From Owenia fusiformis (taxonomy: Eukaryota > Annelida > Polychaeta > Sabellida > Oweniidae): a stretch of DNA of 64,000 bases. The stretch is from assembly GCA_903813345.2 (NCBI GenBank), contig CAIIXF020000011.1:18397754-18461753 (forward strand), in the 5' to 3' direction. This document shows positions 1 to 64,000 of this stretch, in pieces; the stretch's first letter is position 1, and each line of letters begins with the position of its first letter. The notes beneath the pieces are model-generated. The model searched no databases, was not told where the DNA came from, and saw nothing but the letters and a program-made list of their open reading frames with translations. Made by a program: the position numbers and the translations under genes.

Positions 1-520
1 TTATTTGCTTCAAATTGCATGTTATAACCAGTAATCATCACTGACAGAACGCAGACAATAACTGCATATATGGAACACACATATATGCAGCTGCATATAA
101 CAAACATCCACGGAGAATACTGACTGCATATACGGGTACTGTCACTGAGTATATGTGCTTATATTCAGACATACTTTGCATATTTGCTGTTTACTTGTGA
201 TTATATGCAGCGCTGAAACTGCATATACCTGCTTATTTGGGATAGACAAATATAAGCAGTTGAGTATACTAGATATATATAAAAATTAAAACTGATTATA
301 TTTGCATATAATCTGCATATATGCCACTTTTCATGAGTATTTCTGCATATTTTGAGATAAGTAATATGCAGCATGTGAGTATATTGAGACATGCACAAGA
401 ATATAAACTAACTACATTAGCATATATAGAGTCAAGATCGGTATATTTGACATATTCTTGCTTATTTAGGAGGACTGGTAGACGCTGTTTTGTGAATTGG
501 GCATAAACATCTGTTAATGT

Positions 521-2334
521 AAATTCCTATTTATGAGCATTTGAGTGTTGTAGCTATAGGTTTGGTTTACTGTACTTGTTTTTTGGGGTAAGAGATTTGA
601 AAAAATTGCACATAAACAGCTTTTACGTTTTTATAATTTATTTTAAATTTCTTTAGATTTCTATGTACAGAGTAGGCCAATGAGACGACCTCTATAAGTA
701 ATAACTTCAAATAGTATACATGTCATGATATAGGGAGAAAATCATTGTTACAACTTATTAGCCCCGTGAAATAATATCGCTTGAAGATGGCAATGTTTTG
801 ATCCACCTCTCATATCGCTTGATACATATATAGACATATTTACATTGCACTGTAATTATATTTCTTCCTTTAAATGATACATAATTATCGTAGGCAAAAA
901 TATGAATGCCTATTTCAAATCATTGAAAATTATATTCTCTCTCGAATGATAAGCCTAATAATGATTTTACTTTTAAATGGATTTACTCATTATGTTTTGG
1001 CCAAACCTGTATACTGCTAAATGAATATATTTACATTGCATTGTACATGATGTAACATTATATTTCTATCTTTAAAATGGTGCGAACTAATGCTCCAAAT
1101 CAATGTACGCATATTGCCCAATCTTGAAAACTGTGTTTTTTGTAGCAAGATATGGCCTATCTTCCGGTAGCAAATTCTCGTACGATATCGAATTCTGCTT
1201 TCACCATTCAAACTCCTTTCTTCTTCATCCTAGTGTCTTCTACACGTTTCTCAATATCTATGTAAATTCAGCTATCACATGAATTCTATTTTGCGGGAAA
1301 TTTGACACTGCATACAAAGACACTGCTCTGAAGACACTCCTCTGAAGATACAAAGACACTGCTGTGTATTTTATTCAATGATACAAAGACATTAGTTTAT
1401 AGCATACTGTTCAGCCATACAGTATCATGGACCTTCCGAGACAATCAATTTATTAAATTATCAAGATCAATGCCAAATCTTATGTTTACAACAATTTGCC
1501 AGGTGTCTTTATTGTGTTTTTTTTCATTATCAAACTCAATCATCTATCCATTAAGGGAAATAAAAAGCAAGCTAAAGTTTAACTTACGAGAGGCTTCGTC
1601 GTGTTCCTGGGTCTGGCGTGGAGCAAATGGCTGACTGGCTAAATTGCGACATGGGCTTCTAATCAAAAGCCCATGATTGCGCCAATGTGTAGACATTCTC
1701 TAAGTATGGCTTTATGATTATTTACTACTCAACAGACATTGGTCATTTGGCAAGCTTAATGTTTCCCTGTCAACCACCTGTGTGCGTGTCAGTACGATTA
1801 TTACTTGCGCATCATAGCTCGGAGACATGCAGTTTGCTCAATATCCACCCCCTCATTTTTAGTTATTCAATAACAAAATATATTGTTAAAACATAAAATA
1901 CTAAATTCTGCGACATTTTGCTGCTATTGAACAGTCATAATGCTGTTTTGATGAACCAATGATTTGACATCTCTAATAAGTAATCTAAACATAAACAATT
2001 ACTAATTACCTGACACAATTGCACATAGGGGCCGGATGTTTGGAGAAGCACCTTGATAGTTGAAACCAGGAATTGTTTTGAATGGTATTTGTGATTTGTA
2101 TAGAATTACCTTTTCATTCTTAGCATTCAAAATACAAACTAATAATTCACTTTTTGATGTATTCCGTTTTAATTCAAATAACAAGCTTATTCATAGTAAA
2201 TCTGAATGACATTCTGATGATTTAAGAATTGTATTAATCTTGCGTCAAGATCCTTGACCCCCTCCCGACATAATACATGTATCTCTTTAATAATCTGCAA
2301 TCAAGAGATTGATAGACATAATTTAATCAGATAA
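521..2334. other. No gene recognised
   Basis: AT-rich DNA with only short chance ORFs. It lies between the left TGCATATA arm and the small ORF at 2335. Confidence 0.6.
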
Positions 2335-2520
2335 ATGCCTTATCTAGTTGTAAAATATTTGTTCGGACCCTTATTTTATATTTGTGTAGGCCTTGGTGTA
2401 TATTATCTATATGGGGATTCAGCAGGGGATTATTGGGTCAAATGTATTTTCCTCCCTTATGTCTGGGTCACATTTGCCGCGATTCATCGGCCGCTGATTG
2501 AGTATTTTGTTCCAGACTGA
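2335..2520 (+). CDS. Possible small membrane-protein ORF, 61 residues
   Basis: ATG directly follows an in-frame TAA. The product starts MPYLVVKYLFGPLFYICVGL, with two hydrophobic stretches separated by YLYGDSAGDYW, and ends VTFAAIHRPLIEYFVPD. The composition looks protein-like rather than random, but I recognise no family and see no splice partner. Chance ORF remains possible. Confidence 0.28.
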   Translation: MPYLVVKYLFGPLFYICVGLGVYYLYGDSAGDYWVKCIFLPYVWVTFAAIHRPLIEYFVPD

Positions 2521-2745
2521 AATATGGGTTGCAATCAAATGTTTCGAAAGCCATTCACCATGATTTAAGTAAAACATATCATTAAAGCTCTTTTTTAGAC
2601 ATTCAATCAATTTAAATTAATCAGGTTTGAATGCGATTGCATACATGTGTTTGCAGATGTAGTGTATTTTACTCACATTTTCACATAATAAGAGCTGTCA
2701 TTTGACATGTAATACTGAGTTTTCAATATTTTGATACAATTGACT

Positions 2746-3169
2746 AGATGCGAGTAGAAATAATCTTGATTTACGTCATTAGATATTCAAAATTCAGTCA
2801 AAGTGATGTCATATTTGAATTCTACATGTAAAAGTACATCTAGAAAGATGGTTTCGAAAATTGTTTATCAGCTTTGAAAATTTAATTTTTTTTGAAAATG
2901 TGACTTCTTGTTCGGGTTGATTCCCCATAGACCCCATGTTACAAAATCACAAAAAGTGTAATATCTTTTCTTGTATTTGACAAATAAAATTTTCTTTTAC
3001 TGGACATATTTTAATTTGCATACCTATCAGATGCACAAGGGTTATATGAACATTGAACCACTAAAATAGATGTAATTTAAGTTAAAGGGAACTTTCTCCT
3101 ATACCCGCCATGTTATCTGACCCGAACGAGCCACCTGGTGGTCAAACTGGTAACTACCTACTCGCATCT
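2746..3169. mobile_element. MITE candidate with 12-bp TIR AGATGCGAGTAG
   Basis: AGATGCGAGTAG at 2746-2757 and its reverse complement CTACTCGCATCT at 3158-3169 bound 424 bp without coding capacity. No clear target duplication, so this is less certain. Confidence 0.5.
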
Positions 3170-4840
3170 GCGTTATTGTTTATTATTTTGCGATAATTAC
3201 AGCTTTAATCGGGGATAGAGATTTCGACAAAGTACACGTACATTTAGTATAACAAGTCAAAAACCTTTTTTACTTTACATCATAATCCCGGGATCATAAT
3301 TTACTAGGAACCCAGATGCTAGAGGAAGCAGAAGATAAACTCACATCAAATACGCTAAATGAAATTATTGAAAATATAATTGGTATTAAAATTCTCAATA
3401 TTTTATTTCAACAAATGTCTTGATCTCAGATATTACTTTCCCATGGATTTAAAAATCATCCCAGAACTAATTATAGGTAACACCATTGTGCACAAGCCGT
3501 CTGATTGCATTACTCGCTAAAATAACATCCTTAGAAGTGAACAATCCAAACATCTGATAATAATGACGTAGCTAAAGTCCCCCCTCCCGGTATCCATGCC
3601 CACCTTGTTCAGTTGTATCCTTAAAATGTTGAACTACCTTTTGCATACCTTCAGAGATAATCGGTTAATTTCTGAATTTAAAAGAAATTCAATTATACAA
3701 TGTAGCACGGGGATTTAGAAAAACTGGCTATAGAAATTAATCCATTTAACTATATCAAACGGATTAATATCAGTGAGAACTAAACTCATTTGCAAGAATT
3801 GAATAATTAGGGATTAAAGTTTTGTGAATGTATTTGGGAATGGAAAACAAAGCAAGGTCCAATTCAAATGAAATTTTGCTTCACAAAACTGCACCGAAAC
3901 ATTGAAAAGTACACGAAGGCAACCGCATTTGCAATCTATAGTTCTCAAAAAGCAGGGTTATTAAAAGCCAGTTTCAAACTGAAGTTAAAAAGCCGGTTTT
4001 TGAAACCCAGTTCCTAAAATTCAAATTAGAATACTATCTTTCTTTTCTATTTAAACTTAAATCAATTTATTATAAACAAACTATCCCGGGCAAACTATGA
4101 CCAAGTGCATCGGGAATACAAAACTCCTGTAAATGAGTTTTATAAGACAATGAAATCAACGCTGATTGAAACATAAACACTATAAAATGATTTAATCTTC
4201 TTTCGATTCCATTACCTGTTATATTTTTTTCTAAATACCGGCTTTACCGGGAGGAATTTAACATGGGGTTTAATTCAAAGGCAAGAATCACTTATTAAGC
4301 GGATTAAAAGATGTTGGACGTCGCTCCAGTGATTTATATTTTATGGTTCTGAATTGATGTGCAGATTTTAAATGCAATCGAAAACATGACCAAAAGAGTC
4401 TAGACTACCATTTTCTTTGATCATGTGGAATGGAAAACAAAGCAGCGATTTGAAAAAGTAAACAATTGAATTCCTATGCATAATCCATGATTTAATACGA
4501 ACGGTGGTAACAGGTTGTTAAATTATAATACCTTCTCAGGAAGAATTAGGTTGCATTGACTCTAAAAGTAGAGATAACAAGTTCAGCGGTGTAGCCAGCT
4601 TTCCGTCGGGGGGGGGGGCGATCTCCATTAAAAACATGGGTTTGCACAAGTATTCTTTATTAGCAACTTATTCACAACTGCAAGGAAGATCTCTCTTTTC
4701 CGGTGTGACTTAAAAGGTGTCGAAAAATCACAATTATAGTAAAAATAGATTATTTCGAAATCCATCCTGTAGTCGCTTATTATACACAGGTAAAGTCATA
4801 TTCATAAAGAACTACGGTACTTACATTCTTTAGTTGTGTT
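3170..4840. other. No gene recognised
   Basis: AT-rich, no coding frame or clear repeat. A run of ten G with GTGTAGCCAG before it (4591-4618) resembles the end of the GGCCCGTAGCCAGG-type MITE seen intact at 51740-51863. Confidence 0.5.
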
Positions 4841-6229
4841 GTTTTATCATGCTTAATAGAAAAATACGCACAAATAGTCCGTTATTTATTTGTATGCTCA
4901 GTTATAAAATGAGCAGAGCAACTTAGAAATAGCTTAATATAGTCAGAAAGAGGCAATTATAATGTGTGACTATATTGCACACTTACAGAGTATTGCGTTT
5001 GCATATATTTGAGTATTCTTAACTCCACGTATAATCAGTGCTTATTTGTGCTGTTCTACAAATAAAGAGGAGCAATACTTGAATATACAGAGTGTTCCAT
5101 ATATGCAGCGAGTATTGTCTCTGTACTGTCTCTGTTTATATGTGCTGAGTATATTTGCTGATTACTGCACATTACAAGAGATTCTTACAAATAGACACTG
5201 CTTATAACAAAGCAATATTCTCTATTTCATATAGTGACCGGTCCAGCTTTTGACCCGTACCGGTCAATTTTCGTTAGCTGCGTATACCAAGGGTGTTAAA
5301 GGTGGAAAGTTTACCTCCTGAATAGAACCTATGGACAGAGACGTTTTATATGTCTCTGCTATGGACAAACTTTCCAATGTCACTATTGTGAAATCTGACA
5401 AAAAGGGTAACCATGTAATAACATAGTTGCTTACCCCTTGCAATGGAATAAATCCTTGGAAAGGGAGGCGTCTCCCTTTCAAAGTTTAAGGAATTGGACA
5501 TTTCTGCTTTATAAATATTCAATAACTTCTACATTTGACCAGATATTTCAATTCTATTTTTCAGAAAAGTATAAAATGAAACATTGGCATCATAATGGGT
5601 TCTTCTATTTCAGGAAGCTTTCGATAATTGAGTACTCGAATAAATCTGAATGCATCGGTGTGCATGATTTTTCAAAAAATTCATTTTTTATTTTTTAAAC
5701 TGTATCCTCTCTCTGGGCCCATTATGTACCTAGGACTACATCCTATATAAATCCCAAAAATTAAGTACAGTGACAATAGTAGTCTCGTTACAACCCCTTG
5801 TGAACCCCCTAAAACCTCCCCACAAGTGTGAGAAGTCTGTGTGAGAAGGCGTTTAGTCTAGTAGAGGGGGGATCACAGAGTCTTGGAGCTAGACTATGAC
5901 AATAGGGATATAAAATGTTTTTGTTATGCCACCACCAGAAGTGCTGACATTTTTTTATAGTCACTAACTTTTTGTGGACGGCATTCGGAATTCGGCGTCT
6001 GTATCAATTTGCGTTCGGGCTCAGTAATAATTTGCAATAACATACAAATTGGTGACATTTTGTGAAGTTAATGCCTTGTTTACACCTTATGATGCAAATG
6101 TATCATTCATTTATCTAATCTGTGTTGTGAATTTAAACGAATTTACTATGTCGAGATAACCCATCATCCCATGTTTGTTACAGTTGTAAGCTACACTTTT
6201 ACATGTAATGTCCTGGACAAGTTCTAATG

Positions 6230-6690
6230 CCTAAGTCACATTTGTTACGGCAACCGTATGGTCTAAATATTTTGTAGCCAAAAGTAATTCTACGACCGCC
6301 GTAGAATTTTTACCTTCATATACTATAGCAGTCATATACATATTCTACGGCAGCCGTACGACGTATTTTGATTTTATTTAGGCAGATCACCCCCAAGTTC
6401 CAATATGGGCTAAGATGTGATGACACACGGCCGCCATAGGGAGTACCTACGACGCCCGTAGGTTTTTGACAAATACCAAGTCAGACGTACTGTATGGCGG
6501 CCGCTATGGCTTGTTAAATTCTCACGGCGACCATAGAAATGAAAAAAGTTATAACTCCGTATCAAAATTACCATGGCGACCTAGTGCCTGTAAATATTCT
6601 TGGATACGTCGTACGGTGAAAGTAGATCTTTACTATATATTTCGATTCTGTGGAAACTAGGATCGCCGTAGAGCAAATGTGGCTGAGTCA
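6230..6690. mobile_element. Palindromic GCCGTAG-rich TIR element
   Basis: Left AGTCACATTTGTTACGGC and right GCCGTAGAGCAAATGTGGCT are inverted relatives. Between them short palindromes such as CTACGACCGCCGTAG, CTACGGCAGCCGTACG and CCTACGACGCCCGTAGG recur. GC-rich words stand out from the AT-rich surroundings. No ORF of note. Confidence 0.6.
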
Positions 6691-6825
6691 TATGTATAGG
6701 CTAGTCTATATTCCTTACTTTTGATTTTATCTTAAACAATAATAAAACTAACAAAAAGGTTAATCTTGCAAGCCTTTCAATTATTAAGTTTTTTCTTCAA
6801 CACTCATATATATTTTCGAGGATGT

Positions 6826-6898
6826 TACAGGGTGGCTCAAAAAGTAGAACCCAACAGTTTCATTCAAATATTTGTTCTGTTCTTGGGGTCACCCTGTA
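6826..6898. mobile_element. ~70-bp TA-flanked CAGGGTG element
   Basis: TA-CAGGGTGGCTCAAAAAG at the left and GGGGTCACCCTG-TA at the right. The ends match the CAGGGTG termini of the larger element at 47146-47987, and the TA duplication suggests a Tc1/mariner-type mechanism. Confidence 0.6.
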
Positions 6899-7266
6899 TA
6901 AATTAACTCCCTTACAAACACTAGATAACAAAACCGGTATTCCAACTTCAGACAAAGCACTACAACTTTCCATTTTAAGTACAGTCGTTTATTGTAAAAG
7001 TTAGTTTAGGACTATGAATGCCAACAATCAAAATTGAATATGTGATCTACATGCACGTCGCTGTTTTTGTTGCATAGCCAGAACAACCTTGTCATGACCA
7101 CGATTTTGTCTTCTCCATTATCGTCATAGTCTTCATGTTAGTTTTCATGATGATCAAGAATATTTTCATGATAAACATGATAATTTTCAGGATGATTAAT
7201 AATCGTCTTCAAGATAGTCATGATAGTTTTCAGGATACTTTTGATACTTTATAATTTTGAGGGTTA

Positions 7267-7459
7267 TCAAAGTCTGTTTAAATTGATCATTTCTGCAGTT
7301 GGTTTCGACTTCTCTACATGTTGATTTTCATGATCAAATCCCATATTCTCTTTCCCTCTATTGTAAACTGCACCATTCTCTTGGCCAACACCATGCATTG
7401 CCTCGTTCTCTTTCCCAATGTCGCGTTCTTTCTTAAGGTCGTCAGGTTCAGGGTTACCA
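7267..7459 (-). CDS. SLC22 candidate exon 9: charged C-terminal tail
   Basis: The acceptor TTTTTAG follows a T-rich tract and opens a phase-2 frame of 64 codons to TGA. The product is acidic and basic with repeated GKEN/GQEN motifs (ERDIGKENEAMHGVGQENGA) and no membrane segment, as expected for a cytoplasmic tail. Support comes from the phase match with both exon 8 donors and from the intact frame. There is no conserved domain. Confidence 0.6.
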
Positions 7460-10400
7460 CTAAAAAGTAAAAAAGGAAACAAAAATATTTATACACCCCC
7501 TTTAAAAAGTTTGGCAACACAAAATCCCCTATTGCTGTATAAAAGCATAGATGTTTTGGAGATTCTTTTTCAAAAATAATTCATATAAGTTATGAAATTA
7601 CCAAATAGTGTAAATTGAATGACAAACAACTACACGAGACTCTCCTCTTACGAGACAAGATTTTGGTCTCAAGTTTTTAGTTTTCTACTTTTGGCGAAAA
7701 GATATTAGAAAGCCAAATAAAAATGTTTGAGAACATGTTAGTCTCGTACGTGCAGGCGAAGAACCTCTGGCCCTGCCCGAACTGTTCTCCCTCCTCTATG
7801 GTTTCAGGGAGCGACATCCCCCTAGTCTCGGGTAGAAATAGCACTAGGACCCCAGAGATTAACGACACGATGCCCAATACAAGATACGGCAATACCCTGT
7901 TTACGTCACCCTACAAAAGAAAATAAACGTTTTTGTGCTCAGTGGACAGTAGGGTCACACCATATAATGTAAGGTCCTTGGAAGAAATACCCCCCCCCCT
8001 CCCTTGTATCAGATAAAACAGATCCAGTGGAGCATATTTAAAACATATAATAGGGATGAAACTAATCCAAAGTTGTGGGTGGATGTGGAGTTATAACTGT
8101 TCTGAATGAAATCATTCAAGCAGGAGGGGGAGTTCAATTTCAATTAGATTTATTCAAGGTTGCCTACCAACAGACCGACATATGCTGAGATGATTCCTGC
8201 TACTCTGGCAGCCATAGAGTTGCAGCCCACTCCCGATGCTCTCAGTGGGGTAGGATAGACTTCAGCAGAGTAAATCCATGCCATATCAAATGATGCCGCA
8301 ATAGCAAGCTTTCCAGCCATTGACAACACAACAATGATAACATTCTGATCTGGAGTGGATATGGAATATGGCATGTAAACAGATGTATAAACCATGTATA
8401 TAAAGGATGCTTTAGTAATTTGTAAACATGTGAATTCATAGTATCGAGGATATGGTTAACAGGACACTTATACAACAAAACAAACATTTCACTTCATTCT
8501 CTTCTTGTAAATACCTTCGCAAGATGCATTCTCACAGGTGATATTCGGCGATATTCCGCCACCACATTGGGCTTCGTAGAATATCAATCGTGAAAGATGC
8601 ACAGGTATTAGTCAAAGCTAAGGGGCGAAATAAGTTCAAAATAAAGAGGACATGGCAATCAATCTCCCTTTATTTACAGCCATACCGCTGCTGCCATTTT
8701 TATATCGGCCCCAAACCTATGTATACGGCATTATGTTTTTCTGTTTTTGAAGACACTATTCCCATTAATAAGGACCCTATCATATAACACACAAGGCCTG
8801 GACTTTGGGGCTTTGGGGTTAAAATGCTTACCTACAGGTACCGCTATGGTAGCAATGAGACAGACACCTCCAAACAGCATAGCAAAAGAAAAAGGCAAGC
8901 GTCTCCCAATGTACATGAAGCCAGATATTACAAAAACCTGGAATGTAAAGAGAAATGATGTGTTTGGATGTCAATGGATTGAAGATTACTACATATGGAC
9001 GACTCCATACTTGTATAGAAAATATAACTCGATGGGATAATATGGTTGGTTTGTTCATGGGCTTTCAACTACTAATTGAAAGCCCATGGTTTGTTCTCCA
9101 AACTTGTAAAATAGGGGCAGATTGCAGATACCAATGTTCAATATTAGAACTATGAATACGTGAATAATCTTGGAATGAAATGTTTCCATACTCAAATGCA
9201 GTAAAAACGGTATTTACATACAGTAAAACCCGTGTGTATTGAACATTTTTTACCAAGAAAAAACGTTCAGTGTTAGTTTGTAGGGTGTCACTACAGTACA
9301 GTAAATGCTGAGGAAGTGTGTCAACTAGAGACAGATGTTCATTAAGACAGATTTTACTGTATATGTACCTCGTCTTGGTCCAAGCCCTTTTGACCTCATT
9401 CCCTTCACACCACAGTCTTACACCACTCCCCGCAAGTTGAGCGAGGAGTAGAATAACAGCGAGTGAATGTTGATATCGAGGAATGATGAGAATAAGAGCA
9501 TGTGCAAAAATGTTAACAAACCTTAGCGACGATCTCTACGGCGCCAGATATGAAAAAGTTGATGTAGGGGTTGCCGCCGAGGTTGGATGTGTTCAAGGAC
9601 AGACCATAGTAGACGAGACTGTTGGCAAACCTGAAAGAGTACCAAATGACAGACCATGCAATGATGCATTCACAAGTGCAAATATAAAGATCATAGACTC
9701 ATTCTCCTCCTTAAATTCAAATGAAATCAATCTATTTACATCAAAAACTATGAAACAAATACTTCAACAGTTGAAATGACCCAATTAGAGATTTCGCAAC
9801 TCACTTATAGCATGTTTATTATTTCCTAACATATAACTTATGAAGCGTTTGATTACGTCATCATTCATTGCGCAGCTCTATATGTCCATAAGTGTGATAA
9901 TCTTATAAATCGTATATCGGTTGTGAAGTACAAATTCTAGTTATTATTTTCCATTAGCCTGTTAAATTGATAACCGACGTTATGCCAACAAGAGAGAGAG
10001 AGTTTCAATATGAACAAACGGTTATGAAGACGTACATGATTTGATGTTTGACAAACAACTTAGACATCTTGATCTTACAGACAAACGATGACAGAACATG
10101 GATGACATGAATGATTGATGTCATTCAAGGTTACGAATCTCAGACACAACGTACGGTGTTCAACGATGTTTAAGGAGATGTCTATGAGAGATGAATATCC
10201 CTTGCAATGGGACTGTAAGCGTAATGTGGATCGATTTAAATGTGAATTTCGGTTTTGCGGATTATTTGCTAATATTTTTTTGTGTATCAAAGATGTTGCG
10301 GACCAGCTTTCTATCGGTTGAAATCACTTATTGTGAGGGGGACAATTGATTGTGTCGTGTCTCCTCGAAAAATGTTCAATCATGTTACTTGGATTATTGT

Positions 10401-12610
10401 ACCCGGCGGACGTTAATTTCTGCCGTACCATGATTTATACACTTACCATACATAACAAAGAATTAAGGTTCTTTTCCGTATGTTCGGGGTACTAAACAAT
10501 GCTATAAAATTTCCCTTGGCCGCCTTTCCTTTCTCAAGATCTATTGTAAAGTTTTCTGGGAGTTTTTCAGTCGTTTTGTTTACTTTGGCGATGGTCTTGA
10601 TAACCTCCTTTGCGTCCTCTTCTTTGTTGTTTTGCCTTGACCATCTTGGTGACTCGGGTAATAGCCTGGAGGATGAAAACCAGTAGAAGTGGCATTAATT
10701 TTAGACCTTACCATAAAACACATACATCTTTCACTGATTTATTACCTTACGCAAAGTAGAAAGGAAATCAATGCAATTTTTAACAGACTAGCATCATTTC
10801 GTCCTTCGGCGGGATACCAAGAACAGTGCTAAACTTTATGGGATCTACTGGATCTACGCCGTGCTTTATTAATCACTCTATATCTACACAAGCCAATTCA
10901 AGAATCGAAGATTCAACTATAATTGAGAAAGTTATTAAAAGATCTGCTTTTCATTTAGGCCAACGTGCATAATGTTTCACTGATAAACGAACAACAAATT
11001 TTTATGTAAATGTTCTATAGGTTCACATTTGAACATTACTCAAGGTCGTACTGCATTGTTGTAGAAAGTAAATGTCATGTAAATGCCATGAGCCTATACC
11101 ATTTCTCATTCTCTAACACCTCATGTTCACCTACCAAACAAAAATCAACATGATAACTGAAGGGACAGAGATGACCAGCTGTAGTTTACGCCACTCCCGC
11201 ACCGCATACGCCAGTCCTGATAGTGACACCATCCCCATCGTCCAACCCCCGAAGTAAATGATACCCGTAGCGACCCTGTATTTAGGCCCGACCAGTTCCA
11301 TCACTGAAATAAGGAAAAGAACGTAATATTCTCCATGTTGAACTTGATGACACTATACGTACATGATATCGTATACTGGGGGCCGTTCTTGGTACAATCG
11401 TAACTTACGGCTGTCGTAACGCCATAACTTACATCTGACATGTACTGTGTATCTGTATGTGGCGCCATAACTTACATCTATCATATACGATGTATGTGAC
11501 GCCATAACTTGTAACATCTATCGTATACGATGTGTGTGACTCCATGGTAACTTACATCTAACATGTATGGTGTATATAACGCCAGAACTTACATTATATT
11601 ATAACACGGTTTTATACACTACATAACACGCCATAACTTACATATAACGTAAAAGGTCTGTGTGACACCGGTGATGAAAAACGCTGTGAGGAAACGAGAC
11701 ACTGTGTAGGATATGATTTCAGGGTAGAAAGCCGAGCTGATAGAAATAATCATGGTACCCAGTAACGTAATAATGTAAACCTTCTTTCTGCCAAACCTAT
11801 CAGCTATGAATCCCCAGAATACTGCGCCAATCAGTCGTCCAACAAAGAAAATGGATTGAATTGTCGCTTTGATCCATTTTTGTCCACATACAAGGTCCCA
11901 CTGCAAGACAGAGTAGTACTTAATAATTCAAAAATAAAAAGTGGCTATTACTTTGCTGGATGTTATTGCAGAAACTTCGTAAACTAATTGTTGTAACAAG
12001 ATGTTCGAAATTCTTCACCCTGTGAAGTTTCTGTTCTAATGATCCACTGGATATTTATCATTGGGTGCGTTTATAAATACGAATGAAAGAAACACGAATG
12101 GAAGTATTGAACTTGGCGCCGAGGAGAAGCATTCTGATACCCATTGGCGAAAAGCAAAAACAAAGTACTGGAAATGGAAGCAAAACAGTTGCGTGTATTA
12201 AATGGTCTTGGTTTTGGTCTTACCTCGGTAGCGATTGTGGAAACGTACAGCTCCTTGCTGTAGACAAACGCATCACAATCTCTGGTCTTAGTGGTATTCC
12301 AGCCAAGGATATCAAGATAGTTGTCCCCTGTTATACCGGTGTAGTTCCTATCATACACTTTGCAACTACTGAAGAAAGTCCGTCCATCTTTTTCTTCAAT
12401 CGGGGTAGTCAGGTTCATTCGTAGCCCATGGGACAATCCGAGATTGTCGATTTCTGGGACGGAACACCAATGCCGCGGCTCTCCTGCGATGAACGCAGCG
12501 TTCAGATTCTGCCATGCGCTAATGTATTCCAAGAAATGCCCCCCGATTATGATAATTGCCTGATATAGGTTAAATGACCCAGCCAAGAACAATAGTTCAT
12601 CAAAAAACAT
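7267..12610 (-). CDS. SLC22-family organic cation/anion transporter, complete nine-exon gene
   Basis: A predicted plasma-membrane carrier of the major facilitator superfamily that would move organic ions across the cell membrane; the substrate cannot be read from sequence. Nine exons join with matching phases (0,1,2,2,0,1,0,2): 12224-12610, 11642-11900, 11135-11303, 10447-10665, 9522-9630, 8832-8937, 8168-8349, 7765-7910 (or 7750-7910) and 7267-7459. The start MFFDELLFLAGSFNLYQ, the long extracellular loop with N-glycosylation sites (NLT, NYT, NTT), EWDLVC, GFIADRFGRKK, LMELVGPKYR, LPESPRW, SAEVYPTPLR and PETRG appear in the expected SLC22 order. Spliced length is 589 or 594 residues depending on the exon 8 donor, or 554 if exon 8 is read through to its own stop at 7677; the usual family length is about 550. 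All introns are GT-AG. No frame damage is seen. The subfamily (OCT, OCTN or OAT) is not decided. Confidence 0.93.
7677..7910 (-). CDS. SLC22 exon 8: TM12 and start of C-terminal tail
   Basis: Acceptor TTGTAG, then GDVNRVLPYLVLGIVSLI, TM12 and LFLPETRGMSLPETIEEGEQ, the usual SLC22 tail start. If unspliced it ends at TAA 7677. Two phase-2 donors, GTTCTT after 7765 and GTACGA after 7750, would join it to the tail exon at 7459. Both donors are weak, so alternative C-termini are possible; the choice among the three endings is inference. Confidence 0.82.
   Translation of the reverse strand, partial: GDVNRVLPYLVLGIVSLISGVLVLFLPETRGMSLPETIEEGEQFGQGQRFFACTYETNMFSNIFIWLSNIFSPKVEN
8168..8349 (-). CDS. 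SLC22 exon 7: TM10-TM11
   Basis: Acceptor CTCCAG. It reads DQNVIIVVLSMAGKLAIAAS then FDMAWIYSAEVYPTPLRASG, which holds the Y-S-A-E-x-x-P-T-x-x-R motif of the family. The donor GTAGGC after GGT CTG TTG keeps the frame with the next exon. Phase 1 in, phase 0 out. Confidence 0.92.
8832..8937 (-). CDS. SLC22 exon 6: TM8-TM9
   Basis: Acceptor TTCCAG, donor GTAAGC. It reads VFVISGFMYIGRRLPFSFAM then LFGGVCLIATIAVPV. The short basic GRR loop between two membrane segments fits TM8-TM9 of SLC22. Phase 0 in, phase 1 out. Confidence 0.9.
9522..9630 (-). CDS. SLC22 exon 5: TM7-TM8
   Basis: Acceptor TTTCAG, donor GTTTGT. It reads FANSLVYYGLSLNTSNLGG then NPYINFFISGAVEIVAK, a strongly conserved SLC22 segment. 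Phase 2 in, phase 0 out. Confidence 0.92.
10447..10665 (-). CDS. SLC22 exon 4: PESPRW and intracellular loop
   Basis: Acceptor CTCCAG, donor GTAAGT. It opens with LLPESPRW, the conserved entry to the large cytoplasmic loop between TM6 and TM7, followed by a charged loop (EEDAKEVIKTIAKVNK) and STPNIRKRTLILCYVW leading into TM7. Phase 2 at both ends. Confidence 0.92.
11135..11303 (-). CDS. SLC22 exon 3
   Basis: Acceptor TTTCAG, donor GTAGGT. It reads LMELVGPKYRVATGIIYFGG and onward through TM4-TM5 to IFVW. The ELVGPKYR motif is typical of SLC22 proteins. Phase 1 in, phase 2 out. Confidence 0.92.
11405..11645. repeat. ~41-bp tandem repeat made of copies of the exon 2 splice donor (SLC22 intron 2)
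   Basis: The motif CCATAACTTACATCTA recurs with variants near 11426, 11467, 11506, 11547 and 11585, and ends at the true exon 2 boundary near 11633. On the gene strand each unit reads as a 5' splice donor (AT, then GTAAGTTATGG), so the intron carries a ladder of decoy donors downstream of the real one. Confidence 0.8.
11642..11900 (-). CDS. SLC22 exon 2: WDLVC and MFS signature
   Basis: Acceptor TTGCAG, then WDLVC. Next comes VGRLIGAVFWGFIADRFGRKK, which holds the loop 2-3 motif (G-x3-D-R-x-G-R-K) diagnostic of major facilitators. The exon ends in phase 1 at donor GTAAGT (11640-11641 holds the GT). The donor lies at the edge of a tandem repeat that copies the donor sequence several times into the intron. 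Confidence 0.93.
12224..12610 (-). CDS. SLC22 exon 1: start, TM1 and extracellular loop
   Basis: Encodes 129 residues from the ATG at 12610-12608. TM1 is followed by the large cysteine-containing extracellular loop with three N-x-T sites. The exon ends GCT ACC GAG before donor GTAAGA, phase 0. The first residues (FDELL...LYQ) match the conserved SLC22 N-terminus, which supports this start. No upstream promoter or 5' UTR exon was identified. Confidence 0.92.
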
Positions 12611-13660
12611 CTTAATAATCCAGATAGCTTTTGACTATTGAAAGCATTTCACTTTGAAGCCATATGTTCTTACGGCACTAAAAGACAAATACCTAAATGA
12701 CAGGGGAACTTGTGAACTGTTGACACTGTCCCTTTCAAAATAAAAAAATATTGAGTACCAGAATAGCTCAAATTTCAATTTAGTTCAATTCGAAAATGAT
12801 CAATCAATCTGATCTTTCTAATAATATTCATACATTTAAACGAAATAGTCGTACGTTACTTAACATGTAACTACTATTGGGAAGAATTTTTGGAAGGTGT
12901 TGTAGATGTTTCAGTAATGCAAATATGAACAGTGCATTACAATCAGTGTTAACTTATCTGGACTTTCGATGAATAATGATTGACGAGACTTTATAAGAAA
13001 ACAACGGATCTTCAACTTGTATACATAATACATACGTTATATATTAACATACAAGTGGACCATTCAAAGACGCTGACAACTAGCGATAGATAGGCGATAT
13101 GACACCAATTAGCCTAAAGCATAATGAGAATATGGACTCACCCCAATATTTGTCCAAGGGCATTTCAATTTTTATATAAAAAAGCTCAATTTTGAAAGAT
13201 GACCACAGTGGAATGTTGAAGACTGTGCTGGGGGTTTCACTCTAATCGTTTAATTTCGTTAATTTTTATATTTATTTATTTTTTATTTTTATATTTTATT
13301 TATTTATATTTATTGTTCCATTCAAATTATTTACAAAACATATTATTACAATTTGACGCAGAGCGTATATAAGGTTTAAGGTCATGTAAAAGTAAAATGA
13401 TTTATTGGTGGAGAATTGGAACATAACAAGTGAGAGTGAAAGGTCTACAGAGAAATCACAATTATAACTAAGAATTTGAAATGATGTGTTTTTTATTAAT
13501 TCAAATTGCACAAAACTTAGATAATTTTGGAATGCTTTGGCAGGAGCCCATACGAAACTTGTGAACCAAGTTGAAGAGGAGTAGTTGAATGTTGGTATCT
13601 AGAATATACGAGTATGCCTACTAATTTTTTGAAATAGCTTAAAGATATGGCCTAAAGATA

Positions 13661-14223
13661 CACCCTATGCTTAGTGAGCGGACCTAATTTCAAGGGTGAT
13701 GGTAAAGAAAAGGCATGGCGCCCAAACCTGGCCTGTAACTAGGTGCACTGATGCTTTCTTCGCAAATTACATCGCCATTGCTCGTCATCGAAATTCTGAT
13801 CGCCGAATAGACACTCTAGTAAACATTCATTTTGCATTGGATGTACATAACCAGAGACCGCCTTATTTCGCATATATGAAAAAATAAAACATATCTAGGT
13901 ACATATATCTTTATATGTGACATCGATCAGGAATTATTGACATATTGACAACATTAGGTTGTGATTTCTTGCGGTAAATTCAAATTGTATCTTTAAACGA
14001 CTGTTTCATCTTAACTATTCGTTTTATTGGATGTAAAACAAACTGTATGCATAGTTTAACATCTTTCACTTCTAAAACAGCATAAAATATCACAATATCA
14101 TCACCCTATGCTGCAATAATACGACTTAAAAGATTATGGTACTAATATTTTTTGGTTTTTGGGCGCCCTGCCTAGTCTTTACCATCACCCTTGAAATTAG
14201 CTCCGCTCACTAAGCATAGGGTG
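13661..14223. mobile_element. 563-bp TIR element with ~70-bp arms
   Basis: CACCCTATGCTTAGTGAGCG, then TTTCAAGGGTGATGGTAAAGA and GGCGCCCAAA at the left are repeated in reverse complement at the right (TTTGGGCGCCC to GCATAGGGTG). The arms are about 90 percent identical by eye. No transposase. Confidence 0.82.
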
Positions 14224-15213
14224 AAGATACAACACTCTATTTCCGAAATCGCGATTTTTTTATCAGTTGAAATCTGAAGGATGTGACGAGTAACAAATTA
14301 CACATTCTATTTAGACATAGGCATAAGATCGATGGAAAGATGGCAGCCTGGATTTGAAAAAGATGTATATAGATCTAAATTAAAAACCTCTATGCCATCT
14401 TACTATCCAGTTTGCCTAAATTTTAATGAGGCCTAACTTGACATAAATAAAGGAGTGGTATCGATATGGAGAACTGAATTCAACAATGTTTTTCTCTTAA
14501 ACCAATCATTGAAAACATTCTGTAAAAAAACACGGTATTTTATGTAATGTTGCCTGATTGACAACAATTTAATGCGAAAATTATTTAGAAACATTTTATA
14601 TAACTGTTTTTGTTAACATTTTTTGTTTTTTTATTGCAATTGTTTTTGCTCCTTTCTACCAATTCTTGAGAATGAAATAAAATGTCTTTCCGAACCTTGT
14701 TGGTACAAAATAGCATATACAACATGTTTTTAGACCTCTCAATATTATAGTTATACAAAGGAATTTTTGGTTGATTTTAAAAAAGTAAAAAAATTAAAAC
14801 AAAATCCCCCCGAAATAGATAAAAATCAAGATCAACCTTTTATTTCATTAACAAGATACTTTTTAAAAAAAATATAATATTTTTATGCCCCCCTCCTGGA
14901 AAATGCACCGCACCATTCCCCATCGTGGCGTTATAATTTCGGAACACTCATATTACTCATAAGCCTGGCAGTTCCATATTTTTAATTGGAAAAGTCATGT
15001 GCCACTTTGATTTATATTAAGGAATACTTTATATGGCATTTTTGAATTGAAATTACGATTGCACAATTGCTTTTATTCCACTCAGAATCGTTCATAAAAT
15101 CGCACACAATTTCAGAGCTTTTCCTTTCATGAATCTCAATACGTGCTATTCGTTATTTAGATAATGCTCTGGATCGTACTTTAACTCCTATTATCCTATC
15201 GTCACATACCTAC
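14224..15213. other. No gene recognised
   Basis: AT-rich DNA with homopolymer A/T runs (for example near 14780-14880). No coding frame, splice-linked exon or clear repeat seen. Confidence 0.55.
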
Positions 15214-15335
15214 ATCATGATAAACCATGACATCTCATTTCTTCTCAGCCCTGAGATGTTTCCATCCTCCTAAGCAGGTATCCAGAATCCATACCTCCTT
15301 CTTCAGGTGAAACAGAAAGATGCTATGAGTATCAG
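15214..15335 (-). repeat. Interspersed repeat, reverse copy
   Basis: Contains CCATGACATCTCATTTCTTC, CTCAGCCCTGAGATG, and GATGCTATGAGTATCAGAAT at the far end. About 120 bp; reverse orientation to the 42718 copy. Confidence 0.65.
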
Positions 15336-15704
15336 AATGACATATCTATATAAACTTATTAACATTAGAATTAAAATTTTCTAAGATCATTTCATTGTAT
15401 CTTTTGTTAAAAGATGTCAACCAGTGTAGTATTATCCGTTTCATTAATACCACCATATCTGAATTGATAGCATAGATTGGGTATATTAATTTGTTCTCGT
15501 AAGAATTTAGAATTTGCAGTTGACCACTGGGGCATGGCTTACATATTAACTTAATGGTCTTTGACACGATTTTGTGATATACAAAGTGCCTTAGAGAATA
15601 CAAGGTTGAAACCTGCTATTATGATTGAAAAAGGAAGTAATGTTTTACAGACGCTAATGTAATTGGATTTGACATGGCCATGGCGTAGTTGAATGGTCAA
15701 GAGA

Positions 15705-16009
15705 CAAGGAGGATTGGCTCCCAGAGTGCACCACCGATATTTTGTCCCATATATGGGTATGTCGTAATACAAAATTCGAATTCAAACAGCCGCCATTTTG
15801 TTCACTTCAACATTTAAATCGTGAATTTTGGTCTTATTTCCAAACGAAAAATTCCAAAACTCACAAGAAATGATCGAGATATTGGTTCGAATCTTTTGAA
15901 CTGTTTATTTTGAATTTATAGTCGGTTTTAATTTCAGAAAATAACGACATTTCGACGTTTTCATTGTTGGAAAATATCGAGTTTCGATCCTGGGAGCCAA
16001 TCCTCCTTG
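15705..16009. mobile_element. MITE of the same family, perfect 9-bp TSD
   Basis: CAAGGAGGATTGGCTCCCAG at the left and its reverse complement at the right, flanked by GTCAAGAGA at 15696-15704 and 16010-16018. 305 bp, with divergent internal arms that are also partly inverted (CACCGATATTTTG / GAAAATATCGAG). No ORF of note. Confidence 0.9.
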
Positions 16010-16200
16010 GTCAAGAGACAAGAGGTTCAATGAAAAGTCGTAAAATATTGGGTTTACGTCACTCTTTGGTATAATTGACGACGGTCATCAAAGATTAAAA
16101 GGAAACTATTGTCGACATGGGAAATGATGCACAATTATCTTATTAACATTTCGATCTGTGTTTTTATTTACTAATTTGGTACGTTTCTTTGAATTCCAGT

Positions 16201-16428
16201 CAAGGAGGATTGGCTCCCTAGGACGCAACTCGATATTTCAAATATCAGAATGTCGTTATTTTCTGACATTATAACTGACTATCAATTAATAATCAACAGT
16301 CTAAAAGATTCGAACTAATATCTCGATCACTCCACTGTGTTTTGGAAATTGTTTGGAAATAAGACCAAAATGGCGGCTGTTTGAATTCCAATTTTGTAAT
16401 CACTGAATCACGACATCGAGTTGGAACG
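16201..16428. mobile_element. Third copy of the same MITE family, right end damaged
   Basis: Starts CAAGGAGGATTGGCTCCCTA. The right terminus ends near GAGTTGGAACG without the inverted repeat. Both flanks carry TTTGAA(A)TTCCAGT, suggesting a remnant of the duplicated target. It lies only 190 bp from the 15705 copy. Confidence 0.7.
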
Positions 16429-16550
16429 CTTTGAAATTCCAGTCTAAGATATTTTATAGTTTCCAGGTACGAATAACAAAATTCAATTTCACACTACCTA
16501 AGGTTGTTCAAAAAGATGTCCATAGAAACGAGATGCGTTGGTAAGATGAT

Positions 16551-16682
16551 ACTACTTGAACAATCTCAGATTTGATGATATGGTACTACTTTTCAAATAC
16601 GGTAGTGTTCCACCTTATCACAGTGATACCGTATCTGAAAAGTAGGGCCATTTCACAAATTCTGAGATCTTTCAAGTAATTC
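16551..16682. repeat. Imperfect hairpin (~130 bp)
   Basis: TACTTGAACAATCTCAGA and TACTTTTCAAATACGGTA at the left pair with TACCGTATCTGAAAAGTA and TCTGAGATCTTTCAAGTA at the right around a short centre. Confidence 0.6.
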
Positions 16683-18527
16683 TAAAGACCCCTAACAGAG
16701 TAATCCTTCAAAAAGGTAGAGCTGAAACAAGTTTATAAGTTGCAGTACATCAAGTACATTATTGTTGATCTTCCTCATCACAAATGAATGAATCCACGAA
16801 ATTTCAAAATGTCATAATAAAATAAAAAAGTATTGATGTGTTTTGCCCCACTCTGTTTAAAGGAGCTAAAGCATATTCAATCATCTTGACTTTTTGTTTG
16901 AACTTTGTAATGAATAAATAGCCTGTCACATAAATTTAATAACCAGTAAATTGGCAGTAATACACTATTTGATTATATTCATTTTGTTGACATCGAGATG
17001 GAGATGATTCTCAAAGGTCCATCACGTTTGAGCTCGTTTGTCATCAATTTCCGACGTGTAGTGAATGAGGAAATAGTTCTGATTAGATAAGGTCCAAGTC
17101 CCAATTTCTTATTTTAATAATTTTAGATTTTATTTGAAATAACATGCCCAATGTTAAAGTGTACATGAATAAAAAAAACGAGAACTTAAAGTGCAGGGTA
17201 AGTTTTGATATTAATATTTGATGACGCGCAACCAATTAGCAGGTTTTTACAAAGGGAACTTCAATCTCGTTTATAGTTATATACTACAGTTGAATGACAT
17301 ACTATATTATTTTTTTCTTTTACCTCATACATATCGATTTTAACCTATATGAAACAGTAAGCCTTAATAAGAACTTTTACTCTCATATGTAACTTTAAGC
17401 ACACCAGAAGTTTGAGAACATCCTGACGACGGTGGAGTCAGATACCGTTTTCACAAATGGCGGGCATAACCGTCACTTTAACCCTTCAATCACTTGGTTC
17501 TCCTAAAAGGAAAGTAATGGATCATTCACATAAAAATAACGCATCACACACATATTAAATACACATACGCCTTTTTAACGACCATGCCATAATGAAAAGA
17601 TTACTTTAACTAATGATGCAAATCTTTCCCAACAAAAGAAATGTCACTTAATCAGTTCAACTCACAAATGAATAAAAAGTTGCCAGAATTGAAACAAGTA
17701 ATTTCAATTCGCGATGAAAAGATTCCTCATGACACGCCATGAATAATTTATTCGAGTAATAGTAAGTGAGTTTCACTCAATGGACAATGAAAAATGTCAT
17801 GAAAGAATGACATAGACTTGATGACTCGATCACTTGATAAAGATCATGAATCATTGGAAAATTAAAGCGAGCGTCACACACCAAGGACTGACAAAAATCC
17901 CCCAACTTGAAACATCCAAGCTCTGGTACCCTGAGCGCAGAGGTCAGTACTAAAGTAATCTTTTAAGAATACGAATGTGAAGGAGAGATCGAGCTCTGGT
18001 AAAGTTAATAAATCCTTAACGCACCTTCGATCAATTATCAGTGCTATACCTACTGGTTGATCCAAGGAGTCTCATCAGCTATACTTGGAATTGTAAAAAC
18101 GATTAGGCCTACGCTCGGACATCGGACGCGTAAAAACTAAATAGCTCTCGCCATTCATTGATTTGCGCACACGGGAGAATTAAATAATTCTGGCACATGG
18201 ACACGATATAAAATATTCATTTGATAACAGATTAGAGTGTGGATAGTTTAAAAGGCTAGTGACAATTATTCATCAAGGCGTTTACGGACTATGATTAAGT
18301 AAATTCTTTGTTGAGAAAAGGTTATTAAAATTACCATACAGTTGAAATTCTATATAGGAGTTACCAATAGCAGTGATTAACAAACAAAATCCGGCTGAAT
18401 CTCGATTTGAATAACCGCCAGAAGACGACACTTTGGGCATAATATTACAAACGCTGCTGAATCAAATAAACAAATTACTTTATTTACGCAGGTCAGAATA
18501 CCTTCCCATTTTAATATCATTCACCAG

Positions 18528-18534
18528 TATAAAG
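18528..18534 (+). promoter_or_regulatory. TATA-like box of distal GGNG promoter
   Basis: TATAAAG lies 85-91 bases before the ATG at 18619. The aligned proximal copy has CAATAGAG at this place and carries its own TATATAAG further downstream. Inferred by position only. Confidence 0.35.
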
Positions 18535-18618
18535 AGATTCGGACTACGGATTAAGTATAACATAATTCAACATAGTTTTGTTTTGCGCAAAAACAGAAGA
18601 GCGGTGAAGAAAAAGACA

Positions 18619-18691
18619 ATGTATCTTGGTGAGAGATTGTGCTCAGCATTTGCCCTGTGGCTGTTATTAAATGGATGCAGTCTAGTAACCG
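18619..18691 (+). CDS. GGNG precursor, alternative distal first exon (signal peptide)
   Basis: 24 codons plus one base: MYLGERLCSAFALWLLL, then N-GCSLVT, donor GTAAGT, phase 1. This is a classical signal peptide with a hydrophobic core, cleaved most likely at or near the exon junction. It differs from the 27317 copy by one residue (Asn for Tyr at position 18) plus silent changes, so the coding sequence has been conserved while the flanks have diverged. I found no copy of exon 2 between here and 27317, so it must use the exon 2 at 45766 if it is active. Confidence 0.85.
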
Positions 18692-18744
18692 GTAAGTTCA
18701 ACATTTTCTCACATTTTGAAAACAGGATAGTAGTTGTCTGAAAA

Positions 18745-19040
18745 TAGGCGAGGCAATTTTTAAATATATGAAGCGAATTTCAATAGGCGATGCATTTTTT
18801 TTAAATAAAGGATAAACTTTTTTAATTTATTCAATTTTCAATAAGTGAGGCAAATTTTCCAAGGCGAGGCAAATTTTAATATGTGAGGCAAATTTTGTTA
18901 GACGAGATAAATTTCAATAGCCGAAGCAATATTGATTGGACAATTTTTAATAGGCGAGGTAAATTCCAATGGTCGAGATAATATTGTCATAGATGAGGCA
19001 ATTTTTTGAAAACGTGGCAAATTTTGATAGGCGAGGATAA
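18745..19040 (+). repeat. Degenerate ~25-30-bp tandem repeat, GGCGAGGCAAATTTT type
   Basis: About ten decayed units of (A)GGCGAGGCAAATTTTAATA follow the distal first exon. The unit is A/T- and G-rich with frequent point changes. No coding frame. Confidence 0.65.
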
Positions 19041-20800
19041 TGTAAAATAAAGAGTATATGTAAGTAATGGTACTATGGACATCATATTTTCAATTTCATT
19101 ACAAATGAGGTTTAAATATTTCTTTTGATAAGATTTTAGTGAGGCGTTGCCTCGCCCGCCTCATACCTAGCTATATCCATGAACATATACATACTATGTT
19201 AGTATTTACATGATTTACAACACAACTTCATTGATTGTTTTTTTTATTCATAGTTTATCCTTTACATATTCTTTCGTTACAAGATTAAGCCGCAAGAACA
19301 ATGTTGAAAAATAAGTGGCGCCTTTTATCTTAACTGCAGAAACCTAAATTGTCATGAAATAACCACAAGGCCTATAGATGTCGGCAACTCCACGGAGTAG
19401 CAAATCCCAACGAACAATATATTCATGAATCTGTGTATGTCACAATGTAAGACTTACCATCTACTCTACCCTTTTTAAATTGGCAGATGTTTAGAGACAT
19501 ATCAGAATTTTCCACCGATAGTACGGATTTGGGTGACTATTTATGAGTTCAAGAGGCACACATCGTTAAGTGAATAATGTTGAGATCTAATATAGTATAC
19601 TGTAACCATACGTTGAAGAGATCTCTAAGTAAAATTTCCGATCTAGGCAGCCATTTTGAATCAGAAAATCAGAAAAACGATACTATAATTATAATCTACT
19701 CTAAAATTCCTTCAATTTGAGTATAATCAGTTTGAAGAGATCAGAACATTATTGCGAAATCCCAAAATAGGAGGCTATTTTGGTAGAACTATTCACGAAT
19801 GCACATCTTTCCACTAAATATGAAGAATCCACTTGTATTTGATTTATCATCCGGACCGACGGATAGATGTACGGCTTCACTGTATCTCTACCGAACTTTG
19901 TTAGTTGGGATAATTACAACTACGAAATTAATGGAAATGACGCGTGTCTATATATCAATGGAAAAAATTGTTTTAACTAAAAGTGATTTTTACAGTCACG
20001 ACATGTTATCAGGTAGTAATGGTGTGTATTATGGTATAATGATTATGATATATGGTTGTCTAGCTACATGCCCTTGTGAACCCCAATAACATACACCATC
20101 ACCACAAGAAGTGGTAAAGTAGGTAGGGTGGGGGGAGGTACAAAGACTTAAAACAAGACTAATGATATGGCCAACAATCCGAATAAGACAAAACACTTTT
20201 TTTTAAACGACATGCGCGTACTAGCAGGCATGAGGAAGGCAAGGCAAGTAAAGTGCCTTTAGTTTTACAGAATTATACTTTTTAGACGTTTTTCAAGTAA
20301 GATCGTAGGAGGCAGTCCAAAGGCCCTTCAAAGGTAATTATATACCTCCCTAAGCTTCATCTGCTTCACCTCTGCTTTGCCGCTGAACAATCTTAAATTG
20401 TATCCAAACGATTTCGAAACTGAGGTTGAGACTTTCGTGATCAAACAACTCGACAAGAAGACCGAAAAGGCTTCTATACTGAATCGTTAATACTAATGAC
20501 CATACTTTTACTTTTAAATGTTTGCAAATGCACAGTCAATCAAGGCGAATGTAATCCACTTACCATAGAGTTAAATATATCTATCTGGAGTTGGGATCTG
20601 CTGTTGAATACTGATTAATCCCAGAACTTTAATCGTTTCAAGCGATCACGTACCAGAACGTAAATTTGTAGCAATCAGAAATGCGTTGAACTATCCAATT
20701 AGATAGTAGTTTATACTACACAGTACACTAATGGTACTAATTGCACATTGGCACACCATCGGTACTAATTATATGTTTCGCTTATTCATTATCTATTTTA

Positions 20801-21633
20801 TTTTCTCCATATTAGGTATAAGTCACACAATAATTCATTCGTTGGAACTATTAATTATTCAGATATTGTAATTCTGCTCTGCATGTGTATTATAAAGTCA
20901 CTACAACCGTTCAAGAAAGTCTACCACAATCGAAATCTGGAGTCTCAAACGAGCATCCATGGCTTACAAAGATGAATAAAGCGATATTGTAAATGAAATG
21001 GCATGGGTAATACTTGCTTTTTGAATTTTACCCGCATATTTTATTCCTTGAATACCCGATGATTATAGAAACGTGGGATATTTTCGCCAGCCTATAGTTT
21101 CGACATTGATAAGTAATTCTTTTTGATAGAGTACTAATTAGTCAACGTCTCAATAGTTCACTATCTGATAAGAGACTACTAATTACGTCATACGTCTGTT
21201 TAAACGCTTCCCTTACCAATACAAAGCACTTTTAACGAAATTGTATTTTGCCAATCTTGTTCTTAACGTCCTAATCGTACATCGGAAATCATGATGGATT
21301 CATCCCCACTGTCTATAATTGATTTAGACATGGCGTATCTCCCTTGATATACACGGTGTATCTTGTACGATATTAAGCTGTAATTACCATTGTGTCATAA
21401 TTGAGCTGGGAATAAATATCAGATATTAATAGAAAATATTGCGACAGTTGTGTCCGTTTTTATGTCATTTCCATTCCTTTAAAACAATTAAGGTGTTTGT
21501 CTAAGACTTAAGGAATTCAGTCAAGCAGCTACTTTGTGGTACTCAGCGGCATATGCCACTTGGCCTGATAGTTTTACATCAGTAAAGGTCGTCGATAGTG
21601 TAACTTTTTCCTGAGTAGTGTGGTGTGATATAG
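20801..21633. other. No gene recognised
   Basis: Intron or intergenic AT-rich DNA downstream of duplication copy 1. No conserved coding frame seen. Confidence 0.55.
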
Positions 21634-22018
21634 CATGGGCGTAGCAGGAGGAGTGCGATCTTCAAAAAATCGGTTTTTAGTCAGGGATTGCGATCATGGC
21701 ATTAGCTTTCCAAAAACAGTTTTTTAAGATTTTTTTTTGAATTTTACAAAAATTGATAACTTCCTACAAAATTGAGCTAGACGCTTTAAATAAAAAGAAT
21801 CTATCTAATGGGGTGCGTTCGCAGCAATCACATCCCCCTGGCTACGCCTATGTATAAGAACATAACTTTGTTAAGATTTTTTTTTGAATTTTACAAAAAT
21901 TGATAACTTCCTACAAAATTGAGCTAGACGCTTTAAATAAAAAGAATCTATCTAATGGGGTGCGTTCGCAGCAATCACATCCCCCTGGCTACGCCTATGT
22001 ATAAGAACATAACTTTGT
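21634..22018. repeat. GGGCGTAGC-ended MITE with a 147-bp tandem duplication of its right part
   Basis: Left end CATGGGCGTAGCAGG matches inverted right end CTGGCTACGCCTATG (about 21838-21852). The right 147 bp (AAGATTTTTTTTTGAATTTT to CATAACTTTGTT) then repeats from 21873 almost without change, so the second right end lies just before the 39-bp satellite. The near identity of the copies suggests a recent event. Confidence 0.75.
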
Positions 22019-22775
22019 TCCCGAGTAGTGAGAAGTGGTGTGAAAACATAATATTGTTCACGAGTAGTGTGGTGCGGTGTGGGAACATAATATTGTTCAC
22101 GAGTAGTGTGGTGTGGTGTGGGAACATAATATTGTTCACGAGTAATGTGGGAACATAATATTGTTCACGAGTAGTGTGGTGCGGTGTGGGAACATAATAT
22201 TGTTCACGAGTAGTGTGGTGTGGTGTGGGAACATAATATTGTTCACGAGTAGTGTGGTGTGGTGTTAGAACATAATATTGTTCACGAGTAGTGTGGTGCG
22301 GTGTGGGAACATAATATTGTTCACGAGTAGTGTGGTGTGGTGTGGGAACATAATATTGTTCACGAGTAATGTGGGAACATAATATTGTTCACGAGTAGTG
22401 TGGTGTGGTGTTAGAACATAATATTGTTCACGAGTAGTGTGGTGCGGTGTGGGAACATAATATTGTTCACGAGTAGTGTGGTGTTGTGTGGGAACAAAAT
22501 ATTGTTCACGAGTAGTGTGGTGCGGTGTGGGAACATAATATTGTTCACGAGTAGTGTGGTGTGGTGTGGGAACATAATATTGTTCACGAGTAATGTGGGA
22601 ACATAATATTGTTCACGAGTAGTGTGGTGTGGTGTTAGAACATAATATTGTTCACGAGTAGTGTGGTGTGGTGTGAGAACACAATATTGTTCACGAGTAG
22701 TGGTGGTGTGGGAACATAATATTGTTCACGAGTAGTGTGGTGTGGTGCGAGAACATAATATTGTTCCTCAGTACA
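22017..22775 (+). repeat. 39-bp satellite with 224-bp higher-order repeat
   Basis: The unit CGAGTAGTGTGGTGTGGTGT plus GGGAACATAATATTGTTCA (39 bp) is repeated about 19 times. A 29-bp short form containing AGTAATGTGGGAAC falls at 22141, 22365 and 22589, exactly 224 bp apart (five long plus one short unit). ORFs seen across it are by-products of a unit divisible by three. Confidence 0.9.
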
Positions 22776-25223
22776 GCAGAAGTGTGTCATAAGAACAAAA
22801 TCGTCAGATTCATGTGTTGTGACAATACTAGTTTTAGTTTAATCAAAACATTCACGTGAAGGTAGCTTTCGATGTTGATTGTCTCTCTGCCACCATCATT
22901 AAACAGATATCAATTCCCATATGACATATCTCAATGAGGTAAAACAACATAGCAATCGAAAAAGATCAAAAACATCTAATATGGTATATTTGCATCTTCT
23001 GACAGCTGTCGTGTAGAGACTTCAAAACTTGACACGAAACAAATTTTAAATAAGTCCCTACTCGGTTATACACACAGTAGCAACGTAGCAATCGGATATT
23101 TTAGTCTTTCATGTCTAGTGTTATTATCTTTGAACAATCTTCAAGTTTTGTTTGCAATGCCGATTTTCTCCCAGTGCTTATAGTATTTTAATCGAAAATT
23201 GATCAAGCCAGAAAGAACATGCACTTTAGATCTGCTTTGGTTAATGGAGACTAATGTCGTGGGGATTGGCGCTCAATGAATCTGCTTAAGGATCTTTAAT
23301 GTTTTAATTGTTTTCAATGGACTGTTTGTAGTTTGCAATTTGTAGTAATTGGGAAACAAGGTGATAATTAAACGACTGTCACTCGATGAAAGTTTCTATT
23401 GTTTAAGTGATGAAGAGATTTGTCACTTATACGTAGGATGGTCAGACACCTACAGGATGGTCGAGCATTTTGAGACTTTACAGACATTTAGAGACATGAG
23501 ATACATATACTTAGAGACTTGACAGAAATCTGGTGACGCATCAGACACTTAGAGGCAATAAATGATTATTTATATCTTATGCTGTAAAAATAACTTGTGT
23601 TTCAATTTCGATATTGGCAATAAAGGTATACAATACAAAACAATGCAATGCAATTTAGAGACTTGCCAGAGAATGCTGTGCATGGGGAGGGGGCACAACG
23701 CAATTGACACCCTGTATACTAGTACTAGTAGTACCTTGGGTAGTCACTTGAGAACCATAATACATCTCTGGCTGTCTTTTCTCAAATTTAATTTTAATCT
23801 ATTAATTTTTAATGCTGTGAATAATATCATGAAAATGAAAAGGTTTTGTCGATATAAATTTTTTCTAAGGTTGAAAATGACCAATATATTGCAGAGAAGG
23901 TAAATACTAAAATAGCGTGACTTGTAGCCTACTAGAAGAATGTTTTGGAACTTATTTTTCCACATAAAATATGATAAGGGATGGTAAAAATACAAATCGT
24001 TACATTCCCCCCTCTTTCAAAAGCGTTTGTTCCCGAATTAAGTCTATTTTACTATAAGAAATTTTAAAAATGTTACAAAGTGGGCACTATCTTCACGCCT
24101 CAACATACATGAATTAAACAACTACTCTACTACAAATCATGATATCAGGGCGATCAGACCTGCAATCTGGATCGCTCTATCAGTAGAATAACTTATCGAG
24201 TTACAGTTCATTACGACTCAGCTGAAGATTGTCAAATACATACTTCATCACAGCTTCCAAAGTAAATCATTCATTTGAAATCATCTAGTTATACTTCCCG
24301 TTGGTTAACCGACTTTAACCGGTTAAAACCCTCAGTTAACCGGTTAATGTTCAAGCTGGATATTGTCACCCACTAAAAGTACAATTGACTATTAGCAGTA
24401 AGCGGGAACCCAGGTGGGCAAATTTGTGAGTGTTCTTTTACAATTTTGGATATACCTCTTTCATAGGCATTGATTAGTTGTAATACAATTTATGTAAAGA
24501 GATCAATATTGGTCTAGTATTCCAGAAAGTTTTAAAGTCTGCTTAAATCTTGCCGATTTTTTACAAAATAATTATTAAATTCTATTTTTGAATAGAACTA
24601 ATTTTATAATAGAACTAAAATGTAATCTTTTCAAAGCTTTAAGACGTTAAAAATGGAGATTCTCTTAATGTACAAGTATTATACTAGTATTATTGTATTA
24701 CTAGTATTACTAGTATACTAGTATTACTTTTTCTTTTTTTACTTTTTCCCAGGAATATTATTTTCAAAATTGAACACCCTTGTGCATATTTATTTGAGAA
24801 GTTCCCAATTCGTGACACAATGTTGAAAAACCTTTAAAAGTTCATTTACTCTTGTAAGGATCACAATTTTTATGTGCAATCACAATCCACATGTCAATAG
24901 TATCATATAGTTACATTTCAATGGTGAAATCAAGAAATTAAATAACTCTTGCCATTGAGTTGGCATGTTATTTAGACCTACCAATACCCATGATGCCATC
25001 TATTTTCCATTTATATGGAAAAGGGTCAATTGGGCAACCTCAGTCAATTATATAATGATTTTTTAAAAACAAGAAATACAATATGTATTATTAAAACAAA
25101 TTTAATCATCCATACATCAATTAAATAAATTAATAAACAAAAAGAGAGGAATTGAAATCAAGCATTAAAAGTCACACAAACAGTTGTCTTTTCACTACAA
25201 CAATAGGAAAAATATTGTTTGTT
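22776..25223. other. No gene recognised
   Basis: Intron of the GGNG gene (distal form). Holds TAGAGACTT-type short repeats (23400-23560), GGTTAACCGG-type near-palindromes (24300-24345) and an ACTAGTATT microsatellite (24670-24725). No coding evidence. Confidence 0.55.
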
Positions 25224-25546
25224 TTATCGCACTTCTTGTATTGTAGGACTGTAGAATGAACCTCTCTTGTACGTTGACAAATGATTCACTGGTGACTTAT
25301 CCTGGCATATGTCGCAATAGCAAAGTCCACGTTCCAGTATTTGGTGTCTGATACGACAGCTTACGACACTGATGAATCCATCTAGAACGCGTTTCTCTTT
25401 TCTGTATTTTACGACAATTCGTTTTAAGTTATGGATGTCTTGTCTACTGTTCTCGCTCGATTCTTGAAGTTTTTGAACTTCCTGATTGTTGGAGATGATG
25501 TCCATCTCGTTGGAGATGGTTTCCGTCTCGTCAATGACGATCTCCT
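25224..25546 (-). CDS. Coiled-coil gene exon 2
   Basis: Acceptor CCAG then EEIVIDETETISNEMD, open for 106 codons to TAA. The last 50 residues hold four Cys (one alone, then CYCDIC) and end FYSPTIQEVR. Confidence 0.6.
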
Positions 25547-25982
25547 CTGGAAATAAAAAATAAGCAATGATTTAGCATTCACACAAGGAGGATTGGCTCC
25601 CAGAATGCAACACCGATATTCTGCAAAACAATCACCTAGCGATAGCTTTGTTGGAGAGTATCGGGTCATTCTCCATGCAGTCGTACAAATTATACAGACA
25701 CGAATAGCAAATGACGCATGCGTGGAGATTAAAGAATATCGAGTTGGAACCCTGGCTTCCAATCCTCCTTGGCATTCACAACTAAAAAGTGATGCAATTT
25801 GTTAAATATTTATGCAGTGTTTTACATATGAATAGATCATATTTCACATATTCATTACCTCTTTCTTTTCTTTCTAAAGTCTCTTCCACTGACATTTTTC
25901 TTTCTCTTTGGATGAACCATTGTTCCGCAATCCCTTGTATCATATTAGTAGAGAATTTCATTACTTTGTCAAGATATGCCAT
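25224..25982 (-). CDS. Unrecognised two-exon gene, 148-residue coiled-coil protein
   Basis: Exon 1 is 25859-25982 (ATG at 25982-25980, donor GTAATG, phase 1) and exon 2 is 25224-25546 (acceptor TTTTTATTTCCAG, TAA stop). The phases match and give 148 residues. The N-terminal half is charged and helical (EQWFIQRERKMSVEETLERK, then a Q/E/N-rich stretch around VQKLQESSENSRQDIHNLKR), consistent with a coiled coil. The C-terminal part is cysteine-bearing (CYCDIC, with a separate Cys upstream) and might bind metal or form disulfides; that is speculation. There is no signal peptide or membrane segment. I do not recognise the family. The gene runs opposite to the GGNG gene inside its distal intron, and its own intron hosts a 188-bp MITE. 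Support is from splice sites, phase and frame only. Confidence 0.6.
25584..25771. mobile_element. MITE with CAAGGAGGATTGGCTCCCAG termini and perfect 9-bp TSD
   Basis: The terminal inverted repeat CAAGGAGGATTGGCTCCCAG at the left matches CTGGCTTCCAATCCTCCTTG at the right. GCATTCACA flanks both sides (25575-25583 and 25772-25780). A 9-bp duplication is typical of Mutator-like elements. No coding capacity. It sits in the intron of the coiled-coil gene. Confidence 0.9.
25859..25982 (-). CDS. Coiled-coil gene exon 1
   Basis: 41 codons plus one base starting MAYLDKVMKFSTNMIQGIAE, ending RKER before donor GTAATG. Lys/Glu-rich and probably helical. Confidence 0.58.
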
Positions 25983-27238
25983 AATTCTTTCGCCTTCTTT
26001 TCATGCACCGTCTTTACGATTGAAAGTCTCTTTTGTTTATGTTTATATCTCCTTGGGAGTTACGGTTCATAGCAATAGGGCCTATGACGTCATCGAAATG
26101 TTTAATGTTGTTATGACGTGACCTCTAAAACAAACTACACGTGACTTCTTTCTTTCGAAACGTCACAAGAGAACTTATGACGTAATATCTTTGAAATATA
26201 ACATAACAACAGTAACTAAACAACAAACATTTCTGAACATGGTGATAAAATACACGCAAAATTTAATAAGGCACTCAAAAAGTAACTATGTCCGATATAT
26301 AAACAACAAACAGTAATCACAGTAACAACGTATTTATGATTTTGTGTGGTACTGTATTTTCATATGAATATAAGGCAGCTTCAAAAAGTAACAAAGTTAT
26401 TGTCACACTCTGTAAAAAATGTTGATAAAAAATACTTCCGGATAAAACATAATTATTTACGACGAGGAAGTCTCACTCCTTGGATCTTAAAATCAAAAGC
26501 CAATAAAACTTCGTCGCGATAAGTCAATTGAAACATTCAATTTCAATTCCCGGTGAAATGACGCACTATGACACGTTGTGAATAATTCATTTGAAGAATG
26601 GCAAACTTCTTTTTACAAGAAAAAGACAAGGAGGATGAATTAAGATCATGAATCAGGAGGGAGCGTCGCCCACCCAGATCTGATTCAAAACGAGTTATTC
26701 CAAAATAGCAAACGTAACGCTTCATCTCCCTGCACCTTATTGGTTGGGCTTAAAATAGGCTGGACTTAATCAAGAGGCACCATCAGCACCATCAGCTTTA
26801 CTCAGTATTATTAAAAAAAATACTACACTAGTCTGGTAGTTCAGGCGTGGGAGACTGCTAATATTATTGCGCGTTAGCACGACGACGAGATTGACTTATT
26901 TTGCGATATAAAATATTCATATCATAACAGATTAGAGTGTGGATAGTTTCAAGCGATAATTATTCATTCAGACGTTAAGCACTATAATTACATATGTATT
27001 TATTGTTGAGTAAAATTTATTCAAATTATCATTTGATCTGAAATTCTATAGGACTACCATTTGCAGTGATTAACATCAAGCATCCGTCATATCCTGATTT
27101 GCGCAACGGCCAACAGGCGACAGTCAAGGCGCGAGTTTACTAACGCTGAACCAAATCACACATTAACTTATTTACGTAGGTCAGACGTTTTAAATGCTAT
27201 TATATTTCGACCAATAGAGACGAAGACGAACTCCGGAT

Positions 27239-27246
27239 TATATAAG
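27239..27246 (+). promoter_or_regulatory. TATA box of proximal GGNG promoter
   Basis: TATATAAG lies about 71-78 bases before the ATG at 27317, with CCAAT about 28 bases upstream of it. The distal copy reads TTAAGTATAACA at the matching site, so the box is not shared. Confidence 0.4.
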
Positions 27247-27316
27247 AACTCGCAATACTATAATTCCTGCCCATAATATAGTTTTGCGCAAAAAGAAGAG
27301 TTAGAAATATAAAAGA

Positions 27317-27389
27317 ATGTATCTTGGGGAGAGATTGTGCTCAGCATTTGCCCTATGGCTATTATTATATGGATGTAGTCTAGTTACAG
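27317..27389 (+). CDS. GGNG precursor, alternative proximal first exon (signal peptide)
   Basis: Same 24-codon signal peptide with Tyr at position 18, donor GTAAGA, phase 1. The 5' leader starts after a TATATAAG at 27239-27246 and ATG follows 70 bases later. The intron opens with an 88-bp tandem duplication. Confidence 0.88.
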
Positions 27390-30300
27390 GTAAGAAAACA
27401 ATTATCTTATCGATTGTACACATACTTTTTTAACACAACTTCAGTTGTTTTTATATTATATATTTTATACAATCTTGTATTGTATACAATTATCTTATCG
27501 ATTATACACATACTTTTTTAACACAACTTCAATTGTTTTTATATAATATATTGTATACAATCTTATATTGTATACAATTTTATATTGTATAATACAATAG
27601 GAGGTTTACCTGTAGGTTTTAAGAAAGCTTGAACGTGAGTGAGTAGAACTATGGTATTCCATGAATTAATTCTAAACTAGGTAATATTTAGAGACTTGTC
27701 CCATTTAGTATAAATAAAAGTAGTTGTAATTAGGTCAAAAAACAATTGAGAGGGGGGGGGGCGGTAATCAATGGGGTTAGATTGATAAGCGTTCACGTAT
27801 ACGTACACGTACGTTCTCTTTTAAACGTCCAGGTTAACCTCCTCCTAATTTCTGCGTTGTGCCCGATTGTCCATTTGCAATCATTATTTTTGTGAAATTA
27901 GAGACGTGTCGATGTATAGAGTGCAAGGTTGGCATGAATCCCAAAGGGAATTAAATGTAACATCAAAGTGAAAAAAAAAAGCTGAAAGAACAATTGTTGG
28001 CAAACAATTGGCGAGTTTTATTCCATTACCGCAAACCTGAATTGTCATAAAATAAACATTTAGTCTAATTACAACTCCGAAATTAATGTAAATGACGCGT
28101 GTATTAATATCAATGGAAAATATTGTTTTAACTAATAGCAGTATTACCAGTCACGACATAGTATTGAAGTAGTAAACGGAATAATTGATGACATGACTTA
28201 TCTAATTGAGGTATACACGCTATTTTCTAACAACCTTCAATTGTATCAAAACGATTCCAAACAGTCAGGATAAAACTTGAAAGACTTCCGTGCTCATCGC
28301 GATCGAAGGACTCGATGGGACTTGTTTCCTATGATGTGTTTTTTACGGCGAGAAAGCTTCCATCATAATGTTTCCTCAGTACTGATGGCCTTACTTTTAC
28401 ACTTCCCGCCAAAAGTTTGGCAACCGGACGCTGCTTTTTGTATGACATATTATCAAACAACATCTGTTTAGATTTGGCGAAATCGATCAAATTTCTCATT
28501 TTCAGAACTCTTGTTATTCAGGAACAAAATAAGGATTCAAACATCGCCAGGCTTTATTTGATACGCTATCAAATGAAAACTTCTATTTGCTAAACTTTTG
28601 GAGGGGAGTGTACCTTGAAATGTGTGCAGAAGCACAATCAATCATGATGGGTGAAATCCACTTACCATACAGTTTAAATATCTATCTGGAGTTTGGATCT
28701 ACCGTTGAATACTGATCAGTTTCATGAATGTAATCGTTTTATACCATCAAATACCGGAAATCCTGCCAGACAGTGCATAAAATGAACAAGGCACTATTGG
28801 CACTAATATTTCACAAATTAATGTACTTGTGGTACTAATCATATGCTTATCCATTCTTTATTAAACGTAATAAATTGTTATTAATTCAAGGATTTAAGCA
28901 CGGGACTATGCCAAGGCAATTGCTGTTACTTGCCTGAAACAAGGGCAAAAGCTGAGTCCATTCAATTTCACTTAATTAGGTGCAGAATATCACTTTTATC
29001 AAAATTAGCGATAAAAACGATAATAGCGATAATGTTATAATAAAAACTCAGACCTGAACCATGGAGGTATTACTATTGGCAATTATATTGATAAATTCGA
29101 CTTGAAGACTCATCAAGAACTACCCTGCGTGCAGAGTCTAGTTAAACTATGACGAAGCTCTCTTTTAAGAAGTGAAGTCAAACGAATGCAAAGGGTAATC
29201 AAGAACGGACATTCGCACAAAGGTATTCACGTAATAACATATATATCTATCTGGATGGAGAAGTAGTGTAGGACTGATAGGCACTGTTCCTTTAGTTCGT
29301 TAAGTCATGAGAATATTGGGGGTTGTATCCATACTGTTGAACCAGTGTAGTCCTTCAGTGAAATACCTTGATGGACCAATATGGGTTTTAGTTCGTTAAG
29401 TCATAAGAATATTGGGGGTTGTATCCATACTGTTAAACCAGTGTAGTCCTTCAGTGAAATACCTTGATGGATCAAGATGGGTTTTATCCTTACGCCCGAT
29501 TCTACTCTAATATGATCCCCTTTCTGTTTGTGTTTTTGATTCTTTTTGTTTGGTGTTTACTGTTGGAACTTGTCTTAAAGTATTTATTTCTTCTCAATGT
29601 AATATTGTTACTTAATACTAGTACTTTTTTCAAGAATACAAGGTTGCTATGTGTTTTTCCAATCTTATTTCCAATCCCGTTCATGCATTCTTTGGACAAC
29701 TTGGCACGGATTTGTCGCCTTGAGGCGTGGGGTATCACGGTGTTTACGAAGAATATACGAAGGCATCACGCATAAAAACATGGTGTTTCTAGCACGATAT
29801 TAGTATGTGAGACCAAAACATATTGCAAAACACAAATGCAAAATAACACGAGAGCACGACCAGGCACGGCACGAGGGAAACAAATCATAGTAAGAAAATA
29901 TTAAGAGTACTTTGTGCAGTATGGCCTGGAGAAGGAATCAGAAGACATTGGGCGGTTAGACCATTTAGTTGTTTCATTTTTGCATGACTTTACCTGTAGT
30001 TCATCATTCTGATACTCATAGCATCTTTCTGTTTCACCTGAAACATGCTCTGATATTATGAGGCATATTCTGTGATCCGAGCACATCAGATGGGAAGAGT
30101 TATAACTGTCAATAAGTGTGATAGTTATCATGTAATCATTTACCTAATGTCAATACATTACATAATAGGCATTGTATTTAACAGCAGATATTAGCACAGG
30201 TACGTGTACACAAGTTTAATGACCCCAATTAAACCTGCACATCGCTCCAAAACGCAATATGTTGACATATATTGTTTTTACATTTTTAAGCTCTAATATA

Positions 30301-33300
30301 AAGTTTATGTAAATAAAAATTGTTTTTTCTGCGTTATATCAAAGAACAATCATTTCGTTAAAAAAAATAAAAAGGCGAATGCGGGATTCGAACCCGGGCC
30401 TCCCGCGTGCTAAGCGAGAATTGTACCGCTAGACTACCGTTTTATTATGAATGGTGGAGGTAATTAAACGCTACTTAATTTGAATGCTATGATTCGGAAG
30501 TGACGTCACGTTCTTCATTTAGAAACCTTTTCAAAATAATATCGTCGGCGCCGATCGAAGCAATTCAATGAATAATCTTTGAAATGACACATTTATCGTA
30601 AGTATTTCTACACAAGATTTGCCCCATTTGTTCATCATTCTATAATCTTACATTAAGCTCAAAATGATAACGTTCACCCCCGAAACAACCCAAGATTGCG
30701 TTTTGGAGCGATGTGCAGGTTTAAATGAAATATGAGCTGGGATCTCAAAAATCCTCAATTTTGGGCTCTCCTGGATCGCCAAATCAACCTCATTATATCA
30801 TGGCATCTCAGGGCTGACAAGAAATGAGATGTCATGGTATATCATGATGGTAGTTCATGGACAATTGAACTTGGAGTAAATAGACATTGCTAGTGTAGCA
30901 TCAGTTTAATTCAACCTCAAAGACAGACCGATTTCGATTGTTTTTTCATTAGTCCCCCGAGTCTAAATTACGAGTTTCTTAGTGAAATTACCAGGATATA
31001 CGGTCTTACTTTATCAATTTCAAATCTCAACTCAAAGATGTTATATAGTAACGCCAAGGTCATAGTACATGGCATTTCAGATTCAGTAAGTCATCGTGGT
31101 ATATTGGTTAAAAAGTCATTCGAAATATCGTGGCTAACTCCAACAATTAAGTCTGGTTTAACAGTTTGTGTAAAATGAAGGACATCATCAGGACTTCAGG
31201 ATCAGGATTTTTTATAAATGCTTTTACTAAATGGTCATTAGTTTGAATATCATGGTTTGTTTATTGTAGTCGATTGGGCCTTCGTTCCGTTCCTTTTCCT
31301 ATTGAGTTTTTCCCTTTGGCCATTTTATCGTCATGTCGTCATCGCATTGATCCTTTAAGAAGCTAAACAAAATAGCACATGGATAGCCACACTTCTCAAT
31401 TAGCCTTTAAAAGAAGCATATTTTTAATAGATCTGCCGCGGTCGGATGTTAACGACGATGAGCCACTATAATAACAACTTAAAATCGTTTAGCAACATTA
31501 TGCCATCAGTATAAGTCCGCAGATGTAATAGTTAATGAAACATCGTGGATTTTCACGCATCTCAATACAACTTAAAGGAATATTCCTTTCCAGACTATTT
31601 ATCTCCTTATATGGTAGCTATAATCATATATATACTCTCCATATTTAGCAAAACACGAAAAAAAAAATTTGAAATGGTCAATATTGTTAATTCAAAATTG
31701 TATTACTCATTTCCAGTAAGCTGCCATCTTTTAAAACTTCATTAAGGAAGTGATGTCATCGACTCTCACCTGTTATAACCTTGTCTATTACAGTATAGGA
31801 AAGAAGCACAAAATTACTTCTTGACAAGAATCCCTTATCTTCTGTGCAAAAATATTTTCAGGGCTTGTCAACCCAGAATTAAAGAAGAGATCACCAGAAG
31901 GATTTAAATCATAGAACAAATTGAAAAAAATATTCTACTGGTTTTGTAATTCCAATAGCTCTTTACCTAATGCTATATGCAAAGTTGGGAGTCGATGACA
32001 TCACTTCCTGAGTGAAATCTTAAAAGATGGCAGCTTACTGGGATTGAGCACTATATTTTTAAGTTATCAATATTGACCATATCAAAACATTTGTCCATGT
32101 TTTGCTAAACATGGAAAGTATATGTATGGTTATAGCTACCATATTAGGAGAGAGATGGTCTGGCAAGGAAGATTCCTTTAAGTCAGAAGAAATACACTGA
32201 CGAAGCCAAACATCCTCTTTATATAATAATCATGGGAAATCATACCCTACGCGCAGAGTCTAGTTATAAACTACGACGAAGCTTTCTAGCTTATGAGAAG
32301 CAAAGTCGAACGAATGCAAAGGGTAGAGAAATCATGGACTAAGTATTAGTTCCTTTTGAGTTAAAAAAACAAAGAGAAGTGATGAGTGTAAGAATGTTAC
32401 AATAAAGAAATAACGTGTTTTAAATTTATAATCTGTCTTAAGAAAAAAGAAAGACTGATCGATCATATAAGATGTAATAAAAAATACCCCTAATAGTGTG
32501 GAGAATCAATTCTGTCCCAAGGCGCAAAAATTACTACAAAAATTGCGAAGTTGAATCTGGGAGTAAATTAACATGACAGACATAATGTGCAATGAACCAA
32601 CGCTAACCGGACCACCACAACGGCTACGTCCTGGTAGTAATGTTGCAAACACTCCCAGGGTAGCCTGAACACCCTACTTTTGATTTGTGGACATGTAACC
32701 TTCGTTTGAGTTGTTTAAATATGTAATCACACCCCGGGAAGCACACGTACCAAAATAGAAAGATAAAAAAATAAAACTATGCTTTATCAATTAGAAGGAA
32801 GCAAACCTCCCTATCAATGATCTTTTCTTTCACCGTTCAGAGTCAAATATCACAATCGTTCCGGAACCAAGTGACAAATGAATGAAAACATTTTTTAAGA
32901 AGTGTGGTGAAAACACAACTATTGTTTGAAAATGTGGCAAAAAGACACAAGTGTTTCTGAGAAGAATGGCGTGAAAACACGATTGTTTCTGAGAAGTGTG
33001 GTGTGAGGACACGATTGTTTCTAAGAAGTGTGGCGTGAAGAGAGCTCTTTCTGAGAAGTATGGCGTGAAAATACGATTGTTTCTATAAGATGTGTGGCGT
33101 GAAGAGAGAGTCCTTTTGTTTTTAAGAGGTGTAGCATGATGAGGGAGAGAGAGAGTTCTTTCTGAGAAGTGTAGCGTGAAATACGATTGTTTTGAAGATG
33201 TGTGGCTGAAGAAAGAGAGTTCTTTCTGAGAAGTGTGGCGTGAAAATACGATTGTTTTTAAGAGGTGTGGCGTGAAGAAAGAGAGTTCTTTCTGAGAAGT

Positions 33301-36300
33301 TTGGCGTGGAAACATGATTGTTTTTAAGAGATGTGGCGTGAAAAGTTCTTTTGTTTTTAAGAGGTGTGGCATGATGAGAGAGAGAGTTCTCTTTGGGAAG
33401 TGTGGCGTGAAAATACGATTGTTTTGAAGATGTGTGACGTGAAGAAAGAGAGTTCTTTCTGAGAAGTTTGGCATGGAAACATGATTGATTTAAGGGGTGT
33501 GGCGTGAAGAGTTCTTTTGTTTTTAAGAGGTGTGGCGTGAAGAGAGAGAGTTTTTTCTGAGAAGCGTGGAGTGGAGACATGATTGTTTTTAAGACGTGTG
33601 GCGTGAAAAGAGAGTTCTTTCTGAGAAGCGTGGAGTGGAGACATGATTGTTTTTAAGACGTGTGGCGTGAAAAGAGAGTTCTTTCTGAGAAGTGTGGCCT
33701 GGAAACATGATTGTTTTTAAGACGTGTGGCGTGAAAAGAGAGTTCTTTCTGAGAAGTGTGGCGTGGAAACATGATTGTTTTTAAGACGTGTGGCGTGAAA
33801 AGAGAGTTCTTTCTGAGAAGTGTGGCGTGGAAACATGATTGTTTTTAAGAGATGTGGCGTGAAAAGTTCTTTTGTTTTTAAGAGGTGTGGCATGATGAGA
33901 GAGAGAGTTCTCTTTGGGAAGTGTGGCGTGAAAATACGATTGTTTTGAAGATGTGTGACGTGAAGAAAGAGAGTTCTTTCTGAGAAGTTTGGCATGGAAA
34001 CATGATTGATTTAAGGGGTGTGGCGTGAAGAGTTCTTTTGTTTTTAAGAGGTGTGGCGTGAAGAGAGAGAGTTTTTTCTGAGAAGCGTGGAGTGGAGACA
34101 TGATTGTTTTTAAGACGTGTGGCGTGAAAAGAGAGTTCTTTCTGAGAAGCGTGGAGTGGAGACATGATTGTTTTTAAGACGTGTGGCGTGAAAAGAGAGT
34201 TCTTTCTGAGAAGTGTGGCGTGGAAACATGATTGTTTTTAAGACGTGTGGCGTGAAAAGAGAGTTCTTTCTGAGAAGTGTGGCGTGGAAACATGATTGTT
34301 TTTAAGACGTGTGGCGTGAAAAGAGAGTTCTTTCTGAGAAGTGTGGCGTGGAAACATGATTGTTTTTAAGACGTGTGGCGTGAAGAGAGAGTTCTTCCTG
34401 AGAAATGTGGCAAGAAGACACAATTGTTGATGTGAAATATGGCGTGGAAACGTGATTATTTCTGAGAAGTGTGGCGTGGAGAATATGGTTGAGAGGAAAC
34501 AATTGCAGTAACTTGATATGATAATCTTGTCTCTGAACCATGTTTCAAGAGCACGTATTTAAATGTCATACTGAACCTCTGTAGAACAAATTGGTACGTT
34601 TTGTACTCAGCCGTTTTAGATATACAACGAATTAAATATGATAGCTTTGGCCTTCGCCCCTGATTCATGTAACATGTTTCCTACACCAATAATTAGCTAA
34701 ACTATCGGCATTTCAGAAACTTATAATACATGTGTGAAGCAATCACTCATAGTATAATAACCTGATAGTAATACTACAATTAATTGTTATTCCAAGTAAT
34801 AACTGACGTTTGATGACATTTGAATGGAATTTACAATCAAATGTCTCATTAATCCGACACTCTTCATAATCAAACCAGGTGCATTATCTAGTGGGTTTCG
34901 AAGTTAATTGTATCATTCCTGCCAAATGTGTATATATCATTTCCGCATGACATGATCTCGACAACATAGCAATAGCAAAAGATCAAAAGGAGCAAATACC
35001 AGGGGCGGTTCTGGAAATAAAGGAGGAGTGGGGGGAGGGCAAAAGTTGGGTCTAATTTTTGAAATTAAAAAATTGTACCCAGTAGCCTACTCTCAGTTTG
35101 TTGTCTTTACCAAGTTAACCGAGTTTATGTGGGGAGGGGCAGACTTTGGCCCACCTAAAGGCTGACATGACTGTTAGTACACCGAGTTCTAAAACTGACA
35201 CGAACCAGTTTACAAGACACCTCCCTAATAGACTGTTCATTCAGTGGCAATGTAAAAATTTGATTGATGTTTTTCTGTTTGAATAATATTAGTACGGCTT
35301 GCATTTGTTATTTTCTTCTAGTTCTGAAAATATTTAATGGAAGCCAAGTTGTCGAAAAAGAAAGGCACATCCTTTATTGCAGCAGATTTCTGATGACGTG
35401 GAACAACAGTATACACAATGCCCCACATAGATTGCAAACGACTGCATAATTTAACTTTACACAATTTGCGACACTCACATTTAATAGAGAGGCTGAAATA
35501 ATATTGGCAAAAATAAAGCATATTTAAATATATAAGGGTTATGTACTGGGAGGTTTTGGATACAGGGTTTATCCCAAGGGAAATATGTGTATCTCCCGAG
35601 GGACCGCAGGGACCGAGGGAGATACACATATTTCCCGTGGGATAAATCCTGTATTCAAAACCGACCGTACATAACAGATGTATTTCATACCTACTGAGGT
35701 TTTAGGTACATCATACCTTATAAAGTTCCAAAATTCCAAAACATACCGTACACGTTTTCTTGTTCTTAAAGATTGCGAGATTTCCCCAAAATTTGAAAAA
35801 ATGAAAAAAATGTGAAAAAATTGAAAAAAAATTTGAAAAAAAATTGAAAAAAATCTGAAAAAAAATTTGGAAAAAAATTTGAAAAAATTGAAAAGAGCGG
35901 GACCGGGATGGATGCAGGCTGTATCCATCCCGCCCCGCTCCTCGGTGATAGATCCCCAGATACAGTATATATTCCTGCTCGTTATTTACATAACCTTAGT
36001 AGGTATGGAATACATGTATATTTCCAAAAGACCTTTCCCCATTTTACTGCTTCGAATAAATCTTGACGTACTGACAGACAACTTCTTTATATCCCAACCA
36101 AACTTCTTCTGGTCGGATAATAAAGGGATATTCCATATTCTTATAAAAAACAATTGGAATTTATATTATTTGGAAGAACATTATTGAATAAAATGAAAAG
36201 ATGACCTATAATTGACCCCTGTGACATGCCACCATTAAAAATAAGTGTTTCAGTAGTGACTGATGATTTAACAGAGATATAAACGAAACAAATTACATAC

Positions 36301-38811
36301 TTATTTTTCAGAATTTTCTTAATATGATTAAAAGATGCAGTTGCATAGTATCTTCTTTATAACTAGATTATGCGGAACACGGTCAAAAGCACTCCCAGTA
36401 ACAAAATAGATTGTTTTCACATTTTGCTTTCGGTCCAAATTTGTCAGTAGAAAAAGTTCACGTTGGTATTGGGTGATTTACCAATCTCAATTTTCTAGCA
36501 AGATCATACTTAGCCGTTGTCATTGTGGTTGGTGTAGTAAAAAGAAACTTGTACGTATTCTGCAAGTCATTTTTGGCTCACACAGTGAGCCTATGGGATT
36601 GACCAGGCGTCCGTCCGTCCGTTGGTCCGTCCGTCCGTCCGTCCGTCTGTCCGTCCGTCAACATTGGCCGCACAAATTAAAACTGCTATTCGGATTGAGT
36701 CATTTCCACATTCATTTTATGCATATCCATAATGCCTATTTGACCTATCATCGCCATTTCCCAAGTTCGCCCGGTTTCCGAGAAATTGCGGATTTTGACG
36801 TCAAAAAGTCAAATTTTCTGTAAATACTAGACACTTTGTTGAAGTAGAACTTACAAATAACTTTAAGTAGTTGGTGTATATGCAACTTATGTCCTCTGAA
36901 GATTTCAAAGCTCTTGGAATTACGGTTTTTGGTGTTTGCTCTATAAAATTTGAAAAAAAGTAGGACAGTCATTTTCAGGAAACTTTCTCATGTATAAAGT
37001 CAATGGCAGGTTTTGTGATTGACAAGATTCTTAAAGTTTGCCTTATACTTGATCATTTCCTGCAATAAATTACATCATTAATAGATTTAAGCATTCCCTA
37101 CTTATTTCTCAATACATGTCAGCATCAAATTTTTACCGTTTTTGAGATTGACGTCAAAAAACAGTAAAAATAAGTTATTTTTCAACTTGCTTCAATTTGA
37201 CCCAAATTTATTTTTGAAAATCATCTACGAGTTGCCAGAAGTTCAAATATGACATTAGTTTTAGGATTTGACCTTTACTTGACCTTCAGTGACCTTCGAA
37301 GGGTCAAAAAAGTTGATTTTTCAAATTGATTTTTGGATGTAAATTTTGGTCAGCTTAATCCCAAAAGACCTTACTGAGCTCTGAATAAGTAAAATTTTCA
37401 AGGTCAAAGGTCATCAAACTAGGTCACACAACTATGCTATCTAAGTTTCTCAAAGTTTGAGACTACAAATCAAAATCAATATTTTTGTTTGAAAGTCAGG
37501 ATATAAATTCCTCTGAAGGTTCCAAACTGTGTGAGCATAGGACCGTGGGTCCTTCATTAGTCTATGTAATACTATACACTCCGACTGATTATTTATTTAT
37601 AAATGATCTATTAATTGTTTTTTCTACCCAGTGTGCCATAGCTTATGTACCCTTTGCATTTGTTCGACTTCACTTCTTAAAAGAGAGCTTCGTCTAATAG
37701 TTTAACTAGACTCTGTGCGCGCAGGGTATAGTTTATTGTTTTGTTCCTTAAATTTTGCTTGTGTGTTCATGTTATCATTTGTTTCAATTTTAGTATACTG
37801 TTAAAACACATACCCGAATTCTCAACATGTCCTAACAATGTGAGGAGAACATAGAGCATTTGTGTCCTTTTGACACATACTTGGTCTAAGACTATTTCAC
37901 TTCTTTTGATGAAGGACGCCGTTGACAAACTTTGACTTGCCATGAACTAGTGGCATAATTAGTCCTACCTTTATAGACATTTTCTTCAGTTAGCTCGAAT
38001 TTCAAGCTTCAAGATAATCAAATTAGAGTTTAAAGACAACCGTTTCGTCTGATTAAGACAATTCCAAAACGCATTAACACCTACTTCATCCCAGAACTGA
38101 ACATTTTAAGGAAATGTCACCTCATTTAAAACGACTGGATTAGAGAACTAAATCTGTTATTGTTCCTGTTTAGACAAAATAATCTAGTTTTCCAAGAAAC
38201 TGTGTCCCTGGAGATAGCTGTTGGGCAGTTGGTTGATGGATTAAACCGACACCTGTCTATGGCAGATTGAAGGTGCCTTGGCGCAACTGACAGGCAACTG
38301 GCATTTTGTGATCTCCTGCTAGCGTCCATTCTCCATTATTTAGTTACTTTTGGATGTTGCGCCGTTGTTTTAAATTTTTAATGTGTTTCAAGAATGTAAA
38401 TGCCATTTCCCACCGAGGGAGAAGGAGGGAAGAGTCTACCGGTTCATGAATATTAGAGGGGTGTTTTACGTTGGATGCTTATGATTGGCAATACTTTGGA
38501 TGCTCCTCCTTGTGTGGTACGGCTACATGTTTGTGGAGAAATAAAATATTACTTTTTAATTGAATTGAATTATTACTTAAATGACAATATATATAAGCAC
38601 AAATGCCAAAGGGAAGGGCGGCTAAAAACTTTAAAGAAACCCAACAAGAAAAGCAAACTGTAAGTGTAAAGTGTCATAAGAAAATAACAAAATTGACTTG
38701 GGTCGGACAGTGTGCGCCCTTTGACTGGAAATAAATCATGAGAAACCATGGCCTTTCTATTAGCTTCTTTCTTCTTTCTTTCTCTCTTTCTTTCTTTCTC
38801 TTTCTTTTTTT

Positions 38812-38842
<31 letters not shown>

Positions 38843-41800
38843 AGAAGCATATTGAAGGCAGAATGACAATAGTGTGTCTCATCATTTATCACAAGGCACT
38901 ATCTGATGTATCGCCGTGTCCTCTAAAACCAAATGGTCACTGGAGACTACTTACTCGTAAAGTACAATGCCAAGGCAGGATTTTTCAAACTGAAAATTGG
39001 ACTTTACTTCTTTTCTTCATCCTAGTTTGACCTTATTCATAATGGATCACATGTATAACTAGATTGGTGAAATTGAACAAGTTCAATTCAAGACTCCAGA
39101 TTCCAGATTTATTTTTTAAAATGATTTTGACATCTAAAATTAATGAAAAAATGAGCAAGAACATATTAAAGTCAAAAAAAAAAAAATAAATAAAAATGTT
39201 TTACTTCTAAATGGTCAAAGTAGGTCAACCGGAAATCGGATCTCAATTTCGATGAAAGATTTCGAATCCTAAGAAGATGTCCTAATAAATTGATACCAAT
39301 CTCGATAGATTTGGAACACTTTGAAACTTACCCTTAATTAATTAATTCATTGAAAATAATTGGAATTATTTGAAATACTTAGATTAACTTAGAAAATTAT
39401 TCCTAGCAAGTTATTCTAAAAGGTTAGACAGAAAATTGAAAATTTGGGAAACTTATAAATTTGACCTAGATTTTGACCCTGACCTTTGACACTCAAAACT
39501 TTGAGTTTATTGACTTTTTAATGTCCTTTTATACTGTTTAAACTTATAGATTTTTAAAAATTCACCTTTTTTACTTTAAAAGGTCATAGAAGGTCAACCG
39601 GAAGCCGGATCTCGATTTCGATTTCAGATTTGGAATCCTGAGATTTCCTAATAGACTGATACCAATTTCGATAGATTAGGAACACTTTCTTTGAAAGTTA
39701 AGCCTTAATTAATTAATTCGAATTAATTAGTAAAATTTCTATCGAGACATAGAGTGGGCGAAATGTTTGGAATACTTAGATGAACTTATAAATTAATTCA
39801 TCGCAAGAAATATTGAAGAAGAATACAGGCAAAAGCAATAGACTTCAGATTTTCAATCAGGAGTCGAATCAATAGCGCAACACTGAACTGGTCTTTCCCC
39901 TCGGATATTTTATTTGTCCTATTGTTTGAAGTGTCATTGTTATCATCATGTTGTGTAACATTTAATTTGGATTTATTTCCCTTATTATCTAAACACTGGT
40001 CTCTCACCTCGGGTATTTCATTTGTCCCATTGTTTGAAGTGTCATTGTTATCATCATGTTGTGTAACATTTAATTTGGATTTATTTCCCTTATTATCTAA
40101 ACACTGGTCTCTCACCTCGGGTATTTCATTTGTCCCATTGTTTGAAGTGTCATTGTTATCATCATGTTGTGTAACATTTAATTTGGATTTATTTCCCTTA
40201 TTATCTAAACACTGGTCTCTCACCTCGGGTATTTCATTTGTCCCATTGTTTGAAGTGTCATTGTTATCATCATGTTGTGTAACATTTAATTTGGATTTAT
40301 TTCCCTTATTATCTAAACACTGGTCTCTCACCTCGGGTATTTCATTTGTCCCATTGTTTGAAGTGTCATTGTTATCATCATGTTGTGTAACATTTAATTT
40401 GGATTCAATTCCCTTATTATCTAAACACTGGTCTCTCACCTCGGGTATTTCATTTGTCCCATTGTTTGAAGTGTCATTGTTATCATCACGTTGTGTAACA
40501 TTTAATTTGGATTCAATTCCCTTATTATCTAAACACTGGTCTCTCACCTCGGGTATTTCATTTGTCCCATTGTTTGAAGTGTCATTGTTATCATCACGTT
40601 GTGTAACATTTAATTTGGATTCAATTCCCTTATTATCTAAACACTGGTCTCTCACCTCGGGTATTTCATTTGTCCCATTGTTTGAAGTGTCATTGTTATC
40701 ATCACGTTGTGTAACATTTGAATTTTCTTGATTATCTCTCATTAGGGAGAGTGATCATTTTAATTACTGGATAACATCTCATTCAATCATTTAATGGCAA
40801 CCACATTTATGGTCTCTTAGTTATGTCCGTAACAGTCCCTATGTACCATAACTATTACATCATGTTACATCTAATTCCACCATGGCCACCTGATAAACTT
40901 GTAAAATCGTGCTTTTGTTCGTCTTGTCATATGTATTCGAACAGAGACACTGTTTTATATGTCTCTGATACGAATCACAATCGCTTTCATCAATTAAGTT
41001 GATCATTTACGTCATTGATAATTTTGCAATACCAAGTTAAGTTATCGGTTCGTAATGCGTAGGGCATGGCCATCGGATACAGCGGGCCACAGGGCATTGT
41101 TTAGATATTTTAAGTTGTAATATAGCTTGGTTTGAATCTCACTATGTATTCGCAAATGCAACTAACGACTGTCGGCTTCCGGATTAACTTATTATTTTAT
41201 GACCAACTCATTTAAATATGAATGGAATCGTGGTAGGCACTATTCATATTTATATCAGTTACCTATTAAATAGTAGGGCAATCCGGTAGCCGACAGGCGC
41301 TAGTTGCAATCGCGAATACAAGCTTAAGTCTGATTTAATGGAGATCGAACCTTTGTTACTTCCACTAATTGACCAGGAAAATGTGTAAAATGCCCCTATC
41401 CTATCTATTCTCCTTTTATGAAACGAATACACTAATTCGATGTACTTGATAAAAAACCTTTTATGGTCATTAGATTAAATGGATTAACTCGAAATGGGCA
41501 AATGGATTTAATTACCACCATGGCCATTATTTTTGTCTTGTACTTGAAACTAGATTATCACACGTGATGTTTATCACACGTGATGTTTATCACACGTGAT
41601 GTGCCTTTATATGCCGTACAGGTAAAATGACTATGTGCCCATGTGATTATAGTTCCCATTATTGCCTTAAGATCAGTTGATTAATGTTCCAATGATGGCC
41701 CATTTGTTGTGTTCAATTCTCTATCATATGGAAATTCATCAAAGCGCAAATGAACGAAATGGCTAGTTAAAGTCAATTTATAAACGCATTTTTATGATGG

Positions 41801-44800
41801 TCTCAGCTGAAACTTAAACCTGAAAACGTATATGTACTGTACAGGGTGCCAAAAAAACAACAGCAGCCATGTAACATTGTGTGTCTCTCGTTTTTGGAAA
41901 TTTAGAGTTCAGATTAGTGCCTCGAATGTCTGTGGAACTAAAACATGTATTTGTAATATTTTCCAAGTGTCTCTAGAATAGAAAGTTCTTTAAAAATATA
42001 AACATGTATCATATGTATATTACAGATTATGCAAATTATATTTCACTGTAAAGCTTGATGCCGTTGCATCCTGACATCCTGTAGAAGGCTGAAAACAATC
42101 TAAAAGATTACATTCTCAAAACAGGAAACATTTTTATCTTTAGTAACCTGAGAATCTAATCTCTAAAAGTGAAAAGCAAATGCCATTAGAGTCTAAAAAT
42201 GTATTCTAGGTCCATAATATCCACTTTTCTTCATTTAGGGGTCATGCTCATGATCATCGTATCGTAAAAATGTATTCTAGGTCCATAATATCCACTTTTC
42301 TTCATTTAGGGGTCATGCTCATGATCATCGTATCAGTAATTTTTAAATGCACATCTCATTATATTTGTATATCATATTTTTGATAATGGGGAGTTTAAGC
42401 TTGCATATAAAATCGAAACGCCAACATATTCGTATTATTATACCAATCGCCCATCGAATGCATCTCTTAAATAGTTTGCTTTCACGTTTAGGTTGTAAAA
42501 AACATTGCAATCTTAAAGTCCCTATTATATTAGCACTGAAACTTTCAAATTGCATTTTTACATATATTCCTGGTAAATTAATGTTCGAATTCAAATCAAT
42601 ATTTCATAACTGACACATGTATATTCACGAAATTGAATTGAAATCTGAAATGCGTCATTCCATGATTGTATTTGTGTTCTAAATTGAAGTCTATACGTAT
42701 ACTATATCCCATAAAAATGCATTCTGATACTCATAGCATCTTTCTGTTTCACCTGAAAGGGCTGAGAAGAAATGAGATGACATGCTTTATCATGATGATA
42801 AAATGTGCAGTCAATACGATCATTAGAGAGCTGTCAGAGATTCGTCACAAGACGACATCTAGACCCAGCGCACACACAATGAGCAATTAGCGACTGTTTA
42901 TATCAATTTATAGTCCGCAAATTATTAGAATGCTCGAACACTTACCTCTGAAATGTCATTGAGATGTATTTATTACTTCTGTAATATTATTCATACTATT
43001 GTGTTTCAACGTGTATTAAAATTTTTCAAAAATCAAATCCCTATAATTTTGGCTGAGATTTTCTCTAAAAAATCTTATTTTCGTCATATTTTCCCCGAAG
43101 ATAAAATACTTTTTTGAGTGACTTTATAACATATTCCCTGAGTCATCATTATCGTCATATATTCATCATTAAAAATGAAGAATCTGACGTGGAATCTGTC
43201 ATCGCACTTTTGCGTACTTTGAAAAGACCTCGGAAAAGGCAAGGTTTGAAACGTTGAGACGCGGTGTTGATCGTATACTTTTGAAAACCCACGTGTAAAT
43301 ACCATACACGTGACCATGGTGACACTGGTAAAACAACAATTACGTCTTAATCCCTGGACCATTCTCCAATGTTGTTCTCATCAATTGAAAAAAACAGTAT
43401 TGATAATCCCAGATGAATCTGAGACACGATTTGTTTTTTAGACTAATAACAATAAATTAACTAATGATTCCGCAAGGAGTTGTTGAGAAGTTTATTGTGA
43501 TATATGAAGAGATGGGGATGGGAAATGGAGGAAATGGGATAAATTGAAATCATTGTCATGTATGTAGAAAGTCGGTCCAGTTTTATAAGTAATTAATTAA
43601 ATCATGCCCCGTCACCTTATACCCATTTATCACACTTCTACCTGTCGAAGACGCCCATCTCAATCGTAATACCCGTGCGCAAAAATCATATATTTATAAC
43701 ATATATAAGATTAAAATACAATAAAAGCCCAGAAATGTAATGCCAAACAAGTAGGAACATTGTGTAAAAACAGCCATTTTAATTGATTTCTAACAATTTT
43801 TTGAGTTTAATGTGAAGTTTTAGAGAACCGTTTGAATTTATCGGGAACAGGGTGGGGTTTAAAGCGTTGGAGGAAGACCTGGGAGTTAATCCCAATGTGA
43901 TAATCCGTCACTTGAGAGGGTATACCACTTTAAGAAAAACAATCAAGAATTTGAATTGAAATGTGTTTTATTCATGAATATCTATGGACAGAGAAGTGAT
44001 TTTTCTGAAAAGTCCAACTGTTTTGATTTCATTTCGGGATAATCCATCAATTTTTAAGGTGATCTGGCAAAAATGAAAAAGGGGTGTCCCTTTTTCAATT
44101 ATAAAGAATTTGGACAGTTTGCATCTAAGTTTTCAATAACTTTTAAGATATTTCAATATAATTAAATATAAAATTAGGACTAGAGGCGTAAAAGCACAAG
44201 ATTGCACCTGTAACCTGTAAATGAGTGTTATACAAAGAATTACCGATCATGTTTCGCTGAGTCTCATTTATATTAGTATAATTAGATCAATCAATCTAAT
44301 CTATATGATATAATATTTATAATGTTATACAAAGAAGGACTACATCGGTCATATTTCGCCCTCTCATTTATATAACTATATTTAGATCAATCAATTTAAT
44401 CCAAACATGATACAATGTTTGACAGCGTCAAACCTTATCAATTCATCAAAAGTCTATATCAGTGAAATCATCCCTTGTGGGCCACAGGCAAAAAGTCATA
44501 GTCATGACAACCTGATTCAACTGAATTATCTCAATCTAATTATCGTTAATGCGTTCTATTTTAAAATATCAGTGAAATATTTCCCAAAAGATAATCTGAA
44601 AAACCCTCGTTGATAGAGTGTGCCGGAGATGTCAAGTCAATGGAGCAATAATCCATTCCAGAGTAGACACATCTTGCGTGAAACCATGGCAATTTCAGCC
44701 AGCGCCTGTCCGTTGTAAACAAAATGGGTCAAATGCGTTGCAAATGTGAAACTCTGGGCTCTCTAATTTGAACATGTAGTCACACCTGCAAGTGACACCG

Positions 44801-47800
44801 ATGTGACAATAACAACTGAGTTGACACCCAAATGAAAATAATGTTTTTGGATTAGCCAATACAAGAACGACAACAGACATATACACAGGCTGGTATCCAG
44901 AGAGTTGTCCGCTGTGACGGAAAGTGCTATTTTTCATAAAAACACTAAGAATACTTCACAATTTATTTTTAACTCATATGTTTCGTTATGTCAAAGAAAA
45001 TTATATATTACTCCATGCAATGTATATATCATTTGCGGGTAACCTTCACTTATGTTTGAAGTTCAATAAAGCTAGGAGTAAAAGCTATTGAAAATGGCGC
45101 CGGAGTATCATACTCTAAAATGTACCATTTCTTTTTTAACTTTTTAATGGCACGACCATATTTACATATGGAATGAGATCTGGGTGTATTGGGTCTTTTT
45201 AATCCTTTTATAAAAAATAATGTTTAATTTTTTTGTCCGCTGTGACGAAGTAGTTTCACACTTCAATTTGCAACTGCTCCGTCAAAGCGGACCCACATGG
45301 TATCATATATTATAAAGAAAACTATATTTTTGTTTGATTTTATTTACGTTTTACCATTAACATAGACATTTTGGCAAAAACAGTGCATACAGGGTGGACG
45401 CAAAATTGATTCCATAAGAAAAATGAAGCGAATGCTCGCGAATGCAAGTTAAATCTAATGTACTAGTAAATGAAATTAGATACGTATATATAATAATTTT
45501 AGTCATGTGGTAATGTTTGGCCCACCTTTTTCGATTACAATTATGAGATGCATACAGCATATAATGATTGAAAACAGCTATTACGTTGTCATGAGATTTT
45601 TGCATAATAACTAGAAAATAGTCACACAATTTATTGTATATTCAGTTAACAAAGTCACCAGAAACAAAAAACGTAAACACAGACACGCTTTAATTAACAG
45701 GCCGTATATATGTATTGCTATTTTACATATTTATATGAAAACTTTTAATTTTGTTTATTTTGCAGGGAAATGTTCTGGGAGGTGGGCAATACACGCGTGT
45801 GCAGGAGGTATGTATCATTCTTCTAGAGGGATATTAACATCAAGCAGGTGAATTTTTAATGCTTATTGAATATATGAATTTTCTTTATCATGTGAAACTT
45901 CAACTTTTCATGTATCATTTGGGTATAATTTTTCTGGGACACCTTGTACAAGCCTTTTATTAATAGCGTAACGATTTATTTTTCTAGAACAGAGATTGCA
46001 TTAATTGTACATTGTGATTTCAACGTAAGGTACTTCTTCTTTACTGGCTCTTTGCCTATGATTTAAAAAAGTCCCTAACATCTTTTTCATGTATTTTAGT
46101 AACTTTAGAAGGAAAAATTAATGAAAAAAACTGTTTGAATACCAGATCTTTTTAAATCCCCCAACAGACAATTAACACGAAGAGCCTCAGTCAAAATACA
46201 GACTGACATAGAAGTTAATATCCGGAAGCCAAGAAACGCAATATTAAAACAAACACTTATTTGGAACTGAGAATACTAAACATAATACTTGACCAAGATA
46301 AAAGGGCAGATAATGTAAGGACACGAATCTGATTAAGAAAATGCATTGATTCGATTAGGTTTCTGTGGATCAAATTACCTAATTGAGTATGGATAAGTAT
46401 CTTCAATTTACCTTGACGTGGGCTGGACATCTACAGTTCGAAGTCCCGGGTTTTAAGTAGGTATTGACGTTCGTAGATTTTGTCTGTCCTCTGGGTCTAG
46501 ATTATTTATCTGTCAAAAGATGACATTTGGAGACCGAAACATCCTTTGCATTGATATCGAGGCTTCCTTTCTAATTATAGAAAGATATTAAATGGCTAAG
46601 GAGTCTACGGGTGGGTCAGGATTTAAGGAAGACCGAGTGGGAAAAGTATTATGGGTAACAACTACCTCTGCCTACATTTAAAAGTATGAGGTTCATTTCG
46701 TTTTGGTTGAAATACTATGCTTTATAGCAATCGGATTTTGCTCATGTTTGTCTTTATGCTTTTTTGTTGACTATACAACAGACTCATATTCGGAAAATTC
46801 CGGGAATTCCCGTCGGTACCCACGGGATGTTAGTCTAGGGTAATACGACGATGTTTTTCTTATTTAAGAGTATCTTGTACGACAACAAACAAGAGCAAAT
46901 ATCTTCGCCCCGAGCGCGGATGTGGAAGCCCAACTGTTCTGGGTTATATAAGTGTTCTGACTCTTGCCCAAATAATGTGACAATCCAAGTGTTCCGAATT
47001 CACTTAATTCAACCAGGTCTGAAAATTCAGAGAGGATGTCAAATAAATAATTTTCTGGAAAAAACGTTGGCCCCCAAAATATTGTGCATTTTTGAAAGTT
47101 TGGACCTAATTTTATAAAATATTGAAAATCAACGTATCTAGTGTACAGGGTGTTCCATATGTTTCAGGAATGATGTTGTATTTTAGTGGTTTTCTATTCA
47201 ATCGAGCTGAATTTTTCACAAAATGTGTCCAAATATGTTGTGAATAAGTTAGAAAACGTTCATATCATGAAGCTCAATAGACTTAATGATATAGTTGCTA
47301 TGGTAACCCAGGGGTAAGATAGGTGGAGTAGGTGTGGCAATGCGCAAAACATGAAATATTTGTAAAAACCATCGTTTTTGCATGAAGTGTTAGAAAGTAT
47401 TAGGTTGTCATAGTTACATCAAAATTGTCAAAAATCAAAGCAAAAATCGAGGTGGATTCTTTGAAATTAAAAAAATTGTCATTATTGATGGAATCACAAT
47501 TGTTGCGCGTTACCTTAGTTGAAATTCATCTTTTACTGATGACAGTTTCACTTTTCAAGATGCCCACTCAGTCAAAATGACCTGTGATTATTCTCCTTTG
47601 GTACCCATGACATGACAGGTTTTTCAATTGTGATATATCATCAATAATGACAATTCTTCTTAATTTCCAGGAATTCACTTACCGAATTCACTTTGCTTAA
47701 TTTCTGACTTTGATGCAACTATGAAAACCTAATACTTACCTACACTTCATACAAAGAACGACTATTTTTACAAATATGACATATATTTTGCCGGTTGTTA

Positions 47801-50800
47801 CACCTGCTCCACCTACCCTACCCCTGGGTTACTATAGCAACCATATTATTAGGTCTACTGACCTTCATGATAAAACTTTCTCAATTCATTCACAACTAAC
47901 ATGTGCACATTTTGACAAAAATTCAGCTAGATTGAAAAGAAAACAACTAAAATACAGCATCATTCCTGAAACGTATGGAACACCCTGTATTTGATAAAAT
48001 GAGTAAACGCATCTAACAATTGGGTCAAGCCAGAATAATTTGGCCAAAGGACGGTATACTTGGGTTTCCAAGAACACTTGGAGCTTCACAAACGATCGTC
48101 TTAGTTTGTACGTTTGAATAAAAAAAACTAAATATATCTATTTCATTGATTTTGAAACGCCCAGGGGTAAGATATTGTTGGATTGTTTATCACGTTAAGT
48201 ATCGTTATGGAAGAGGAGCCCCCCTCTTGTATCTTGAGAAAAAAATCAATGGAAAGTGCGAAGCAAACATATTTTCTATCATAACAACAATAATATAGAC
48301 ATAAACATACTTTCACTAGACTTCCTATCTCATACATGGAAATTTACAGTGATTGGAGGGAGGGGTGAGTTGATCGAATTAAAGTCAAAGCTAGTATAGG
48401 GTTGGTCCGTCCTACCCTTTCTCAGACAAGCAATTGTCAAGGGGATGCGATTCTTTGGGCCTTGCATCATTGCGAGCGAAGCGAGCCCGAAAAAGAGGGG
48501 ACGAGGTTCACCGGATTTTTTTATAATCAACATGGTTATGTATATTAGCCTATATGGTGTATTCTAAGCATTTCAAAGTTCAAACTATAATTTGATGTAT
48601 TTTCAACAAATTAACAAAATAACCCACTGGCTACGCCCACGAGAAAGAACTGATATAAGACTGTGATCTTTCAAGATTGGAAATGCCGTTGGTTCCGCAT
48701 TAGTAGTCAGTCAGACACAACTTCAGTCAGGTGAAAGTGACTTTTGGTCCTAATCGTATCAGTATAGTATTTGAGTCATCGGCTGTTGGAGCGAGTGGAA
48801 TAGTAAATTCCACCAACCAATGTTGAATCATTTATTTTTCTAGTATTCTAATGATGCCCTTTGTGGTGTTATTTATAAAAGACTAGGTTGATTAATGATT
48901 AATTGCTGAATCACTAGTTCAATAAAGCGCTAATCCTTCTACTAACTCTTGTTTAGTGACATGGTCTGACCAAAGTAGTTGTCATTTACCCAAGAGATTC
49001 CTCTTTAATCTCTAATGACGAATAAATATGTATGATGTTTTGATGAGTTGTCATGGAAATAAACAGGTGATCCGATGAAATTAAGACTGTTTTATCTTTA
49101 TATCAATTAATAATAAATAATGTCCATGTTTTTGATCATCCTATAGCCTTTGCAAACTGTTCATTTTCAAATAATTGTTTTCCTCGATATCATATCGTTA
49201 TTTATGAACGTTATTTGAAAATTCTAAATGTATATACGGTGGGAGTGCACAATGGGCAACCATGAGAAAACACGACAAATCCACAAGTATCAAGTACGCA
49301 CATTAAGCTGAGACACATTCATGAATGATAATCACGCAACATTCCATGCAAGGGCTGTTACTAATTATTGATACAGATATAGTTAAATACCAAATTCAAT
49401 TAAAATATAAATCCTTCTTAGGATAACATAACTGGTTATTGGACTTATAAGACCTTAGTATAAGACCTTCGACTAATATCCTTCAACACGCCAGGAAAAT
49501 TGGAACATCCTCCCAATTAGAAAGAGGACTTGCTTTATAGATGGATAAATACAGGGTGGGCCGAAACATATTATCCATTTTGATTGAACACTATTTTTTT
49601 AAACGAGGCTACTTTGATAATATTTTTTTCAGAACTATGTCACAAAAGCATGACGTTTATTGGATAATAATGGGTTCGGGCCTTTTGGCCTTTGGCCTTT
49701 ATTTCACCTAACACCCAGGACTCATGGTTTATCTATTACCCAATACTCTCTTATTTTGTCACTGTTTCTGAAGACTGAATTTCTTGACCAATGTTTGTCT
49801 TCGGAGTCTCTATTGTTCACGAGCGTGTCAATCAACGCTTTAGTGTCGAAAAAGTTAATGTGTATTATGCAACTGGACGGGCACATCCCCGGGGGCACGA
49901 TGATGTGTGTCCAGTGAGAATCATTACTATGGAAATGATGAGAAAGAAATTCATCTCAGCTCTGAGAGAAGAAAACAGGGTTTTAATTATTTATCTCGCG
50001 CCTCAAAGACAATCCACAGCCACAACACTCCCTTGGTCAACCCCCTGTAGGAAGCAAGAATACTAATAGTCTCCTACTGTGTCACTGTTTTAGAACAAAT
50101 TCCAATGATTAATGCCATGCATGAAAGATGTGATAAGCATGAACATAGGATGGTGTTGTTATCACAATCAAGCTAAATTCTAAAGAGGCGTTTTTCTTTG
50201 ACCATCTTGCATTATCTTAAGTATTCTTAGTTGTTATTCCGTTTATTGATGAGCCTCCGAGGCCATTATTTTATTTATACCCTGTCCAAAGTTTTATTTT
50301 ACTATATTCATTATACTAATGGGATAATGGATGGATTAGCAGCACACTGTCCAGAGTTGATATATTATACATAATATAAATCTAAGGAGTTAATGAGAAT
50401 AAAAAACTTATCAATTCAAGCTCCATTATTGCATCAATAATACCCTGAGGTATACTGTAGTAATTAGTAGTACTACCCTCTGGAGAACAGTACTAGCAAT
50501 CAAAGGAGTTTGGATATAACATGAATACCATGTGCCAGCTATCAGCATCTTCGAACGCTTTGTCTGTTACGCGGTATATGGCATACATTCATGGTTGCGC
50601 GGTATTTGTGATACGGGTGAATATGCCATACTCACCTGCGGTATATGGCATATTCCGCAGTAAATATGCGATACATTGATTTCAGTGAATACCCGATATT
50701 CACCTGAGGAATATGTCATACTTACTTGCAGTATATGCCATATACCGCAGGTGAATATGACATATACCGCAAGTGAAAACGTGATACAGAAAGCCTTGAT

Positions 50801-52415
50801 TTTGATTGGTTGCGAGAATCGACTCTAAATGCAAAACTACGCTGGATTACCAATATAGTTAGTGCGTCGAGTACTAATATATGAATCCTGGATTGATTGA
50901 GTAAGTTAATTACACGAGATTGGTGACTGATACTTCTGCTAAGTTGATATATTCGATACACAGGACTGTTGATTCAGTAATCATTATAATAATTCATAAC
51001 GTTTTACTTGTTCGTTTAATCGATGCAATTGACAATTGCGTTCTTCCGTATCACGTTCTCATTGGTTAGTGTGTATGCCATATACCGCAGGTGAATCTGT
51101 CATACACCGCAAGTGAATATGCCATATTCGTTGCGGAATATGACATATTTTTGTATCGTGTTTGCCGCGTCACATTGTCTTCTCTGCGTTTAAGACCGAT
51201 GGTAGTCGAGCGAATGAAGATGAGTTATCAGAAGACGTTATTTGCAATCCTCATTGGAGTCACATGTGATTTTGAGAAATGTTTAAGAATGAGAAAATAC
51301 AGTGACCTACTTCTTAAAACTACAAAATAAGGGTGCCGAAATAAGTAGATAATTTCTCATTTCTCTAATGGGGATTCCATAAAAATTCCAAACGTACACT
51401 TACTACACGTACACTTACAGTGTACACAATCACTAACCTGCCTATTTGCCATCCGCCTTAACTAATGTGACTTCGATTCTGATGAATTTGAACCAATCTA
51501 TACTATCTGGATAAAATATTAATGAAAGGATTGTCTCTCACTAAAAAGCACAGAATGAAGCTTTCCTCCAGAGAATCGAATTCAAACCAATGAAAAGGGT
51601 ACATTTACAAACAGCAACCCCCTCCAATTCTCTCATGACAATGGAGGAATTAAACATTTTCGATGGAATGCTCTAAAGGACCTCCATTGTGATCAATGCA
51701 GAACTGTTCAATTTTTAGGACACCCTGTGATAGTGAGCTGGCCCGTAGCCAGGATTTGCCAAAGAGGGGGGGGGGGTTCAGTTTTTGAAAATTTCCAGGG
51801 GGGGTTCACTTTTGACAATCTTGGGGATTCGCTCGAACCCATCGAGCCCCCTGGCTACGGGCCTGGTGAGGGGGCATAGACTTGATTTGAAATTGAGTGC
51901 ACCATCAAAATATGCAGTCTCAAATGAATAATCCTACAGCACATAAATTATTCATGTGGTTAGACTTTGAAATAAAGTTCAGGGATTTACATTTGGACTC
52001 TATAAAAACTTGTTGATTTGAATGAAATATGTTGTTAATGGATGACACCCATCATGTTGATGAAATGTACATGTATATCTTAATGAATCCATATGTATAT
52101 GTTCCAGGTAATGGTAAACGATCACAAGACAATGCAATAGACTATAAAGTAAACACATTAAATGATGATTTCTATGGGAGATTACTACAAAAACTAATGC
52201 CCCAAACATCAGAAGAAAATCTCCCATTTCAACATGTTGAATTGAACAGAAATACTCTCCCCGACGGCCCGATCTCGCTACCATATAGAGGTGTACTTCC
52301 CATGAGTGAATCAGGATCGGACCCAGAATCATATGAACTTTCCTACGACTACAATCCGAAGTCAAGAGACGCTCTGGTAAGATGGTTCTTTAACAAGGAG
52401 TTTTTGCAAACATAA
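27317..52415 (+). CDS. GGNG/excitatory-peptide-type neuropeptide precursor (proximal first exon isoform)
   Basis: A secreted precursor of a cyclic, disulfide-bridged neuropeptide. Exons 27317-27389, 45766-45807 and 52108-52415 join in phase 1 at both junctions to give 140 residues: signal peptide, then GKCSGRWAIHACAGGNG, then dibasic KR, then an acidic spacer of about 96 residues. From memory, earthworm EEP-2 is nearly identical over the core, and the marine snail Thais peptide shares KCSG-WAIHAC-GGN. The two cysteines (core positions 3 and 12) should bridge. Because Gly precedes Lys-Arg, the mature peptide is probably C-terminally amidated as ...GGN-amide, as in the snail form. The peptide directly follows the signal peptide, so no other cleavage is needed. 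A second first exon at 18619 can splice to the same exon 2. Confidence 0.9.
27398..27575 (+). repeat. 88-bp tandem duplication at start of GGNG intron 1
   Basis: ACAATTATCTTATCGATT recurs at 27398 and 27486, followed each time by ACACATACTTTTTTAACACA and a TATA/ATAC-rich tail. It lies just after the proximal donor. Confidence 0.75.
29121..29197. mobile_element. 77-bp micro-element with TACCCT...AGGGTA ends, perfect 9-bp TSD (copy A)
   Basis: Begins TACCCTGCGTGCAGAGTCTA, ends GAATGCAAAGGGTA, flanked by ATCAAGAAC on both sides. Four copies occur in this window. Confidence 0.85.
29290..29482 (+). repeat. 96-bp tandem duplication
   Basis: TTTAGTTCGTTAAGTCAT begins at 29291 and again at 29387, each followed by GAATATTGGGGGTTGTATCC and CCTTCAGTGAAATACCTTGA. 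Two units nearly identical. Confidence 0.8.
30233..30720. mobile_element. TTAA-flanked TIR element carrying a tRNA-like sequence
   Basis: A perfect 26-bp inverted repeat (starting ACCTGCACATCGCTCCAAAA) at 30233-30258 and 30695-30720, flanked by TTAA on both sides, as in piggyBac- or Kolobok-type transposition. 488 bp, no transposase. A tRNA-like gene lies inside. The element appears inserted into an older interspersed repeat whose pieces are at about 30003-30045 and 30800-30850. Confidence 0.88.
30374..30447 (-). pseudogene. tRNA-like sequence, Gly-like body with AGC (Ala) anticodon
   Basis: The minus strand has a good A-box region (GTAGTCTAGCGGTAC), anticodon arm CTCGC-TTAGCAC-GCGGG, and a perfect B box (GGGTTCGAATCCC) with a nearly intact T arm, followed by TTTTT as a polymerase III stop. 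The sequence from the D arm to the variable region resembles metazoan tRNA-Gly, but the anticodon loop reads AGC. The 3' acceptor strand ATTCGCC has no partner in the 5' flank (AAAAC region), so the acceptor stem is broken and the gene is probably not functional. It could be a tRNA-derived SINE head. Confidence 0.6.
31562..32192. mobile_element. Foldback element with ~220-bp arms
   Basis: The left arm (AAAGGAATATTCCTTTCCAG, TATGGTAGCTATAATCATAT, CAGTAAGCTGCCATCTTTTA, GGAAGTGATGTCATCGACTC) returns in reverse order and complement at the right (GAGTCGATGACATCACTTCC to CAAGGAAGATTCCTTTAAG). Transcription would give a long hairpin. Confidence 0.75.
32243..32325. mobile_element. Micro-element copy B (83 bp)
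   Basis: Begins TACCCTACGCGCAGAGTCTA, ends AATGCAAAGGGTA. Flanks GGGAAATCA and GAGAAATCA differ at one of nine bases. Confidence 0.8.
32880..34500. repeat. ~64-bp minisatellite with 521-bp higher-order repeat
   Basis: Units of GAGTTCTTTCTGAGAAGTG, GGCGTGGAAACATGATTG and TTTTTAAGACGTGTGGCGTG repeat about 25 times. Landmark variants (AGAAGCGTGGAGTGGAGACA at 33561 and 33625) recur 521 bp later (34082 and 34146), so a block of about eight units was duplicated. Long minus-strand frames across it encode only the repeat and are not annotated as genes. Confidence 0.88.
34540..35530. other. No gene recognised
   Basis: AT-rich intron DNA (GGNG intron 1). No coding frame or strong repeat noticed. Confidence 0.5.
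35538..35675. repeat. 138-bp hairpin with ~60-bp arms
   Basis: GTTATGTACTGGGAGGTTTT to GAAATATGTGTATCTCCC is mirrored by GGGAGATACACATATTTCCC to CCGACCGTACATAAC around a GAGGGACCGCAGGGACCGA centre. It abuts the next element. Confidence 0.8.
35678..36015. mobile_element. TIR element with A-rich core
   Basis: ATGTATTTCATACCTACTGA at the left and TAGTAGGTATGGAATACAT at the right are inverted repeats (24 bp, few mismatches). The core is a degenerate TTTGAAAAAAA tract (35790-35895) followed by a short GGATGGATGCAG...CTGTATCCATCC hairpin. A similar A-rich tract is at 62865-63060. Confidence 0.6.
36576..37536. mobile_element. CTCACACAGTGAGCCTATGG-type element with CCGT microsatellite
   Basis: GCTCACACAGT at 36576-36586 and its reverse complement ACTGTGTGAGC at 37526-37536 bound a 961-bp unit. 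A GTCC/CCGT tetranucleotide run (36610-36660) follows the left end, and the body contains repeated AGGTCAAAGGTCA-type words. No transposase. Confidence 0.55.
37648..37728. mobile_element. Micro-element copy C (81 bp, opposite orientation)
   Basis: Reads TACCCTTTGCATTTGTTCGA to TGTGCGCGCAGGGTA, the reverse of copies A, B and D. Flanks TAGCTTATG and TAGTTTATT match at seven of nine bases. Confidence 0.75.
38763..38842 (+). repeat. TTTC microsatellite
   Basis: About 80 bases of (TTTC)n with interruptions. Lys/Glu-rich frames on the minus strand are by-products. Confidence 0.9.
39215..39790 (+). repeat. ~370-bp spaced duplication
   Basis: GGTCAACCGGAAATCGGATC at 39222 and GGTCAACCGGAAGCCGGATC at 39591, each followed by a matching segment (GATACCAAT, TCGATAGATT, GAACACTTT, TTAATTAATTAATTC). 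The copies are about 80 percent alike by eye. Confidence 0.65.
39900..40730. repeat. 108-bp tandem repeat, about eight copies, open in frame on both strands
   Basis: CATTTGTCCCATTGTTTGAA recurs every 108 bp from 40018. Because 108 is divisible by three and the unit lacks stops in one frame of each strand, both strands show long ORFs. The minus ORF (39798-40742, 314 residues) has a 36-residue Asn/Asp-rich unit with N-x-T sites (NVTQHDDNNDTSNNGTNEIP) and a hydrophobic C-terminus. Units fall into two groups differing at GNKSKL/GIESKL. No splice partner or known domain was seen, so coding status is unproven. Confidence 0.8.
41146..41319. mobile_element. 174-bp MITE, GTATTCGC-N-TGCAACTA termini (copy 1)
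   Basis: GTATTCGCAAATGCAACTAA and CGACTGTCGGCTTCCGG at the left, reverse complement at the right (CCGGTAGCCGACAGGCGCTA, TTGCAATCGCGAATAC). A second copy lies at 52428-52588. Confidence 0.8.
41555..41602 (+). promoter_or_regulatory. Three tandem CACACGTGATG E-box palindromes
   Basis: TTATCACACGTGATGT is repeated three times head to tail at 16-bp spacing. CACGTG is the core site of bHLH factors such as Myc/USF/CLOCK types. It lies in GGNG intron 1; a regulatory role is inference, and a chance minisatellite is the alternative. Confidence 0.4.
42194..42336 (+). repeat. ~72-bp tandem duplication
   Basis: AAAAATGTATTCTAGGTCCA to GGTCATGCTCATGATCATCG occurs twice in direct succession, almost identical. 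Confidence 0.8.
42718..42790 (+). repeat. Interspersed repeat, compact copy
   Basis: CATTCTGATACTCATAGCAT runs directly to GGGCTGAGAAGAAATGAGAT and TTTATCATGATG. Same ends as the 15214 and 30003 copies with the middle missing. Confidence 0.65.
42800..45765. other. No gene recognised (GGNG intron 1)
   Basis: AT-rich DNA. Apart from the 44226 duplication and a CCGCTGTGACG word repeated at 44907 and 45237, no structure was seen. ACAGGGTGGACG near 45389 may be a lone CAGGGTG-type terminus. Confidence 0.5.
44226..44415 (+). repeat. ~97-bp tandem duplication
   Basis: GTTATACAAAG begins near 44227 and again at 44324, each followed by CATTTATAT...TTAGATCAATCAAT. Diverged copies. Confidence 0.6.
45766..45807 (+). 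CDS. GGNG precursor exon 2: 42-nt microexon with the peptide core
   Basis: Acceptor TTTATTTTGCAG and donor GTATGT bound 42 bases reading GKCSGRWAIHACAG plus the first base of the next Gly. It holds both cysteines and the WAIHAC motif. It lies about 18 kb from the proximal first exon and 6.3 kb from exon 3, and is too short for ORF finders. Phase 1 on both sides, so it could be skipped in frame, which would remove the peptide. Confidence 0.9.
47146..47987. mobile_element. 842-bp TA-flanked foldback element with CAGGGTGTTCCATA ends
   Basis: TA-CAGGGTGTTCCATATGTTTC at the left and its relative ACGTATGGAACACCCTG-TA at the right. The arms stay inverted for most of the length (ATAGTTGCTATGGTAACCCA / TGGGTTACTATAGCAACCAT). 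TA duplication and CAGGGTG termini suggest a Tc1/mariner-related non-autonomous element. Confidence 0.82.
48000..50550. other. No gene recognised (GGNG intron 2)
   Basis: Short ORFs near 49660-50066 overlap in different frames and have no splice or family support. TACAGGGTGGGCC near 49549 may be a single CAGGGTG-type end, and CACTGGCTACGCCCACG near 48622 a single end of the GGCTACG family. Confidence 0.5.
50560..51165. mobile_element. Element rich in TATGCCATATACCGCAGGTG iterons
   Basis: Variants of CATATACCGCAGGTGAATAT occur in both orientations, clustered at 50570-50790 and 51070-51165 with unrelated DNA between. Outer parts TTACGCGGTATATGGCATA and TTGCCGCGTCAC are loosely inverted. This looks like the subterminal repeat zones of a non-autonomous DNA transposon. 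Confidence 0.6.
51740..51863. mobile_element. 124-bp MITE with GGCCCGTAGCCAGG termini
   Basis: A perfect 14-bp inverted repeat, GGCCCGTAGCCAGG at 51740-51753 and CCTGGCTACGGGCC at 51850-51863, around a poly-G-containing core with GGGGGGTTCA(C) repeats. Related ends occur at 4591, 21634 and 48622. Confidence 0.75.
52108..52415 (+). CDS. GGNG precursor exon 3: GNG-KR and C-terminal spacer
   Basis: Acceptor ATGTTCCAG, then G-NGKR, which completes the GGNG motif and supplies the dibasic convertase site. Then follows an acidic, hydrophilic spacer (SQDNAIDYKVNTLNDDFYGR at its start, WFFNKEFLQT at its end) to TAA at 52413-52415. No second peptide copy or further dibasic site with a glycine amide donor is seen. 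A MITE starts within about 15 bases after the stop. Confidence 0.9.
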
Positions 52416-52427
52416 TCTGACAATTCT

Positions 52428-52588
52428 AATGCAACTTTCGGCTGTCGGCTACACCGGATTAACTTACTAATTGATGACCAACTAATTTAAATATGAATAG
52501 AAAAGTGGCAGGTATTATTCATGTTTAGATAAGTTACCCACAAGGTAGTAGGTTAATCCGGTAGCCGACAGCCGTTAGTTGCATTCGC
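52428..52588. mobile_element. MITE of the same family (copy 2), directly after the GGNG stop codon
   Basis: Left AATGCAACTTTCGGCTGTCG, right CCGGTAGCCGACAGCCGTTA then GTTGCATTCG. The body matches copy 1 (GATGACCAACT, TTTAAATATGAATAG). It begins about 13 bases after TAA 52415, so it probably forms part of the 3' UTR. Confidence 0.78.
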
Positions 52589-53238
52589 AAGTGTTAGGAG
52601 TTATACTCCAAGTTTAGCCCTGGATTTATAAATAACTGTTATTGATTGATTCATAGATTGTTTTTATTAGCTATGTTGCACAAAATGAATATAACTGCAT
52701 TTAACAGCATTCTCAAACAGGGGGATTACCCAAGGGCTCAAAGAAGACATGTGTCTATCGTGCAAATTTGTATTAAGATAAAGAAAGGTGTAATGAATAT
52801 GCTTACATCGATTAAAACATCACAACGAAGTGTTATTTTCGAAAACTATCTGGTGAAGTTAAGTTTAATCCACGTGTGTATTGTATCTTAGACTTTGAAT
52901 TCGGGCTGCTACCCTCATTCACAAGACAAGACATCATATATACGTGGTTTAATTCATCTTCAATGTATGTGTGTTTGAGAGCTGTTTGTTTGATTAACCA
53001 GTTGATTGACCGACTCATTTCTTCGAAGCAGAATCTATTGATACATACAACGTATTAATATTTAATCCCATAATGGAATCAAGTTCAATGTCATCAATCA
53101 TAACAGTTTATCACTTTCCCTTTCATTCCTCAAGGGTGTATGAAAGACTATATAGTATCTTGATTACAGTAAATCCCTTAATGATAATTGCTAAACAAGA
53201 GGCCCCTAGGAATGAAAAACCGATATAATTACTTTTTT

Positions 53239-54227
53239 ATGTCCCCACCACATAGTGTGGGGCCATATTGTCGGTCGAGTCGCGTCTGTATCTCCGACAG
53301 TTTTCTCCCAAACCGCTTGTGATATCACTTTCAAATTCTTAGGGTTAACTTTTGACTAGATACAGATGCGGTAGAACTTTTTGACTCAATACCTACTTCC
53401 TATAGGCCATTTTGAAGCTAAATGCTAAAATCCTTGTCTGCAAACTTTGAGGAAAATGGCTTCACAGTTACATTTTCACTCACTTCACTCTACATCTGAT
53501 TAGGTTTTGGACCTGTTAGCTCAGTCATGGCAGCCATTTTGAATGTCTTGAGAAAAGTTAGCGAGCGTTACTACTTGTATCATATTAGAATGGTGTTTTG
53601 AGTTTTCATACTTTAACTATTTTATAGATAATTTCTGCTGTAATAACAATTGTTATATGCTATAACTTTGTAAAAAGAAAAAACTCATAAGCAAAAACTC
53701 ATAACAACTTTTTATTGTCGGCCATTTTGGATTTTCCATCCTAAAATCGTGTCTGTAAAGTCTTGTCTACGTGTTTTCGGGTGAACTGTTTGGTAGATCT
53801 ACCCATTTGCAGGATCCCCATTTTCAGGATAACAGTTTGGCGGATGATTTATAATATGAAAATCTAGAACCGATTCGTTTTCGGCATTCTGGGTAAATGT
53901 TAAGGCAGCCATTTTGGATTTTCCGTCCTAAAATATTGTCGGTAAAGTCTTGTCTTTGCGTTTTCAGGTTAACCGTTTGAGGGATCAACTTTAAATTTTC
54001 AGGGATGATTCTTAGTATGAAAACCTTGGACCTGATTAGTTTTTCCGCATTCTGGATAAATTTTAGGGTGGCCATTTTGGATTTTCCGTCCTAAAATCTT
54101 CTTTGTAAAGTCATGTCTTCACATTTCCTGGCAAACCAGTTGAGAGATCAATTTCAAATTTCCAGGAATGATTCTTTATATGACAATCTCAAACTACTTA
54201 GTTTTTGGCCAGTCCTGGTGGGGACAT
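53239..54227. mobile_element. 989-bp element with ATGTCCCCACCA ends and internal ~170-bp repeats
   Basis: ATGTCCCCACCA (53239-53250) and TGGTGGGGACAT (54216-54227) are perfect 12-bp inverted ends. Inside, GCCATTTTGGATTTTCC(A/G)TCC plus TAAAGTC(A/T)TGTCT units recur about three times (53723, 53908, 54071). No transposase frame. Confidence 0.72.
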
Positions 54228-54839
54228 GTTGTACACATTTGTGTTCTTGTATATTGAGTATAAATGAATATAGATCTCTAATTTTCTTATGGGAAATGAT
54301 ATACCTCTATATCTATGCATGTGTTTTAATGTGTATTTAATCATTAATACCTCAAATATTATCAATAATCAACATATGAAAATCAAATCAATAGAGCAAG
54401 CCACAAGATTACGATAATAAAATAGATACAAATAAGTGCCAATTACTTATTATACCCTATATACAATCAGAAATTCAATTGAATGGAAGCGTCCATAATG
54501 AGTACTATGTACTGGTAAATATTAAATTCTTTCAGAGGGCTAATATAAATAGTAAATAATGGCCATCTCATATGCACTTGAAGACCCAAACCAGATGTGA
54601 ACAAAGCACCATGGCAATAATATAATACAAATAAAGTTGGTACACTTTACTACTCCCAATTGTATATTAAAAACAATGGAACACTGATTGTCAGGGAAGA
54701 ACAAGCTCATAAATTGTCCAATCTAAATATTGGAAACCCTCAAATAAATACAATACAAAAAGTACCAATTAAAAGTTTGTGTCATCTTGCAACGGTGTCT
54801 CCCCCTTCTTTCCATATTTTTCTTAGACGCCAAAGTCAT

Positions 54840-56780
54840 TAAGCTTTGTCCTTGCCGTCAGAAGGAAGAAAACGCTGATAGGCTTCCTGGGCAGACTGGC
54901 AGATGGGAATATCTCACTTTAAAGCCTCTGTGACACCCCCGGGGTGACACCCATCTACTTACGTCTTGTTGTGCATGGCCTTGTAGCTAGCAATTAGACT
55001 ACAGCCAAGTATATTGTGATACTAATGTCTTGATACAGAAATCCATGAGATTTAGGACAAATACTATATTTGCTATAGTATTTCTTTTTTTAAAGTGGCA
55101 GTTAGGGATAGGGATCGCAACGTGAACAAATAATACCGCTGTTTATCCTTAAAATATAATATATGACGAGATATCTTATTTGAGGTATCGATCTAATCAA
55201 GTTTAGCCCAAGGATTTAAACCGATGCCTCAATGATTTGTGAGTGATTTAAGTCCACAACATTTTATCTGCATTTACCCTACGCGCAGAGTCTAGTTATA
55301 AACGAAGACGAAGCTCTCTTTTAAGAAGTGAAGTCGAACGAATGAAATGGGTAATCTGCATTCACTTTTAAAATGATAACCAAATGCAGAGTTCAAATCA
55401 AAGCATTTCCATCAAATAAATTCAGAACTCTTAACAGTTTAGAAAAACACAACAATGCCTGAATGCTGTCAGCAAAAAAATGTGGTAATTTCAGCTCGTC
55501 TGAGCAATCCTTTAATGTCCCTTTAACATAGATGAATCTGAGACTTGGAGTCAAACGACGCGGAAACGTATACCAATTAGAAAATAAATATTTTTATCCG
55601 AGCATTTCATTTCCTCCTCAACAGAGATAATGATCATTAATAACCTATTGATTATCTTACAAGTTACAAAGACGTCAATCAATTCCTTCGCAGATTTTAA
55701 ACTGCGAAAACTTCATACAGTTTCAATAATTTCTTTTAGGACTGCTAAAACAGGAATAACCGTGAAATAAAATGGAAGTTGACATTCACCTTGAAAGCTT
55801 TTTCAGATCTTTAAAATGAAAAGTTTTAAAATACATTACTTCAAAAAACACATATTGATTAGAGTATCTAAATTAATTTGTATCATTAAGCTGGACCTAA
55901 GGGGGCTTCAAAAATGTATCTAGTTTCAGGGGATTTGGATACATTTCATTACATTTCAATTTTGAAAAATGGTCGTGCAATATTGTCAAAAGATAATGTG
56001 TCATGATTCTCCGTAATAACATATAAAATGAAAATAGCATATTGCTGTCAAATCATACTGTACCTAAAGCCAATTAATTTGATTAATGATCTTTCCAAAT
56101 ATTAGGTAATGTGATTTACACGATGTAGAGCTTAGAGATAATAGGCAGGGCGTAGTATTGCCTAATGAGGTAGAACAGTATTAAAAGTGGAACTAGTCTA
56201 GCTACAAGGCTCTGTGATCCCCACTAGTTCACTACAAGTATAAAAACTTCAGGGGATGTGTGTAGGGGGAGGGGGAGGCACAAAGGCTTGTAGTTAGACT
56301 AGAGCAGAACCTTCCCTCATACAACTCATATTTACACATAATCGGAAAGGGAAAAATTAAATTTGATGATTACACAATTTAAACTTGAAACACATCATTT
56401 CCCTGGTGTGTTTCTATAACAAAAATGTTATCACAAAAACAGATTCTTCATCATTTGAGAGTGAGCGATTTCCAGGAAGCCTATCGGCGTTTTCTTCATC
56501 ATGACGTTAATGCCAAAGCTTTGAGGGAAAAGTTTAAAGCTTCATCAAAAAAACCAGCGACTAATGGTGATAAGGAAAGATGAAATCAGCCCAGGGAGGT
56601 GATTGAACCATGTGAGGCAATACATCATGGTACTTGTATCAGAAAAAACATTGTGATGAATTCTCCTGGTGGCATTATCAATATTCAGGTTTATTCCGCT
56701 TACCAGTTTGATTTGCAATCATGAAGACTCCATACCATTGAAGTCCAAGAGGCGAGGACATTTCTGATAATAAATAAATA
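54840..56780. other. No gene recognised
   Basis: AT-rich DNA containing micro-element copy D. The segment TCAGGAAGCC...GCGTTTTCTTC near 56473-56495 is an inverse match to GAAGAAAACGC...GGCTTCCTG near 54864-54890, possibly a degraded large inverted repeat. No coding evidence. Confidence 0.45.
55275..55353. mobile_element. Micro-element copy D (79 bp), perfect 9-bp TSD
   Basis: Begins TACCCTACGCGCAGAGTCTA and ends GAATGAAATGGGTA, flanked by ATCTGCATT on both sides. Confidence 0.85.
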
Positions 56781-56794
56781 ATAAATAAATAATG

Positions 56795-57735
56795 CAGACA
56801 AAATTGGTGCTCTTGGTAGAAGTGCTGATAGCATTAGTAATATCATGAGTGCTGGTGGCAATAGTGCTGATATCATTAGTGCTGTTGACAATAGTGCTGA
56901 CAACATTAGCGCTGGTGGCAATAGTTCTAATAGCATCTTTGCTCTTGGTAAAACTGCTGGTAGCAATAGTACTGATAACATTAATACTCTCGGCAGTAGT
57001 GCTGTTAGCATTTGTGCTCTGCTCTTGGCAAAAGTGCTATTTGCATTAGCACTTGTGGCAATAGTGCTGATAGCATTCGTGCTCTTGGCAAAAGTGCTGG
57101 TTGCAAAAGGAACTGATGGCATTTATTCTCTTGGCAATATTCCTGATAGCATTAATGTTCTTGGCAAAAGTGCTGGTAGCAATAATACTGATAGTATAAG
57201 TTCTCTTGGCAAAAGTGCTGAAACCAAAAGAACTGATAGCATTAATGCTCATGGCAATAGTGTTGATATTATTAGTGCTGGTGACAATACTGCTGATAGC
57301 ATTTGTGCTCTTGGCAAAAGTGCTGGTAGCAATATTACTGATAGCATTAACACTCTTGGAAGTAGTGCTGTTAGCATTTGTGCTCTACTCTTGGCAAATG
57401 TGCTGTTAGCATTAGCCCTAGTGGCAATGGTGCTGATAGCATTTGTGCTCTTGGCAAAAGTGCTGGTAGCAAAAGTACTGATAGCATTCACACTCTTGGC
57501 AAAAGTACTGATAGCATTAGTGCTCTTGGCAGTAGTGCTGATATCATAAGTGCTGGTGACAATAGTGCTGATAGCATTCGGGCTCTTGGCAAAGGTGTTG
57601 ATAGCAAACAACTGGTGGCAATAGTGCTGTTGCTTTAGAGCTTGTGATAATAGTAGTGATATCATTAGTGCTCTAGATAAACGATAAACTCTGGTGGCAA
57701 AATTGCTGATAGCATTAGTGCTGGTAGCAATATCA
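56795..57735 (+). repeat. Degenerate 30-bp (15-bp) minisatellite
   Basis: Units like GTGCTGATAGCATTAGTGCT plus CTTGGCAAAA repeat about 30 times with 15-bp half units. The period is divisible by three, so frames are open on both strands (Ser/Ala/Asp-rich one way, Leu/Ala/Val-rich in another). No gene is inferred. Confidence 0.82.
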
Positions 57736-57739
57736 ATTT

Positions 57740-59690
57740 GAAGACGGCATTCCAATGGAAATATGTCTTCCCACACTCAGTCTTCTTAATGTTCAGCAGT
57801 AGGGAGCAAAGGAGATACAGGCGGTAATATGGAAGCAATTATGACAGAAGAGGTTGATGTGACCATAACCAATGACAGGTTGATTGCCATCCAAACACAA
57901 TTAACTCCCCAAGTCATCTATGGGCAATCAAAGGAATGTAGAAGACGCCATGCTTGTCAACAAGGAAATTGTGTTTGCAGACAATCTTAATTATGAATTA
58001 TTCCCATGCATCATAAAATAGAATCAATCAAGTACGTTATCTTATATGATTACCCCAAGGTCCGTTGGCTAGCAGTAGGTGATGAAGATGAATCTTTATG
58101 ACATCACAATATTGACAATTAAACCACTGAACAAGTGCGATTAGGCAGTTTTGGGGCTGATGGGTTGCAAAGTTTGGATTGTAAAAATGCAGCATCTTAG
58201 ACTGACAATTGTAACCCAATGGATCGGGATGTCTAGGCTCACACCCCTTCCAGCTATGAAAACAGTCTCACATGTCTAACAGACCAGCTTCTGCCAACCA
58301 ATCGTATTGCCTTGTTTTGTTATTTCATCGGCAAATGGTCTTATAATGGCATTAACTGCACGATGGCAAGAAAGATGTGACATGTATCCAGTATAATAAT
58401 GTCAAAAATGGGTTGACAAATGATGCAATAATGTTAGGTTAAAAGCCATCATGACATCTGATGGCTCTATCATGACACGGCAAACAACTTGTATCCATTA
58501 TTTATGATCTCATTTAACTCACATGCTAATTGCACTTGTATTTCAATCTGCTTTACTACACTATATATTCTCAATAAAACAAGGATTAATTAAGAAATAA
58601 CCCATTATAGCTTGTTTATACCTGGGGGTTGAATTATACTTCAAGGGGCGAATCACAGATTCTTGCGATTGAAAACAATGCATGGATAATGCATAATAAA
58701 TGAACTTAGAGAGCCACTACCACCAGTGTACGAGATGCTATTAAGTTGAAAGGGTTTCTCAATGAATCGTAACTTTGATCTCACTGAATGAACATCCTGA
58801 GTGTAATAATATCTTTTCCTGGGTATACCCTACAATGTAGAGTTTTTCAGGATGGCTTGAATGGTTTACTATTACAACTTTGATCTCCATTAATAGAACC
58901 TATCAACATAATACCACCTCCTTACTTGAAGAGGCTTACATTTTAAATGAATGTCTCGAAAAAGGACAATTACAACTACACATAGTATACTACAACACAA
59001 TCCCCTGAGAGCCCTCTCATTAAATTTCAACTTCATGTAGTATAAATACAATACAATCCCTTGAGTCACATTTTTCAAAAAAATGTCTCAAAGCCACAAA
59101 AAGTAATATTTACTGATTAAATGTATTTAAATTTTACACGGGGCCTTTAAATCACAACGTCATGTATAGATACATCACATTGCCCTGAGTCCTTTCATCA
59201 AATGCAAATTTAGTGCATCCAGCTTCTATTGAATATCCTTAATACCACTTAATCTCAGTAAAATTAATGATTTCATTATTTTGCTCTTTCATATTTAATG
59301 AGCAAGAATCCTCTAATATTACAAAGTAGCAGTAATAGTATTCATTTCCAGTATATGTTTCAAAATCATCCAGGGTGCATTTCAAAAACCATTCTTAAAT
59401 CTATGGATTTGAAGGTCTATTGTTCTTTAACTATGATGTCATGATATCCATGGTAACAACAATGGATTTATGAATATTCATTGCTAAGAATGTTACTTAA
59501 AATGCACCACTGGTTCAATTTTCGACATCATCATAAGTGAAACCCAATTTGGTTTTAATACATTCTTTATATTTAAAGGCCTTATGTAGAACTTGAAAAT
59601 ATGTTTTTATCATAACAATTCATTTTCTATTTTTTATGACTTGAAAAGTTATTTTAGAGATTTTTTAAATAAGTTTTGTGTTACAAGGAA
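57740..59690. other. No gene recognised
   Basis: AT-rich DNA between the minisatellite and the large TIR element. No coding frame with splice support was seen. Confidence 0.5.
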
Positions 59691-60353
59691 TACACAGCAA
59701 ACATTTCTCAATGTTGATTTAACAAAAAATCAACCTTGATTCAACATTGATATTCTCAAGCATTGAAAAAGCAATATTTGCCCAAGTGTTATTTCAGTGC
59801 TGAATCAAGCTTGATTCAGGCTTGAAAAAATCAATGCTAAATCAAGGTTGAGAATATTTTGGGTAAATCAAGGCTAAATCAATGTTAAATCAAGCTTAAA
59901 ATAAGCTTAATCAAGGCTGAGGATATTAATGCTAAATCAAGGTTGATGATATTTTGGGTAAAATTATGGTTGAATTAATGATCAATCAAGCTTAAAGTAA
60001 GCTTAATAAAGGTTTAGGATTAATACTAAATTAAGGACTGATTTAATAATAAATCAAGCTTGAAACAAGCTAATTAAGTTGGAAGATGTTTAATGCTAAT
60101 TCTATGTTTTTTTTATTCAAAAATATAATAAACACACAATTTTATCGAAATTTATATTATAATTTATTTTCCCATAACTTATTTACATTGAATTTAGTAT
60201 GTAAGTACTACTAGTATATCTATTTGGCCTGCTCGCTATCTCTGCGATTCTCTCTTTAAGTATTTGTGTAACAAAGGAACACATTTGTTTCGGAAATGAT
60301 CAGCAGTCTCTATAATATTGTCAAAGTTGCAGCACAGAAGGATATACTACTGT

Positions 60354-60435
60354 CTATTCGTCTGAAGTCCTTGTATTTGTCATGGCGATGGCTTCTGTTT
60401 GGATCATTTTAAGGTCCTCCCATCTTGTGTGGTAA
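60354..60435 (-). CDS. Candidate terminal exon of an unrecognised gene
   Basis: Acceptor AATTCCAG, then 26 residues, YHTRWEDLKMIQTEAIAMTN to TSDE, and TAG. It joins the exon at 60749 in phase 2 (CG plus T gives Arg). Charged, no known motif. Confidence 0.4.
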
Positions 60436-60748
60436 CTGGAATTATGAATGTCCTATACATTAATACACTGTAAGTATAATATTCTTTACCAATATTATTA
60501 CAAAATTATGCATAAGCCTTCTACTTATTATTACTTATCATGTTATCTTTATTACTTTTGACTCAATGTGTAGACTTCAAAGGTAAAAAAAAAATATTTA
60601 TCAAGTTCAATAATTTTGAATTCTATTACCATTGGAGTAAGATTGCTGGCATATAGGGCACCATATATAGGAATTACAAAAGTTGTATTTATTAGAAGTG
60701 TGTAAATTAAATAAGTTTAAAAAGTCCATATTGCCCATTTACACTTAC

Positions 60749-60930
60749 CGTTGACCAACTCCTTTGACATCCTCAAAGAAGGATGTTGAATCCTTTAGGC
60801 CTTTGTTACCTTCTACACTTTCCCATAATTGGGACATATCTGTTGCCTTCCTCTGAAAGAAGTATTTGATTCCATATTCAAAATGCCATTTGTATGCACC
60901 ATTCAGAAAAGGAAAGTGAATGCTTCCACG
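60749..60930 (-). CDS. Candidate internal exon of the same unrecognised gene
   Basis: Donor GTAAGTG at its 3' end. The frame reads FPFLNGAYKWHFEYGIKYFF and onward (QRKATDMSQLWESV, FFEDVKGVGQR). Aromatic and charged residues look like real protein. The 5' boundary is uncertain, since the acceptor before CGTGGAAGC is poor. It lies inside the TIR element, so it may be transposon-encoded. Confidence 0.42.
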
Positions 60931-61309
60931 CTCTCAATGTCTATCTATACATTTGTTGACACATTCAAAGAAGTTATTTCACATTAGGCCTACTTTTCAA
61001 ATTATTGTTAAATGTTCATTGTTAATTAACTTATTCTTCAATGGATATATTAACTAGATCACCTATAGGCTGTATAGTGTATAGTACCCCAGACAACTTC
61101 AATGGAACAACTATTCTTCTTGAAATGTAAATTAAAGTTCGAAATAATATCTTTGAACAGAGAATTCAGTTTGCATACACAAATTGTTTATAATATTTTA
61201 ACAGGGGCCAAAAGTTAATATATAATGCTAGATTATTTTGTCATAGTTAGGGTTGACATATTTACAATTTCATTATAGCCCTGTGAGGAAGCATAGGCTA
61301 TTAACATGT

Positions 61310-61705
61310 TGAATTGGTGATATGACATGAGGGCATAATAAGGTTATGAACATGGTAGCATGATGAAATGAATGGTGATATAACATTGGGGCATGATGAT
61401 ATAAAACAAACATATAACATGGGAGCAGGTAATATGAAATGAACATGGTGACATAACATTGGAACATTGTGATATGAAATGAACGTGGTGATATAAAAGG
61501 GTACATGGTGATATGAAATGAACATGGTGATATAACATGGGATCAAGGTGATATGACATGAACATGGTGATATAACATGGGAGCATGGTGATATGACATG
61601 AACATTGTGATCTAACATGGGAACATGGTGATATGAAATGAACATGGTGATATAACATGGGAACATGGTGATGTGAAATGAACATGGTGATATGACATGG
61701 GGGCA
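61310..61705 (+). repeat. 40-bp minisatellite GTGATATGAAATGAACATGG
   Basis: Units GTGATATGAAATGAACATGG plus TGATATAACATGGGAACATG repeat about ten times, more regular at the right side. Ser/His/Pro-rich minus-strand frames are by-products. Confidence 0.85.
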
Positions 61706-61795
61706 CGATTCAAACGATACGCTGAATAAGCAAAATAAATTATTATTAGCCTAGATTTCATAAAACTGTTAAAACGTTTACTCTACGCACCTAGC

Positions 61796-61929
61796 CTAAA
61801 TAGCTATTCCCGGTTGCATTCCACATTGCTGATACATGGCCCTCCATCCATTGATTATGTAATTATTGTATTCTTCACTGCCTTCACTCCTCATGATGTA
61901 CCAACATCTGACCAATGCCAACATCAAGT
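61796..61929 (-). CDS. Candidate upstream exon, frame ends at TAG before a donor
   Basis: Acceptor TTTTATAG, then LMLALVRCWYIMRSEGSEEY and NNYIINGWRAMYQQCGMQPG, ending ATT TAG. A donor-like AG-GTGCGT follows five bases after the stop, so the frame may have been cut by a nonsense change, or this is a separate terminal exon. No family recognised. Confidence 0.35.
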
Positions 61930-62864
61930 CTATAAAATAAAAAGGTAGCCTAGAAATATCACTCAGAAATTACATTTTGGCCAGGATTTTGGACCATGTC
62001 TGGCTTCATTCAGAAAACGTTATGCATTGCAGATTATAAATATCTTTTTTAAAACTCCAAAGAACTAGCCTATGCCCTGGACTTTTAAGACAAGACTTTC
62101 AGTGACTTTGAATTTTTTTTTTCAATTTCTCCTGAATTTATATTTAGATCTATCTTTGAATTTCACAGTAGCCTATCCCATAGAGCCTATCTGGTATTTG
62201 AAAGTCTTCTATATAATAGGTGCACCTAACATATGCTCATTTATTCATAACAAAACAATCAAATATATACTTACAAGTGAAAATTGCAGACAGATGGCAG
62301 AGACTGGCACAGAAATCAAAATTTAAAATATGTGGCTTCTCAAACTTCCTGTATGAGTCATAGAATGTGTGACGTCATAGGTCAAAAGTTCAAGGGGATT
62401 TCCCAGGGATTTCCCTAAGATGTCAAACTCAATGAAGAAATCACAATAATGAATGTTATTTATAATAAAATATTTCAAACTCTAAATAAGTAATATCAAT
62501 ATTGCTTAATTCAATCAATAATACTGTAATAATAGTCAGAAAAAATATAAGTTTTGTTAGTGCTAAATCAGCACTAACTTAGCACTAAATAAGCACTGCT
62601 AAGTTAGTGCTGATTTCGCACTAACTGAGGTTTGTACTGATTTGGTACTGATTTATTAGCGCTAATTCCACACAAACATTATTTGTACCAATTCTGTACC
62701 AATTCGGCGCTAAATTAGCGCCTACGCTGATTTAGCGTGGAGTTATTTTGGCAGTGTAGATATATCCTGTAATCCTGATTTTGAGGTTTCCATATCCAGA
62801 ACCTCCATATCTCCCGCCATATTCCCCGGCTTCCGAGCATATCTTCCCGCTTCAGGTAATTGAA

Positions 62865-63060
62865 AAAAAATGTTAAATTTTTTTTTAATTTGAAAAACAA
62901 ATTGATAAAAATTTTGAAAAAATAAATTTTGGAAAAAAAAGCTGAAAAAAGATTTTGAAAAAAGTTGCAAAAATTCGAAAAAAATTTGAAAAAAAAAATT
63001 TTGAAAAAAAGTTTAAAAAAAGTTTGAAAAAAAAATTTGAAAGTAAAGTTGAAAAAATCT
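62865..63060 (+). repeat. A-rich TTTGAAAAAA tract
   Basis: About 195 bases of degenerate (TTTGAAAAAA)n, closely like 35790-35895. Each is preceded by a short GC-richer segment (CCCGCCATATTCCCCGGCTT here). Confidence 0.75.
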
Positions 63061-63548
63061 GAAATATGTCCTCAAGCTTGAATCAAGCCTGAAAAAATTA
63101 AGCTTGAGAAAATCAACATAGATTCTTGCTTGATTCATTGCAGATTTTGACTTGAAAATCTCAAGCTTGATTCAGTGTTGATTTTTCAGGCTTGTTTCAA
63201 GCTTGAGAATATCAATGTTTAATCAAGCTTGATTTTAAGGTTGATTCAGCATTGAGGTTTTTCAATGTTGAATCAAGCTTGATATCAAGCTTGAATCAAC
63301 CCTGATTTGCCATCAACATTGATTCAACCTTGGGAAATATTTGCTGTGTACTGTTGATGTCCTACTATAATCTATGGTATAAGGAAGTTATATTTTCATC
63401 AGATGAATTGTTAGCTCGTAACCTCAACTACATAGGTGTACTAAATATGCTGCAACTGTGCTGTAGATGTTTTGTATAGAATGTAGATGAATTTAAAGAT
63501 TCTCGCAATCTTTATCCAATCAGCGTTTGCGAGTGTGTCAGCTCACGT

Positions 63549-63556
63549 ATAAAAGG
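63549..63556 (+). promoter_or_regulatory. TATA-like box near the window end
   Basis: CACGTATAAAAGGCG is a good TATA context in otherwise AT-rich DNA. A short ATG frame starts at 63597 but stops after 22 codons. Any gene would continue beyond the window; weak. Confidence 0.25.
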
Positions 63557-64000
63557 CGAATCCAACTCAAATCCAAAATCCAAATCCAACTCAGAAATGT
63601 TTGAAACCCTTACGGAAAATTCTGTCTGCATTTTGTCACCATTGCTCTTTCTTCCCGCATTCTAGTGCTGTTTGAATGAATATATTAATTAATGTATTTC
63701 TAACTAAAATATATCACATTTTTTTATAAACCACAAACATTTAGATCATAAAAAAATTATTCAATACTTGAGTGACCACGATATGCAAGGGTTACTAAGT
63801 TGACACAGTAAATGACCACTGATATTGTGTTAGTCCATGCACACAGCGTATTCTGCTAAGGCCATAAGAAGTAGATTCTTTACTTTGCGTCCCCTTGCTT
63901 GCACGATTTTGAGTAAATCAGAAAAAAACAAACACATCAAAATAGCAATCACAAGGGTCTGAAAGTACCATTACATTTCGTTCAATCAGAATCAGACGAA

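Follow-up and report, generated by a model that had tools for sequence, protein, structure and literature searches.

Duplicated signal-peptide exons in a putative GGNG/excitatory-peptide gene of Owenia fusiformis may place one hormone under two promoters

Introduction

Why would a gene for a single small peptide hormone carry two nearly identical copies of the exon that codes for its signal peptide? The question is raised by a locus of the annelid Owenia fusiformis (contig CAIIXF020000011.1), in which an initial annotation had described a GGNG-type neuropeptide gene with two such exons and one downstream exon set. It had proposed that a promoter and its signal exon were duplicated in tandem, allowing two promoters to drive the same secreted peptide. 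We analyzed the surrounding 64 kb of DNA (hereafter the window) with regard to the identity of the gene, the reach of the duplication, the selection on the two exon copies and the explanations that compete with two working promoters. Literature marked "in part" is cited from excerpts, and the comparisons made with it hold for those excerpts.

Results

Identity and setting of the gene

Joined to either of the first exons, exons 2 and 3 (Table 1) give an open frame of 423 nt (140 amino acids and a stop). The exon 2 acceptor, TTTATTTTGCAG, has 12/15 pyrimidines and the tract of the exon 3 acceptor is weaker (9/15); a Gly codon is divided after its first base between exons 2 and 3, which places a phase-1 intron inside the peptide. 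The predicted mature peptide is GKCSGRWAIHACAGGN-amide, which in the precursor reads GKCSGRWAIHACAGGN-GKR after a hydrophobic N-terminus and is followed by a C-terminal part. The signal peptide was called from hydropathy only (maximum over nine residues 2.21 in both versions, the N18Y exchange being without effect). As the -3,-1 rule permits six cleavage points in each version, the exact mature N-terminus is a prediction.

Peptides of the EP/GGNG/CCHamide family are recognized by two cysteines, glycines, an amidated end and a position directly after the signal peptide, and the trochozoan GGNG/EP genes are orthologues of arthropod CCHamide (PMC6617912, in part). The conceptual precursor has one peptide copy directly after the signal peptide, and KCSGRWAIHACAGGN-G-KR contains two cysteines with an aromatic residue and a histidine between them, two glycines and an amidated C-terminus. 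Aligned without gaps, GKCSGRWAIHACAGGN is identical at 13/16 positions to GKCRGRWSIHACLGGN of the scallop Patinopecten and at 10/16 to SKCKGPWANHMCFGGN of the oyster (sequences from PMC5996578 and PMC4200219, in part). The second intron, in phase 1, interrupts the peptide. The related bombesin-type genes share this feature, which is stated for them rather than for EP genes (PMC12002301, in part). Pfam, which may lack an EP model, returned a single unrelated match below the cut-off for the 140-aa precursor (E 0.18) and likewise for exon 3 (E 0.091). The family features of the precursor and its likeness to the scallop and oyster peptides support the original assignment of this putative gene to the trochozoan GGNG/excitatory-peptide (EP/CCHamide) type.

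Downstream of the stop codon, a search of 1.4 kb for two poly(A)-signal-like hexamers found only ATTAAA at 52811. A foldback, MITE-like palindrome at 52428-52585, with arms of 25 nt (92%) and 47 nt (77%), begins 13 nt past the stop and thus lies within the probable 3' UTR; a relative is located in the intron, at 41145-41320. Further along, a 15-bp periodic array at 56785-57672 leaves 254 codons open on the + strand (56785-57546), with no Pfam family above the cut-off.

The long first intron contains several repeats. A 108-bp unit is repeated 7.8 times at 98% in 39801-40754, with open frames of 318 codons (- strand) and 304 codons (+ strand); its best Pfam match, YpzI (E 1.4e-5), is below the curated cut-off and likely repeat-driven. 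The same intron holds a large 32/64-bp minisatellite (32907-34482), which lies in a stretch with a strong excess of G over C (skew 0.267 for 32001-36000). In the window at large, two long imperfect palindromes at 31570-32183 and 47144-47989 (arms 90-120 nt, 83-86%) are possibly foldback transposons. On the other side of the gene, an open reading frame on the - strand (12074-12634) looks like the beginning of an SLC22 organic cation/carnitine transporter (PDB 9pdq, E 1.8e-5; no Pfam match), and such a gene would extend leftwards, head to head with exon 1A. Rfam gave no match at the gathering score in the window and ARAGORN no tRNA, and a pattern search of prokaryote genome contigs for relatives matched 20 stretches, none of which was confirmed, as expected.

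Table 1. Exons and paired features of the duplicated region, in coordinates of the window
Feature	Position	Strand	Remarks
Distal upstream block, copy A	17687-17755	+	blastn; 77% to 26526-26594; frames broken by stops
Candidate promoter region of exon 1A	18204-18618 (415 bp)	+	homologous to 26904-27316, 79% over aligned bases
46-nt non-coding element, copy A	18204-18249	+	415 nt before the ATG; 44/46 identical to copy B
Palindrome TTTTGCGCAAAA	18581-18592 and 27282-27293	+	just upstream of each exon 1 ATG
Exon 1A (distal)	18619-18691	+	predicted signal peptide MYLGERLCSAFALWLLLNGCSLVT; phase-1 donor
Intronic blocks, copy A	19287-19365, 19911-20019, 20509-20658	+	77%, 84% and 78% to copy B, colinear
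Distal upstream block, copy B	26526-26594	+	blastn; partner of 17687-17755
Candidate promoter region of exon 1B	26904-27316	+	holds the 46-nt element, TATATA at -78 and the palindrome
46-nt non-coding element, copy B	26904-26949	+	at -413
Exon 1B (proximal)	27317-27389	+	predicted signal peptide MYLGERLCSAFALWLLLNGCSLVT with N18Y; phase-1 donor
Intronic blocks, copy B	27979-28058, 28066-28175, 28611-28759	+	colinear with copy A
Exon 2, common to both	45766-45807 (42 nt)	+	supplies the rest of the Gly codon opened in exon 1, KCSGRWAIHACAG and one base of the codon after it
Exon 3 (terminal), common to both	52108-52415	+	GNGKR amidation/cleavage site, C-terminal propeptide, stop TAA

Two copies of the first exon

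The first exons, 73 nt each and offset by 8,698 nt, are identical at 66 of 73 bases. Six of the seven differences are synonymous and one is a replacement (N18Y), leaving 23 of 24 residues the same; the two 73-nt signal exons about 8.7 kb apart that were initially annotated, with one residue changed, are thereby confirmed in position and in sequence. The phase-1 donor ascribed to each copy is also present, as CCG/GTAAGT in exon 1A and CAG/GTAAGA in exon 1B. Both are strong, ranking second (1A) and first (1B) among the 3,562 GT sites of the + strand in a simple donor matrix of base frequencies. A 23-nt probe from exon 1, allowing up to three mismatches, matched only at 1A and 1B (none in 100 shuffles), with no third copy in the window. 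The copies are thus homologous and arranged in tandem, each with its own start codon and a donor of the same phase, as in first exons of the PGM1/UGT1 type.

Joining of exon 1A into exon 1B was considered and rejected. When 1A is joined to the AGs within 80 nt upstream of the 1B ATG a stop is met in all seven cases, and an A transcript would therefore yield the hormone only by skipping 1B. Six of these AGs are preceded by 3-8 pyrimidines in 15 positions; the one ending at 27281 has a fair tract (10/15, compared with 9/15 for exon 3), and splicing of 1A at this site leads to a stop and then to the in-frame ATG of 1B itself. By this test exon 1B appears to act as a first exon only.

Reach of the duplication

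The similarity between the copies extends well beyond the exons. Colinear blocks found by blastn pair 17687-20658 (copy A, 3.0 kb) with 26526-28759 (copy B, 2.2 kb). From -415 to -1 relative to the ATG, 307 of 389 aligned positions are identical, with 50 gap columns, and the candidate promoter region without the exon scores 156 bits between A and B, compared with 26.5 for the best of 60 control windows. Together with the exon it forms a block of about 490 nt (72% when gaps are counted). This supports the proposed tandem duplication of a promoter region together with its signal exon. Even with the promoter-exon block taken out, the neighborhoods reach 119 bits, whereas none of 60 control windows exceeds 33.7.

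The initial annotation had also described the coding part as much better conserved than the flanks. On the intron side this stands: right after exon 1 the copies cannot be aligned (30-57% in forced 50-column windows), in part because simple arrays occupy this region (27398-27579, 18833-18919). It does not stand for the 415 bp upstream, at 79%. Conservation falls again between the 46-nt element and the block 0.9 kb upstream, and the spacer between copies A and B is not repeated as a whole. The promoter reading gains strength from this correction, since the upstream 415 bp and several intronic blocks were also duplicated and retained.

Stops interrupt most frames of the conserved blocks in both copies, for which reason the blocks look non-coding; hidden coding exons within them are thought unlikely, with very short exons remaining conceivable. 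A dispersed-repeat origin was likewise set aside, since the best other match of each block in the window is its partner. One match departs from the colinear order (18331-18362 upstream of exon 1A with 28662-28693 in the third intronic block of copy B; 33 nt, 88%) and is perhaps a common regulatory motif.

Within the window, two short features of the candidate promoter regions occur only here. The 46-nt element has just two sites in the window, and its identity (44/46) tops that of the exon (66/73); matches of this grade are expected 0.002 times in a 3-kb search at a neutral divergence of 0.48, 0.8 times at 0.3 and 24 times at 0.2, so that the element stands out only at a high neutral divergence. 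The palindrome TTTTGCGCAAAA has two sites in the 64 kb, one for each exon 1, where 0.01 are expected, and by its consensus we take it to be C/EBP-like. In the last 100 nt before the ATG, copy A has TATA-like motifs at -91 (TATAAA) and -63, and copy B at -78 (TATATA), -58 and -9. None of them is exactly aligned with one in the other copy, which makes each core promoter a guess; the core promoters may have diverged, or the TATA-like motifs may be irrelevant.

Probable selection on both exon copies

The dN/dS comparison proposed in the initial annotation points to constraint. The Nei-Gojobori method counts 17 synonymous sites, of which 6 differ, and 55 replacement sites with 1 difference, giving dN 0.018, a dN/dS of about 0.04 and a dS of 0.48 (95% interval 0.16-1.3) that is loose as the exon has only 73 nt and 17 synonymous sites. 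At least six of seven changes would be silent under random mutation with a probability of 0.001, or 0.0023 and 0.0048 with a transition bias of 2 and 4. Had one copy been free since the duplication, 13.2 replacements would be expected at a divergence of 0.48, and one or none has a probability of 2.6e-5, which weakens to 0.027 at a neutral divergence of 0.2. The changes in this short exon fit purifying selection on both copies.

An exon silenced only recently would pass this test. One copy, most likely the distal A, might be a relic that was long in use and whose promoter was lost so recently that the exon has had no time to decay. If it had been free for the last tenth of the branch, about one amino-acid change (a tenth of 13.2) would be expected, as is seen, and N18Y can be assigned to neither copy without an outgroup. 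Such a relic is nevertheless unlikely, given that both exons retain the frame, the start codon and a near-consensus donor, and that both upstream regions retain the same blocks.

One downstream exon set

Exon 1A could also belong to a second gene, a full paralogue whose own peptide exons were lost, are unrecognized or lie beyond the window. Paralogous EP precursors exist, such as TEP-1 and TEP-2 of Thais clavigera (named in the reference list of PMC6617912), and short exons of unfamiliar sequence are easily missed. The searches of the 64-kb window argue against this reading and uphold the single peptide exon and single terminal exon of the initial annotation. No second exon 2-like stretch was found with six motifs in six frames, and a scan of the + strand for C...C...GG/GKR gave one match, the known exon 2. 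With tblastn exons 2 and 3 were each found once (the remaining 9 of 11 rows have E of at least 2.9), and the sole extra blastn match was a 20-nt self-match of exon 3 on the opposite strand. Exons 1A and 1B thus have one downstream exon set in common within the window, which is the layout of PGM1 and UGT1; any other exon 2 or exon 3 must be highly diverged or beyond the window, and we consider a second gene improbable.

In heterozygous marine invertebrates uncollapsed haplotypes are common, and the assembly could have set two haplotypes of a single exon 1 in tandem. The synonymous divergence of about 0.48 (itself loose), the 79% identity upstream with its gap columns and the unalignable intron all exceed ordinary allelic differences, and the spacer is not repeated as a whole, making such an artifact very improbable. 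Gene conversion, possible between tandem copies, might have kept the exons similar even if one of them was not under selection, but it would erase synonymous and replacement differences alike, whereas 6 of about 17 synonymous and 1 of about 55 replacement sites differ, and we give it hardly any credence.

Discussion

The interpretation in the initial annotation is, overall, partly supported by the sequence. With a probability of roughly 0.7, the locus reflects an old tandem duplication of a promoter and its signal exon, with part of the intron, and both copies have since been retained as alternative first exons that lead to a single hormone. The duplication would have taken in the promoter region and the signal-peptide exon along with at least 1.4-2 kb of the downstream intron. 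Transcription would begin at promoter A, 27 kb away from exon 2, or at promoter B, 18 kb away, and exon 1A or 1B would be spliced to exon 2 and then to exon 3. Exon 1 contributes essentially nothing but the signal peptide, and since this is removed, the same amidated peptide should result from both transcripts; they would differ in the time and place at which their promoters are active. We consider it likely that both promoters are used, and we infer that their use is cell- or stage-specific and that the processing of their products is identical.

In trochozoan GGNG/EP genes the signal peptide is likewise followed directly by one two-cysteine peptide ending in GGN-amide; a duplicated signal-peptide exon is not mentioned in the excerpts cited, in which gene structure is mostly undiscussed (PMC6617912, in part). 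In the part of the literature that our search covered, no title or abstract opening among the matches listed reports a duplication of the signal-peptide exon of an EP gene. Biologically, the nearest precedent is offered by the two EP transcripts of Lineus longissimus, for which the authors suggest alternative splicing, the remaining sequence being identical (PMC6617912, in part). This pair is described without an exon map, and its peptides differ by a few N-terminal residues, whereas the mature peptides predicted here are identical. In molluscan FMRFamide genes alternative transcripts also arise around the signal-peptide exon of a neuropeptide gene, with the layout reversed: one signal exon with alternative peptide exons, in contrast to two signal exons with one peptide exon (PMC4208409, in part).

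Duplicated alternative first exons are already known from other systems. PGM1 likewise has a duplicated coding first exon with one common downstream set, and both copies have long been kept; its first exons code for 82 paralogous residues of the enzyme, 51% identical between the copies, and give different proteins, whereas here 23 of 24 residues are identical and are removed from the product (PMC7101342, in part). The UGT1 and protocadherin clusters also join tandem first exons to common downstream exons (PMC1885805, PMC3325998, in part), in UGT1 with an own promoter for each first exon (PMC1885805). In these clusters many copies diversify the protein, while the two copies in O. fusiformis preserve it. 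Particular to the present case is that the duplicated exon is essentially only a removed signal peptide. Since its first exons code for a leader that is removed, only regulation should differ, unlike in PGM1, UGT1 and the protocadherins.

A more tentative extension of the two-promoter reading is that the control of one hormone was anciently split into two modules, each a promoter with its signal exon, which would release the same peptide in distinct cells or at distinct life stages. One module might, for example, serve larval ciliary control and the other adult gut and muscle excitation; EP raises the ciliary beat in Lineus larvae (PMC6617912, in part). Under such a split the signal exon would have been dragged along only because the start codon sits in it, and selection would hold its protein nearly unchanged.

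If both promoters are used, as we think likely, the animal may be able to turn on one hormone in two ways while the hormone itself is unchanged. The usual route by which duplicated genes split their expression is by turning into two genes. Here only the switch and a disposable leader were apparently duplicated, which could allow expression to divide between two switches, with the hormone held in a single copy and unable to diverge. Use of both promoters would make this locus a clean natural test of regulatory subfunctionalization, and could bear on the dual role of EP peptides in larval swimming and in the adult gut muscle.
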